Source of the DNA: Amphirosellinia nigrospora
Lineage: Eukaryota; Ascomycota; Sordariomycetes; Xylariales; Xylariaceae
Length of the DNA: 64,000 nt
Assembly (NCBI GenBank): GCA_004123355.1
Contig: SCHM01000002.1
Coordinates: forward strand, 5,367,569 to 5,431,568
Direction: 5' to 3'
Position 1 is the first letter of the stretch, and each line of letters opens with the position of its first letter. The notes under the pieces were generated by a model. The model was not told the origin of the DNA, made no database searches, and saw only the letters and a list, made by a program, of their open reading frames with translations. The position numbers and the translations under genes are program-made. Positions 1 to 64,000 of the stretch are shown here, piece after piece.

Positions 1-248
1 CATCTGATGCGCGCAGCTCTTCCCTACGCCGCGGAAGGAATGATTGGGTGTAGATATGACTAAGGATTGGAAAAGTAGGCTAGATGCAAGTGCGGGATGA
101 TGCCCAGAGATAATGGGAGAAGGGGTGAAATATAAATGGCTGCATACCTGCCACCCGCCTTGCTCTGCGGGACATAGGTATATCGAGAGTTTTTGCAGAT
201 TGCGCCCAGGGATCGTGACGCCACGTAGGCGTCGAAAACGTCGCCTAA

Positions 249-743
249 GATGGCTGTGTTGTCGGAAGCACCCGTAAACCAGCTTACGCCGACTCAAAAT
301 GCTATTCTCCCCGCCAGGTCATCACGCAGACTATTACTTACGCCGATTATACGACTACCGCCGTCGTTACACTTGGCCCAGGCGAGCCCTCGAGTGTTCC
401 ACCAGCCCCGCCAAGCAACTCGCAGAGTTCCCCAGGCTTGTCCTCGTCAGATATTGGAATTATCATCGGATCTATCGCGGGTGCGGTCGTATTAGGGTTG
501 GTTATATGGGCAGTATGGATTGCGCGCCGGCGCATGAGAGAAGAAATGTACGAGATCGAGCAGCCTATCCCTGAAATGATTCATCCCCCCCAGCGAGTGT
601 ACCCAGTGTTCCCAATGTCAATACCACCACCAGCCGAGCCCGACTATCGAGCAACGTCGCCTCGGAGAATGTATACATCGCATGGCGCGGCAAGGGGGAC
701 TACGTCCTTCGTATTCTATGATTCGCGAGGACATGGATGGTGA
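249..743 (+). CDS. C-terminal exon of a single-pass membrane protein (partial model)
   Basis: The open frame runs from a probable 3' splice site (taag at 245-248) to a stop at 741-743. It reads Cys-containing residues, a Thr/Ser/Pro-rich stretch, one hydrophobic membrane helix (IIIGSIAGAVVLGLVIWAVW), a basic stop-transfer patch (ARRRMRE) and a Pro/Tyr-rich cytoplasmic tail. This is the usual layout of fungal type I wall-sensor-like or Cys-rich surface proteins. The frame is closed by TAA at 246, so the N-terminus must lie on upstream exons that I could not define with confidence. Function is unknown; the gene at 48928 has a comparable layout. Confidence 0.4.
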   Translation, partial: DGCVVGSTRKPAYADSKCYSPRQVITQTITYADYTTTAVVTLGPGEPSSVPPAPPSNSQSSPGLSSSDIGIIIGSIAGAVVLGLVIWAVWIARRRMREEMYEIEQPIPEMIHPPQRVYPVFPMSIPPPAEPDYRATSPRRMYTSHGAARGTTSFVFYDSRGHGW

Positions 744-1739
744 TTTTATAAATATCAAGACTACAAGTTGAAGAGCACAACTATGAATTGGCCATCCTTC
801 CCTCAATGTTAAGGGTGCATCCGGACTGGTACCTACTTGGATGGATGAAGAGGGTGTTCTTAATAGCCATCCTTGTTCTTGTACGGATATATTTGGGCTG
901 ATGTGCAGAATCGAGGTAAGAATTCTCGCCCCTATTTCGTTGACATTAGGCCCTAACTATAATTATGTAGGAAACAACCTGTTTTGAAAATTCTAGTCTA
1001 GAACTCGTAATAATGCATAAAACCATGCGTATACCTGCGTATAGTCTAATGAAACACCGAAAGTGCGCATCGAACATTTTCATTGACACGACTAAATAAA
1101 GAAGTAGACATATGATTTTTTTTTTTTCGCAACATGGCTTGTGTTGGTTCATGGTGAGCGAATCTATGGCATTGATTTCGATGATCTGAAGCTGCTGTAT
1201 ATGTTTCTTATATTTACTTCATGGGGAACTTGCCAACATGCTCTGTCGCCTTGTCTAATCGGTGGTTTGAGTCTATGGACGAAAAATTACCCTAGCCGAA
1301 GAAAGGCGAAGAAAGGACAGCGTCGTAAAAGATAGAGGGAAAAGGCGAAGAATGGTGATAGAAAACTTTGACGACTGAGTAATAGGTATCATATCTATAA
1401 GGTAGATATAATTGTGTGTTCGACAAGTCGTTGACTTGGCCCCAAATAGCACTCAGCTTATCTTAGCTACAATCTGTTGAGATTCTATTGGACTGCTTGT
1501 GCCTACATCAACATCATATTGACTATAGGGATAAATCAAACAAGTTTGTTGGTTGTCGGTTACCTAATTAGGTACTTCAGGGGTCAAGACTCGTATCCAC
1601 CTTGCCCGGTGGGTTAGGATCGTCAGGTGGGAATGAGATCTGATCGATCTAGCAGATTTCCCCGCAACGATCGAACTGGTGCTTGTTCCCCAGAGTTAGC
1701 TATCATGTTGGTATCTTAGTTGTATTGTAAACGGTAACG
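744..1739. other. Intergenic, no gene seen
   Basis: AT-leaning sequence with a T-run near 1111-1123 and a TACCTA..TAGGTA inverted pair near 1560. It would hold the promoter of the HET gene. No conserved protein frame was recognised on either strand. Confidence 0.5.
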
Positions 1740-4335
1740 ATGGCATCTCCTGGTGATAACCAGTCGTCTCTGGCGGCTTTCGGTGATAAGACATCACCTT
1801 CAGCACTAAGCTCTACAGCTACGTCTTATGATCTTCACCCAGATTGCTCGATATGCCGTGAGCTCGTCGAGAACCCCCAGGCACACCGGTACACAGTGTC
1901 AATACAAGGCGAGGATGGCCCACTACAAGGTGAGGATGGCACAATAGAAGGGGGCGCATTTAAGCTATTTCACACCCCATGCGACTCATGCCCTGACGAG
2001 GAATTGACATGTACGGAGCTGTGTCGGTTCTGCTGCCATCTCCGCCTAAGACATTTATCCCTTTGCGTGTCGTCTCAGCAATTCCCATTGGAAATTCAGG
2101 CTCGAAAACCCGACCCGGACTCGACTTGTCCGCTTTGTCAATTCTTTCTACGTGTCTCTTGTCGGGAATATCTGCCAAAGAAGAGAAACAGTACACTCGA
2201 ATTTCCGCTCTATCTATACACGACTGAATGGCATGCTCAACAAGTTCAGTGGCGGGTTACGGGGCCGGATTTCTTCAGTACACCAGCCCAGTTTCTCATC
2301 GTACAGGACGACGAAATACCTATCCCAGTGTTAGGAAATCTATTCTCGCCAGGACTAGACTATATGCGCTCTGCTATATCTCAATGCTTGGATAACCACA
2401 AGTCATGTAATGGCCCAGCAAATACCTTACTTCCACATAATTTTCGACTCGTCGACGTCGAGCGAAGATGTATCGTGGCTCTTGCGGATACGGCCGACAA
2501 GCCCTACATTGCGCTGAGCTACGTGTGGGGAGAGTCAAATAACGCAGACTGGTCGACTAAAATGAATATTGATGAACGACTAGTAGCGTTGGATATAACA
2601 GTACTACCTGCAACTATTAGAGACGCAATAGCTGCATGCGAACAGTTAGGAGAGCGGTACATTTGGATCGATCGTCTTTGCATCTTGCAAGATGACGAAA
2701 GAGACAAGATGTCTCAAGTCCATTCCATGGCCTCTATATACACCGGAGCGAAATTCGTTATTATAGATGCATCCAGCAATGGCATAAATGACGGTATTGC
2801 GGGAATTAGTCGAGTTAGAAAAACTCAGATCAGCGAAAGCCTAGCCGGCCTCAACATCAACATACAGCTTCCACCATTGTGGGACGTTGTAGGGCCAACT
2901 TCTTGGAATTCTAGAGGCTGGACCTATCAAGAGGCTATTCTCCCACTTCGCAAAATTTACTTTACGCAGTCACAAGTCTTCTACGAATGCGCTCTTCGTA
3001 TAGACCACGAAGAGACCCTCGCATATTCGTCTTTCGATCCTTCAATGCACGATAAAGTTAACTACCCTACGACGACAACAAGTCTTTGCTATGGTGCTGT
3101 GGGGCATTGCTGTGATGAATTAGAGAAGACTCAGCTGTCCAGTAGATCACAGCGGAGAAACCTTGGGACGCGTACGCAAGACATCTCCCACGTTACCGCC
3201 AAAGGCTGCTCCGTCAATCGTCAGACCTACTCAATGCCTTCTCGGGGATCATGGACGCTCTATATCCAGGAGGCAGTTCGTATTATGGACTTCCTACATC
3301 TGACATCGATATGGCGCTCATTTGGAGAAAATGGAACGACCCTTATGTGAGGAAAGTTCCACTGACTGGAAACCCCGAGATTCGCGGCGATGACCCTGGC
3401 CTCTTTCCCTCGTGGTCGTGGGCATCTGCGACGGAAGTGATTGTGGATTACGCTGACTCGAATGATTTCTGTGGCTCTCTGTGCCTATGGTTCCAACCAG
3501 ATACGATTGGGCGTCAACTACAGCCTATCTTGGCATCAAGTCAAGCGGCTGGTCGGTGGATTAGGACTTCTACGACTCGCACTTCCGACTCTCTTCGCGA
3601 GAGGGCAGATGACCACAAGCTTTGGATTAAACTTCTTGCAGATCACGTTTTGCTGTCGCCTGTTTGCGCTAATGCTACGGCGTGGGCCTTGGAAGCTCTT
3701 CTGATGTTACCGAAGAGTTAACCCAGAGATGGCCATCATACGAAGCCTTTTGGCAAGATGTCCACGGACAAGAGAATCACATGCGAGATATGCAGACTCT
3801 CCTTAACGAAGAAGTTCTTGACAGAATTCGAGACGGAGTTCTTGTCACCCGTGCTCAAATTTGTTCGGTCGAGGTACGGAAGGTCCTGACTTTGCCGACT
3901 GATTGGCCAGGTTCAAGACAGGGTAGGCCACTCGCTGTGTACAACTGTCACGGCCGTGAAATCGGATATGTGTATGACGACTGTAATGAGCGTATCAAAG
4001 ACTTTCTTCACGAAGAAATTGGAACTTTTGAGTGCGCTGCGTTGTCGGTATCAGCCCGTGAGGTCCGAATTAAGGAGGACTCTGTACAAAAGGACGAACG
4101 AAACGAAGCTGAGAATACATTCCAATCCGGCGGCGTAGGTTCCGAAGGAAATGAAAATAGGGGCGAATCAAAAGTTAGGAGTATTCCAACATATCGATGG
4201 GAAGTGCAACATTGGGCCAATGTTCTTATCATTCATAAGGATAATGGATATTGTTACCGTATTGGGTTAGGAGAGGTTAAAATGGATGACTGGCTTGAGC
4301 TACCGAAGAGAATGGAGACCATCATCTTGGGTTGA
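1740..4335 (+). CDS. HET-domain protein (heterokaryon incompatibility type)
   Basis: HET proteins act in fungal non-self recognition, where activation leads to cell death after fusion of unlike strains. The HET core is clear: IALSYVWG near residue 256, an RYIWIDRLCILQDD block near 305, and SRGWTYQE near 395. After an intron the frame resumes with LNAFSGIMDALYPGG, LPTSDIDMALIWR and the conserved FPSWSWAS. The intron ends at AG 3144-3145; the donor is either 3057 or 3099, both in phase and both weak. Near 3699 the frame shifts once: one extra T in a TT pair joins the upstream frame to VTEELTQRWPSYEAFW, and exon 2 then has an exact codon count to the stop. I read it as one gene of about 800-830 residues with a probable sequence error rather than a pseudogene. 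No NACHT or repeat domain is attached. Confidence 0.85.
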
Positions 4336-5196
4336 ATCTGTAATATGGGTGAGCCATATTGCAATTAACTACAGGATCACTGGCAAACCAGAGCACTACA
4401 GGGCCTATAGCCTCTGACCCCCTATATCTAGGTTCAAAAAAATTGGAGGAAGATAGAAGATGTCATAATCAATATAGCCTCGCGTAATACGGACCCTCTG
4501 GTGGTCCGACGGTCCGACGAGGCTTTCGAATATGTCTATGAATAAGGGATAACAGCGAGGTTACATTGTACAGATATAAGAAATTAGAGACCCTATAGGC
4601 CCAAAGGAGATCATTAGCCGAATAGAACACTGTGTTTCAAGTACTTGAGCACAAGCCTTAGTTACAACATTTCACAAGCGTGTAGACAATTTCTTTCGGA
4701 GGTAAAACGAATAAACAGTGAGACTGACGATAGGTAGCAGAACCAATAACAATACATGGTGCACACACACCCTACAAGTTTCGACGACTACCCAAACAAT
4801 CGTATACAGTATTATTGAGTGACAGAGAACTGCCTGCCATTTAGTCGGTGGGTATTAGACGACATGTTGCAATCTCATCGTACTTTACTCTCAGTTGGTT
4901 CGCGGCTCTACGTGCCAAGGAGCGAAATAAAAATTGGTGATACTATCGGTTGGATGAGAGGACATCATTTGGAGCTAGCCTTATATACCTGGAACATTGT
5001 CGAAATCAACGGTACTACTTAGGTTATTTCGTACTCTTGAGGTGTAACGGTGTAAGAGAGTCGGTATACTCCTGGAAAGGACAGGAGGGAAAGAAGTAAT
5101 AAAGTCTGGGATCCAAAGACCGATACCGATTGAATATGTATTCTCCTTATGTCTACCTACCTCTCATTCTACATACTTTCACTTTAAATCCTTGCC
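4336..5196. other. Intergenic, no gene seen
   Basis: AT-rich. It contains a short direct repeat of GGTCCGACG near 4502-4518. A GTG-started open frame at 4819-5022 has no recognisable features. Confidence 0.45.
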
Positions 5197-5899
5197 ATGT
5201 CTAGCAGTAGTATTATGTCTGGAGCGAGGTACTTTGGACAGACTTCACCAGATGACTTGAACCGACTTGAACTGAATGCTTTGAAAGCAACATCTAAACA
5301 GTTAGCAAAGGCGGCGAGCTATCTTGAAGCAGCTTTTGCCGGCCAAAACCATGCTTAGTTTGGCGGTTGGGCTATCAAACTCCGAGGGTCTCGACGAGAA
5401 ACTAAAGATCTAGATCTAGTTGTCGCGGCAGACGGCGTAGGGCAAGTGAGGGCTACCTTGTCCCCCGCAGTTGGTTCGACTACTTCTCCGATCAAATGTT
5501 TCATCAGTATTAATTTCTAGTTAGGGCTATATTAAACTACTACGAGCTGACAGGTAGCGTTCAAGAAAGACTCTTCGTGGACATCAGCGAAGGTGGACAG
5601 GTCGTAGGTGTAGATATCGTGCTCTCAGGTACGCGATATCGGAGGTCTGACATCGTCATTGCTAACGTCTTGAAGGAAGTCTTGATACCCCCGATCTACG
5701 GGTACCCGATTCGTTCGAGATTATTGAGCCCATGTTCCAGACACCTCAAGGGAATCAGGTCCCTGTTATCGAACTGGCGTGGCAGGTCGAAGGAAAACTG
5801 ACCGCATGGATGTCGAGGAAGAAGGACTCGGACTTTCAAGATCTGGAATTTCTCTTCGATCACTATGGGAAGTCATTCGGCAATAGAGTGAGCACCTAA
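5197..5899 (+). pseudogene. Nucleotidyltransferase-fold protein, interrupted
   Basis: The frame from ATG 5197 encodes FGGWAIKLRG followed by ETKDLDLVV, the Gly-Gly and Asp-x-Asp signature of the Pol-beta-type nucleotidyltransferase superfamily in its common fungal form. Later pieces fit the same family: ERLFVDISEGG, GVDIVLSG, then ELAWQVEGKLTAW and KKDSDFQDLEFLFDHYG. The frame is broken by TAG just before FGGW, by TAA near 5515, and by a length change at CCC 5705-5707. Both stops are of the CAR-to-TAR type that RIP would give, though other origins are possible. Substrate is unknown; members usually sit in variable fungal regions. It lies between a HET gene and a second nucleotidyltransferase-like gene. 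Confidence 0.6.
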
Positions 5900-5901
5900 G
5901 G

Positions 5902-6367
5902 ATGGATTGGCGAGTTGACTTCTATGAGGTCTATAAAGCAGGAAGGGGCGATTCAGCATCTCGAAAGGTTTTGCGGGAAACTCTCGGTCTTAAACGGCCT
6001 GGTGGAAGCTATGACAGCTATGAAAGTCATGGAACAAATGCTAGCCAAGCCGCCGTTCTCGGTACGAACCCCTTAATAGCTCGCTGTGTAGGAAGGAAGG
6101 CTGCTGATAGATGCACAAATAGGTTCAACGGCAATGAGTTCGCTTCAGCTGACACAGAAAGAGGAAGTCTGGGTGGAAGTCACGCGCAATGGCGGCATTA
6201 TTACTTTCGAATTTGGACAGAAACATGATGAGAAGGGTAAGCAGACAGCGAAATTTGTCAAGAGTAGGGCCAGCTCTGGAAAGAATCAACTACTATTTAT
6301 CAAGGACAAGTTTCTGGATGCTATAAGTTTGATAGCAAAGATTACGGGGTTTTCTGTACTTGGGTGA
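5902..6367 (+). CDS. Unrecognised frame downstream of the nucleotidyltransferase gene
   Basis: Two overlapping frames, 5902-6228 and 6134-6367, could form one small gene. The second gives a hydrophilic protein with VWVEVTRNGGIITFEFGQ and a Lys-rich middle. I do not recognise a family. It may be a remnant or the 3' part of the upstream gene, since only 2 bases separate them. Confidence 0.2.
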
Positions 6368-6743
6368 TATAGATTTGATTCTTGTGCTCTAATCGTTAAG
6401 TGTCGAGGTCAAAGGGATCAGAAGCAACACTCGAGTTTGGATACAGTATGAATGCTAGTTTTTGATAGGGCTTGACCCCCCACTGGATGGGGAGGACTCA
6501 AAATCAGTCTCACACTTAATCGACATACTTGTGACCTGTTTGTGGCTTAACTCGATTTGGAGCTGTGAATCCGCAACATGTTGACATCGACGATACGAGG
6601 GACTTGAGAAATCTCTTAGGTCGTGACATAATTAGAAGTAAATCATTAATCTTCCGGGATCATCAGAATGAATTTTAGATGGGAGTTACCCTATTCAACA
6701 TTTGGAGGTTGCCGAGCAAAAGAATGGCCACTCTTAGCCTGGT
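6368..6743. other. Intergenic between convergent genes
   Basis: Short AT-leaning stretch between two convergently transcribed frames. No feature seen. Confidence 0.4.
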
Positions 6744-7653
6744 TCATGCAATACTCAATACATCTCTGACATAACAGTCCATGGGTCCGGGTGCCTCGAA
6801 GGCGATACTGTGTGATAAAGATACACTCGGCTTTGTCCAATCCAGCCTGTCCTTTTTGGAGCGCACGAGAGATTGCCACATGTCCGCTTCTTCAGTTTCC
6901 GTCCTTAGCAAAACTCGCCAGTGCGCAAACTTTCCATTTGCGAATTCCCTTCCCCTCTTGTTCATATCTCGACCCCATTCGGCATCGTTGAATCCGTCAA
7001 GATCGAGATTATCTTCACCCCATTGCTCGGGTAGATCAGTGCCGTCTATAACGTCACAAAGTTGGAGTTTGTCGCCTGTATCTAAGCAGCTCTGAATGAA
7101 GACATCAAGTTTGGGATAAGGTAGACCTCTAAGACTCCGTGTCAAGTTGACGGCTCACAGACTATGTGATAATCGTTTGCAGGGACAATAATAAAATAGA
7201 AATCGTTCCGCGCCCTTGAAACGATATATGTGTGTAAAAGAGAGCTGCTTGGAAAAGGCCAGGGTTTTACCAAGCAGTAATCGTTCGAGAACAGTTCGGA
7301 TTGCAAAAAGCCCGGTTGCTTTGTCGACGAGGTCTGATGGAACACAGATTTCCCAGTCCTAAACCCAAATGTGAAAGGTTAGAAAGTTGATTACTTCGAT
7401 ATATATGCCAAGAGCTAGATCTGCATACCGGGCGTAATCTACCGGCTCCGTAGAAGATGAGTGCAGATATCCCAACAAGGCAACACGTGATGTTCGCATC
7501 TTCTAGGATCTTGGTGACCCTAAGGGCGTCGTCCGTGCCATGCCCACCATTCGATGCTGGCTGCTCGTCATCTATTTCCAACGGAGCTCTGGCAGAGGGA
7601 GGGGGTGGGGGCGGGGCCGGTGGAGCATTGGGGTCAACATAACGCCAAGACAT
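6744..7653 (-). CDS. Fungal nucleotidyltransferase-superfamily-like protein, two length breaks
   Basis: The N-terminus has a Pro-rich lead (NAPPAPPPPPPSARAP), then ITCCLVGISALIFYGAGR, the first block of a widespread fungal family related to nucleotidyltransferases. An intron (gtatgc at about 7435 to AG at about 7362) joins GRLRP to DWEICVPSDLVDKATG in phase. Later family blocks are NDFYFIIVPANDYH and TRSLRGLPYPKLDVF followed by IQSCLDTGDKLQLCDVIDG. The frame shifts at an A-run 7305-7309 (T-run on the coding strand) and at AA 7144-7145; restoring run length recovers the family reading (SELFSNDYC.., then STLTRSLRG). It is therefore probably intact. Role unknown; it may be a partner or relative of the gene at 5197. 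Confidence 0.65.
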
Positions 7654-8178
7654 CGAACAAGAGAGCGCGGCGTGCAGTATTAAGATACCTAGGTTGATTT
7701 TAGTGCAAAGGTTGTGAAAACAAGATGAGAGGTAGGGCTCAATGTAGATTATTAGTAGTTGGATGAATGTTTGACAGAGAAAATTGCCGAGAAAACAGAA
7801 TCGCGAGATTAGTAGGTGGAAAGGGGGGTTTGGGTGTTGGGCGTACGGCCTGTTGCTGGACCAATCATAATTTGTACTTGTGTTGCCGACGTAAAGGCGC
7901 TTTCATCTCTTTAATCAAAAAGCAAACGTTATGAATATCTAGGTTTAGAAACAATCAATCTCGGTTAAATATATGCTAGTAGAACTTAAGCGAGAAATTT
8001 AATCTGCAGCAGCGGCTTGGAACAATCATCGTAGCATAACGTACGAACTTCATTACGTTACGAGATTCGAGCGTGGGTTGTCAAGAAACATGTCCTTAAG
8101 CATTTCTTGAAACACAAGTAAGGCTATCGCAACAAGTGCAATTTCTATTCAACACGCCATGCCCTCAACTCAAGCATC
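7654..8178. other. Promoter side of the 7.6 kb gene and 3' side of the MDR gene
   Basis: AT-rich. No gene or repeat recognised. Confidence 0.4.
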
Positions 8179-9332
8179 CTAGTGATCGATGCGAATCACA
8201 ACCTTGGAGAAGTGTTTCTTCTCGCTCAAGCGCCGATAAGCATCTTTAGCATCCGCAAGCTCGAAAACAACATCATCCACTGCAGGCCGAATGCCCTTCT
8301 CATCAATATATCTCACAAGATCATGAAACTGTGCCCGAGTCCCTCCGAAGATCCCGCGAACGATGCAAGTATGCACCACAGCCGCAAATAGAGGCACCGG
8401 CTCAGCCGTTGCCTCCCCTACACCTCCAACAACCATAAGTACACCATCGGCCCGCACAGCGGCCAGAGATTGCGGGAGAGTCTGGTTTCCCCCCACATCG
8501 ACCACGAAATCAAACCCTCTTCCATCCGGGGTATGCTTTCGAGCTTCCACACCCCAAGATTCCGGGTTAGAGTGGTAGTTGACCGTGTGCGCGGCGCCCA
8601 GCGCAACCAATCTCGCCGCCTTGTCGTCCGTTGAAGTGGTTCCCACAACTTTGGCTCCCGCAGCTACAGCGAGCTGTAATGTGGCGATGCTCACGCCGCC
8701 TGTGCCCTGGATGAGGACCCACGAGTCAGGCCCGACTTGTTTGCCCTTGAGCCCGAATAGAGCATTCCAAGCTGTCGTCCATGTGCAGGTTAGTGTAGAG
8801 GCGGGTAGCCAGTCGAGGGATTTCGGGGCGGGGACTAGTGCGGCTTCTGGGAAGATGGCGTGGGATCTTAGAGTTCCGTCACTTCCCATTCCCAGCATGG
8901 CGCTGATGTCGGCGATTGTGGCGGGTGCGTCGTCGCCGCTTGCTTCGACTAGTTTCGGTGCAAGGTGTGTGACCACACTGTCACCTGGACGGAAGTCCTT
9001 AACGGAAGAGCCAACTGCTTCAACAATTCCGGCACCATCGCAACCGGGTATGACGGGCGGTTGAATTGGTCCCGCGATTGTCTAAATACCGAGCGAAGTC
9101 TGGTTAGCATAAAAGCAAATCCAAGCCCAGTTTCCTTATACCGATTCTGGCACTTCTGACTTACCCCTGGGGTCGCGATCATAAGTTCACGATAGTTCAA
9201 GCTGGCGGCAAGCATTTTGACTAGCACCTCCTTGGGACCTAGATCGCTTGGCGAGGGAACTTGTATGTTCTTTTGGTACTCCAGCGACTTTTCGAAGCCG
9301 TTCTGGCTGTTTAAGATCCATTGGCGTGCCAT
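8179..9332 (-). CDS. MDR-superfamily zinc-type alcohol dehydrogenase-like oxidoreductase
   Basis: This is an NAD(P)H-dependent medium-chain reductase, a quinone-oxidoreductase or alcohol-dehydrogenase-like type. Exon 1 is 9332-9165 (56 codons) and exon 2 is 9081-8179 (300 codons plus stop), separated by an 83-nt intron with GTAAGT and TTAG ends. The product is 356 residues. It has the N-terminal GroES-like block (KEVLVKMLAASLNYRE, then PGCDGAGIVEAVG), the nucleotide-binding IQGTGGVSIATLQLA with the VVGTTSTDDK strand, and the C-terminal FSKVVIRI ending. The structural-zinc Cys cluster of classical alcohol dehydrogenases is not evident. No length breaks are needed. Its substrate cannot be told from sequence. 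Confidence 0.9.
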
Positions 9333-9867
9333 CGTGTCGATATTCTAATATGAACTTTAAATATGCGTGAAGGGATGTTCTTTAAGGCCAGAAACTTTCG
9401 GATGATGGCCATCAATGTTGGATCATGATGGAAATCAAGCTCTTATATACGCATCTTAAAGGCAACGATGTCTATCTCCTCTTTAACTGGAATAAAAGTT
9501 TTGATTTCAAAGCTTATTGATGGACATACACTAATATCAATATCAATCAACTAATTTAGACTAACACCATCTCTCAGACAGGTTGAAGACAATACGAATG
9601 TTGGATCGATCCTTAATCAGCTATCTTAAGATGTGCTAGGACTATATTGATTTACTCAATTGGGTTTAGCGGAATAGAATGTGCATAAGAGGCTAAAAAT
9701 GATTCTACTAATTGGGAATAGTTTAGTTTCTATTCTAACATCTGCCGCTGACCTGCTTAGAAATAGAGCAAGATGTTCCCTTTTGGACGTGGATAACACT
9801 GTCTAGCTATTCTTTAATCTTGCCGTGTTACTGAAAATTGATTTCCCTAAAGCAGCCTCAGTCCGAC
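9333..9867. other. Divergent promoter region
   Basis: AT-rich shared upstream region of the MDR gene (minus) and the regulator (plus). No discrete operator recognised. Confidence 0.45.
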
Positions 9868-11297
9868 ATGGATCCGTCAAGATTCACCTTCGTGACTGCG
9901 GTCGGCACCGCAGGATTATCTGAGACGGCTGCAAAGCAAATGAGATCACATGTCACTAAATCCAACTTCGCGAAGAGGCGCGCAAGGATAGCCAATGCCA
10001 GAAAAGGGGCAGCAAACATATCTTCCTGTCAAATATCCCCGGAAAGGCCAGGGCAGAACATCGTGGCCATCGAGAGTGGGCCCGGGGCTTTAGAAAACCC
10101 TTCCCAACGAACTGAGAGGGATGAGCACACCCGAATTCGTACGTAACATGCATCATATAACTCAATTATTCATGTTTTACATCGTGGTCCCTTGTTGAGC
10201 TCCTTTAGTATCTATGGAGTGGTCCTCGTCTTCCTGGATGGTAGCGATTACCCTAGAAGCGCCGGTGAAGCGGCCTGGATAAGCCTCCTTATCTCCGAGC
10301 CCGCCTTGGTCGAATCCTCTATGGCAGTAGGCCTGCGGCACTGGTCGCCAGGCAGAGACTACCAACAGATAGCCTGTAGCTTTTCGTCCAAAGCTACGGC
10401 GACTATCATTAAACGTATTGGGTCGGGACGAGGCGCCACAGATGCCGTTCTAGCCGCGGTGCTCACTATGGCGTTTGGGGAACGCTTGATGCATAATGAC
10501 CTTGCTTGGAACATCCATATTGACGGCGCAGTCCAATTGGTATATGAGAGGATATCACAAGGTTCAGCCGCTCTGTCGCCTTGGCTCGAAGATCTCCTCA
10601 TCGTGTATGTACAACCTCTTGGCGTATCCTTTTAGAAGGGTGAGAACTAATCAATCCGCCAGGATATGATCAATGATGTGTTTGGATTTCCCCGATTCTA
10701 TCACAAAAAGTTAGTCAACGCAGCCCGTACAGCGCACGATACCCAATATTCATCTTTGATACACATGGCGGATCTTTGCGAGGATCTGACTTGTTGGATG
10801 CAAAAGATGGACGCATCTCGAAAAGAGCCTCAAAAATCAGACTTCATAATAAAGCATATTATGCAGCCGATGCATGACATGATTTCCCGAGCTCGAGCTA
10901 TCCATGTTGATGCTAATCTGGCCGTACAATCCTCTTGCATCACTGTCCAATTGGTTATCTACCTCTCATGGGCTCGCTGCCAGGCGCTATCGATCTTACC
11001 GCCGTTGCAAGTGAGCTCAAAGAGACGATATGTGCAAGTCAATCCAGGGCGTGCTGCTACTTTGACTTGACATCCTATCAACTCATGGTCGGCGCAATGG
11101 CAGCTAGTGAAGGATCGCCGACGAGGACCTGGTTTGTGGATAGGCTGCGAAGTGCGTGGCGAATAATCAAGTCTCGTGGTTTCAACAACGCCATGGATAT
11201 CCTTGAGAAAAACAGGATGTTCAAGACAAGCCTTGAGGGGCGATTCAAGCCTTTGTGGATCGAGCTAGATGGTCAATCACCTTGTATAGCTGAATAA
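9868..11297 (+). CDS. Fungal-specific transcription factor domain protein (fungal_trans_2 type, no zinc finger)
   Basis: ATG 9868 opens MDPSRFTFV, then KQMRSHVTKSNFAKRRARI, the basic lead found in this finger-less class of fungal regulators. An intron probably starts at gtacgt 10139. The next exon carries AWISLLISEPALVESSM and IKRIGSGRGATDAVLAAVLT, then WNIHIDGAVQLVYERIS, the helical fungal_trans_2 (PF11951-like) region. A second intron runs from gtatgt 10604 to CAG at about 10662. Near GGG 10970-10972 the frame shifts; adding one G joins VIYLSW to GSLPGAIDLTAVASELKE. The tail has SPTRTWFVDRL, another family block. Most likely nuclear, target unknown. It is divergent from the MDR gene and might regulate it. 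Confidence 0.7.
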
Positions 11298-11615
11298 TCA
11301 ATATATTTTGGCATGTCTGATTATGATTTTAAGTTTGGTAGACTTAGTTTGCTTGAGCAAATTTCCTGCAAGGTGCCAGGGACAGGGATCAGACCACGGA
11401 GATAGCTTCATTGGCTCTCCATGCAACAAGTCTATGACACAAAGTCACTTAAAATTGTAGGAAGGCGATTTGACACGATCAAGCATTGAAACAGCTTCTG
11501 CATTCACTGATTGATTTAGGAGCTTCCCTTTCACGTTAATTCATGCCCCTCTGAGATAAACCGTATATATAAAGGAATGTAATGCAATGAAATTGCAAAG
11601 TGTGCACCTCAAGTT
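11298..11615. other. Intergenic between convergent genes
   Basis: AT-leaning; nothing recognised. Confidence 0.4.
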
Positions 11616-14022
11616 TTAGGAACCGCCATATGAATCGAGCCGCTCATACTTTCTTTCTGCTCGTTTTGCCTCGTCTCCTTTATGGAGATCATTAAGATAG
11701 GTCTTGAAATCCCGCGATAGCTCGACGACAGCTCGTAAGTGCTCGTCTGTGATGATAACCTTACCATCTTCTCCCTTCTCGGCGTCGTACTCTGCCAGAG
11801 ACACCGCTGTCTGGAAGGCTGTTTGGCTATCAGCGAAATCACACACCTAACCAGCCGGAAAATGAATAGAGCTCACCATTTCTGATTTCTCGTCCATTCC
11901 ACTTGAGCCCTCGCATCTCATTACCACGGATATAGTCCTTGGCGTCAATATTAAGTCGCATGTAGTCACCCCGCTCCTTCGCAAGTTTGTCGATAAACGT
12001 CTGCCAAATCTGGCGCCGCTGGTCGTCGTCAAATTCTGGATAATACAGCTGTATATGCACGCGTGAAATAAATGCGTCATCGAACGAGCCGACTCGGTTC
12101 GTTGTGAGGAACAGGATCCATCATAAAACTCGAGTGCTCGGAGGAAACCTGCGACCGAGTTAGTTATGCTAGGCGTGACTCTGTCCCATTCACGTATCGA
12201 TATAAAACGTACCGGCTACGAGACTGTTGCGGACAAGATCAGCTGTAGATCGACGTTCCATGAAAACATCGGCCTCGTCTATGAGTAGAACCGCGCCCCA
12301 GCGTCTGGCGATCTTGAAGTGTGCGGTGAGATTGGCTTCTACGTCTTCCGGATCTGTTCCAATATCGCTGGCCGTAAGAACCATTAAGGGGCGCTTAGTG
12401 AAAGCGGCGATGCATTCTTTTTGCCATGTTAGCGTGGTGAATTGGTATTATGAAGAGACTTGGGTTTACCAGCAGTATAAGTCTTTCCAACCCCAGGACG
12501 CCCGTGCAGTAGGAATATCAAGCCGTGCCCTTTTCCCTGAATAAAATCGGCCGTCCAAGGTTCGCCTTTTAATGTCTCTCCATTCCTGTTAGTTCGTGCA
12601 AAGCATTTCGCCAGTGCCATCAACGTGCGTTTCCGTTGAGGCTCCATGACCAGGTGATTGACCAAGCCTTCGTCAAACTTGGGCTCCGAAAAGTCTCGGA
12701 CGTGGAGGCTTTCTAGAACGGAGTTAGTCGAGACGCTCAAAGAAGCTCCTGAGCACTTACCCCATGTTCGAGTCTTGAAAATGAAAGCTGGTATCTCAAA
12801 CTGGCAAAGGAGGTATTGATGGGGTGTCAAGGTTTCAGATTCTAGCGCGATCGAATTATAGTCTTCAAAGAGTGATGCCATCTTCCTGCTATTCTTATCA
12901 TTTGTTGACTTGATTTTGCAGACCTCGCACTTACAGTCCGATGTCCAGTTGCGACAGTCTGTGTTGCCCATGAGATCTGGCTTCTCAACTTGATCAATGT
13001 AAGATTGTATATCGACCATTACTAGGCCATCGACCTATTGTCTGGTTAGTAATTTCATAATATTTCTCAATATTACCACGTACCTCTTGGGGGAAGTCGC
13101 CCTGTGTCTTTCCTTGTATTGTCTACATTGTTTATGCAGAAGTCTCCAGTATATTTGTCCATATTTCAGCTGATTGGAAACACTTTCAGGGAGCTCGTTG
13201 GTATGATCCAGGTCTCTAACAAAAAGAACTCGTCTTTATCTTCTGTCTCGCCGTCAAACTTCGATATTAACGTGCATTTAGTTTTTCTCCCCAAATATTG
13301 ACCGTCGAATATCATTTGCCAACCTTCTACGATCCAATCCCTGGAAGGTTGCTCGAAAGTTCCTCCTTTCATTGAAGATATGGCCCGTGGGTGGGGTTCT
13401 GTGCTGCCAGTAACCTGACCCGAGATTGTCGTTAAGATTGTCGTTCCTGGTTTCCACCTGACCCATGCATACTCGAACGTATAGTATCCCTTTGCGTTCC
13501 GCTCGATCTCTGTTCGAACTTCTGGCATGATGGTTGTGTCTAGATACTGCAAAAGCAAGCTAAGATCATCATAAGCTCCCATTTCTCTTTCACATAGATC
13601 TTTTTTATCTTTTCGTCCAACATTGTCTCGGAACTGGGTTAATTCGTCGTAGTGGTGAACTAAAATAGCATAGGGCCAATTTATCACGATGTCCCAGTGA
13701 GATCTTGAGATGGATAATATTGGACCACGGACCGTAAAGCGTTCACAATAGCTGGAGAGATTAAATGAAGAGAGTATGACGGAGGAGATAGCTCGCTTGT
13801 CGGCGACAAAGTAGTTCTGGTTTTGTACGTTGTGACCAGAATAAAGGCTGCCCTACTCCGGTTTTCAATGTTACCGTCATGGTCAGGGCCTGGACCTTTA
13901 GTATCACGGTGACTTATCAGCTCATTTGTCTCTCGGTGCCGATGCTCTACTCGATATTCGATCCATGGACCCCCGGGTTCGTCTTCGGTCTCCGCCTGTG
14001 AGGCAGGCTGTTTTGGCTCCAT
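11616..14022 (-). CDS. Fungal AAA+ ATPase with DUF7025-like N-terminal region
   Basis: The multi-exon gene begins at ATG 14022 (MEPKQPASQ). The N-terminal half has WPYAILVHHYDELTQF and WIVEGWQMIFDGQYLG, typical of the DUF7025 region that precedes the ATPase in this family. The ATPase follows: Walker A GRPGVGKT near 12480, Walker B AVLLIDEADVFMERR near 12260, and a sensor or arginine-finger stretch of TTNR plus FDDAFISRVHIQLYY type near 12070. The C-terminal lid includes MRGLKWNGREIRNAFQTA. Introns are visible near 13084-13040, 12760, 12470-12422, 12212-12149 and 11880-11825. Two apparent one-base losses, at CCC 13693-13695 and near 12117, interrupt an otherwise normal frame. Substrates of these fungal AAA proteins are unknown. 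Confidence 0.8.
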
Positions 14023-14467
14023 TTTACGTTGTGCAAGTCTCAAGGTAGAAGTTAGTCGGAGTGTGTGTAGAGCCCGGCTTGATCAGATTTCTCAACTCCC
14101 ATGATTATATGAGACGGCTATTTTTGTATTATTACCCTCACCTGCTCCAGCGCCTGAAATTTAAAATAAGTTGAAAATGATACGAGTCACCCCCAATTTT
14201 TTATGCCAATAGTAATCAGTACGACAAAATCAGGTGTGGGATAAATGACTGTGATTGGTAGTCTAGTTATGGTGATGCTGCAGCCATGATTATATCCTCC
14301 TTGTGGCGTTGCATTTAATGCGCGATGACCGCCGTCGCTCAGAGCCTGCTTCGATTCTGTATTTCTAGGCCAGGCTCGAAGAAATAGGGAACTATCGATT
14401 TTCCGACGACCCACACCCACGAAAACTACCTAGGTAGTCACTTAACTATCAGTGCGGCACTTAAGAT
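14023..14467. other. Divergent promoter region
   Basis: Upstream of both the AAA gene and the DUF7708 gene. It contains a perfect palindrome ACTACCTAGGTAGT at 14425-14438 about 30 bases before the plus-strand start. Confidence 0.5.
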
Positions 14468-16341
14468 ATGGATAGCCTCACTGATTCCCGGGAGTCGCGA
14501 AGGCTTGTAAGGATGTATAGAGGCGACGTTGAGGGGAGGCTACCGTACGGCGGCAAGAGCCAGGTATTGGGTCAAGCGTTGTCTCGGGACAAGTTAAACC
14601 TAAAAGACATTGCTAACCCTTGGTGGAAGTTCTTTGACCCCCCAAAGTTATTTGAGAGCGATCGGTATGTAAATGTTAGTATAATAAGCAACAACGATGC
14701 TAATAACTAGTGTGATGTAGAAACCCTGTAACAGATGTGATAGTTATTGAGTCGAACAAGCTCCTGCGAGGATGGCACTCGTTTCTTGGTAGCTGTTCAA
14801 GCGATGATCGCCTTGATGTTACCCGGTCGGAGCCTACAATGGAAGGGGTTGCTGACTTAGTGAAGGAAATCACTGCGACGAGTCAATTGAAGAAAGAGAG
14901 CAGCCGCCGTGGGAAAGCGATGAAGTATTTCCACAAGTTCTGTAATACTGTCGATGCGCATAAGTCAATTTTGAAGATTATCCCTGAAGGTAGTGAATAT
15001 GTATCAGTTTTTGCTGGTACGCTTAATGTCATTATTCAGGTAGAAGTTTGCGCCTTACAATTTTCTACCCTGAGCTAACATTCCCTAGGCCAGTGTTAAT
15101 CACGAGCGGATTTCCGAGGGCCTTTCAGAAGCGCTTTGCACCATCAGCGAACATATTGTGGAATGCAAGATAGAGCTTGAGTTGTATCACACACAAGAAA
15201 TGATGCAGTTGATCGCAGATTTCTATGCCCATATTTTTGTCTTCCTTTCCGATGTCATGGGATGGATCACCGAGAAGAAGCGGAAAAGGCTACTCGATTC
15301 TTTTAATGAGAAGTTCTCCCAGAAATTCGATCATCAAATCGATATGATAAAGCAGAGATCGGAAAGAATCCGAAAGTTCGCTGCACAGTGTTCGAGAGCC
15401 GAGCAGCGACATGCTAGAGTTGCTGTGGAGGACTTAGCTCAGGATGTCCGTCTCGGCTTAATTGGCCAGAACAGGCGAGATGCGGAGGTTTTGTACTATG
15501 CCCGAAGAGTTGAGAGAGAATTATATGAGAGTCGCAAGGAAAGACAACAGTACGGACAGAACTTGGACTTGCTTGCAGATAAAGTCGTTAAACTGCTCGA
15601 GGACAAGGCGGTGATATGGATTGAAGATTCGCGGTCCAGGGGTATAAAGGAGAGATCGGCGATGACAGAGAGATACTTGCCGGGGTTTCCCAACCAGCTT
15701 CTCAGCGCCACCGGCGGCTACTCCTCTACGGGGTCCCCAATGTTTACCGACTGGACACCCGAAGACATTCAACTCAACTCGAAGCACTTAGAAGATTTCT
15801 TTCATCGAGATCGAGTTAGGCTTGAAGATGACCGCCTTGGGCCGACAGGTGTGGGCGCTGATGTGGTCATGCAAACCTCGGAGTGGATGAAGAATCCCAA
15901 GTCACTCTTCCTCTGGCTTGAAGGACCGCAAATCGACGCGGATGGCATCGACAATCCAATTACTGTACTTGCCAACCGTATAATACAACTAGCAGAGCAA
16001 GCTAAAGTCCCGATAGTGTCATAGTAAGTTCACATCATCTTGTTCCAAGTTCTTTCAGGCTCTCAAGCTTCACGTCAAGCTCATCTATGTGCTGTAGTTT
16101 CTGCGAACTACGTCGTGGCGAGCCCCTTAAAGCCGGAAATGGCTCGCGCGAGGCCCAGGCAAGCGTTAGCTTGATATGCGCTCTTATAAGACAGATGGTA
16201 GAGCTGCTCCTGCCCTGTTTCCCGGCAGGAGTAGATCTGTCTGAAGCTCGTTTCCGGGATCTAGATGGGTGTATCCTTACTGAGGATCTTGTTCACAACA
16301 ACTGGCAGGTCGGCTTGCTTGAGGCAAGAGCTTCACACTAA
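14468..16341 (+). CDS. DUF7708-type N-terminal module of a fungal STAND/NLR-like protein, NTPase part absent
   Basis: Four exons fit exactly in phase: 14468-14664, 14721-15039, 15089-16023 and 16098-16341, giving 564 residues. Recognisable blocks are LVRMYRGDVEGRL with NPWWKFFDPP (DUF7708 lead), a long charged coiled-coil middle (DMIKQRSERIRKFAAQCS), then SLFLWLEGPQID and FCELRRGEPLK, which in relatives lie before the P-loop-like or repeat part. Relatives usually continue beyond LDG with more sequence; here translation stops about 20 residues later at 16341. It is therefore a short or truncated member. No length errors are needed. Likely cytosolic; a role in recognition or signalling is inferred from family only. 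Confidence 0.7.
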
Positions 16342-16902
16342 CGAAATATTTCATGTTGAGAGGAGAGACTTGAAGGAAACCAGTTGGAGTTTAGGCAGGG
16401 AAAACCCGTTAACATAAAAAACGCGGAATCCCGGACCCCACAGCTGTAATTCCGCCAGCGAGCAGGAAACCGGGATTAGATTTTATCCTGCAATCATCCC
16501 TTCAGCCCAGTAACAGCTAGCTTCAGTGTCATATTCTATTTGATCGTTGCAGATACGCAAATATGTCCGACAATTGAATTTCCAAATCCGAATCACAGGG
16601 TTTATTGCTCAATTAGGAATTAACCTCCCCCTTTACGCTATGAATTGATCCTTACGCTCGCTATAAGCTCCTATGATAAATTACCTTCTTAACTCTTCCC
16701 CTTAAACCACCTACCTTACTGTTGAGAAATAAGGGTGATGTGGCTGATGGTGGAGCACAGCCACTAGGTGTGCGTAGTGGCTTGATAAACAACAGCCAGG
16801 GTTCTGTAGATAACCCTGCTACGCTGCCCCACCTTTCACATTTAAAAAACAATCCCGCTTGCTTAACTCCGAAAGGAGCCCAAGTCGCAGCATCAGGTTA
16901 AG
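16342..16902. other. Intergenic, no gene seen
   Basis: It may hold decayed C-terminal sequence of the upstream gene, but I could not recognise any conserved block. Confidence 0.4.
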
Positions 16903-18326
16903 ATGAGCATACCCTCAAGTATCAAGGGTACCTCGTCCTTAGGCTGTCGAATCAGCTCTAGACGCCCGCACAGTCTTAATGTCCCACGACCTCGCAACAT
17001 TGTGACTACGAATTCCACCTTCGAGACGTCACAGCGAGCGAGGGTCTCTGTGGCAGCGGCGCGACCCGCTAAACAAAAACAACCAGGGCGGAATGAAAAT
17101 CCAACATCGCCGCCCAGGCGGCGTAAACGTGAGGCCCCGCGGTTAAATCCATTTAATGCCTATAGGGTCACCCCATATAAGCTGGTGAATACCTATACAA
17201 GGAAGCTCCGCCTCGGGTATCCTATGCTCATTAGGAACCTGCCCGGCTTTCTGGATGGACAGAACTGGTTCGATCACACCGACAATGACGACTTCTTCAA
17301 ACCTTTGCCGGCATCCCAAAGAAAAGATTCGGGGCCTGGTTTCGATGTTCTAAAATCGATATTGTTGAAGGCCGTAACAGGCCGTGCCAAAGAGAACTCA
17401 GATCTTAATTCAAACCCTCCTGATTTGAGGACCGTATTTGATGACTTTGAGGCCGAGTGCAAAATATCACAATCTTGGTTGGAGCGTGACCATCAGCCCT
17501 ACTTTTGTTTCGCGATTGGGTCCAACGGTCACAGTTCAGAGATTACTCGCTCGAAAAGATCATTAATAGATTGCTCAAGAATAGCCGTGTCGCGCTGGGG
17601 CAGCCGTGGATAATTTTCAAAGCACCGCTAGCGTTCTTCCGCGCCGTGCACCAGTACAATTACGAACAAATAAAAGCGACCGATTCCACCGCAGAGTTGG
17701 AGAGTAGTACGGGCCATGACGAGGACTACCCTACGTGTATCAGCCGGTTGAATGGGCTAGTAGTCCTGAGGAACACGCTGACCGAGGAATTTCCATTCCC
17801 GCGCATCGTCCGTGATATCGGCCAGTCTACCTACCAGACCAAAGCATGCAACATCCGTGTTGGGGTGCGGCCGCTACGTAGTAATATGCGTTACTACAAC
17901 ACTAGCACCGTCGTGGTCGGGCAGCTGGTCGGGTATAGCGTTGTGACACTGATTCCGCCCCAAGTGAAATTGCTCAACGGCAAGTCACTGGAATTCCACG
18001 AGCGACTTGCCTGGTTGCGGAGGCGCAGAACACTACAGTTTCCGCTTGGGGTACCAAGCGTAGCGCTCAGCGGTGGTACGTGGACACGCGAGTTCGAGGC
18101 CGAGCTGACCGCATCCGGAGACATCCTCCTCGCTTCTCTAATACCTGGAGATGGTCTTCTGGTCCCCAAAGGGTGGTGGTACGGCGTACGGAGTATAAAC
18201 GACGGGCTGGAGTTACATGCAACCGTCACGTGGTTTTTGAGTTCCGACGATAGGGTCACCGGGGATGAAGAGGAATACGACCGGCCCGAGTATCGTAAGG
18301 GATTCGCTCCGTTCGTTGAGATATGA
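16903..18326 (+). CDS. JmjC/cupin-like protein lacking the usual Fe(II) ligands
   Basis: The N-terminus (about 80 residues) is basic and disordered, with PPRRRKREAPR. Then come GYPMLIRNLPGFLD and a C-terminal cupin-like block ending in LIPGDGLLVPKGWWYGVRS and HATVTWFL, the pattern of the last strands of JmjC or cupin_8 proteins. In active members the motif is usually KGWWH and an upstream HxD pair sits on the metal; here the first is KGWWY and the corresponding upstream stretch reads RYYNTSTVV. It is probably not an active 2-oxoglutarate dioxygenase. One frame shift lies in TTTT 17503-17506; adding one T joins HQPYF to LFRDWVQRS and makes 474 residues in one exon. Family assignment is moderate. 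Confidence 0.55.
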
Positions 18327-19034
18327 GAGCTTGTATCGATAGTTGTACTTGATCGGATTACTTGGGACTGTATACTGTGATCTCCCGCTTTCCCAAGAGC
18401 AGAACACACCTATGATGTAAGCTGAACTAGCTAGGGAGAACGATACCGACCAACGCTGCCTGTCTATGCTTCGTATTCTTACCTGTAAAATTATAGTTAT
18501 GCAGAATGCTCGAAATGTTTCGTACTACTATTTATTCAGCCATCCTTGTGAAAAACTATCATTATTTAGGTCTTGGTGTTTCCGAGACGTATAAGCACGG
18601 AGAGGGCCTATCATGGGTTTTGAGCGACATTGAGAGCAAGCTACACAGGCAGAAGAAATGATATTCTTAACAAAATCTAAGGTTTTTCTATATTTTACGA
18701 GTCTAATGTGAGCTTGGAGTCTTGGGTTGACAAAGAGATAGGAATTTCAATTGCGTAGTAAACGTCTAAACTTCCTTAACCTCTAAAGTCTACCCCGAAA
18801 GTTGAAAGCTGATATTCAACGTCTGTGTCAGCTGGCGAAGCTTGCCTAACTCACTGCTGCTGGCGTCTATAAAATAAAGGAGATTTAATCACCAGACACG
18901 AATCCCTAGCCGATTCGGAACCATTCGAACTCATAGTCCGTTTAGACTGAGTTTTGAATACCTCTCATTCTACCCCAATAACACACCAGGCCTCGAAGAA
19001 GTCGCACGCATATTCGACCCTTACTTTAGACGTA
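18327..19034. other. Intergenic between convergent genes
   Basis: AT-rich; nothing recognised. Confidence 0.4.
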
Positions 19035-20599
19035 TCACATGGAAGTAGATAGGTTCATAATACGCGTTGCCCGAACTCGCGAGCTCTCACCCTTCAAATA
19101 TCGACCGCTCTTGTAGCTAGATGGGATTAATTTAGTCTATCTCACGATCTGCTAAGGGGTAATTGAGCTTACCTCCAATGGAGATTGCCAAGAGAAACGT
19201 TTCGACATGTATCAAGGTACTTGAGCACTTCCCTATCAATCTCTTCTCCCCAGACAGGCATTTCCGCCAAGGCACGATACCATCGTTTGTAGAGTTCGCC
19301 AAACATGTTATCCATTTTGTCGAGAGCCTCCTGCTCGGATAAACCTTGTTTCTTCAACAGGATGATGAGATTATGCTCAACACCAGACTCCTGATATTTG
19401 ATGTTAACTAGACTTGGAGAATTCGACCTAATAAAGGGAGATATACCACGTCCTTGCTTAATGATAGAACATCATTATCCCTGAAAGTTGTTAATAGCTA
19501 TCAGCTAGGAGAAAGGGACACGTACAAATAGAGAAGGTCCGCTGCAATCTTCTCGCATTCGATGATAGACGGATGATCAAGCACCGATTGGGATATGCTG
19601 ATACCGCAGGCATGCCTACTTTAGGGATAAGTAAAAATGAGACACGCTGCCGGAAAAAATCACATACTCCAGAATAGAGTAGGCGGCCATTGCGCCAATC
19701 GAATGTCGTCGAACTTCCATGTATTCGTCAACAGTGAGCTTTTCCTGTGTTTTCTGGACCTCTACTTGACGGAGAACGCTATCGAAGTAGGCTTTGTGGG
19801 TTTTGTATAGCCTCTCTCGCTGCTCTGTTGCCATATAGATTAGCGGTTACGACATATGCGATGGTAATATCGCAGCCTTAAGACGCTTACCAGTTCCACT
19901 CTGTTTAAAAATGCTATTAGTTATCTTCTCGTTCTAATAGTGTTGATTTCGCGTACTCTTTGTAGTAGCCTTTTCCATATGGTCTGGAATGCATACCGAC
20001 TTGGATACTCTTCCTTTGAAATCGGTGGGTGTTCGTCACTCATTATTGCTATATTGGCGTCGATTTCTTGCTGTGCTAGGACAACATCATTTGAGAGATA
20101 GCCTTCGTCGAACTCTACATTATCCGTTAGACTCTGTTGCTTTGGAAATCGATGGGGGTTTCCGCCTACGATCGTCAAACAGAAAGATCTATATTCAGTT
20201 TGTTATGAGTAAATGCATTTGATAGCAGATTATCATCGCTTACCCAGTTATTCCAGTCTACCACCGTTCGAAAATCCTCTTCGTTGGCGTGAGGGGCCCA
20301 GAGAGCACTGAGAAGGGCGAACTCAGCTTCCGCATTGAACTTTGCCATCTTCTCATCCATATTATACAACCTGCTGTTTGTGTGAGATACAGACGTGGGA
20401 AAGTAGATACAAGGCAGACTCACATTGCAAACCAAGCATCAGCTTCAGATTTGACCTTCCTGTAATGAGGGTTTATGGGTGGGTCAATCGACATGATCGA
20501 GGAGAACATGTCAGGGATTTTGACGAACGTCGCGGGGTCCTGATCATAATGACAGTCATTGGCAGATGGTCCATCGTTAGCAAGGGCGTCGTTAGTCAT
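19035..20599 (-). CDS. Class I sesquiterpene synthase (BcBOT2/presilphiperfolanol-synthase-like)
   Basis: It cyclises farnesyl diphosphate. Nine exons fit in phase: 20599-20424, 20370-20244, 20133-19957, 19900-19891, 19824-19668, 19618-19526, 19480-19447, 19390-19173 and 19116-19035, giving about 357 residues. Family marks are FVKIPDMFSSI and INPHYRKVK near the start, RRHSIGAM, the NSE metal motif as NDVLSLSKD, MFGELYKRWY, and LDTCRNVSLGNLHW with a following SGRY near the end. The first metal motif, DDxxD in relatives (FDDQFDEG), reads DNVEFDEG here. Exon 4 is only 10 nt. The exon 5/6 acceptor has two in-frame choices. No homopolymer breaks are needed, so the gene looks functional. Product cannot be predicted. 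Confidence 0.9.
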
Positions 20600-21599
20600 A
20601 GCCCCTGAAGAGATGCTGTTGGTAGTGAATGTCTCTGGGGCTTAGTTTCCGATGCGCTAGAGCTCGTGGAATGAAAAACTTTTAGCGAAATTTCTGCCAT
20701 GTTCGTTTCGGTAGATAAATTCTTCCGATCACTCGTTAGAGGAGGCTTATCCGTCTGGCTACCCGTCTTAACGGATAAAACGTCACAAGGGCCTAGTATA
20801 AGGGCTTGGGAATAGCGTTATTCCGATTGATTTGAATAATTGGCTATGGCGTCAAAGGACCTGTTACTCTCTAGGTTTTCCCAAGAGGACTTGGGATCTG
20901 ACCAGCCAATATATATACACAAAATAATTCCCAATATCCCACAGACCCCTGTAGACTTGCATAGCCAGACTCTGTGTGTCTCGGTGAAGGGGTCTCAAAT
21001 AGACCGTAGGTGTGTTGCGATAGCCGGAGATATCCATTAATTCAATAAAATTGAATGGTCTCAGCAGAGACGCCGGTGTAAACAGGACGACCGCCGGCCA
21101 TAGTAAGCACCTCAGTTATTCAAAGAAGGCTTGAGCCGTGACTATCTCGTAGTATAATTTGTGGTACAGCGTCTTCGGGGAGAAAGGGAGAGTACGGTAT
21201 TAGTTATCGCCGTAATTAGCTAACGGACCGTTTAAAAAGATCCCCTTTTGGGAAGAGGAGTGCATGCACACCGGTTCCCAGAAACGTAAATTCATTCCAG
21301 GTCGTAATGCGGCATAAGGCGTCACTGCATGCCACCCCGTTGATGCATGCATCCGCTCCGCTACCAATTGGCTCTGCGATGCATACGCGGGCACACGTGT
21401 CTCTGCGGGACCTTAATGATTACGCGCTACCTATGTGGGATCGAGATGCTAACTACCTAGGTACCTAGCGGAGCTTTCCCTTTTCACCAAGCTCCTGGTC
21501 TCTACAATGATACTGTGTGCCTCGTTGGCGGCTCACTTGACTTTCATGATCTCTACTTTCCCTGGTCCTCTTCATTTTGTGGCTATATCGGTGAGACCA
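20600..21599. other. Upstream region of the terpene synthase
   Basis: AT-rich. It holds the palindromic array actacctaggtacctag at 21452-21468. Small open frames here have no recognisable family. Confidence 0.45.
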
Positions 21600-23330
21600 C
21601 CTGTGAAGATGGATACGAGCAGCGTGCGTATTTCATTTGGCAAGCCTATGTTCAAGGCCTTTAGCATGGACTCGGCATATACGAATCTCAATTCCCGTTA
21701 GTTTCTTTGGTACACCATGTGCCGCACCCCCTATTCCAACGCTGCTCTAACTCAAGGCTGATCAGCCATTTCCCAGCATCTGCCAGGTCCTAGCCTCAAG
21801 TGACCAGCAACCAACTCAGACCGTACTAGGTCCAGCTAGAAGCTCAGCTTAGCTTATTCTCGGAGTTCTCTAGAGCTTCGTGTTGCAGGAGGCACGTCTT
21901 GGCCTTGCGCAACTGCTCCATTCCACTGTCTCCGACTATACCCTCCTCACTAATACTACAACTGGCATCTTCACCGTCCTCTACAACCAGGAATTTCGTG
22001 ACGGAGACGTCGTAGTGACTCTTTTTGTAACAAGGTCTTGGGTCAAGTGCTTGGAAATTGGAGTTCGATTCAGCTAATAACCTCTTTAATGTCTCTAGGG
22101 GCTCTATTTTCTTACTTCTGAGTTCAATGTAACCTCGCCTATGCCCTCAATTCATAGACGAATTTTAGGACCTTTTCCTCTTCGCAGGCCTCCGAGGGTA
22201 GACTCCTCCAGAGGGGTCGAGACTAATCTAACCAATGCTATTCTGCCAAAGTGCCCATTTCTCAGCCCACGAAAATGATCGGACTGAAATCGGCCTTCGG
22301 AGGTGGAATTTGAACTCCCTCCCGTAGGCCAAAGTATTGTGTCCCGATTAGAGGATACTGTGACCTAAATCAAGGCCGAAGGCCTTCATCCCCGACTAGC
22401 CATTCTATAGACGGTACCGAGCATCCCCGCCGCACGGATTCCCTTTGAAGATCTAGTGCGAGTATGCCGTGGAGAAAGCATCATGTCGTTGGCAGGACAA
22501 TTCGAAGTCAATCTCGAGAAGTTACAACCTGGATTTTTCGTTGCTGACTGCCATAATTATGTATGCCAGTTCAAAAAATGTTGTGGCCCAGTGCAATGCT
22601 AACATTCTATACTCTCATCAGATGGCTCTTTGTTCCTCGGCCCTGTGCCGTCTTATACGTTGCAAAGCATAACTAGCACATGATCCGCTCCAGCATTCCG
22701 ATTTCGTTTGGGTCTGTTTCTAAAGATGGACTCTCTTGAGTTCCTCCCTGGTCCCACATGATCGGTGCCAACCGCTGCGCATCTTCTTTCGAGACCTTGT
22801 TTGCTTACACGGCGGCGAGCGAGAATATGCCCCATATGTGCATTCCGACCGCCCTCCGCTTTCGGCTGGACGTATGCGTTGGCGAGACCGCCATATACCC
22901 GTACATCGAGCAGCTCGCTAAGCAGGGCGGCTATCGAGTCGTCAATATCTTGCAGACGGAAGTTCTGGAGAAGTCTGGTCTGAAACACGGGGATAGCCAG
23001 ATGAGGAACTGCGGTATAGTAACAGTTGGACTTCTTTTACCCATTGCCACCAGCTTTTCCACTGTCCCAAATAATAAGCCGGGTGCGCCTCTGAACGAGC
23101 AAGAGATTAGGCCTGCTGTCCGATACTTAACGAAAGCTCTGGCAGATACCTACAAAACATGGCTACCAATTATTGATTACGTAGGGTGGGTATAAGCTGG
23201 ACTGTGCGCACAGACCTATTTAGATATCCGTGATTTTGAGATGGCTGACAACGCTCTCAAAGTAATATGTGAAAAGATCCTCAAGAAGGAGACCGGGCAA
23301 GTGGTCGCGGCCCTTTATGCTCGAATATTC
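21600..23330 (+). pseudogene. Class-V aminotransferase-family PLP enzyme, decayed
   Basis: The pieces run in order along the plus strand. FGKPMFKAFSMDSAYTNLNS is the N-terminal block, LHSTVSDYTLLTNTTTG with FRDGDVVV the cofactor-side block, PFEDLVRVCR and VNLEKLQPGFFVADC the middle, and FAYTAASENMPHMCIP with YIEQLAKQGGYRVV the C-terminal domain. This is the fungal family related to isopenicillin-N epimerase and hercynylcysteine-sulfoxide-lyase-like enzymes. Several stops and frame changes interrupt it. The block that should read VDGAH-like before the cofactor lysine is missing about six codons, and the usual HKW (PLP lysine) reads HNY. It is a genuine pseudogene, unlike its neighbours with single run-length breaks. 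Position beside the cyclase suggests a lost tailoring gene. Confidence 0.7.
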
Positions 23331-23655
23331 TTCTCATCTATCCTACACTCTCGTGAACCTCCATAGACTTATAAGCCGGAACCTGTGTGTCTCGATGATC
23401 CATCTCACTCTTCGGTGAAAGAATAAGACTCGCGAGACTCGTGCTACCCGATTAGTCTCGTGGGGTGATATTCTGTAAGATCTGTGTGACATGAACACCA
23501 GTAAGTAGAAGTGACAGATGTAAGGGTGTATATATGGGGACATTATGTATGTAGGACCCATGAAGAGTGAGTCTCGAGTGAAAATTTCCTGGTAATAGGG
23601 ATGAACTAGGAACTATGATAAAAAATATATTGATCGTGGTACAAAACGTATATCT
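23331..23655. other. Intergenic, no gene seen
   Basis: Short stretch between convergent genes; nothing recognised. Confidence 0.4.
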
Positions 23656-24828
23656 CTATTGATATGGATTTCCAGGTGTAAACTCCGGCTTCCACAGACC
23701 TTTCTTCTCCTTGATCTGTAATTGCATCCCTTCAGCAAACCGTAGATAGTCCGCAACATCGGCATCGGAACGCCCTTCGCCTCACCCTCCCGCAACGGCT
23801 CACCCACAATTGTCTCAATCTCCATGAAGTTTCCCTTTTCTGCGTCTTGACACATGCTAGGTTTGAACGCAGTGGCCGTTGTGTCGGCGCGGATGAGTTT
23901 ATCAGGAACATCATCTAACAAGTGAACGCCGTTGGCGCGCGCTGCTGCCATCACCTCGAGCATAATAGGCCGAATCAAGTCGTCGATTATATGTTGACTC
24001 ATGCGCATCCGCGCCGTGCCAATGCGTAAGATGGATGCGACCGGGTTGTAAGATGCGTTGTACACGAGCTTGCGCCACCGCGCAAATTTCGGGTCGGAGT
24101 CAAAGACGATATCAAGCTTATTGGCGGCATTGTAAATGGCTACGTACCGGCGTGCCGCGTCCTCTGCTACCCGAGCGACACGCCTGGGTTGTTGAAGGGC
24201 CCGATCTTCTGTGCGTCGACATTGTCGTGTAAGACCTTGCCGTGCTCTCTCTCAGTGGCACTAATGTAAGACACGCTGCTGATAATGGGGTTTGTGGGGA
24301 AGCGCTTGATGAGCGGCTTCTCAATATTAAGGCCATTTTGCGATAGAACAATGGCAGTCTTTCCCGGTGTGATGGCCGGCTCGATGATATCTGCCACGGT
24401 CGGCGGGATGTCCGGGATGTTCTTGGTTGTTACTAGGATGAAGTCGAAAGGTAGCAACTTTCCGCCGCTCACATTAGGGATTGTCTTAGCGACTAGCCGG
24501 GTGTAAGTCCATCTGCGCTCATGACACGCAGAAGACCGATCGCATACTGACCTACTGTAGGTCGCCAGCCTTTGATGTTTCGGCCATGTTCAATTGAATC
24601 TATATCAATCCCGTTCTTCTCGACTGCTGCATAGTTCGATCTCATTACTGCCGTGACTTCTGCCTTGCCACCGGTTTCAAGCGCATAGGCGGCCATAGTG
24701 CCTACGCCGCCACTACCAACAATCAAGACTCTTGCCTTCGCTTGCGCCGTCGTAATCGTGCGGCGAAAACATCGACTGGCGAAATCGCAACGGAATAGGG
24801 TTTGCCACATTGCCGCAGTGAGGGGCAT
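23656..24828 (-). CDS. Ketopantoate reductase family (ApbA/PanE-like) protein
   Basis: Family members reduce 2-dehydropantoate with NADPH; fungal paralogues near secondary-metabolism genes may use other keto acids. The Rossmann motif is VLIVGSGGVGTMAAY after a short possible targeting lead (MPLTAAMWQTLFR). Further blocks are ILVTTKNIPD, IVLSQNGLNIEKPL, and the C-terminal RKLVYNASYNPVASIL with MLEVMAAARANG. Intron 1 runs from gtcagt 24551 to TAG 24493 and is in phase. Two apparent one-base losses (CCC 24170-24172 and CCC 23728-23730) break the frame; restoring both gives SLGVAEDAARRYV and LLKGMQLQIKEKKG, and exon 2 then has the exact phase. Catalytic Lys and Asn lie in KKNIP/QNG-type motifs (KNIPD, QNGLN). 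Confidence 0.8.
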
Positions 24829-25319
24829 AGATCACGCACATGAGGGTCGCTACGACAAAGACTATCAGCGTGACACTGCGTTCAAGTTGTCCAACAAACA
24901 ACGTTGTTCAAGTTGCTAATTATTCCACCGATATAAGACAACTTAATGACACAATCTTTGAGAATGGAGGGAAGTCTTTCTTGAACTGCATCTACTTCTA
25001 TGTCTGGCAGCAGCATGTTGAAGTATCGCATTGGCTAACCACATAGGGTAGTCCCAAGCTGCCCCTCAAGCACGCTATCTAGGTACCCTTGCCGCCAATT
25101 TTTGAGCCCCTTATAGTGTACAAGTACGTACCAACACAAGGCCAGTCACAGTCAGTCTGGCAGAGTTCGCGGATAGTCTGAGCGGATCACGGAGCATTCC
25201 AGTTACTCAAAGGTGAATAGCAGATAATACTAATTACTTAGTAACGAACTACAGAAATTTGAACGTATGTACTACACCCGCCAATTCATAGCCGTTGCCG
25301 CCGCAAGGCCCCGTCCCAG
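24829..25319. other. Intergenic, no gene seen
   Basis: Upstream of the reductase gene and downstream of the regulator, both on the minus strand. Nothing recognised. Confidence 0.4.
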
Positions 25320-27561
25320 TTAATGATTTTTCAACAATTCTCCAATTATCATCACCAACGTTGCCAGTTCGCCCACCTCGGCACTCCACCCTTCCCACTC
25401 TGCTGGGGCAGATTTGATCCCCTCGCCGGTATTTTGGAGCTGAGCTAGATCACCGGCCTCGGAAAGACCGTATATCGTATGTTGTTTATGCCATTTCCGG
25501 TATTCTGGCTTCCAATTCTCGAAGTCTTGCGTGTTCCACAACGCGGCTGAGCTCGGAAGAGGGACGAGGACGAGGCCGCCAATGGCAAAATACGATACCG
25601 CAGCCGATATATCAACTAGTAGGCCAAGAATCTGAAAGATGAGGACGGTTCTTGGCAATGAATTAGCAGAGTTTATAACTGTGTGAAGAAATGCCCACCG
25701 TCTCCTAGATTCAAGAAATATCCAGTCTCTCCATGCCAAAGTCGGATTTTCAGAAATAGCACAATCAAATTGCTGTCCGACGGATGCATTCAACGCTCGG
25801 GAAACCAGCTACCTCGGGAATTAATTGGCAACCGAAAAATACACCGGGGAGAAGCTTATGTGGGACTTCAGTCGACTTACATTGGCTGTAGCGAGTAAGG
25901 AAACGTCAAAGACAGCATGACCGACCGGTTCATCCTGTATACGCAGCACTGCGAAGCTCTACATCAGCTTTCATAATCTCACAACTAATCTTCAATGGCT
26001 GTAGAAGCTTTTGGAATATCGTAGTCGCAAAAAAACGGATCCGTTTTATGAAACTCGCCCAGTCTAAAAAAATAATGACACGGAGAACTGCTTACAGCAG
26101 AAGATTAGAAGCGTTTGCAGGGCATCTAGGAGCTGCCAGCGGTCAAAACTCGAATACTGGCTCTTGTTAACAACATTTTCCGGCAATTGTATTAGTCAGA
26201 GCCTACCTGGGCTAAGATTCTCTCCTGCTCATGCCAGATCTGTCCCCATACCCAACCAGTCTTCTTCACTGCTTTGTGTGACTTGAAAGACTCAATCCAG
26301 TTGGTGCATTTGGTGAAACACTGTAGATTCAGTAACTATTAGCATTGGCTTGGTGTCCGTCATGGATTATATGTGTAAAGTCCAATACCCTGGATCATGT
26401 GCCAAGGAGTAGTTACTCATCAAAATGAATATATGGATATAAACTCAAATGCATAGAGAACCGACATGATGGATCTTATTATCACCGCCTGAACGGGCCC
26501 ATGACGTGGGATTGATAAAAGGCGGAAGGCATCCTTTTGTTATCATCATTGAGGGATATGATTGGATAATCCGCATCGCTACGGATACCAGTGCCACATG
26601 GTCAGGCCTCGTGAAAGTACGAGCAGTAAAGAGATAAGTGCTCGACGGTTGATGTGTCCATGGAGCTGGGGGGCTCGCCTTGGGGGTAGACCAAAAAGCG
26701 AATTTGGTACTGTTTAATCACTGGGGTTAGTAAATACCATAAAGAGCAAAATTCGACCAATCTGTCGCGAGCATAGAGGAGCAACTGAGGCCAAGAATCT
26801 TGCCAAAAGGGATAGAAAAGACTCCAGGGAACTAACCAAGCGATGGACATTGAACTAATTCCCTGGTACGGCAGGGGTTCGACATCGAGTCCAAGATCCT
26901 CCAAGTTGACGTCAAGATTGTTAAGAAACGCCAATCCAGGGGTTTTGTCCAAATATAGATAACGCTCATTATCTGGACCGAACACCGTGCTTTCATTTCG
27001 GGGAGAACCTCTGCTAGAGATTAAAGCCGTGCTGCTCTCGTGAGTATCCGCGTTTCGGTCCTCCGGGACAAGTGTAACATCTGCACCCGAAACTACGCCT
27101 TCACTAGCGTGGTTCATTGTTTTACGCCTCGTGGCGCCGTAGCGTACTCGCATGCGATATTACGTTTACTACACCGGACGCAAGTATCTGTGTTATTATC
27201 GGCAGGCCAGCTGCAACGAGTCTTTGCACGGGCGCACTACACATTTACAATTAGATCTTGCCAGTTTAGCGAAAGGTATGTGTTTCAAAGTTTCAAGAAG
27301 GCTTCGATATATGACTGCACTAAAAGGTGTTCGCCCTCTCGAGATTTCTGAAACAACTGGAAATCACGGGAAACTCACGGCGGTGCATGATCGCCTTCGA
27401 GAGTCTTTTGTGTCGGCCGGTTTAGAGCGGCAGTAATAGTAATGGCGCTTCGCAGTCGACTCTAGAACATGAATAAGCGAGTTTAATTGTAAACCTCTCA
27501 CTTACGCCTCACCCTGTTCAAAAGTCTTCTTGCATAACGAACACCGATAATACCGAAACAT
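25320..27561 (-). CDS. C2H2 + Zn2Cys6 dual-finger transcription factor
   Basis: ATG 27561 opens MFRYYRCSLCKKTF, the Cys half of a C2H2 finger; after an intron the His half and a final Cys follow (AKRHYYYCRSK). A second intron (gtgagt near 27376) leads into a binuclear cluster: SCTACARAKTRC, then DTCVRCSKRNIACEY, which gives CX2C-X6-C-X10-CX2CX6C. The middle (26602-27150) is acidic with YLDKTPGLAFLNNLD. The C-terminal fungal regulatory region has TNWIESFKSHKA, SSFDRWQLLDALQTLLI, and AWRDWIFLESRRRWAFL near 25720. At least seven exons are visible; the junction near 27500 is not cleanly in phase. Nuclear regulator, probably local to the 19-33 kb cluster. Confidence 0.75.
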
Positions 27562-27931
27562 CGGCTCCGACGTCGGGGGTTGGATCCCTCTTGCGTATCA
27601 GTCATACTTTAAATGGCAAAATTTGGCTGCAGAAGGAATCTTCAGAATTGATTAAGTGCCATGGTTTAGCTCAAACGGCACATTTTTGGTCTTGTTTTCA
27701 TGTCCCTTGATGATACGCGCGCAGTTTGGTCAGCATTCAAATTTCACGGAGTTCCGTGACACAGATCGGCTTATTAATATGGATTATGCCTTTTTGGGAA
27801 GGGATGGTGGAGTCTCGGCGGCAATGTTTATTTGATCAACCTCCACAACTCAATATGTCAAGATAAAAGTCTTTATTCTAGAGAAAACATCAGACCCCGC
27901 TGGCATAACCAGATATCATACAAGGCCCTGA
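27562..27931. other. Intergenic, no gene seen
   Basis: Upstream of the dual-finger regulator and downstream of the SDR. Nothing recognised. Confidence 0.4.
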
Positions 27932-28875
27932 TCACATAGTTTGAGTCACACCGCCACTGACTGAGATCCACTGCGCGGTGATCCAGCGGCTCTTCTCGGA
28001 GACAAGAAGAAGAGCGGCGTCGGCCATATCCTCCACTGTTCCGAGGCGCTCGGCCGCTCGGGTTTGGTCAACCATACTGTTTGCCATTGAGCTCAGGTTC
28101 CCATCAGGATTGGCCAAAAATCGTTTAGATGCATCTGTTAGAATTGGCCCCGGGGCAAGCGAATTGACAGTGATTCCGTGAGTGCGGCCGAGCTGAATAT
28201 CGTTGTTAGCAAATCGGTCTGATTATAATGTACAAAGGGGAAAGCATGTGCATAACTCACATCGCTGGCGAAACCGGCCGTCAGGCTGTCTTGGGCTGAC
28301 TTCGCGGCGTTATAAAGAGAAGTTCCAGGGTTACTCAATTTTGAGGCTATAGATCCAACATTAATAATGCGACCGCCTTGAGGCATCTTCCCTATGCCGA
28401 CTGTCGCCTGCGTCACGTAAACGACACCGAATACATTCGCCCCAAATTCGGAGTCAAGATCCTCTTTCTTAATCTCTAGAAGATTCTGTGTGTTCGTTGC
28501 ACCGCCGGCGTTGTTGACTGACGAGCAAAACCTGTCAGTCTGTGTTCTGAGTAACCATCTTCTCTGTGTAGACGTACTGAGTATGTCGATATGATCAGTG
28601 GCCAGACCCTTCAATGTTTGCTCAACGATGCTGTTCGCCGCATCAGGGTTGGAAACCGGGCCCTGTACAACTGTGGTCTTGACTCCAAACTCTTTCGCAA
28701 GGTCTGCCGCTATTTTGCCCGCTCCGGCTTTCGAGCTATCTGATACGTAGTGAATGGCTACGGACGCACCATTCCGGGCGAAAGCCCTAGCAATGGCGGC
28801 ACCGATTCCGTTATCTCTCCCAGAGCCGGTGACTAAGGCCGTCTTGCCGGCAAGCGATAGAGTATCGGGTGACAT
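27932..28875 (-). CDS. Short-chain dehydrogenase/reductase
   Basis: NAD(P)-dependent Rossmann oxidoreductase of 271 residues in three exons: 28875-28578, 28517-28261 and 28192-27932, all in phase. Marks in order are the cofactor loop GKTALVTGSGRDNGIG, the NNAGG strand, IINVGSIASK with the catalytic Ser, and the catalytic YNAAK (YxxxK), then VNSLAPGPILTD and the end ISVSGGVTQTM, typical of classical SDRs that bind NADP. No length breaks are needed. Upstream lies a cluster of CCCG/CGGG palindromes. In a terpenoid setting it could oxidise or reduce a hydroxyl or ketone of the product; this is inference. Confidence 0.9.
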
Positions 28876-30441
28876 GATGGATGAGTGTTCGAAGAGGATG
28901 TTATTTGCTTGGTTGTTATTATAATCGTTTGGGAAACTTGTAACGGGCGTTCAAGACCAGATATATACTTGAATAGAATAGATGGAGTACGTTGATTTGA
29001 AATACTTCTACAGGAGCTTAGAAATAGACACGGCATATTTCTCTATCTTCACGGATATCCGTACAACGTTGGCGGGGTCAACCATACAGACCAAAGGGAG
29101 GAGACTGAGAAAGTCACCTAGCCCACTTATGTCACATTTTCAAGGACCTCCGTGAATTCATATGTACTTCCTAGGGGACATTTTGCTTGCTGAATAATAT
29201 GCCACAGGTATGGCGCAAGACACGCCAAGCACAAAGAGAATCTCTGTATACAACTATAGTACGCCCATAGATTAGTTTCAGAGTCCTTCACGCGACTAGC
29301 ACATATGATCTACGCTATATAGCACAGGGTTCTTGATATACACCACTTTATTTGCTCTCTTCCTTCAGACCGCTTTTGCAAGCGACCTCAATGCTCGTCA
29401 TCTACAACGCCGTTATAGTTGACTTTGTCGGTGTTAAGACTAATCCCGTGAGCGGGGTCCGTCCTCTCTGATCCCCCTGTCCCGTGCGGGTTTCCCGCGC
29501 GGGAGTGACCCAACCAACGCACGGAGCTCTTCGGCTGCATCTTATCTTTCAACCCAGCAACTGAAACATGAAGTCCAAAGCTACTGCCGTTAGCTCTGCT
29601 AAGTTTCTAGTCTAACTGTTGCTGCGGATGCTTCCCAGTTTAGCCCAAGCTAAATACTACCCCCAATGTACGTCATTGTAGGTCAGGGCAACATTATTAA
29701 TGTGATGGAACTCACCATCACCAGCGAGCAGTTATGGACAATATTATCTCCGAATATTTAAATATACTCTCGGAGATAATCTGAACTGCATGTGTTTAAC
29801 CAGAAGAGTGACCGTCCATTCGGATTATCCGGAGCGTGACGATGGTAAGGTAACAGGGCATCGTACCATGCAGATTCTTTATTGGGTCGCGGCGTGCGTC
29901 TAAGCGAAGCAGCAGATAAGATCAAGAATCGTTTTAGTTGTTTTCAAAAACGAAACCTGGGTTTTTGAACAGTGTTATCTTGATACATACTGTTACGAAC
30001 CTAGTATGCGATAGGCAATAGACACATATCGTTGCGCGAGTGTCTTTATGACTATCCCGGTGGAGATTAGCTAAATATTTGACTATATATAGGAAGTCTC
30101 TTTGCCTACGTCTCTGTGCCTCTAATTTATGACACAATCGTCAGATTAGTTGCGCTACTAGACTTACAAAATGTAATCAAATAGTATTATCTTGAAATTA
30201 TATTATCATCCTAGCTTATAGTCAATCATTCCATATTCATGTCATACTCTGTCGTTTTTGTATGTATCGTTTCTAGCTATTCTAAATTCACATGGATCCT
30301 ATTATGACATGATTCCCAGTAACCATTGCACCTTGAAAATCGTAGGGTGCCTTGAGCGACCTGGCAAGGTGACCAGAGGTCCAGACGTTTCAGCTGCCTC
30401 CCATAAGTCAGATTATGAAATCTAGAGACCATTGTTATTCT
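28876..30441. other. Upstream region of the SDR
   Basis: 1.6 kb without a recognised gene. Apart from the GC-rich palindromes at 29445-29503 it is AT-leaning. A minus open frame at 29934-30137 shows nothing recognisable. Confidence 0.45.
29445..29503. promoter_or_regulatory. Three CCCG..CGGG inverted repeats
   Basis: Half-sites CCCG and CGGG face each other three times: CCCGTGAGCGGG at 29445-29456, CCCGTGCGGG at 29481-29490 and CCCGCGCGGG at 29494-29503. The last two are separated by TTT. Inverted CGG/CCG pairs are the usual sites of Zn2Cys6 dimers. They lie about 0.6 kb upstream of the SDR start and would suit the neighbouring dual-finger regulator. No footprint evidence exists here. Confidence 0.4.
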
Positions 30442-30782
30442 CTATAGGACATTAGGGTTCGTTAGATCGCTATGGATGCCATGAGAGTGATCGACAGTTA
30501 CAGTGCAAACACCATTAAGAGATTTCAAATGGCTTAGCGCCTCTTCATTATATGTGTCTGCCTCATTCTTTCCACTCGTAACACTGAGACTTTTCCAGCC
30601 CAAGCATGCAGGCTCGTGAGAAGCGAACATGTTGCCTCATATACCAGAGGCAACGGAATACGGCTAGAAGAGTTCATGACGGGCCAATTGTTAAAAGGTT
30701 GAACTAAGTGAGAAATGTTAGGGCGTGTATAAGTGGGCGTCGAAACGATGAACATACAGCCTAGAGAGCTCGTAAGTGCCAT
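30442..30782 (-). CDS. Unrecognised small protein with one run-length break
   Basis: The frame from ATG 30782 reads RPNISHLVQPFNNWPVMNSS, then IPLPLVYEATCSLLTSL. At the A-run (TTTT 30591-30594 on the plus strand) adding one base joins HAWAGK to SLSVTSGKNEADTYNEEALS and DHSHGIHSDLTNP, ending at 30442. The joined reading looks like real protein but I do not recognise the family. An upstream exon between 30800 and 31030 is possible. It follows the hydrolase on the same strand. Confidence 0.35.
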
Positions 30783-31071
30783 CTTATACCCTCCCCATCG
30801 GCACTAATGAAGGAAGACATTGTCGAGGGTGAGAGCATTCCAAGTTTCCCTCTTAATTTCGTGTATGCGACAACTATGGGGTGCGGGGAAATGCGGGTCT
30901 CTATAATCTGGGGCAATGCGGAGAACCGAGATTAAGTGCGTGCTTAACCTTGACGTATCTCTGAAAGCCAACCCCGACAGCCAGTAAAGGTGCAGGCTAG
31001 TCGATAATAAGGGTACTCTATAGCACAAGGAATTTCAAGGCCCTTCTTGACGCTCGCCGGCAAAGAAGAAA

Positions 31072-33351
31072 TCAGAATTTCAGCTTTGATAAGAAGCTCC
31101 AATTAGTTTTCGTTAACTCATTAAGCGCCGTAGCCAGTTGGTCTTCGTCCTTTGAGCTAATATCCCCAAACGGATAGTAATCGGGGTCGCATGTAGTCCC
31201 AGGACTAGGTAGCTGTCCGTGCTGGAAATAGTTATGAATATACTTGGCGGTGCAGATAGATGGCGCCGACAAGCTAGTATGCTATAATTAAGGAGTTAGT
31301 AGATAGTCATCTCACCAGGTGAGAGTGCTGGCATACCCCATAAGAGTTCTGGACTAGAACAACAGATCTGGGGAACCCCTGAGAATTGTTGGTAGCGCTT
31401 ACGAGCGGCGCAACGTTGTCAGCAATATTATTCACATATCTATTCAATGTCAACTACAGCTATTGCACGGCGCACAACAAGGCTTTGAGGCCGGCAACTT
31501 ACAGCATAGGATCGCTTGTATTCCCTTCAAAGGTCCTTCGAAAATGTCAGTATTCTATATAAAGGTGATTGTAGGCCTGGGTTCACATACCATCAAAACG
31601 CCATTTAGGTCGTATAGTTCGGCCTACACACGCAAGTCGGAAGAGTGCGTTGACGTCTCCGGCTGACTTGCTGATTTCGCCAAGCCGTTGAGCAAAATCG
31701 ATGAACTCGTCGACCGTATCATTCATTGTCGGCAAATCAGAGCACATGATAGCAGGGAACGCCTCACTGTTCCCTGACTCTAGTCGAGGTAGGTCAGGCG
31801 GGATAACTTCGGTCGAACAAATAGATGGTGCTGGACCTTCGGATTGGTCTTCCAAAGTGAATGTTAGTTCATGCTATCCTAAGCAAACAAGGGGTTGATA
31901 GACTTTCTAAGGCTTCCTAAAGAGTCAAAAGGTAGAATACAAAGGGATTCGATTGTGAATTGGGCAAATGTATTGAAACGAGGTGTAAAATCGTCTTGGA
32001 AATGACCTACATAGATTGTTGTTCAAGTTGTAGAATGGGCGTCCATCCCCAGCTTCTAGCGCGGCCAGTACCGTCGCGTATTTCTTAAATAAGAGTATAG
32101 GTCTGTATAGCGCCGCAGAAGTGAGTCGGCGGACATGCGACCAAGTAATGAGTTGTGGTATATTGGGCCCGTTAGTTGAGACCGGCCCCCGTGCCGTGAT
32201 GACGACCGGTTGCTTGCGGACTTTCTCTAGTAGGTTTTCAAGACGTTGCTCAATCAACTTGGGAGTCTCGGCGTAAAAGTCGCAACCCCTTTGACCGGCT
32301 TGGTGGCAGAAGTCATAGAATGCATTCATCACTTTATCCATGTCTCGCGGGAAGTTGATATAAGTTTGGTAGTGCCATTCTCGAAGGTCGACATTACCTA
32401 CAGCGCATTAATTATTGGTTAGCTACATATAGTTCCGCTTGCGAGGTCTAAATATCCAGAACTCACCATCACTGACAAGTCTCTCGACCTTATCCGGATA
32501 CATGGCCGCGAAAACACCACCAAGGATAGTGCCATAACTAAAACCCCAATACTTGAGCTTGTCTTGCCCTAGTTTGTGGAGAATCTCAAGCATGTCTCTG
32601 GCATGCGATGCAGTGCCGACATGACGTAGTATGTTCGATTTGCTCATCATGTGCTTCTCACATAGCTGAGAGAAGGCTGCTGCTCGGGCGTACACGTCGT
32701 AAATAGTACCAGGGTGTGCGTTTATCACTCCAAAATCTTGTAGGTCCCATAACTGTCTCTGTTCTGGGCTGTCCCAGCATTCAATTCTGGGTAACGTAGC
32801 ACCGATCCCCCGCGGGTCAAACGATATCAGATCGTAATTTCGACCGATAATGGTTTGTAGACTTGCACCGTGGTCTTTCAACCCAAATACACCGCTCTCC
32901 CCGGTCCTCCGGGGTTGAAGATGACGGGCCCACGGTAGTCATCTGTTTCGGTTGCACGAAGTCGAATGATGCCTATAATTACCCGCTCCTCGTCAGAAGG
33001 TTCCTGCCAATCCATAGGCAGATCTAGCCGAGCGCAGTCGTAGGCACCATCATAGCAGGAGTGCCATATTATGTCTCTACTAGGCTCGATCATACTCCAT
33101 TTCCACTCTCGGGCACCCTCATGTTGGCGGAAGCCTTGGCTTTGGGGACTCGCGCTAGACCGAGATGCAACCCTCTTCCAGTCGCGTAGCTGGTAAAGGA
33201 CAAATCCTGTCGCAATCAACACGAGCACGGCAGCATTAGCTACATGTCGCCAGTGATGCCTTTCTTGTCTTATATGCGACCTGCAGGTTGCCACAGACTG
33301 TAATGCATCTTTGCAATCAAGCCGGCGTTGTTGCATGTCCGGGTCAGGCAT
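31072..33351 (-). CDS. TAP-like alpha/beta hydrolase, membrane-anchored
   Basis: Serine hydrolase of the tripeptidyl-aminopeptidase-like fungal group. A single N-terminal membrane anchor (VLVLIATGFVLYQL) suggests a type II membrane protein with an extracytoplasmic catalytic part. Oxyanion-hole block NPGGPG is followed by DLISFDPRGIGATLP, the nucleophile elbow GFSYGT, and the C-terminal TAP region with a candidate Asp (NNIADNVAPL) and His (QNSYGHTS), then a CTAKYIHNYFQHGQLPSPGT block and stop at 31072. Introns include 32466-32398 and 31318-31265. One break at CCCC 32899-32902: adding a C (G on the coding strand) gives GPGESGV, the usual GGPGxSG, and restores exon phase. Substrate may be a peptide or ester. 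Confidence 0.8.
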
Positions 33352-34791
33352 TATGCATATAGCCTACTCTCTATCAACCATGTGAAAGCTAAAGGTAAGG
33401 ACTAAAGGAACTCATCTTCCTTTTAACAGGAGCCTCCACGAGCTCACATTCTTCTAAGCATCGCGTAACCTCCTATCAGCACTTCATTCGGCCAACAAGA
33501 AACCTTCACCGCCGGTTTCATCATAACGGTAGTTGATCTAGCTGAGTAGGCTAAAGGGAGCTACTGTGATATTCCCCAGCTATCAACTTTTGTTTGTGGC
33601 GTGCGCAGAATAGGTAATACCGACGCCCCCTTGGCCGAGACAGAGCTGCGTGTCAAGCATGCCATTGCTCTGATCGCCAACTAGCACCGGCTTTCAGGAT
33701 CTACTGTACATTAGCGCACTACACTAATACCACGACGCCGTCCTATTAAATTCAAGCTGTTACAAAGAGCTCACCTTATCGTCTAGGCAGAGTATAGTGT
33801 CAAGGCTTTCAGCTTACCACTAGACTGGCTCGTGAGGTGAAACACGAATACCAGAGGGAGTGACATCTTGCGAAATACTATGTAGAAAGTCACAAGAAAG
33901 GTCATGTGGGTGTCCTTAGGCTGGTATAAATCTATCCAACGTAAGACCAGTTGCCCAACGACATAGGACATACCCGATTACTTTGAATCTAGGTAGGTAG
34001 CCTACCTACAAATGCACACTCCCATAAATGCCTTCAAAATGGCTAGCTTCTATTACCAAAGCCTATTACCCCTAAGATCTAGTCAAATGTTAGAGTCGAG
34101 ACTCTAAAAGTTCATGAATCGCTAGATCAAATAGATGTTATCGCATCTCACTTAGGTATAATCGGGAAAAACTAACCCTTTTTGAAGATCAGCTAAGCCC
34201 TGCCCAGGCCGTTCAGCGCTAGGAGTGCCAAGCTCGTAGCCTAGCGTTAGCGTAGTTCCCTCACCGAACCCATTTGATGCCATATCTTAGGTACACTGCA
34301 TTTTTGGCCCCAAGGAGGGGTTGATATACCTACCTCTTAGTCCGCTTCTTGCAAGGCAGTATTGATTACCTGAGCCGTCACCTCAAGGAGAAGAATCATT
34401 GCTTTAGTATGATCTTGAGGCTCATTCAGCAGGAGACCTTCCTCCTACCGAGGTACAGTAGGTAAGATTTGGACCCTCAGTCGGATTGGGGGGAGGGGAC
34501 TCAGGTATGGTACATTGGCGACCACACCAAGGGAAACGGGCCACCCTTAACATACCAGGGGCAGCAAGCATGTCTACGCCTATATATATCGCAGATTATG
34601 GTTGAAATAAAACATCTATTCATGTGAATACACCACGTGCAACAGCCCGCTTGCTAGTTGTTGGTACAATCGTGATACAAGTAATCCACATTCCACGTAA
34701 CAGCCATTCAAATCGTAACAACGTCGCCGACGTATCCATCCATACGTCGCATCCAATCGCAACGCAGTTCCTCGCCCAGTCCCTAACCCAC
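33352..34791. other. Intergenic, no gene seen; boundary of accessory and core segments
   Basis: AT-rich 1.4 kb with a hairpin (taggtaggtagcctacctac) at 33990-34009. No protein recognised. Everything 3' of here is conserved single-copy-type content. Confidence 0.45.
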
Positions 34792-35118
34792 TTATTTCAT
34801 AGGCATAGGGTGATGACCAGTCCCTTGCGCCGCGCCCGCGCCATTATTAGCCAGACCAGCCCCGGCCTGATTGTGCACCTTGCGGGCGGCGTGCTCTTGC
34901 TCGCGGGCGGCGAGCCTGTCGTCCACGGCCTGCATGTCGCTCTTCCCCTTCTGCGCGAGGGTCTCGTGCTTGAGCTCCGACGCCTGCGTCTCCGGGTGGT
35001 TCCGGCTGTTGTCGAAGGCCTGGTCCGTCGCCTGCATCAGGTTCCCGCGCAGCGCGTCGCCGGCGCCGCGGATGCCCTTCATGCCTGTCTTGACGTCTTC
35101 CACGATCTTGCTCGACAT
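34792..35118 (-). CDS. Small hydrophilic LEA/stress-like protein
   Basis: Intact 108-residue frame: MSSKIVEDVKTGMKGIRGAG, then LMQATDQAF, many charged and Ala residues, no membrane segment or Cys, and a Gly/Ala/His-rich tail. This resembles small, abundant, stress- or conidiation-associated fungal proteins. Predicted amphipathic helix at the start. The exact family is not certain. Confidence 0.65.
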   Translation of the reverse strand: MSSKIVEDVKTGMKGIRGAGDALRGNLMQATDQAFDNSRNHPETQASELKHETLAQKGKSDMQAVDDRLAAREQEHAARKVHNQAGAGLANNGAGAAQGTGHHPMPMK

Positions 35119-36118
35119 GTTGTCTAGTGCGGGGAGGTAGTAGATATAAATAGGTTGTTTGTCTTGGGTAGCAGTACGTCCTGCCAGGATTGTTAAGTCT
35201 AGATAGATGTAGGCGTATGAGGTTCTCTTGGGGTAGTAATTGAGATGTTTACGATTGAGTAAGGTAGGTAGCTTCGAAGTGCTGCTATATTAATATCCGT
35301 TTGTGAAGGGGCCAGATACGTATTGCCTCATTATACGCATTACGACAGAGAGCTGGAATGACGTATGTGTACCCAATCAACATCGCAGGTCCCTGGATTT
35401 AACCACATTAGTTCACTCATGTCGTCACCTTTTTGAAGCCCCTTCTCCACATCTGACGAGAGACACTATTGATAGTTGTTCGCCCGATATTACAATATTG
35501 TCCTGGCATCTCGGTCGGAATAAAGCCCTTCTGATAAGGCTAAAAAGCTGGAGTGGAAGAGCCCCAAGATCATACTAAAGCTACCTATGATTTTGTTTTT
35601 CCCTTAGTGTGACGGCTTAGGTGATCAATGCTACTTTGCGCGAAGCTAACTAAGTAGGTATATCATCCTCTCTTTGGGGCTAAAATGCACCTGTGCAAAG
35701 GGGCTGAATGCCGGGAAGCATCAGGTGAGGTTTTAAAGCAGAAACCCGATAGAACAAGTGGCCATTACCAAAATTCCATGGTATCTTATTAGACCAACAC
35801 GATGTTTTGTCGGACCTACTCCTGCCTGGGTATCTACCTGCCGCACCACCTACATCACAAGCCGCCTTTTTAGAATGGCACATAAGGCATTCATCACAAT
35901 AGCTCAGATCAATAAATGGGTCGATGGAAGTGTATTTTCTATCGACAACTATGCTTTTACCCATACCGAGAAACCGGATCCCTAATGCATCTACGAGCGC
36001 AAGACTCGGATGCGTGCATTGTGCATTGTGCGTGTGTGTGTTGGTCAAAGCGAGTTGACACAAAAGAAGTGGTGATGACACAGAGCCATCTCGACCTCAA
36101 AAAGAGAATCATAAAGAC
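35119..36118. other. Intergenic, no gene seen
   Basis: Contains probable 3' sequence of the next minus-strand gene. Nothing else recognised. Confidence 0.4.
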
Positions 36119-36760
36119 CTAGATCTCGCCCTCGTCGAGGTCGTCATCCTCCTGGTCCTCCTCGATACCCTCCTCCTCGACCTTGACGGCCTTGCCCTTC
36201 TTGGCAACAATAGGCTTGACAAGACTCTTCTTGATCTTCTTGGGGTCGGGGTCGGGGGGCCGACCTCAGCTTCGTCGTCGGCGTTGGCAGCCTTGGCGGT
36301 GCGCTTCTTGCCCTTCGGGTCGCAGGGTAGCGACGGCGCGCAGCTTGGACGGGGTGCCAGCGGGCGACGACGAAGAAGAAGCAGTAGCGCTGCCAGCGGA
36401 TTTGGCGTCGGTAATGATCTTGAGCTTCTTCTTGGCCGCTGTGTGAGAGCGCAACGAAGTATCAGTCAAGCTGCCTGTTTCTTATGATACGGAGGAGCAG
36501 AGCTCATCGGCACATGTGATGGGAGAACTTACCGCCGAGGATGTTACGAGCACCTCCCGTGCTGCCGTAGCCGCCGAGGGTGGCGAGCTTGGTGTAGTCA
36601 ACCTACATCGAGTCAGAAACAGGTGTTGAAGAAGGAAATTGGGAATATTTTGGATGGTATGTACCTTTGGCTCAGTGTCAATACACTGCCAAGCGAGTCC
36701 AAGGATCGCCTTTTCCTTCTCCGTGAGTTCGCCCTCCTGGGCATTAACCTTAGGCGGCAT
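36119..36760 (-). CDS. Small lysine-rich conserved fungal nuclear-type protein
   Basis: Three exons in phase at their joins: 36760-36665, 36602-36533 and 36438-36119. The N-terminal fold reads KAILGLAWQCIDTEPKVDY, then TKLATLGGYGSTGGARN, a block common in small fungal proteins with a Lys-rich tail, followed by Ser/Ala and Lys-rich stretches and an acidic end (EEDQEDDDLDEGEI). In exon 3 a segment reading KGKKRTAKAANADDEAEVG lies in another frame between two opposite length changes (near ACCC at 36325 and the G6 run at 36254-36259 on the plus strand). Those two changes offset each other. Nuclear location inferred from composition. Function unknown. Confidence 0.6.
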
Positions 36761-38094
36761 CTTGATTGACGAGGTGGGTATGGAAGGAAGGCTGGGATGA
36801 TATTAGCTGTTGGGAACCAAACTCGAAGTTGATGAAGTCCAGGAGAATGATAAATGAGAGTTTATGATACATTTATGTTTGAGGAGAGGAGCATACCTTT
36901 TTGAGCAGATGATCTGAACTTTTGATGTGAATGGCGAATTGGTGGCCGGGAACCTGAGTGTTGTGGTGTCAGGGAAGTGTGAAGAAAGTGTAAAGAAGTT
37001 GGGGGGGAACCCACGAATTTATGAACAATGGAGAACCATGGGGAGTGCACAATCATCCTCTGCTAACTCGAGGCAACAACCTCTCAGCATAGCAAGCAAA
37101 CGATATTCCCCCCGAAATTTATTACTTCTAGGTAATCACATTAGGTACGTAGGTACACAGATCCGCTTTATGAAGGCTACCAGAGGTGCTCATTGGCAAC
37201 CTTCACATGGCAGTAGCACATATTTTACATGTATGAAACGAGTAAACGGGAAGGTGTATGGACATTGTAATTCAGTGTACTCGAATTAGAAGTGAGATAG
37301 AAGACCTGTTGCTATACAGCCCCTATTTCCATGATATGTGTAGATGCGCACGTGACCAACACCCCTATCGAAGAAATTCATACAGAATATTAGATTCGTA
37401 GGCTTGATAAATATTGTATAAATACTGAGATACCTAATACTCAGGATCGGATATCGTGTTTTGGTTTCCCCTAGCATTTAGGTCATCTTCACAGATGTGA
37501 AGCCAAGGATCTGAAACAAGGTGGTGGGCGATGGCAAGAACTACAGTTGTCAAGGGAATGTTTACACGCTCATTGGACACACCTACTTTCTAGATGTTGA
37601 TGATCGTAAGTAGGTAGCAGAACAAGGTAACAGTTTACCGGCAGGCACGCTTATCGGTAATTATTTCGTTATCGTCTTAATACTATAGGTCGACAGGATA
37701 CATAAACTTCTTTAGCGCCACGCTACGGGCAGGGAATCTTTGGTAGAAGTCCGCTATACCTACTTGCTGAACAGGGGCTATAGAAGTAGGTAGCAAAAAG
37801 GGCTTCCAGACTTGTCAACGCTGATTTTCCTACTTGAATTAATATGGCAACCTTGTAGGTAAAAGTACTCTTTCTTTCCTAGATCTAGCGTGGCGCTGAA
37901 GAATTATCATCCTGCCAACCTGTATATACAATCATATAGAAACAGGCCCTCGATTAGGTGTGATCGTAGGCTCGTGGCGCGTGTCTAGAGGCAACATCCT
38001 CCGCGTCTACAGGCAGACGGTCTCAGCAGCAGGATAATCTGCGCTTGTCTTGCCCCTCATGCCTTGTGTACGTCCTCAGGTAAATCGGCACCCC
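36761..38094. other. Intergenic, no gene seen
   Basis: Promoter side of the small lysine-rich gene. It contains several TAGGTAC-type motifs (37132-37155). Nothing else recognised. Confidence 0.4.
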
Positions 38095-38709
38095 TCACTC
38101 GCATAAAGTTAACACCCTCGACGCCGCCAACGCCTGCAACTCCCGTGCCTCTTCTTCCTGTGGCACCGTGGGTTTCACGATCTCGCGGTGTTCCTGCCCT
38201 GGACCGGTTTTCCCATCCCTGTATAGAGGTCTTTTGATGTCGCCCCTGAATGGTGTCCGCGGCACTGGGTGTGCCGTAGGCTTGGGGGGCATTTTTCGCC
38301 TCGGGTCGGGGCTGGTACGTTTTCTCTTGGGGCCGTTCCTCGGGGTATGTCTGGGCGTGAAATCGGGATCTTGTCGTTGCCGACTAGCGCCAGGCTATGA
38401 CCACCCTTCTGCATTGGTTTGAGCGCGGTACACGGTGTGGAACTCGCCTTGGTAGGGAATCGGGGTTTCGGTTGGCAGACATAGTGTTGGTAGTATATGG
38501 GTGAGAGCTAACTCGTATTTGCGTTTGTATAATTTTGATGGTAGATATGTACTATGAAGATAGAATTCATATCTTCCTACCTCAGGCAAGACGTGAGATT
38601 CATATACTCCAACGGACTCAACTTGATTCCCACGCCGACGTAAACTGTAGGGATTTGGTATGTTACATGATGTCAGTACTGCCCATATGCTGCCACTCTT
38701 TTCAGGCAC
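38095..38709 (-). CDS. Hypothetical basic, proline-rich protein with an in-frame TAG
   Basis: One frame reads QGEFHTVYRAQTNAEGWS, then TAG at about 38395-38397, then PGASRQRQDPDFTPRHTPRN, PKRKRTSPDPRRKMPP and an acidic/helical end (PQEEEARELQALAASRV). Both sides of the TAG look like protein. A short intron with a weak donor could remove it, or an alternative start at MSANRNPDSLPRR in another frame could be the true N-terminus. Not a family I recognise. The Lys/Arg clusters could be nuclear-import signals. Confidence 0.35.
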
Positions 38710-41606
38710 ACCTCAGTTACAGCATGTTCAGATCGACAATTTGACATCATATAAGTTACTACCCAAGCCAGCGAGTGGTGGATGGGTGGTCTAATTGGAG
38801 GGCAGACTTTGGAGAGATTTGAATGATGTATGTATGATGGAGGCTCAATAACCGATTTGGGGGTTGCCTCGCCCTTCGGCGATAATCCATGCACATGTCA
38901 TACCGACATGTCCAGCAATTATCCATGATTTTCTAGAATATTCGCGTGTTGGGTTAGAAATTGCAAAGAGCAATCAAAACACGGGTAAGATAGAGATAAT
39001 AGTTTCAAAGGCGAAAAGAGGATAGACAATATTTAATGATATCGCCAAAGTGTGGCTGGAGAAAGTGAGGCGTTAAAAGTCCATGGATGCTGTCTCCTTG
39101 AGACCCCTCTATCTGAGCTCCATCGACAGTCTCCTATGCACCAGCGCAAGGCCTTCTGGCCAATTCAGACGTGTTGCATCTCGAAATAGCTTTCTATTAG
39201 AATGGCTTTCCTGATTCTAATTGTAAGCTGTTGACGATTGACTTAGCTGTTTGACGCGCCCGGATATAGATAGCTAGATACAGTTGCACATATTGAGAGA
39301 CGAAGGACTTAGAAGGCCGGTGTAAGCGATCTAGCGACTTTACAGTACTGTATTATTGAAATTATGATCTACAGGTCGCACGAGGGAAAAGCGCTGGCAT
39401 CTTCGTCGAAGCCACCACAAGGCCACCAATATCCACATAGTAAGCCGATGTTCTAGGCGAGCCGCGGCTGACTGCGTGCTGATGATGCGGTGCAGTACGA
39501 AGTACCTGGCTCGTTTAGCCCATCTCGATATTTAAACTGAACTTATTGTTTTTTTATTCTCATCTCACTCAGACGACTCTACGGCGGTAAGCAGGCCTAT
39601 GGATTTGGACATTGGACGGTGTTACGCGGCGAAAAATGTCGTGTCATGTCTTGTCTCATTAGCGCATTTCCATTTCAACGGTCGGCATGCAGCATCGTCG
39701 GTCAACCCCACAGTTCGGCCCAGGAACTGGGTACTCAAGAATGCAAGCAAGGCACTTGCATTCTTTTATCGTTTAGTCTGAGTGAGCATTAACTCAAACT
39801 CTTTTCCTGGCAGGGACAGAGCGCGATTTAATAAATTGTTACTACAAGAAATACCTGGAGGATCCCTCGCGCTTAAGGTTGGCGTCAGCCAAATCCAACG
39901 AACCACAGGGACATAACCCGGACCGAAAAGTACAGTAGGTTAGGTACTGCAAGACATGCCGTCAGTGTAAGACCTTACTATGTAGTGTACTTCGGGATTC
40001 TGCCCCAAAAACGAGCTGACGGGCCACATCATCCTGCTAGGAGATTCTTAGTTAGGTAGTTGTAAGTATACGAGGTACCAATAAGGTGTTTAAAGGCAGG
40101 TCGATGTCCTCATGCCCTGTTCGGCACTCGCTTGCATCGCTTCCCTGCAACTAGTCTGGAGTTGCAACGTTGTATGCTTTTAGATATCGTCAGCAGCCAC
40201 TGTGAGCTCGCATCGTGAGACATTCGACCACGTTGACATATTGCTTCAATTGCCAGATGGGAGGATGTACACTATCGACTTGCTAACAATTCTGCAATTG
40301 GTGACGCTTTCACTGGAAGTAGTGCGATCGTCATAAAATGATACCTAAGCACCACATCAGACAAGACCCCTGTTGTACCGTCGTTTTTGTTGCCCTGTTG
40401 ACAGGGGCATGCCGGCATGCCACCAGCTCGCCAAGCCACCCGCATTTTGAAGTCTTGGCTCAGGACTTCTTTATCCACAGGAACCCTACAGGCTGGGGCA
40501 GCTGAGGCACGGTACCTAAACATCTAAACATATGGCACTTACACATAAGGTTATGGTGATTTTAATAATGTGTATCAATCCGCTCGTGTAGAATGTTGGC
40601 ACATTTTGTACATCGTATGCTGTTCTAAGCGATCTGGCTTGTTCCGGTGGCCAACTCGTCCATTTAGCGACTAGAGGCGATATTTCGGACAGACTATTCA
40701 AATGGCGGCAGCCAGGCTACCTTTTGTAGGAAGTAGCTATCATTGTATGTCTCAGCTGAGGTTGGCGCAGCGCAGGCTGTTGTCACTTTTGGCTCGTGTC
40801 AAAAAAAGGACGGTCGGGCTAAGCCCAGATCGGGGTACCTAGATTCAGCCCACTTTCCATGTTTCAATGTTGCTTGATGTTGGAACACCTGCACCTCTCT
40901 CTTCTTGATGCAGTCTTCTGCTTGACTTGCATTTACTTACGAGATACTGTACGGACCTTATTGCAGTATACCAGTTGAATTCATAGCGGGCCCCCTCGCA
41001 TCGCACCGGTAGTACTGTACAGTTCGTACGACAAGAGCACTCAACTTATTACCCTCAGTCCCGCTCCCAATTCCCACCTACACTACCTAGGTAAGAGGGA
41101 CGAGAGGGACAAGAGGGACAAGAGGAACATCCGTTGCCCTGTTCGCGGTTTCATACTCGCCCGCTCAACGGTCCACGCCGTCATCAGTCCCGACACTCGT
41201 TCATGCCCCTCTTCCGCCGGCATACTTGGTTACAGATATATATACAGTGACAATCCAATCTGTTGCGCTCCAGCTACGCCCGTACAACTCGTCCAACGTG
41301 ACGATTGGGTCGTTTGCGCCTCTCGCCTCTCGCCTCTCGAGGCAGCCCACTCTGGAGCGCCGCTTATTACGCTTGTACGCCTCGAGTGCGCCTCGTATTA
41401 ATTACCACTCATTACCACCCACCATAGCGTGCCTTCATTCGTTCCACCATTACGTAGGACAGCGCTATCTGGTTGATTGGTATTACCTGGTAATACCCAT
41501 CGCTTGGTTTCTGCCTCATTGACCATTGACCCACACACATCCACACGGCCTTCCAGCCGCTTGCTCCCATATTAACAGCTGCGAACGCTGCTGAAACACG
41601 GGCACC
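38710..41606. other. Long intergenic and leader region upstream of the glucanase gene
   Basis: 2.9 kb with no recognised gene. Small frames at 39599, 40272, 40516 and 41226 show no family features. It holds a TACCTAGGTA palindrome near 41094 and two short tandem repeats in the probable leader. Confidence 0.5.
41103..41131 (+). repeat. 11-base tandem repeat (about 3 units)
   Basis: AGAGGGACGAG/AGAGGGACAAG repeats directly after a CTACCTAGGTA palindrome, about 480 bases before the glucanase ATG. A second short array of GCCTCTC (three units) lies near 41319-41339. Both fall in the likely promoter or leader. Confidence 0.6.
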
Positions 41607-43762
41607 ATGGGTCCTCGTTATTCTTTTGACTCCGACCCTGGCGAACGCGCTCCTCTAGACAACTCACTCCCCTCGCCGCAACGACATCCACGCCTGGACG
41701 CACCCCAGCCAAGCTACCAAGACGTCGACCAGCCGCCTTACAGAGACTACCCTTCCAATCCACCGCCGCCGCCGATACATTCGACCCATCCCGGTGCCCA
41801 TCCCGACTCGGCCTTTGCTCGGCTACGCCAGAACAGAGCTCAAGCTGGTGCTACGCAAGAAGACCGAAGCTCCTCTTCGGGAGCGCCTCCTCTACCACCA
41901 CCTCATCGCAGCACAGCAGAGCGTACGTGGGGACACGAATCACAGCCGAATAGTATCACTCCCGGCGCCGATAATTTCAGCGAGGCCGCCGCTGGTGGTA
42001 TACCTGGCCTCGCCATGAGCGTTGCGGAGCGGAATGCCGAGAAAGTGGTCTCGAGGCCATGAGAGGTGCTCAGCCGTATCAGCAACAATCCCCATATCCC
42101 CCAGCCTATCAACCCACACAGCCCCAGAATACACAATACGCAGAAGCACAACCAAACAGATATGATCAGAGCCACAGTCCATATCAACATGGCCAGGGCT
42201 CCTCGCCAAGTTTGGCCCCAGTAGTCGCTGGGTCTACGCCTACCCGAAGCCTAAATAGCTTCCACAGCGATCCTTTTCGGGACCCACAGATGGCCTACGG
42301 GCAGCGAATGGATCCAAGGCTAGGCCAATTTAATCCAAACGATATTGACGACGATGGCGATGACGGTCTCGAATACCAACGGTCTGCTCGGAATAGTATG
42401 CTGAGCCTGGGTAACTCGAGTGGCCGAGGTGCAGCCGGTACTTCTACTACCGCCGCCGGGGCAGCCGGGGGTGCTGCAGCAGGCGGTGTTCTTGGTGGTC
42501 TTATGGGCAAGAACAGGAATAGTGGTATCAACTATGATCCCGTGCAAAACCCGGCTACTGCCTACCAAGGAGGAGGGGGAAGCCCTGGCGAATATGATCT
42601 CGGCCCTCGGGTAGAGAAATCTGAATGGATAACGAAACAAAGCAGCAGTAGGAAAAAATGGACATGGATCATTGCTATTATCGTCCTGCTAGTTATCGCC
42701 GGAGCTGTCGTTGGCGCGTGGTAGGATCCATGTACGCGAACAAAGGGAGCAAACAGAACACTAGTTCGAGTGGGCAGTCAGCAAGCGACGACTCGGCCCA
42801 GAACGGAGACCTCAACATCAACTCGGACGAAATTCAAGCTCTGCTGCACAATCCTAATCTTCACAAGGTTTTCCCTGGCGTGGACTATACACCTATCAAC
42901 GTGCAATATCCCGATTGCCTGAAGAACCCCCGTCCCAGAATAACGTAACCCGCGATGTGGCCATTCTCTCACAGCTGACTAATACCATTCGGTTGTATGG
43001 CACTGACTGCAACCAAACCGAGATGACTATACACGCCATAAACCAGTTGAAGATGCAGGACGAGATAAAAATCTGGCTGGTGTTTGGCAAGACGATAACA
43101 ACGTAACCAACACCCGCCAGCTTGATCGTATGTGGGAAATCTTGGACCAGTACGGAGATAAGCCGTTCAAGGGTTTAATCGTTGGCAACGAAATCCTGTT
43201 TCGCCAACAGATGACCGCGCAAGAGCTAGGGACCTTGCTAGGAAATGTTCGCACGAACCTGAGTAATCACAATTGGGACCTCCCGGTGGCCACGAGTGAT
43301 TTGGGTGATAACTGGGATGCCAATCTGGCCCAGCTCAGCGACTACATAATGGGCAACGTGCATCCATTCTTTGCCGGTCAAGACTCTAAAGAGGCGGCAG
43401 CATGGACTTGGACATTTTGGCATAACAAGGCAGGTTCCTTTTTCAAGTCTGACGCCGAGAAGAATGTAATATCGGAGATCGGATGGCCAACCAAGGGTGG
43501 TACAGACTGTGGCGAGGCAGCAACCTGCACAGACGGAGCCGTGGCTGGAATTGATGAACTCAACACACTACTTGACACCTGGGTTTGCCAGGCTCTCAAC
43601 AACGGCACGAACTATTTTTGGTTCGAGATGTTCGACGAACCCTGGAAGATCAGTTTCGATTCTCCAGGAAAAGAATGGGAGGATCAGTGGGGCATTCTGG
43701 ACGTCAACCGAAAGCTTAAAAGCGGCGTCAAGATTCCCGACTGTGGCGGTAAGACGGTATAA
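41607..43762 (+). CDS. btgC: GH17 glucan endo-1,3-beta-glucosidase, BtgC type
   Basis: Wall-remodelling beta-1,3-glucanase. The cytoplasmic N-terminal half is Pro/Gln/Ser-rich and low-complexity, with MSVAERNA near its middle. One membrane helix ([19 protein letters not shown]) makes it a type II membrane protein. The GH17 barrel follows: [25 protein letters not shown], acid/base Glu in VGNEILFR, nucleophile Glu in ISEIGWP, then [13 protein letters not shown] and a [10 protein letters not shown] end. Four one-base losses break the frame: CC 42037-42038, about 42714, CCCCC 42927-42931 and GG 43079-43080. Adding four bases gives exactly 720 codons in one exon (719 residues), matching relatives. 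Single-copy conserved gene, so sequence error is the likely cause. Confidence 0.93.
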
Positions 43763-44529
43763 TGAACTCAGATCTGTCTCTATTACGTGCATATTGTTGG
43801 CTTCTTCGGCTAGAAAGAAGGTATCTTGTAGGAACACGGGCAGGCGGCTGCTTTACAAACATCGGCATCAAACTCTAAAGATGTACTATACCATGGGCGA
43901 CTGGCGTTGGCACTTTGATGTTTTTTGACATGAGGAAATATTGACGGGAAAGGGCACGAGTATATATGCAATTGGTCTCGAGGGCATTCGAATGCTATCA
44001 ACCTCGCGGGGGAATGAGAGGTGGATGGAATGACCCAAGGGCGTTTATCGACGGATCGTGGTCGCAGAGCGGCAGCGCATTTTGTGCCAGTTTAGGACAT
44101 ATTTTGACATGAATAATGAGATGTAGCTAGAAATAAAGCTCACATTACGGATTTTGGGAAACCTACAATTTAATTCGAGTGTTTCTAGCTGTAGGATATT
44201 TATGGCTATGGTAGATTATTGTACTGAGGTACGATATATTGATTAAACCTTCTAATGTATGATGCTCGCCGATATGGTGTGATCTGGTCTATTGTGGCTT
44301 TGTGAGTTGGTGGACACCCAAGCGATGTCAGTATCTCGTATGTAATATGTGACTTCAGTAAGTAAAGGCACCTCTCACGACCCTATAACCTCCTCCAATC
44401 ATCAAAATTCAAGTTTGATTTTTTTGAATACTTCATAAGCGACTTTTCATCATCATCACTCACTTTATGCATGAGTAAGTTGCGTTATTCTCATCACTGC
44501 GGCGAATGTCTTGCTTCACTTCGCGTATT
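43763..44529. other. Intergenic between convergent genes
   Basis: AT-rich 3' flank; nothing recognised. Confidence 0.4.
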
Positions 44530-45117
44530 CTAACCCAGCAAAGTCTGTCCGAGTAGAACCTGCAGCGCAGCACACTCCTCCGCTTTGACAAACGCGTGCG
44601 CGCGATCGAGCTGCCGCGCTAGGCGCGCCGTGTCCTCGCCGTGCCGGTCCTCGCGCGCGGACGGCTCGGGGGAGATGACGGATAGCCGACACGCGAGGTC
44701 CGCGGGGTCGAGGGTGTATGGGTTTTGACGAGGCCAGGGAGACGTAGGAGCTCGGGCTCGAGATGGAGGGGGTGGTGGCTGCCTCCAGGAGGGGTGTTGG
44801 CCCTTTTTCTTCGTCGTCGTAGTTTGAGCGGTTTCGTCGTCTGTCTCGTTAGAGAGGAAGGGGACGGAGGGGGGAGATGATGAAGACGATGGGGTTGAAA
44901 GGGGGATGGAGATTGGAGATGGAGGAGGAGGAGAGGAGGGAGAGTATGTGTTTTCGCCCACGACTCTCTTCAGGATGGTGTTGAGCTTCTGCTGTAGCTC
45001 GCTTTGATCGCTTGGGCGATGGGTGTGGGTAAATATGGGTGAGGCTTGTGGTTCTGCTGGTAGGTTTAGAGTTGGATGATGGAAGGGGAGTGTTTGTGGG
45101 TTGAGCTTCAACGCCAT
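44530..45117 (-). CDS. Hypothetical proline/serine-rich protein
   Basis: Intact 195-residue frame from ATG 45117 (MALKLNPQTLPFHHPTLNLP). A short helix (QSELQQKLNTILKRVVGENT) is followed by long Pro and Ser runs, then a C-terminal helix with DTARLARQLDRAHAFVKAEE. No Cys, membrane segment or catalytic motif. The conserved-looking ends around a disordered middle suggest a real gene; function unknown. Confidence 0.55.
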   Translation of the reverse strand: MALKLNPQTLPFHHPTLNLPAEPQASPIFTHTHRPSDQSELQQKLNTILKRVVGENTYSPSSPPPPSPISIPLSTPSSSSSPPSVPFLSNETDDETAQTTTTKKKGQHPSWRQPPPPPSRARAPTSPWPRQNPYTLDPADLACRLSVISPEPSAREDRHGEDTARLARQLDRAHAFVKAEECAALQVLLGQTLLG

Positions 45118-45841
45118 GTTTTTCTCGAAACTCTTGAAACGGTTTGAGATGAGCACGTGCGAAAGAATAGGATATGTAGCCGTCGATTTTTAGACAGGCT
45201 TAAGACTCTTTGGAATGCTGGTCAAGGCAGAGTCGAATCGAATTCACTCTAATCGCGTGTCAAAACAAGAAGAAGATAGTTGAATCGAGCCAGCTTTCAC
45301 GCATGCGATTTAACAGATCCCGTTCGCCTCTCTCGTTGCGCAAATACTGCTCTGTGTCTTACTTATAGATGATACTCTGTACTCCACGGTAGAGGCGACT
45401 AGGTTTCATCAGCGCAGAGGTCCAGATATTTGTATCGTTCACGATAAACGAGGGATAGCAAGGGATGAGCTGGGGGTCCGGAGTCAAAGAATTTTCCTTC
45501 ATAATCCTATTGAGAATTCTTACAATGCTCCTTTGCCGAGTTGAAAGACTGAATTGTCAGCTCCTGCGAAAGTGGATTTTACTTTCAAAGGTCTATTGTG
45601 ACTTTGTGAAAGGATGGGGTTGAGACAATGTAATTATCGTTTGTGTATGCTATCAAAAGCTGGGGGGTTGTGGAAGGTCGAATGAACAAGGTCAAAATGA
45701 TGAATCTCTTGTCATATTGTGATATTGGAAAGCTTTCAAACCAATTCTACGACTTGCAAGAATCATGATAGAAGTGAGATCGAGACATGCAGTAGAAACA
45801 AAAACATGCAAGAGCGACGTGAAAAATTATGCAGTAACACA
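45118..45841. other. Intergenic, no gene seen
   Basis: Divergent promoter region; nothing recognised. Confidence 0.4.
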
Positions 45842-46099
45842 ATGTCTGAAACAACGTCTCAATCTCACCAGATGGTTCTTCACTCAGAACCAAGGCGTAA
45901 CATCCTCTTACTACGCAACGACACCCTCAAGCTAACCCGCGATATGACGACCTGCGTTTTCTCACGCGTCGTCTCAAGCTCGCTGAGCCGATTGGCTTAT
46001 CTATATCTCCAGATCCGCGGCGACGCGCTCGATTCGTGGGAGGAGGAAGTCTATCGCCTCCGTCACTATCACTTAGCGCTTTCTATCGAGGTCGGCTGA
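45842..46099 (+). CDS. Small open frame of unknown significance
   Basis: ATG 45842 gives 85 residues with ILLLRNDTLKLTRDM and LDSWEEEVYRLRHYH. A second open stretch with a hydrophobic segment (LVMCFMIFVSSALSALPCF) follows at 46140-46325, but the gap is too short for a convincing intron. Family unknown. Confidence 0.25.
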   Translation: MSETTSQSHQMVLHSEPRRNILLLRNDTLKLTRDMTTCVFSRVVSSSLSRLAYLYLQIRGDALDSWEEEVYRLRHYHLALSIEVG

Positions 46100-47104
46100 T
46101 AATGTCGCGTTAACATATCAGTTCACCGACCGATGTAGTTTGCGCCGTACGCGAGAGGGCTTTGAGCGTTTGGTCATGTGCTTCATGATATTTGTGTCTT
46201 CTGCCTTATCTGCGCTTCCCTGCTTTTGCACTTCTGGTATTTTTGACCGAAGAGGTGAGATTTCGCGTCGTGGTATAGGGAGCCTCCAGCTCGGCCCATC
46301 GTTGCGGAGCTTCAACCCGGGTTGATTGCACAGCTAGTCAGCTAAGTTAAGCCTTTTTTATTATCAATTCTGCCAGATTGATTATTTAAATGTTTCCTAA
46401 ACATTGGTTCTGTGGCAGAGAGATACACGAAAGAGCATTCGAATAATCTCAGATGTACTTGATCTTCTTCATCTTTCATGGTTGTGTACAAACTACGAAG
46501 AAAAAGACAACATGATATCACTCCGAAGGGGTTGAGATAATAATGCGTTACATAGGATCAACGTCTACTAGATCCTATGAATGAGCGGAAGGAATGAAAT
46601 AGGGCGACACGGCTACTATATTCGCGGTACCCATGAGGTTCACTAGAGCAGTCATACAACGAGAGTTGTTGGTGTGGAACAAAGAAAGTAAAAGGTCTAT
46701 TCACAAAATTAGTATTGCGATTCTAACTAATGCTTTCAATAGGTGCTATGACGCTGTGAAGTTGCATTTACTCTCGTGCGATTTACGACTATTGGAACAG
46801 ATGATGGAGGTAGGCGAGGCTACTCCACGAACACTCAACATCACATTATTAACTAAAATAAAAGGGAAACAGTGATCGATTCGTAAAGACCTAGGATACG
46901 TACATGACTAGCTAAAGTTCGGGAACAACGAAACATAAAAACACCGCAATGTAAACACGCTGAAAGTAATGAGAGCTACTACAGCCCTTGGAACTTACTG
47001 TACTATTCCTCGTTCCCGAAAGGGCTGCCGAAGGGGTCGCTACTGCCTGGGCCGAACTATGATAACCCGGTCTGAGTTTAAGATTACCCTGAAAGTGTAT
47101 CTAC
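46100..47104. other. Intergenic, no gene seen
   Basis: AT-rich. An open frame at 46633-46875 has no recognisable features. Confidence 0.35.
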
Positions 47105-47326
47105 CTACAACGGGTAGTCACCAGGTAGTTCGGGGAGATCATTTGGCGGAAGACCTATGGCGACAGTCTGAGGCGTACGCTGGCGGGGGGGCGCGACGAC
47201 GGGTTCGGCAAAGAGGCGTCGAGGAGTCGGAGGGCTAGGTGCTGCTAAACCCAATAGAACTACAATGTAGCGAAAAAAAGCCACGACGTAAGGAATGATG
47301 GTGAGTTGGAAGACTGATTGAGACAT
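47105..47326 (-). CDS. Small membrane or secreted peptide-like frame
   Basis: 73 residues from ATG 47326 in a good context (atcaagATGT). A hydrophobic N-terminal segment (IIPYVVAFFRYIVVLLGLA) leads to a Pro/Arg-rich tail. It could be a signal-anchor microprotein. No homologue is known to me. Confidence 0.3.
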   Translation of the reverse strand: MSQSVFQLTIIPYVVAFFRYIVVLLGLAAPSPPTPRRLFAEPVVAPPRQRTPQTVAIGLPPNDLPELPGDYPL

Positions 47327-48927
47327 CTTGATAGTTATTCTTGTATCGAGTGATGGTGATCGAGCGGATGAAATGAACTAGACAAGAAGAAAAGCTGTAT
47401 ATTTATGAATATGAAATTATTAAGCTGGTTTTCAACAAATAAAATCATCAATGTTATTCTTCAGCAACCCGCTTTGACGTCTATTAATTACAATGCTGTT
47501 GTTTACTTGAACAAAGACTTTGATGTTGTTAGATACAAAGATTAGGTAATCAGATCGTGACGCTATGTAGCACGTCCAAGTAGTAACGGCTAGTCGGGTC
47601 TGAGCCACGTTGTCCTATCCATCGGTTACAGTGCTCATGATTTTATAGATGGTAAGTCTCGAAATGGCAGGATCTAACGATGTGAAAACAACTATTGTGC
47701 TGCACTTGTCAAGTTGGTCGGATGGGATATGTTACTGAGCACTTCAGATGAGACGACCTATCTAGAGACCGTAGCATCGGCGACCTTTAGCGACCAAATT
47801 CACCGTTTTACGACAGCTTATAATACTCAAGAATAAAACTTACGAACCTGCGCGAATAATTGTTGGTTATTGTGTTCAATGGACTGCTACTTGATTTTTG
47901 GCCCCGGATATCGCGTGTCAATTTCATGAAGAGATAACGGTTCTGGTCGACATGGGATGACGGCGAGACCTGAGCCGGCCCGCCAAGCTGCAGCAGTTGT
48001 GTCATGGCCGTGCTCTGGGTCACAGCCACAGCGTGAGTGGCCGGTGTTGCGGCGTGCTGATTTGTCCCCTGCATGGTCCTTGCATGCTCTGCGACATGCA
48101 TGCTCCTCTCCTCGTGGAACCCGAAGCTCTGTGTGGAAGTGGGGAGCTCTCCTTATCGTGTCGTCTCACATTACACTACATCGTCAAATGAAAGGAGGGA
48201 AAATGTCACTATACACACTACACTACTAATATCGATCCCATGAGTTGGGTAAGGGTGGCAATGATTAATGACGATAGATGATTGATTCCCCTCCGATCGT
48301 AAATCAGCTCCATCTCCCGCAAAGTTTCAAGAAATTACCAGGTCAACACCGCTGCGACGCGAAATGAGTTGCCAGGGGTTAAAAGTGACGTTTTGGCCAT
48401 GTTTTGGGGAGGAGGTTGCCCATCTTGAATCGTGAGACGGACCCGCCCAGTAATATGTTGCCCCAACCTTGGCTGGACCAACAGATTCGTGGGACCGATG
48501 TGTCGATGTATGATCGCCTTCATGGTCTAACACTTCGGCCGTACCAACAATGAAGGCCGGCACGTTTCTATACGACCAACTAATCCGGGTCGAGCCGAAT
48601 CATCTTTCCCCAATCAATCATGTCGGTATTCAAATGACCCCATGGGTTTTAACTCAGCTGTGCTGCCGGGACTCATCCGCCTCATATCTCTATATTGTGT
48701 TCTGCATCTGTCTCAGCTGGCTGATGAGGCGATCGATCACCTTTAGATGGCTCATGGCGAATCTGGATATTGCTTAGACAGCATACCTGGACCTACACAT
48801 TGAAGGGAGAGAGAAGATTGGTGGACAGGCACCTCAATACTAGCGAACGTTATTATTCCTAATCTCAGGACGAATTCATGCATCGAGCGCTGGATGAACC
48901 GCACGTACGCAGTGAATTGTCCAAATC
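47327..48927. other. Intergenic, no gene seen
   Basis: 1.6 kb of AT-leaning sequence. Small frames on both strands show no family features. Confidence 0.4.
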
Positions 48928-50433
48928 ATGACGGCGACTTTCACGCCACCACTCGCTGCCCTCACCACCGTCTTCACACCGCCATGCCCAATAACATGGC
49001 TCTTGACAACAACGAAGGTCCCCTCTCAGTTTCCCCCGTTTCCGACGGCGGCGCCCACGTCGTGTGATCCGCCGTCGTGGGACGAGTATGTCGCAGAGCG
49101 TGGATTTGAGTATTACTCACCAGCCATCTGTCCCAGCGGGTTTTCGGTAGGACCGTCGTGCATCATCACGAACCCGAGGACTGGTCAGGGCTTCCCCGCT
49201 ATTCAAGCTGGCGAGACCGCAGCGTATTGCATACCGAAGTGAGTATTCGAATGCTGGCTATATACTCCGGGGTCATGTTCGTACTTTTGCTAACGGCTTT
49301 GCCAGCGGCCACACATGTACATCAGATACATCCGACTTTCGGGGAGGGGTCTGGGGTCTCGCGCACCGCGGCTGTAAACGGTGCCCAGGTGACGGTTGGG
49401 CCGGCGATTCAGATCCGGTGGCGGGCCGAGGATCTCGATGGCCTAGAGACGGATCCTCTTACGCCTGGAGCGAGGACTACCACTACTGAGCTACTACCTA
49501 CTGAGACGACGGAGACGGAAGCTTTCTCAACTTCTACAACAGAGGTAGAGGCTACATTAACGGAGGAGTCTTCTAGTTCATTAATATTATTGTCTATACA
49601 ATTGACGACGACAACGAGAGCAAACCAGCTAAATACATCACCAGCAGGGTTCAAGACCCTTCCATCAACAATAACGTCGACATCTACGTCACTATCATCG
49701 TTACTGTCATCTTTACCTTCTCTCTCATCATTAGAACCCCTACCCCTACACCACTACCTCCAACACAAGAAAGCCAACAAACACCCTCCCCAAGCACAAC
49801 CCCGCTGAGCGGACAAAACACCTCAGCACAAAAAGCGAGAGCAATAACAACAACAAAAGCCCGTCCTCAAATTTCACAGTAGCAGCCATAATCCTAACAA
49901 CGATCCTGATCTCCCTGATAGCGGGTACGGGGCCTACTCAGTGGTACAGCAATACAAGCGGCACAAGAGGGGCGAGAAGCGAGAGTTCTTCATGTTCCAG
50001 ATCGAGGCGTGGGTGTGGCGATTCTTCGATAACCGGAGACGCAGAAAGAACGCCGCCGCCGCCGCAGCGGACTTGGAGGATGACGAGAAGCCGACGAGAT
50101 GGAGACTCCCCGACGCGGAGCTCGGACCGAGGGTCCCCTGCCCGAACTCGGGATACCAAGGCCTTTGGGACCATGGAGAATCCCGCCGAGCTGCCCACCT
50201 CGACTACGCCGACGACGACGGAGAGGGCGAGTTGGAGGTCGCGGGTCTCGAGGATCCTTACGGCGCTCTACGAGGCGGTCGTCTGTGGCCCCTGGGCCGT
50301 AGGCGTGGACTATGGGCAGGAGTTTGTAGACTTCGTAGGTTATACAAGTCGAGTATGTAGGTTGTGTGAAGGGTTATGGATATTGGGTAGGCGGGCTTAT
50401 GGAAAGGACATGGAAGGATTAAGATCGGATTAA
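48928..50433 (+). CDS. Cys-containing single-pass surface protein with Thr/Ser stalk
   Basis: Exon 1 (48928 to about 49239) encodes AICPSGFSVGPSC and TAAYCIP, a fungal Cys-rich surface motif set. An intron with gtgagt leads into GHTCTSDTSD, then VTVGPAIQIRWRAEDL with TDPLTPG, a known ectodomain block. A Thr/Ser/Glu stalk follows, then a membrane helix (VAAIILTTILISLIAG) and a basic cytoplasmic start (YKRHKRGEKREFF). Frame changes occur at GGGG 49341-49344 and GGG 49923-49925; one added G at each restores the reading (DFRGEGSGV and IAGYGAYSVV). Others are likely in the stalk and in the tail, which ends in YGQEFVDFVGYTSRV. Plasma-membrane receptor or wall sensor by layout; ligand unknown. Confidence 0.6.
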
Positions 50434-50758
50434 TACCACCAGGATCGAACAGGATATCCTGTTATTAAGGCTTCATTAAGTAGTGTAGGGTCACCAAGTC
50501 AAAATAAAACCCCATTTTTAGAAATCAAAAACTCCGGTCCCTTGAATCGTAGATCTACCTACGTACGTGTTTTCTTTTACTACTAGAGGGGTGAGTGAGT
50601 ATTCACATTCGTTTCTCGTCAGAAAATTCCGAATAAATTCAGAATTTCAAGGGAAACCCCAGAAACCCCCTCTAATACCCCCTTTTTCTCTTAAAATTTC
50701 ACCTCTTCCCCCCCTAAACCCTTGCTCCCAATCCTGACCATCATCATCCTCCCAACCA
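50434..50758. other. 3' flank between convergent genes
   Basis: AT-rich with C- and T-runs; nothing else recognised. Confidence 0.4.
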
Positions 50759-51776
50759 TTACCGGTGGGCGTTGTACTCCTGGTGCTGATACTGATAGTC
50801 GCCGTAGCCGTGGCCGGCCGGAGCGACATCGGCTAGGGGCGCCTGGTAGTTGGAGACCGGCGGGCAGGAGCGCGATGTTGTAACGGGGGCGCGACTGGCC
50901 TGGAGAGATCGGTACATGGCCATCACTTGCTGGACCTTGGTTCCCACGTCTTCGACAGCGCCGTGGAGTTCTTGGATGTTGGTATTGAGTTCCTTGATGG
51001 GCCTTGAGATCCTCTTGGGTAACTTAGCTCCTCCTTAGTAGCCAGGAGTTCCTCGATGGTCTCCATCAGTTCTTGCTGGGTGATGACGAGCTCTGCGTTG
51101 TTCTGGGCAGCAGTGACGCTGGTGGGGTAGCTTGAACAGCATCAGACGGACCAGCCTGAGCCACCGGGAGCAGCAGCAGTAGCAGCCTCGGTAGCAGCCT
51201 TCTTGCCCTTGCCATTGTCCATGAGGGCGGCGATAGTCATGCGGCGGTAGGCGAGGTATCCGGGCGGAGCCAAGTCAGGGACGGAGCCGTTATTTGCAAC
51301 GGCAGTGCGACAAAGAGCAGCAGCAGCGGCAGCGGCCTCACCGTCGGGCCGTACTTCTGGTTGAGCACCATGATCTTGGAGGCGAGGTCGATCTTCTTGC
51401 GGCGGCGCAGGCCATGACCTTCTGCTCGGCCTCCTCGAGCATCTTGCGACGGGTGTCCTCGTCGGCGCTGCGGTAGGTCTCGCGCGCGCGCCTTCCACAC
51501 GCTGGTGACGGCCTTGAGGTCGTTGGACCGGCCCGCTCACGGCGAGCTGGTACGGGTTCAGGCTGGCGTTGCGCTCGCGGACGCGCACCGTGTGCGGATT
51601 GGTCGAGTACTCCCTGGGCGCCTTGCGCTTCTTGTCGTTGTTGTCGTTGCTAGCAGCGGCAGGCGTGGTGGGTGTAGAAGGGCCGCCAGCACCCTCATCA
51701 GGACTGAGCGTGGCGGTACCCTCAGTGGAGAGGGAGTTGACCTGACCAGTGCCATTGTTGCGTGGTTCAAACTAGA
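50759..51776 (-). CDS. Fungal-specific protein with basic N-terminus and coiled-coil C-terminus
   Basis: After an acceptor at about 51768 the frame reads FEPRNNGTGQVNSL, a Ser/Thr/Pro stretch, then NDKKRKAPREYSTNPHTVRV and SLNPYQLAVSG. A helical segment (SADEDTRRKMLEEAEQKVMA) and KKIDLASKIMVLNQKYG follow, then APPGYLAYRRMTIAALMDNG, a coiled coil (ITQQELMETIEELLATKEEL, KELNTNIQELHGAVEDVG) and a Tyr/Gln-rich tail. Several frame changes in GC-rich runs (51390-51560, and one near 51016) scatter these over three frames. An upstream exon ending near 51823 is likely. Function unknown; KKRK suggests nuclear entry. Confidence 0.5.
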
Positions 51777-52905
51777 AGGAAATCAGATGTTTGCAGTAGC
51801 GAGGGAGGTTAAGGATAGTGTTACCTTATTGTTTGGCAAGTGCTGGTGTCGACTGGTGGGATTGGGGATATATACTCAGATGTGTATACCGTGATCTCTG
51901 CGATCCAGTTAGCACAATGTGCGTGCATGAGTAAAGGCGACGAGACTGCAACCGACCAAAGCGTCATGAAAGGTAAGTGCAAAGACCAGATAGAGTTGAG
52001 ATGTAATCTCAAGTTACCGTAGCTTGCTTGTTCCCAACGTTGGAGTTAGGTCAAGGTGTGGTGGTAGTGAGAAGGGTGGAGACGACGAGAAATGGGAGTC
52101 GGTTCTCTGACCTCTACGTACCTACCCTTCAATATTTGAAAGGCAGTCGGTCAAGTAAGTAGGCAGGTGGGTTAGGTAGGTAGGCTACCTAGGTACTCTC
52201 CAGTCTGGCAACTCGTCGAGGTCGTTAGGTATGTAGGTACTGGATGGCATCGACGTAGCTCGAGTAGTAACAGGGGCAACGAACCTCGGTTCTCCATAAG
52301 TGACTAGCAAACATACCTAAGTAAACGGCAAACACGAATGAGTACCTAGGTAGCAAACCATCCAACCATGGGGGAGTTGTATCCAGCTCGCTAGGTTGGA
52401 ATTGGACTATAGCGAAGTTCAAGGCACTTTACGAGCACGGCAAAGACGTCTAAATTGCAACTGGGAGCATCATGTATGCCATTCAAATAATAATCTACTT
52501 TTTATTAGAAACTCCCAAAGAGCTAGCCATTTATAATGCACTATCTTTCACATAGCTTGTGAACTGTCCATTTGAGCAGCACACAACAAGCCCACTACCT
52601 AACTAGCAGCAACTCTGTAGTAGATAAACTGTGAATGGAAGACATACGTAGCTATCTCATTTGTTTATTGATGTTATCATGGCAGGTTCGACATGTAGTC
52701 GGTATAATACCGCGAGAGCCTCAAGGCTGGAAGGGTAATACCCGATGATTTGATGACTTGGAGGCATAATCAGTTTATCGACTTCATGCCAATATGATAG
52801 TACGAGATAAGACCCTAACAGGAGACAGTGCATTATTAACTCACTGCCTGATGGTAAGCCTCCAGGTCAAGTTAAGCCCAAGCGTGCGATTCGCACTAGT
52901 TCTCT
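51777..52905. other. Intergenic with dense TACCTAGGTA palindromes
   Basis: Upstream of the preceding gene and downstream of STRAP. TACCTAGGTA-type palindromes lie at 52185-52195 and 52343-52352, with many GTAGG/CCTAC half-copies between 52110 and 52350. No gene recognised. Confidence 0.5.
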
Positions 52906-54248
52906 TCACACTTGGGAGTTCGGGATCATTTCCCAAGGGAGTCGCTCGATGACGAGCTGTCGACGACCTCGCCACGCGAGCGAGCTGGGCAGATGTAGGA
53001 CCACGATGCGGTGTGCTATTCTATTCAGCAGCTCGCTCGCTCCGTTGCCGCCCACTCCACCGCGCCAGAGTCCATAATAGCCCTCGCAGTTTTTCCACAT
53101 CTTGATGGTCCCGTCCTCCGAGCCAGTCGCATATAGTTTACCATCTGGGGAGAACGCGACCGACCAGACAGGTCCGTGCCTTTATGAATATCTGTACACC
53201 ATTAACGCGCGGAACGAAGAAGTAAGGTCCTGGGGACTCACCAATTTCGGCGCCATCATCCATCGGTAGACTCTAGCCCATGTCATGGGCTTGTCTTCTC
53301 CAACAACAATTTTTCTATCCTTGGGATCCACGGCCACGCTAGCAACTTGGAAGTCCATTTTGAGCCGCTTCAGTTCTTTGGTTGCGGTCATCCCTCCCCA
53401 GAAGTAGACACACTGGCCAGCGGCAACGGCTAATATGGGCAAACCCTCACCAAGATCCGATCTGCCCATCAGCTCAGGAGCCAGGCCACAAAGCTCGCAA
53501 GAACGAATCTCCCCATCCAAAAGTTTCCTGCTTGGCAACTGGCGTGTGCGAAGATCGAACCATCGCAAGACGTGTCCGAGGCCGTGATCAAGATGTTAGG
53601 ATCTCTATCCAAACAATGAACTTGATGGGGGCGGTATGGACATTTGGGCCAATCTCGAAAGCTGCCGAGGCCGTGAACGTCTGAGTTTAGCCTCACCGGT
53701 CTCGATTGGTTTCACGTGCAAGTCAAAGATGCGAAGCTTCTTCTCCTGCCCGCCAGTGGCGAGGAGATCAGAGCTGTCAGGAGGATGAGATGGCGCGGAC
53801 AACGTGATCGTGTTGAAGCGTGCAAAGGAGTTCGCCGGTGTGAGTATCCCAGATCTTCCTACGGCCAATGGTGAGTGATGAAGCATGCAGAGACAAGATG
53901 GCATGCTTACGCAGTGAAATCAGCGGAAGCCGTGGCGGCCGTGCTAGCATCAGGGCTTAACCTGGCCTGCCACACTGCACCTTTATGGCCAATGAAAGTT
54001 CCAATCCAATCACCAGTCTGACCATCGCGAAGCATGGGGTTACCATCTAGACTCGGCCTTTGTTAGCGTGCGTCCAGTTGTCGTGAGCCTGGAATGAAAG
54101 CGGTAGACGTACCCTTGCAGGCCGAGATCAGATAGTAGGATTCGTCTCGCTCGAGGGGCGAGAAGCTGATGTGGGTGACGGGGCGGGAGTGGCCATGGCA
54201 GGTCAAAGGCACATATTGTCTGGGGGGATCGGGGGCGGTCGTAGCCAT
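52906..54248 (-). CDS. WD40 protein, STRAP homologue
   Basis: Seven-bladed WD40 scaffold, the fungal counterpart of serine/threonine-kinase-receptor-associated protein; relatives act in mRNA-linked assemblies. From ATG 54248: [20 protein letters not shown], then [64 protein letters not shown], a [20 protein letters not shown] block, [20 protein letters not shown] and a final TIKMWKN blade near 53110. Introns are visible near 54110, 53910, 53690 and 53240. About four run-length breaks interrupt the frame (for example CC 53260-53261, where one added base gives YRWDDGAEI). Core gene, so probably intact in the organism. Confidence 0.85.
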
Positions 54249-55622
54249 GACGAAAATCGGCGGGGTTACGATGTAGTTCGACTGAAGGACCCTAACAAAA
54301 CGGGGGCGCAATGACCTGGCAATTGATAAGGGCTGCCGTTGTGTAATGGCGAATACCTAGTGTTCCCGGAGGCTGGCAAAAGCGCTGAGTCTAGCGGCGA
54401 GAAAAACCGGGCTGAGAGTGGAAGAAGGGAATAGGATGGACCGTTGCCAGTATGTGATCTAGTCTATCGACCTATCTCTATGGTTCCGTCTCAGGCGCGA
54501 GACAACGTCGGTCTCAAGTCGTATCGTCTCGTCTCGTTATATCATGCAAATCGTTAGGGAGAGAAAAGTCTGTACAAAAGGAGTGCCAGCCCAGGCAAAA
54601 AGAAAGAAAACGAAGAAGAAAAATCGGTGCTGTTGACTGGAGCGCAACCAATGGTGTGACGCTGAAGTAAATCTCGTGAGGATGGACGGTTGGACGAGCA
54701 GCAGGCGCGGGATAGACAGACCGGAAGTCTACTGCGTGGAGAGTAAGAGACGGTGCTTGAGAGTGTAGAGAGGTCGGGATAGAAACAGATGAGGAGAAGG
54801 AAGAATCGTGTTTGCGAGACAGTCTCTGCGCAGCTGGTTTGGATGATGCGCAAGACACAAATGGTGAAATAGGTCGTCGCAAGGCTCATTCAATGGGAAG
54901 TTTGCGTCGTCGTCTATAAAGGAGATCCTTGTAAGGTACTTCGCGAGGCGCCACAGCTGGTTATCTAGTCCACACTAAGTAAGTGTCCTGCGGGGAAGGT
55001 CGCGGCCTGTGCTTGTGGGCTGTGGGCTGTGGCTGTGGCTGTGGATGGTGGGCTACTACGATACCGAACCGTTTGCCTGGTTGCCACCTGACTGGGGCTA
55101 CTCTGGAGGGGCTACTGCATGTGTAGAGTGCTTGTACAAGTATCGGGTAACACGTCCAGGTAACCCAATACCTACTGTAGTTGGTGGTACCTACCTTCTT
55201 CCTTTGCATGATATCATTTTTCATTTGGTTAGGTAACCTGGAACCTTGTAAGTTAGAGCTCCATGAGCACTTAAGCAGTCGCCGCCGTGTTGGTGCTACT
55301 AGAAGAAACAAAACAATCTAAGTAGGCCTCTCCTTACAAACTACACGTACAAATAGACCAACACAAGAATCGAGAGCTCGCCAGTCCCAAATCATTCTCT
55401 TCTCTCGTACAGCCAAGTACAAAAAGCTACCCTCCTTCGCCAGCTAAAAGCTTATACTCGGCCATCATTCCCCACCTCGATTGGCACCTTGGTTTGGCGG
55501 GGTAAACGCCCATCACCAACATATTCGAAATCTTCCGTACTCATCCACCCCATCTCTACAAGCTGGCAACAGCTCTAATAAAGCCACTCGTGATATCTGC
55601 GTCCTCCGCAGTCCCTAAGGCT
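54249..55622. other. Divergent promoter region of two WD40 genes
   Basis: 1.4 kb between STRAP and the Doa1 homologue. A GGGCTGT/GGCTGT tandem stretch lies at 55018-55044. Minus open frames at 54514-54889 look like low-complexity non-coding sequence. Confidence 0.5.
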
Positions 55623-58093
55623 ATGTCCGACTTCAGGCTGTCTGCGCAGCTAGCTGGCCACGAAGCCGACGTACGTGTCCCAAGCTTGCCCGACCCCAAC
55701 TAATGTCGCATACGCGATACATATCAATACATGATCCGGCATAGCCCCTCTTGTCTAACCCGCCATCTCAATAGGTTCGCGATGTTTACTTTCCTAGCCC
55801 CGACCTCGTCGTCTCTGCCTCGAGAGACCACACCGTGCGCGCCTGGTCCCGGACCTCCGCCCTCCCCCGGCCTTCGAGTCTCATATCGTGACCCAAGGCT
55901 CCGAGTTTATCAATAGCCTGATATGCCTACCGCCTTCTATCGCTTTTCCTAAGGGCCTGGTCGTATCCGCCGGCACCGATGCCATCATCGATGTTCGGTC
56001 TGTCACCGCCGGTCCCTCCGACAATGCCGAGCGCTTGCTGATAGGCCACGCTCAGAACGTTTGCGCTCTAGCCATCGTCCCGGGTCTCAAATCCATCGTG
56101 TCGGGGAGTTGGGATAGTACCGCTCGTATATGGAATGTCGAAAATTGGGAGACCGAGGCTGTCCTAGAGGGCCACGAGGGTGCTGTTTGGGACGTATTGC
56201 CTTTGAGTGAAAGCCTCGTCGTTACTGGCTGTGCCGATAAGAACATTCGCGTGTTCGATCTTGGAAAAGCCACGGCCGGTCAAGTTCAGGCCCGGTCCAC
56301 TATCTACACCCCGGACGTTGTGCGCGCTCTCTGTCAAGTTCCCAGAAGCCACCCAAGTGGTGCAGACATCGCGAGCGCCAGCAATGATGGCATTATACGG
56401 CTCTGGAAATTGAATGGTCAACAAGTTGGGGAACTCAGGGGACACGAAAGCTTTATATATTCACTAACTTCGCTACCATCCGGGGAGCTTGTCAGTTCTG
56501 GTGAGGATCGCACAGTTCGGATATGGCGCGGCTCCGAATGCATACAAACCATAACGCATCCTGCCATCTCTGTCTGGTCCGTTGCCGTCAATCCGTCCAA
56601 TGGCGACATTGTGTCGGGCGCCAGTGACGGTGTCATCCGCGTATTCTCACGTGATGGCGAGCGCGTCGCCGGTCCTGAGACTCTAGCACATTTTGACGAG
56701 TCAGTGAAGTCTTCTTCCATCCCCCAGCATCAAGTAGGCGGCGTCAACAAAGAGAAACTCCCTGGCCCAGAGTTTTTAAAGACGAAATCAGGTACCAAAG
56801 AAGGCCAGGTTCAGATGATCAAGAAGATGATGGATCTGTTACGGCACATCAATGGTCCACGGGCCAGCAACAGTGGATCAACGTCGGTACTGTCGTGGAT
56901 GCCGTTGGTAGCAGTGGCCGAAAGGTTGAATACAACGGGCAATCCTACGATTATTTTCGATGTTGCGATTGAGGAAGGTCAACCCTCTCTTAAACTCCCT
57001 ATAATCTATCTGAAAACCCCTACGCCCGCGCCCAAAAGTTCATCGATGACAATGAGCTTTCCCAGAATTTCCTGGATCAAGTGGCTCAATTCATTGTCTC
57101 CAATACTCAAGGTGCGACGATTGGACAAACCTCAGAAGCTTCTTCAGGGCCAGATCAATATAATACCGAATCACGAGGGAGACCAATGCACCGAAAATTC
57201 TGCCGCTCCGAGATTACTTAGATATCACCGGTGCAAAATACGAGCGTGCGTACCTTCTTCTTATTCCAACCTCTAACCCTGTACTGACTCTCTGTAGCTA
57301 TGTTTAAGAAGATCTTAAGCGTTAACTCTGCCCTTGTCGCCGCTGGCCGTAAAGACATCTCCCTCAACCCTTCATCACAAAATGCCCTTAATACGCTTAA
57401 ACAAACATTAGAGTCCGGTAGTCCGGTAACGATGAACTCACTATTAGTTTAGTCGTCATGATGTGCACTCAGTGGGACTACTCGGAGAGAGTCGCCCCTC
57501 TAGATTTACTACGTTGTATTGCGACTTCACCGGCCACAGCCAAGTTTAAATCATCAGGAGAAAGTAGCCCAGTGCAGACAGCTATCTCAGCGGCACTCGA
57601 AGGCATTCCTGACGGGGGCCAACCTAACGGAATTGTACAATGATGCGTTACGCACTATGGTCAACCTATTCAAGTCCGCGGAAGGCAAAAAGCTTGTGGC
57701 GCAACCTTCTGAGACCTCGGCCGCCGTGTCATTCATTGGTCGAGTAGTCGGAAACCGAGGTCAGCCCGCTATTGGCCCTTTCAACCGAAACGTTTTGCTT
57801 GCTTTGACAACATTGGCGATCAACTACTCCATATTAGCCTCAAAACATCTAGGCAGTGTATCGACAGACAATCAGATACGACTGACGTCTTCCTCGCTCT
57901 GGTCCTGCAGAAGCAAACCGATTCTGAAGTCATCTACCGAGCACTCGTAGCTGTCGGCACACTCATCAGCGTAATTGGCAAGGCTGCTCCAGAAGCAAGG
58001 AGTTTGTCCTCTTCAATAAAGTCGGCCAAGGACAGGGTGTCTGAAGATAGGGTTCAAGCGATAGCAAACGAGTGTCTCTCTCTACTAGTTTAA
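55623..58093 (+). CDS. doa1: Ubiquitin-homeostasis factor Doa1/Ufd3 (PLAA homologue)
   Basis: Binds ubiquitin and Cdc48 and supports ubiquitin recycling. Exon 1 is 55623-55670 (MSDFRLSAQLAGHEAD); intron 55671-55774. WD40 blades follow: VRDVYFPSPDLVVSASRDHT, LVVSAGTDAIIDVRS, IVSGSWDSTARIWNV, LVVTGCADKNIRVFDL, SASNDGIIRLWKL, VSSGEDRTVRIWRG and VSGASDGVIRVFS. The PFU domain has INVGTVVDAV and NPYARAQKFIDDNELSQNFL. The PUL domain has LPLRDYLDITGAKYEP (across an intron ending near 57298), CTQWDYSERVAPLDLLRC and ALVAVGTLISVIGKA to the stop at 58093. About nine length changes break it, including CCCCC 55864-55868, TTTT 56954-56957, CCC 56997-56999 and CC 57191-57192. Confidence 0.9.
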
Positions 58094-59129
58094 TGTGGGT
58101 TATCTGTGAGAGCAGAGGGTTGCTGGCACGGTCGTGATTTCATCACCGGCCCTTGGAAACATGCTTAGGACGCGAATTGAACGGATGGAAATGCTTGAAA
58201 CATGAGTAAAAAAGGAATGGCATTAAAATAGACTATTTTCATTATAGAGGTTGAGGACCGTTTGCTACCCAATCCGGCTGCCGTCTGATGACGCAGCTTC
58301 TGAGACTCGATGGCTACATGATACCTTGATAGGTGGCGGTTTGCGGTGTGATGGGACTCTCGAGGCGCTCGGCATATCATTCGCATCTTTCTAGATAGCT
58401 ATGTCGTGGGAAGGAGCAGCATACGATTAATGCCAAACGTGATGTTGCTTCCTGAATGGTAGGCGATGTGTAGCGGTAAACGTTGTGAGGACTACCCCTA
58501 TCACCAACCAGGCGCGTCGTCAAACGTGTCCCAGGTTTCTGTCCGGTACCCCGGAAGTTGTGGATTCGATAAGACATATCGAAGTATACTTCTGGAAACT
58601 TTAAATTTAACTATAGCGTTTTACATCCCTTATCACAAGGGTCGAGGTTTTTTATATTCTAAGCGAGGTAATAGTAGACAATTCCTCTACTTGTAGACAT
58701 CATGAAGGGCACAATGTGTGAAGTGTCTAAGCACGGGATAAAAGCACACGTAATCACAAGAATCAGTAGACGCATCAGCAAATTGGCTGACTATTTTGAT
58801 TCAAACTTGATAGGTAGGCTAGTACCTAAGCACGCACCCTCCTCAACTCCAGCCTCCCTCCATTCCTCGCCTCGACGCCTAAAGGCAATTATATAACACC
58901 TTAGAAAAGAAGAAAAATTTGGTAGAAAAGATTTGTACAGTAAATGTGTAGAAAAAAATGTGGGTATAAAGCTTTCTTTCCTTTCCTTTCCAACAAAGCG
59001 GGCCCGTCCAACACGGGGCCGTCTATTCCCAATTCTCGTTGTTTTGTCACGTATCATGCTCGAGTACCGACCCGACGCTAGGTAGGTAGTTCATTCATGT
59101 TCATCATCCGTCACATCGTGTCATCAAAA
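58094..59129. other. Intergenic between convergent genes
   Basis: AT-rich 1 kb; nothing recognised. Confidence 0.4.
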
Positions 59130-59968
59130 TCACATCAATAACCACGCGGCGCCGACTAGTACGGGCACGTACCCCATCCACGGGGCGAGCCGCAGCAGGC
59201 TGGCGCCGCTGCCCGGGACGTTCATGTCGGCCGAGGCGCCGATGGGCGTCGTCGTGATGGAGTAGATGCTCGCGAAGCCGAGGTCGGAGCTGTTGTAGCA
59301 GTTGGTCTCGTTGACCTCGGGGATGCGCGGGTCGCCGGGCTTGGCGAAGGTGATGTCGACGCACTGAGGGGGCGGATGTTAGCTTTTTTTTGGGTCGTTG
59401 ATTTGTCCCCGTTGACGGGATAAGACTTACCGAAAACAGCGCCGCGCCGTGCATCGCGATCTCGACGATTTGAAGCGTCGCGTTGTCACCCTCGTTCATG
59501 GTCCAATTCGTGGGCAGCGGGACCTGTGGCAGGCACACGGTGCCGGGAAATGGGCCGTTCGAAGGGCCTAGGAGCTGGAATGGAGGGACCATGGGTTGGA
59601 CATGTTCAGCGGACCACCGTCTGGTCCGTCAGTGCCAACACCAATGTTGACGTAGAGGAGCGCCGTTTGATGACCCTGGAACCAGCCAGGCTGGAAAGCC
59701 AGCGCGCCACCCGTCGTTGGCCAGTATGTCCGGTTTGTTGTGAGGTTGATGCCACCGCCTGTCTTGGTGTTAGTCACTCGCTCGTTTGACTTCTCTTATG
59801 TGCAAGCATCATGGTTCGGGGGCGCTTACATGGATATTGCCATTGCATGCCGTAAGGCCAGGCCTCATTTGTGTGCAGGTTGTTTCCTCGCCATCCCGGA
59901 TAAGTGATGATTGTGTGTGCCGATGCTAATGTGGCGGCCGTGGCGGCCAGCAATAGTGAAGGCAACAT
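59130..59968 (-). CDS. BIM1-like copper-binding X325 protein, GPI-anchored type
   Basis: LPMO-fold family that binds Cu(II) by a histidine brace and serves copper acquisition or wall functions rather than polysaccharide cleavage. The signal peptide (MLPSLLLAATAATLASA) would be cut to leave His1 of HTIITYPGWRGNNLHTN. PYGMQWQYPCGG then follows across an intron. Exons are 59968-59830, 59758-59431 and 59363-59130. Other marks are IVEIAMHGAALFSCVDITF with the second candidate His, NETNCYNSSDLGF, and a hydrophobic end (VPVLVGAAWLLM) after a small-residue site, as for GPI anchoring. One C is missing at the GGG run 59593-59595 (plus strand); adding it restores NMSNPMVPPFQLLGPS and exact phase to exon 3. 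Confidence 0.88.
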
Positions 59969-61958
59969 CTTGTGTCGGTTTATTCAACTGCTCCTATACT
60001 CAAGGCTCGACGTGAGATCCCTTCCTGGAGTGAACAAGGGATCTGATGAGAACAGTGTTCCCGTCGGTTGTTTGTTCCGTCGAAACCACCGTCGGGTTCA
60101 AAGGCCTGATATAATGCCTAGCAATGTCGGGATCTGATTGAGAACTTGAATTGCTCCTTGGCGTACAATGGAATGTCAGCGTGACACCTAATTTATGTCC
60201 GCAAAAGGGAAATGAGGCCGATGTGACGCCAGTAAGGCAGTCTCGTTTTGATTATATTAATGGTTGGAGTGATGAGAGCGAGAGCGCGGGTTTGGTCTTC
60301 TCTTGGTCACAGGTCAAGTCAGTCTAAAAGGATCACAGAAAATGAAAAAGTCAATGAAAGGTGAGGCTGGGCGGTAGAGGGCAGATATTGCCATTAAGAA
60401 CGGGAGGCGACCCAACCAGCGACCACGGCAAACGTGCTCTCTCCCCATCACAATGCGGTCTAGTTGGCGAACTTGCATGACCACCAACCAGCCAGCCAGC
60501 CAATGTCAATACCTCGTCAATACCACCCGCCCCGAAGAGTCCAGGGGCCCTATCCATCTGGGCGGCATTTCCAGCCTCTGGACCAGTGAGAATGGCTGGA
60601 TGGTGTGCACGACGCACATCCGGCTTGTTAGACAGCCAATGGGAGAGCGACGACGAGCCAAAGCGAGCCGCCGAGCATCGAGCATCAGCGGGGCGTGATT
60701 CGCGGGCGCATAGCCAATGGTAACGTCGGACGGGCATCGAGGAGGGATCTAGTCCGGGGTAAGCAACAAGGTTGCCCAATAGGGTAAGCAACTCTCGCAA
60801 GGGTCTCTAGGTCCATTAGCGGCCCGTTGCTGGTCGCGGCCAGTAAAACCACGCAGACGTGAATAATTAAGCGCTGAGCTATCCCACTTGGGAAATCTGG
60901 TCTGCCCATCCTCTCCAATCCGAGAGCAGAAGCCAAGACACTAGGCTTGGCACACTGCTTTAGCGTGAGATGCTGTGTAGCCCTCCCAAGACTATTTTGG
61001 GAATTATATCGAGTGAAAGTGAAAGCAGACGATTGCGATTGATCGAGCTGGATTCAGCTTACTGGGCATGGCGAAGGAGAGGACATATATACAATATTAT
61101 GATGCCAACAATCAGTCAACATACCTAATCTCGAGTCATTTGACTGAGATGACCATGCAGGCAAGACGAGCGCTAGAACAGCCTCAGAAGTTTGCTATTA
61201 GCTACCCGCCGATGCATAAGCAGATCAGTTGTGATACTAAGCTGGAGGTAGCAGGCCTATGCGGTACCAGAAGACTGCCGAACGGGCTGCGTCCCTGGCC
61301 GCTGCTCGACGACCGCTGGGGCTTCCGAATATGCCGGGCGACTAGCATATAAGTCGGGTCCGGGTGGCTGACGTTAATTGATTGATAAGATCGATTGTCT
61401 CTTCCAAATACGAGAAACGTCACCACATTTATATACCCGCTCACCCTCAGCGAGAAAACAGGCGATAATCAGGAAGGAGTTGCATCGGCCGTAACATGTA
61501 TAAACACTGAAGCTTTTGTGTGAGATGCGACAATGGACTCTCTGCTTGCAATAATGTTTTAGGTAGGTGGTAGCTTTTTGGTAAATATGTAAAGCTTCAA
61601 GTTCCAAGGTAAGAGGGCTCCAGTGATGTTGAAGTAAAGGCTACCTACCCAGGTACCTAGGTACCTAGGTACCTACATCTGCATGCCATGTGGTGTATAG
61701 CGTATAATCGTTGTATCCAGTATTGTGCGACTCAGCCCCGGGCCGGATCCGTCCCGTGCGCGGAAGCCTCAGAGGGTAAATGAATAGACCTAAGGTTCAC
61801 CCGGACAGCTTATGGCGTCTCGGACATCCGAACGCCCACAAAAATATTATATTGGAAGTAAATCCACGGCGAGTGCCGAGAAACCAGAAACGGGCGACGA
61901 TTTCATTTTCTTCTCTCACCACCGACAAAACCAATCTTCATTCTACTACTTCGGAGTC
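59969..61958. other. Divergent promoter region
   Basis: 2 kb between the BIM1-like gene and the SRR1 gene. It contains a run of overlapping TACCTAGG palindromes at 61651-61675. Small frames at 60351-60936 and 61068-61352 have no family features. Confidence 0.5.
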
Positions 61959-62788
61959 ATGGCATCAATTACAGAATCTAAGGTTGTTTCCGAGCCGCAG
62001 CCGGCCGACGCTTGGGAGACAGTGCGCCGCAAGGGTCGCCGCCAGCCAGCAAAGATGTCTGCAGAAATGGAGCAGCCCACAGTGGTCCCGGCGGATCCAA
62101 CCATGTCTCTCGAGCAGGTGAAACAGAATCACCATCGTTTTCTAGCGAGTGGACATCCTCGCCCGAGCACACTAAACTTCAAGAGTTGCTATCAAGGCAT
62201 ACGTCTGGCCGTATGACCAAAGCTATATGCTTTGGTCTGGGAACTTTTGATCCCCCCGAAGGACAATGGAATTGGAAGCGCGTCGCTCACATCCAACTGG
62301 CCGCTTTCCTCACAGTCGTCGAGCATCTCCAAAGTAAAAAGAATAGTCTGATTCGGTGTATCTTCCAGGAGCCTAGTTTAACTCTGTCGACAAGGCCTTC
62401 ATCACAAGCCTAGGCCATGAAGTTGTAGAATCCCCCATCGGTTTCGAACTTGTCGACTCTGAAACTATGACCTTTGGTATGCATCTATATAGACCGATCT
62501 GCTTACAAATCGTCGCCAAATTCATTCCTGCCATGTACATCGGCACTTCATATGAGGCTTGGGAAAGGTAAGTTACACGAGAGTGTCTAGCTTCTTACTT
62601 AATAATGATATACACTCAAACTTGGCTCCTCAGCTAATCAAGGACAGCACGACCGACGTAGAAAAAATGGACTTAACTCGCTAAAGGAAATGAGTCAACA
62701 ATCTGTTAACGCCGACTTTCCGTATAACATGACTGATCATGTGTTCAGCGGAAGTACAATATATTGGCGAAAAACAAATCAGAGTTAA
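61959..62788 (+). CDS. SRR1-like domain protein
   Basis: SRR1-like proteins are small conserved eukaryotic proteins linked to circadian and stress regulation in plants and yeast. ATG 61959 opens MASITESKVVSEPQ, then AWETVRRKGRRQPAK. The SRR1 core has KAICFGLGTFDPP, AHIQLAAFLTVVEHLQ, IFQEPSF, SLGHEVVESPIGFELVD and MTFGMHLYRPICLQIVAKFI. An intron (gtaagt near 62571) leads to a last exon with MTDHVFSGSTIYWRKTNQS ending at 62788. Apparent one-base losses are at CCC 62162-62164 and TTT 62377-62379, with one or two more around the last exon. Restoring them gives a continuous family-like protein. Confidence 0.75.
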
Positions 62789-64000
62789 TAGTTTTCGCCG
62801 TCGAACTGCCTTCCTAGCCTGCTCTGGCAGTATACGATGGTGTCCCTCAACTTCTCATGCCCCGCACCGGTATAAGCCATGGACGCAGAGCTTGAACTCT
62901 AGCCATAAGAATGACTATACGCCTCACGTGCGACAGAATATTAGCCTAACGTATTCTTTTCTTTTTCTTTTTTAGAAAAAAAGAGCATAGCACACGCTAA
63001 GCTCTAGATTTGCAAAAGTGTCACAATTCCCATACAAGCCATTAAGGAGAACTACCCAGATTTATACGAAACAAACAAGGCGTAACATGGTGCCTCGGCG
63101 CAACATATGGTATTCGCGAAAGGGACTCGGCAGCCTTTCCAATCAGATAATACCACCATTATAGAGCACCTCTAAACACGATCATTTCCGACAATGAGAT
63201 TCGACCTATTACCTACCCCTTGCTTTCACTCCATATCGTGGTGTCTCTCCCATGATGAAGGAGCAGTTATCATGTCTTTTCACCGCAGCAAAACTACGTT
63301 GGAAACAAGTGCCAAAAGTCACCAGTTATTACCACAAAAAAAAGACCTTTTTCTTTTCTTTTAAAACAGACCATCAAAGAAGCAGAACTAACCGCTTGCG
63401 GGCAACATAAAACATGAAAATGGCCGTGAAAGAGCAATCCCGAAAGCGAACCGCGTATAAAGGAGGTACTCCTATTGCAGACCCAGTCAAAGGGCTTTGT
63501 TGCGCGCACCGTCCGAAACCAATGGCACATCACGCGAGTACCTCGTTTTCGAGGAACATATCGAGTGGATTCCGAGATATCAAATGCTCTCGAATACTGC
63601 CCTACAGTCTATCTTACCTGCGTATTCAGCAGTTCTCCATCCTAACACGCTATCCCGCGGGCCTCGTGGCCCCGAGTACGAACCGTGTAGTTGGTTTTAC
63701 GATTCTAGATATTCGGTATTAGGAGGTTTAGTTTAAAAATACTGTTTTCCCCCCGTTTTTTCCTCTGGGCTTTAGTTATAAAATCTAAGGAGATTGCTGA
63801 GCTGGAGAGTTTCTCTCCAGCCAAACGGGCTTCCCTATGAGTAGCAATGCCATCCCCACAGGGGGGCGCGGATTCTCTGTTCTCCACTTGCCCTGTCCAG
63901 CATATCGAAACCGGTGTGGACAAGATCAGGCGCCTCGAAAGGATACCCCGATATCCGGGGCTTGAACAGCCTGAACGCCAGCCGGAGCACGTGGCTGGCT
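62789..64000. other. 3' flank to window end, no gene seen
   Basis: A pyrimidine-rich TTTTTTAG at 62969-62976 could be a splice acceptor, and IPIQAIKENYPDLYETNKA near 63040 looks protein-like, but no gene could be built. The rest is unassigned. Confidence 0.35.

Follow-up and report, generated by a model that had tools for sequence, protein, structure and literature searches.

Long-read assemblies are known to carry insertions and deletions, largely at homopolymers, which split genes and produce false pseudogenes, as set out in the Kastor report (PMC12007338; Watson and Warr cited therein). The cases described there are short homopolymer indels that break genes, as we observe here, although they come from bacteria, and deletions stand out there after long homopolymers, whereas the present assembly is fungal and the affected runs are 2 to 6 bases long. 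A second parallel is Rosellinia necatrix, also a fungus and with a similar-sized genome, for which PMC10796067 describes nine nanopore assemblies with BUSCO values of 68-83%, i.e., completeness was low in nanopore-only assemblies. For R. necatrix R18, the same source reports that BUSCO rose from 82.5% to 97% in an assembly built from reads corrected by short reads, together with longer reads and Hi-C, and these two R18 assemblies thus differ by more than read correction. R18 has 45.5% GC in that source and its largest contig measures 7.1 Mb; here, contig C1 measures 13.8 Mb and the window has a GC content of 45-54% in 4-kb steps. Indels in runs are also found in living fungi with defective mismatch repair: according to PMC5614558, homopolymer shifts make up 45.3% of the private variants of the msh2 strain ICB107 of Cryptococcus deuterogattii, and approximately 24% of run mutations in the mutator fell in nine-base runs. 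Run-length indels are common to those hypermutators and to the present case, but in the former stability falls with run length and the strains survive, whereas in the latter the affected runs are short and the affected genes indispensable.

We analyzed a window of 64,000 nucleotides of Amphirosellinia nigrospora (C4:5367569-5431568), which belongs to an assembly of 48.1 Mb made up of 11 contigs. A first-pass annotation of this window had listed 25 sites at which conserved genes appear to lose their reading frame, nearly always through loss of a single base in a short homopolymer, and had proposed consensus error as the likely cause. The frame changes that we located in individual genes by Pfam scan and three-frame view are collected in Table 1.

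Table 1. Apparent frame changes in genes of the 64,000-nucleotide window (positions counted from the first letter of the window)
Feature	Position	Strand	Basis or remark
PLAA/Doa1-like gene (WD40, PFU, PUL), several frames	55798..58090	+	Pfam scan of open pieces, three-frame view
Frame change at PFU start, absent from the first-pass list	56815..56830	+	Pfam scan and three-frame view; placed by eye
Two frame changes within PFU, ~42 nt apart	56954..56997	+	Pfam model 57 then 73, three-frame view
Frame change within PUL, absent from the first-pass list	57602..57645	+	model 116 then 134, 43 nt between
Frame change within PUL, absent from the first-pass list	57854..57893	+	model ends 210/199 overlap, different frames
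Frame change within SRR1 domain	62377..62383	+	model 1-61 then 60-125, 7-nt overlap, different frames
Frame change between N- and C-terminal domains, ketopantoate reductase-like gene	24170..24251	-	Pfam matches either side
Frame change in BIM1-like gene, near listed 59593	59571..59628	-	both halves below Pfam cut-off
Two overlapping open frames, alpha/beta hydrolase gene	32881..32938	-	family match on downstream side only
Two apparent frame changes downstream of HET domain	3146..3721	+	only 3699 in the first-pass list

Examination of the PLAA/Doa1-like gene demonstrated a WD40 match in the piece at 55798-57273, followed by a PFU domain that is divided between two pieces, with model positions 14-57 in 56697-56969 and 73-112 in 56994-57218. 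The first of these matches ends at 56954 and the second starts at 56997, and the intervening 42 nt lie in the third frame. The PUL domain is spread over three pieces (model positions 59-116, 134-210 and 199-277), and a search with the PUL piece for a solved relative returned none at E 0.1. At least three breaks in this gene, near 56.82 kb, 57.60-57.65 kb and 57.85-57.89 kb, are missing from the first-pass list. In the ketopantoate reductase-like gene, ApbA (62-149) is found in 24170-24589 and ApbA_C (5-123) in 23616-24251, in different frames. The HET-domain gene has a second apparent frame change at 3146-3347, upstream of the listed site at 3699, and neither of its two junction pieces downstream of the HET domain gave a Pfam match above cut-off. 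Elsewhere in the window, none of six pieces tried from or beside the stretch at 21.6-23.3 kb matched Pfam, and at 34795-35289 an open frame of 165 amino acids with no Pfam match looks like an intact small protein.

As a set, the 25 listed sites are less easily judged. Pfam families are matched on both sides of the break at five (24170, 56954, 56997, 59593, the last of these weakly, and 62377) and on one side at nine, in some cases below cut-off (12117, 13693, 17503, 23728, 32899, 43079, 55864, 57191 and 62162), while at the remaining 11 neither junction piece matched (3699, 5705, 7305, 10970, 30591, 42037, 42714, 42927, 49341, 49923 and 53260); at 12117, 23728, 49341, 49923 and 57191 this tally covers one junction piece. 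A position test that ignores families, and takes the length of the open frame on the weaker side where two different frames meet, gave a median of 214 nt at the listed sites versus 117 nt at 4000 random positions and 146 nt at 1500 positions lying 60-400 nt away. The overlap between these distributions is wide: an open frame of at least 120 nt is present at 24 of 25 listed sites versus 48% of random positions, and chance alone yields much of the open-frame length seen at the listed sites. The best frame pair corresponds to one base lost at 20 sites and to one gained or two lost at five, a count that depends to some degree on which pair is taken as best. The base named in the first-pass list lies in a run of at least three at 18 sites and of at least two at 24; for comparison, runs of at least three take up 15.5% of window positions. 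Since the sites were picked by the earlier reader, this count is no independent test. The observed run-length counts agree with a first-order Markov simulation, so that no general shortening of runs is visible in the window and the comparison is uninformative. The claim that conserved genes here are frame-broken thus stands for the frame changes without intron room in the window and is only partly borne out site by site, with family matches on both sides at five of the 25. The pattern in the window is real, and the list of 25 sites is incomplete.

We searched the whole assembly with the profiles PF00118, PF00012, PF00133, PF00562, PF05192 and PF00022, ordered the pieces of each gene, and compared their actual spacing with the spacing expected from the model. 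This analysis identified 57 junctions, of which 33 are frame changes without room for an intron, 16 are either an intron or a break, and eight keep the same frame. The frame changes without intron room are distributed as nine in chaperonin, six in Hsp70, one in tRNA synthetase, seven in RNA polymerase, none in MutS_III and 10 in actin genes. The phase is one base short in 24 of the 33. In the size spectrum, read directly from the 19 tight junctions whose ends lie within 3 nt of model expectation (the other 14 deviate from it by more than 3 nt in one direction or the other and are too loose to size), 15 are -1, three are -2, one is +2 (in phase equal to one short) and none is +1. One-base loss, put forward from the window as the prevailing type, is thus borne out across the assembly at 15 of the 19 junctions that could be sized; run context at several junctions was judged by eye. 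The density of breaks is 22 in 27.8 kb of matched sequence for three families; taking the six together gives 33 in 45.2 kb. Several features of the survey count against consensus error: the distribution of breaks is uneven across loci, MutS_III shows a break without intron room at none of six loci (tRNA-synt_1 at one of six), and at one Hsp70 junction four bases are lacking. A search for COX1 found no match in the assembly, which may therefore lack the mitochondrial genome.

On several contigs, frame breaks are observed directly in genes expected to be indispensable, as those for CCT, RNA polymerase and actin are in yeast. Six of nine chaperonin loci are broken, one of the six on a loose junction, and none of the other three shows a break (a tenth locus, a one-piece partial match, is excluded from this count). 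Two of three loci for the second-largest RNA polymerase subunit are broken, and the third (C1:13601920-13603005) has TAG as the first codon of the match, with the remainder open. One gene for this subunit (C6:2233230-2234286) has five frame changes in approximately 1 kb, far above the average. Four of 10 Hsp70-family loci are broken; in one, residue 465 of the solved Hsc70 (3c7n) ends one piece and begins the next, and in two the frame is lost in a common C-rich motif. The first 40 residues of an actin piece match a solved actin at 39 positions (40 of 44 across the full alignment), and the frame is lost at a C run right after this stretch. Breaks therefore occur irrespective of the indispensability of the gene, with six of nine chaperonin and two of three RNA polymerase loci affected and none of six MutS_III loci. 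A haploid fungus with such frames should not survive, and the frames are consequently not the organism's own, unless they are restored after transcription.

Contig C10 ends in copies of the rDNA unit, which offer a test that is free of protein reading. Pairwise alignment covered the readable rDNA, which takes in only part of the two masked halves per unit, with copy B as the reference, although B is not known to be right. Against B, copy A differs by four indels and no substitutions in 7073 columns, copy D by two indels and no substitutions in 7072 columns, copy E by one indel and no substitutions in 1332 columns, and copy C by 40 indels and four substitutions in 6681 columns, i.e., 47 indels versus four substitutions are directly observed in the four comparisons together. 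Single letters make up 39 of the 47 indels and multiple letters eight; among the one-letter indels, 20 lie in runs of at least three and 28 in runs of at least two. Repeat divergence would be expected to add substitutions as well. Insertions relative to B account for 18 of the 47; this share, the multi-letter events and the limited number of one-letter events in runs of at least three count against consensus error. In copy C, 32 of the 40 indels and all four substitutions fall in one stretch of approximately 0.9 kb, likely spacer by position. This dense patch (within C10:30001-40000) occurs in a single rDNA copy, its neighbours hardly differ, and the copy looks as if built from few reads. A multiple alignment of the copies placed strings of substitutions between close indels; we judged them to be misaligned, and the counts given here come from pairwise alignment in which mismatches cost more. 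BLAST of the rDNA copies, with and without gaps, likewise gives few mismatches.

Three other accounts of the broken frames were weighed against consensus error. Ordinary introns or pseudogene decay, which we consider very unlikely as an explanation of the whole, would draw on the room for an intron at 16 of the 57 junctions, the frame kept at eight, and the SDR junction near 28.2 kb of the window, where coordinates also leave room for one; weakly supported window sites may likewise be introns or chance open frames. Introns do explain some junctions, but not the 33 without intron room, many of which have overlapping ends and contiguous model positions. A mismatch-repair-deficient mutator strain, in which the one-base deletions in runs are real, has precedent in hypermutator fungi such as C. 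deuterogattii (PMC5614558), and an MSH6-like gene, named by inspection, does show a frame change of the one-base type after its Walker A region. Such a strain would be expected to have lost MSH2, MLH1 or a partner gene; of these, MSH2 is open and collinear with residues 57-911 of solved Msh2, which speaks against a mutator arising from MSH2 loss, and an MSH3-like gene, also named by inspection, is open over 1112 amino acids. A mutator would be expected to favour long runs, but runs of two or three are affected here, and it would be expected to leave indispensable genes intact, whereas chaperonin, RNA polymerase and actin genes are broken; loss of frame in actin, RNA polymerase subunits and the majority of CCT genes should be lethal to a haploid. 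We therefore regard such a strain as highly improbable.

It is extremely unlikely, in our assessment, that the genomic shortfalls are real and are repaired by insertional RNA editing, slippage or frameshifting. Under this reading a filamentous fungus would truly be short of single bases at a great many short runs, those in actin, CCT and RNA polymerase genes included, and its mRNAs or ribosomes would restore the frame. Restoration would account for breaks in indispensable genes together with conservation of the protein on either side, and the gene data alone leave room for it. Judging from the density of breaks, however, very many sites would be required, and runs of two or three are too short for ready slippage. 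The coding-strand base that is lost also seems by inspection to vary, being C in actin and Hsp70, G and A in CCT, and T and G in the PLAA-like gene, and similar indels separate the rDNA copies, including what is by position likely spacer. The discordance of the rDNA, the varied bases and the short runs thus speak against restoration after transcription.

We put at approximately 0.96 the probability that the apparent one-base gene breaks are consensus errors of the assembly and not biology. The cause proposed from the window is supported because indispensable genes elsewhere in the assembly are broken in the same way and repeat copies disagree almost only by indels, and this reading jointly accounts for the breaks in indispensable genes, losses from runs as short as two, and rDNA indels with hardly any substitution. 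The consensus would still contain approximately 0.7-0.8 gene-breaking indels in each kb of conserved coding sequence, for the most part a single base dropped from a short run, while the genes would be intact in the living genome and runs would be longer in the reads than in the consensus. Long-read basecalling together with insufficient polishing is the probable cause, and the artefact is of an ordinary, already known kind.

With 11 contigs the assembly looks contiguous, yet at a density of 0.7-0.8 gene-breaking indels per kb approximately one such indel is expected per 1.5-kb coding sequence. The same caution applies to anything else concluded from this genome on the strength of broken frames, and pseudogene calls, gene counts, gene-loss claims and gene inventories drawn from this assembly would be unreliable until it is polished.
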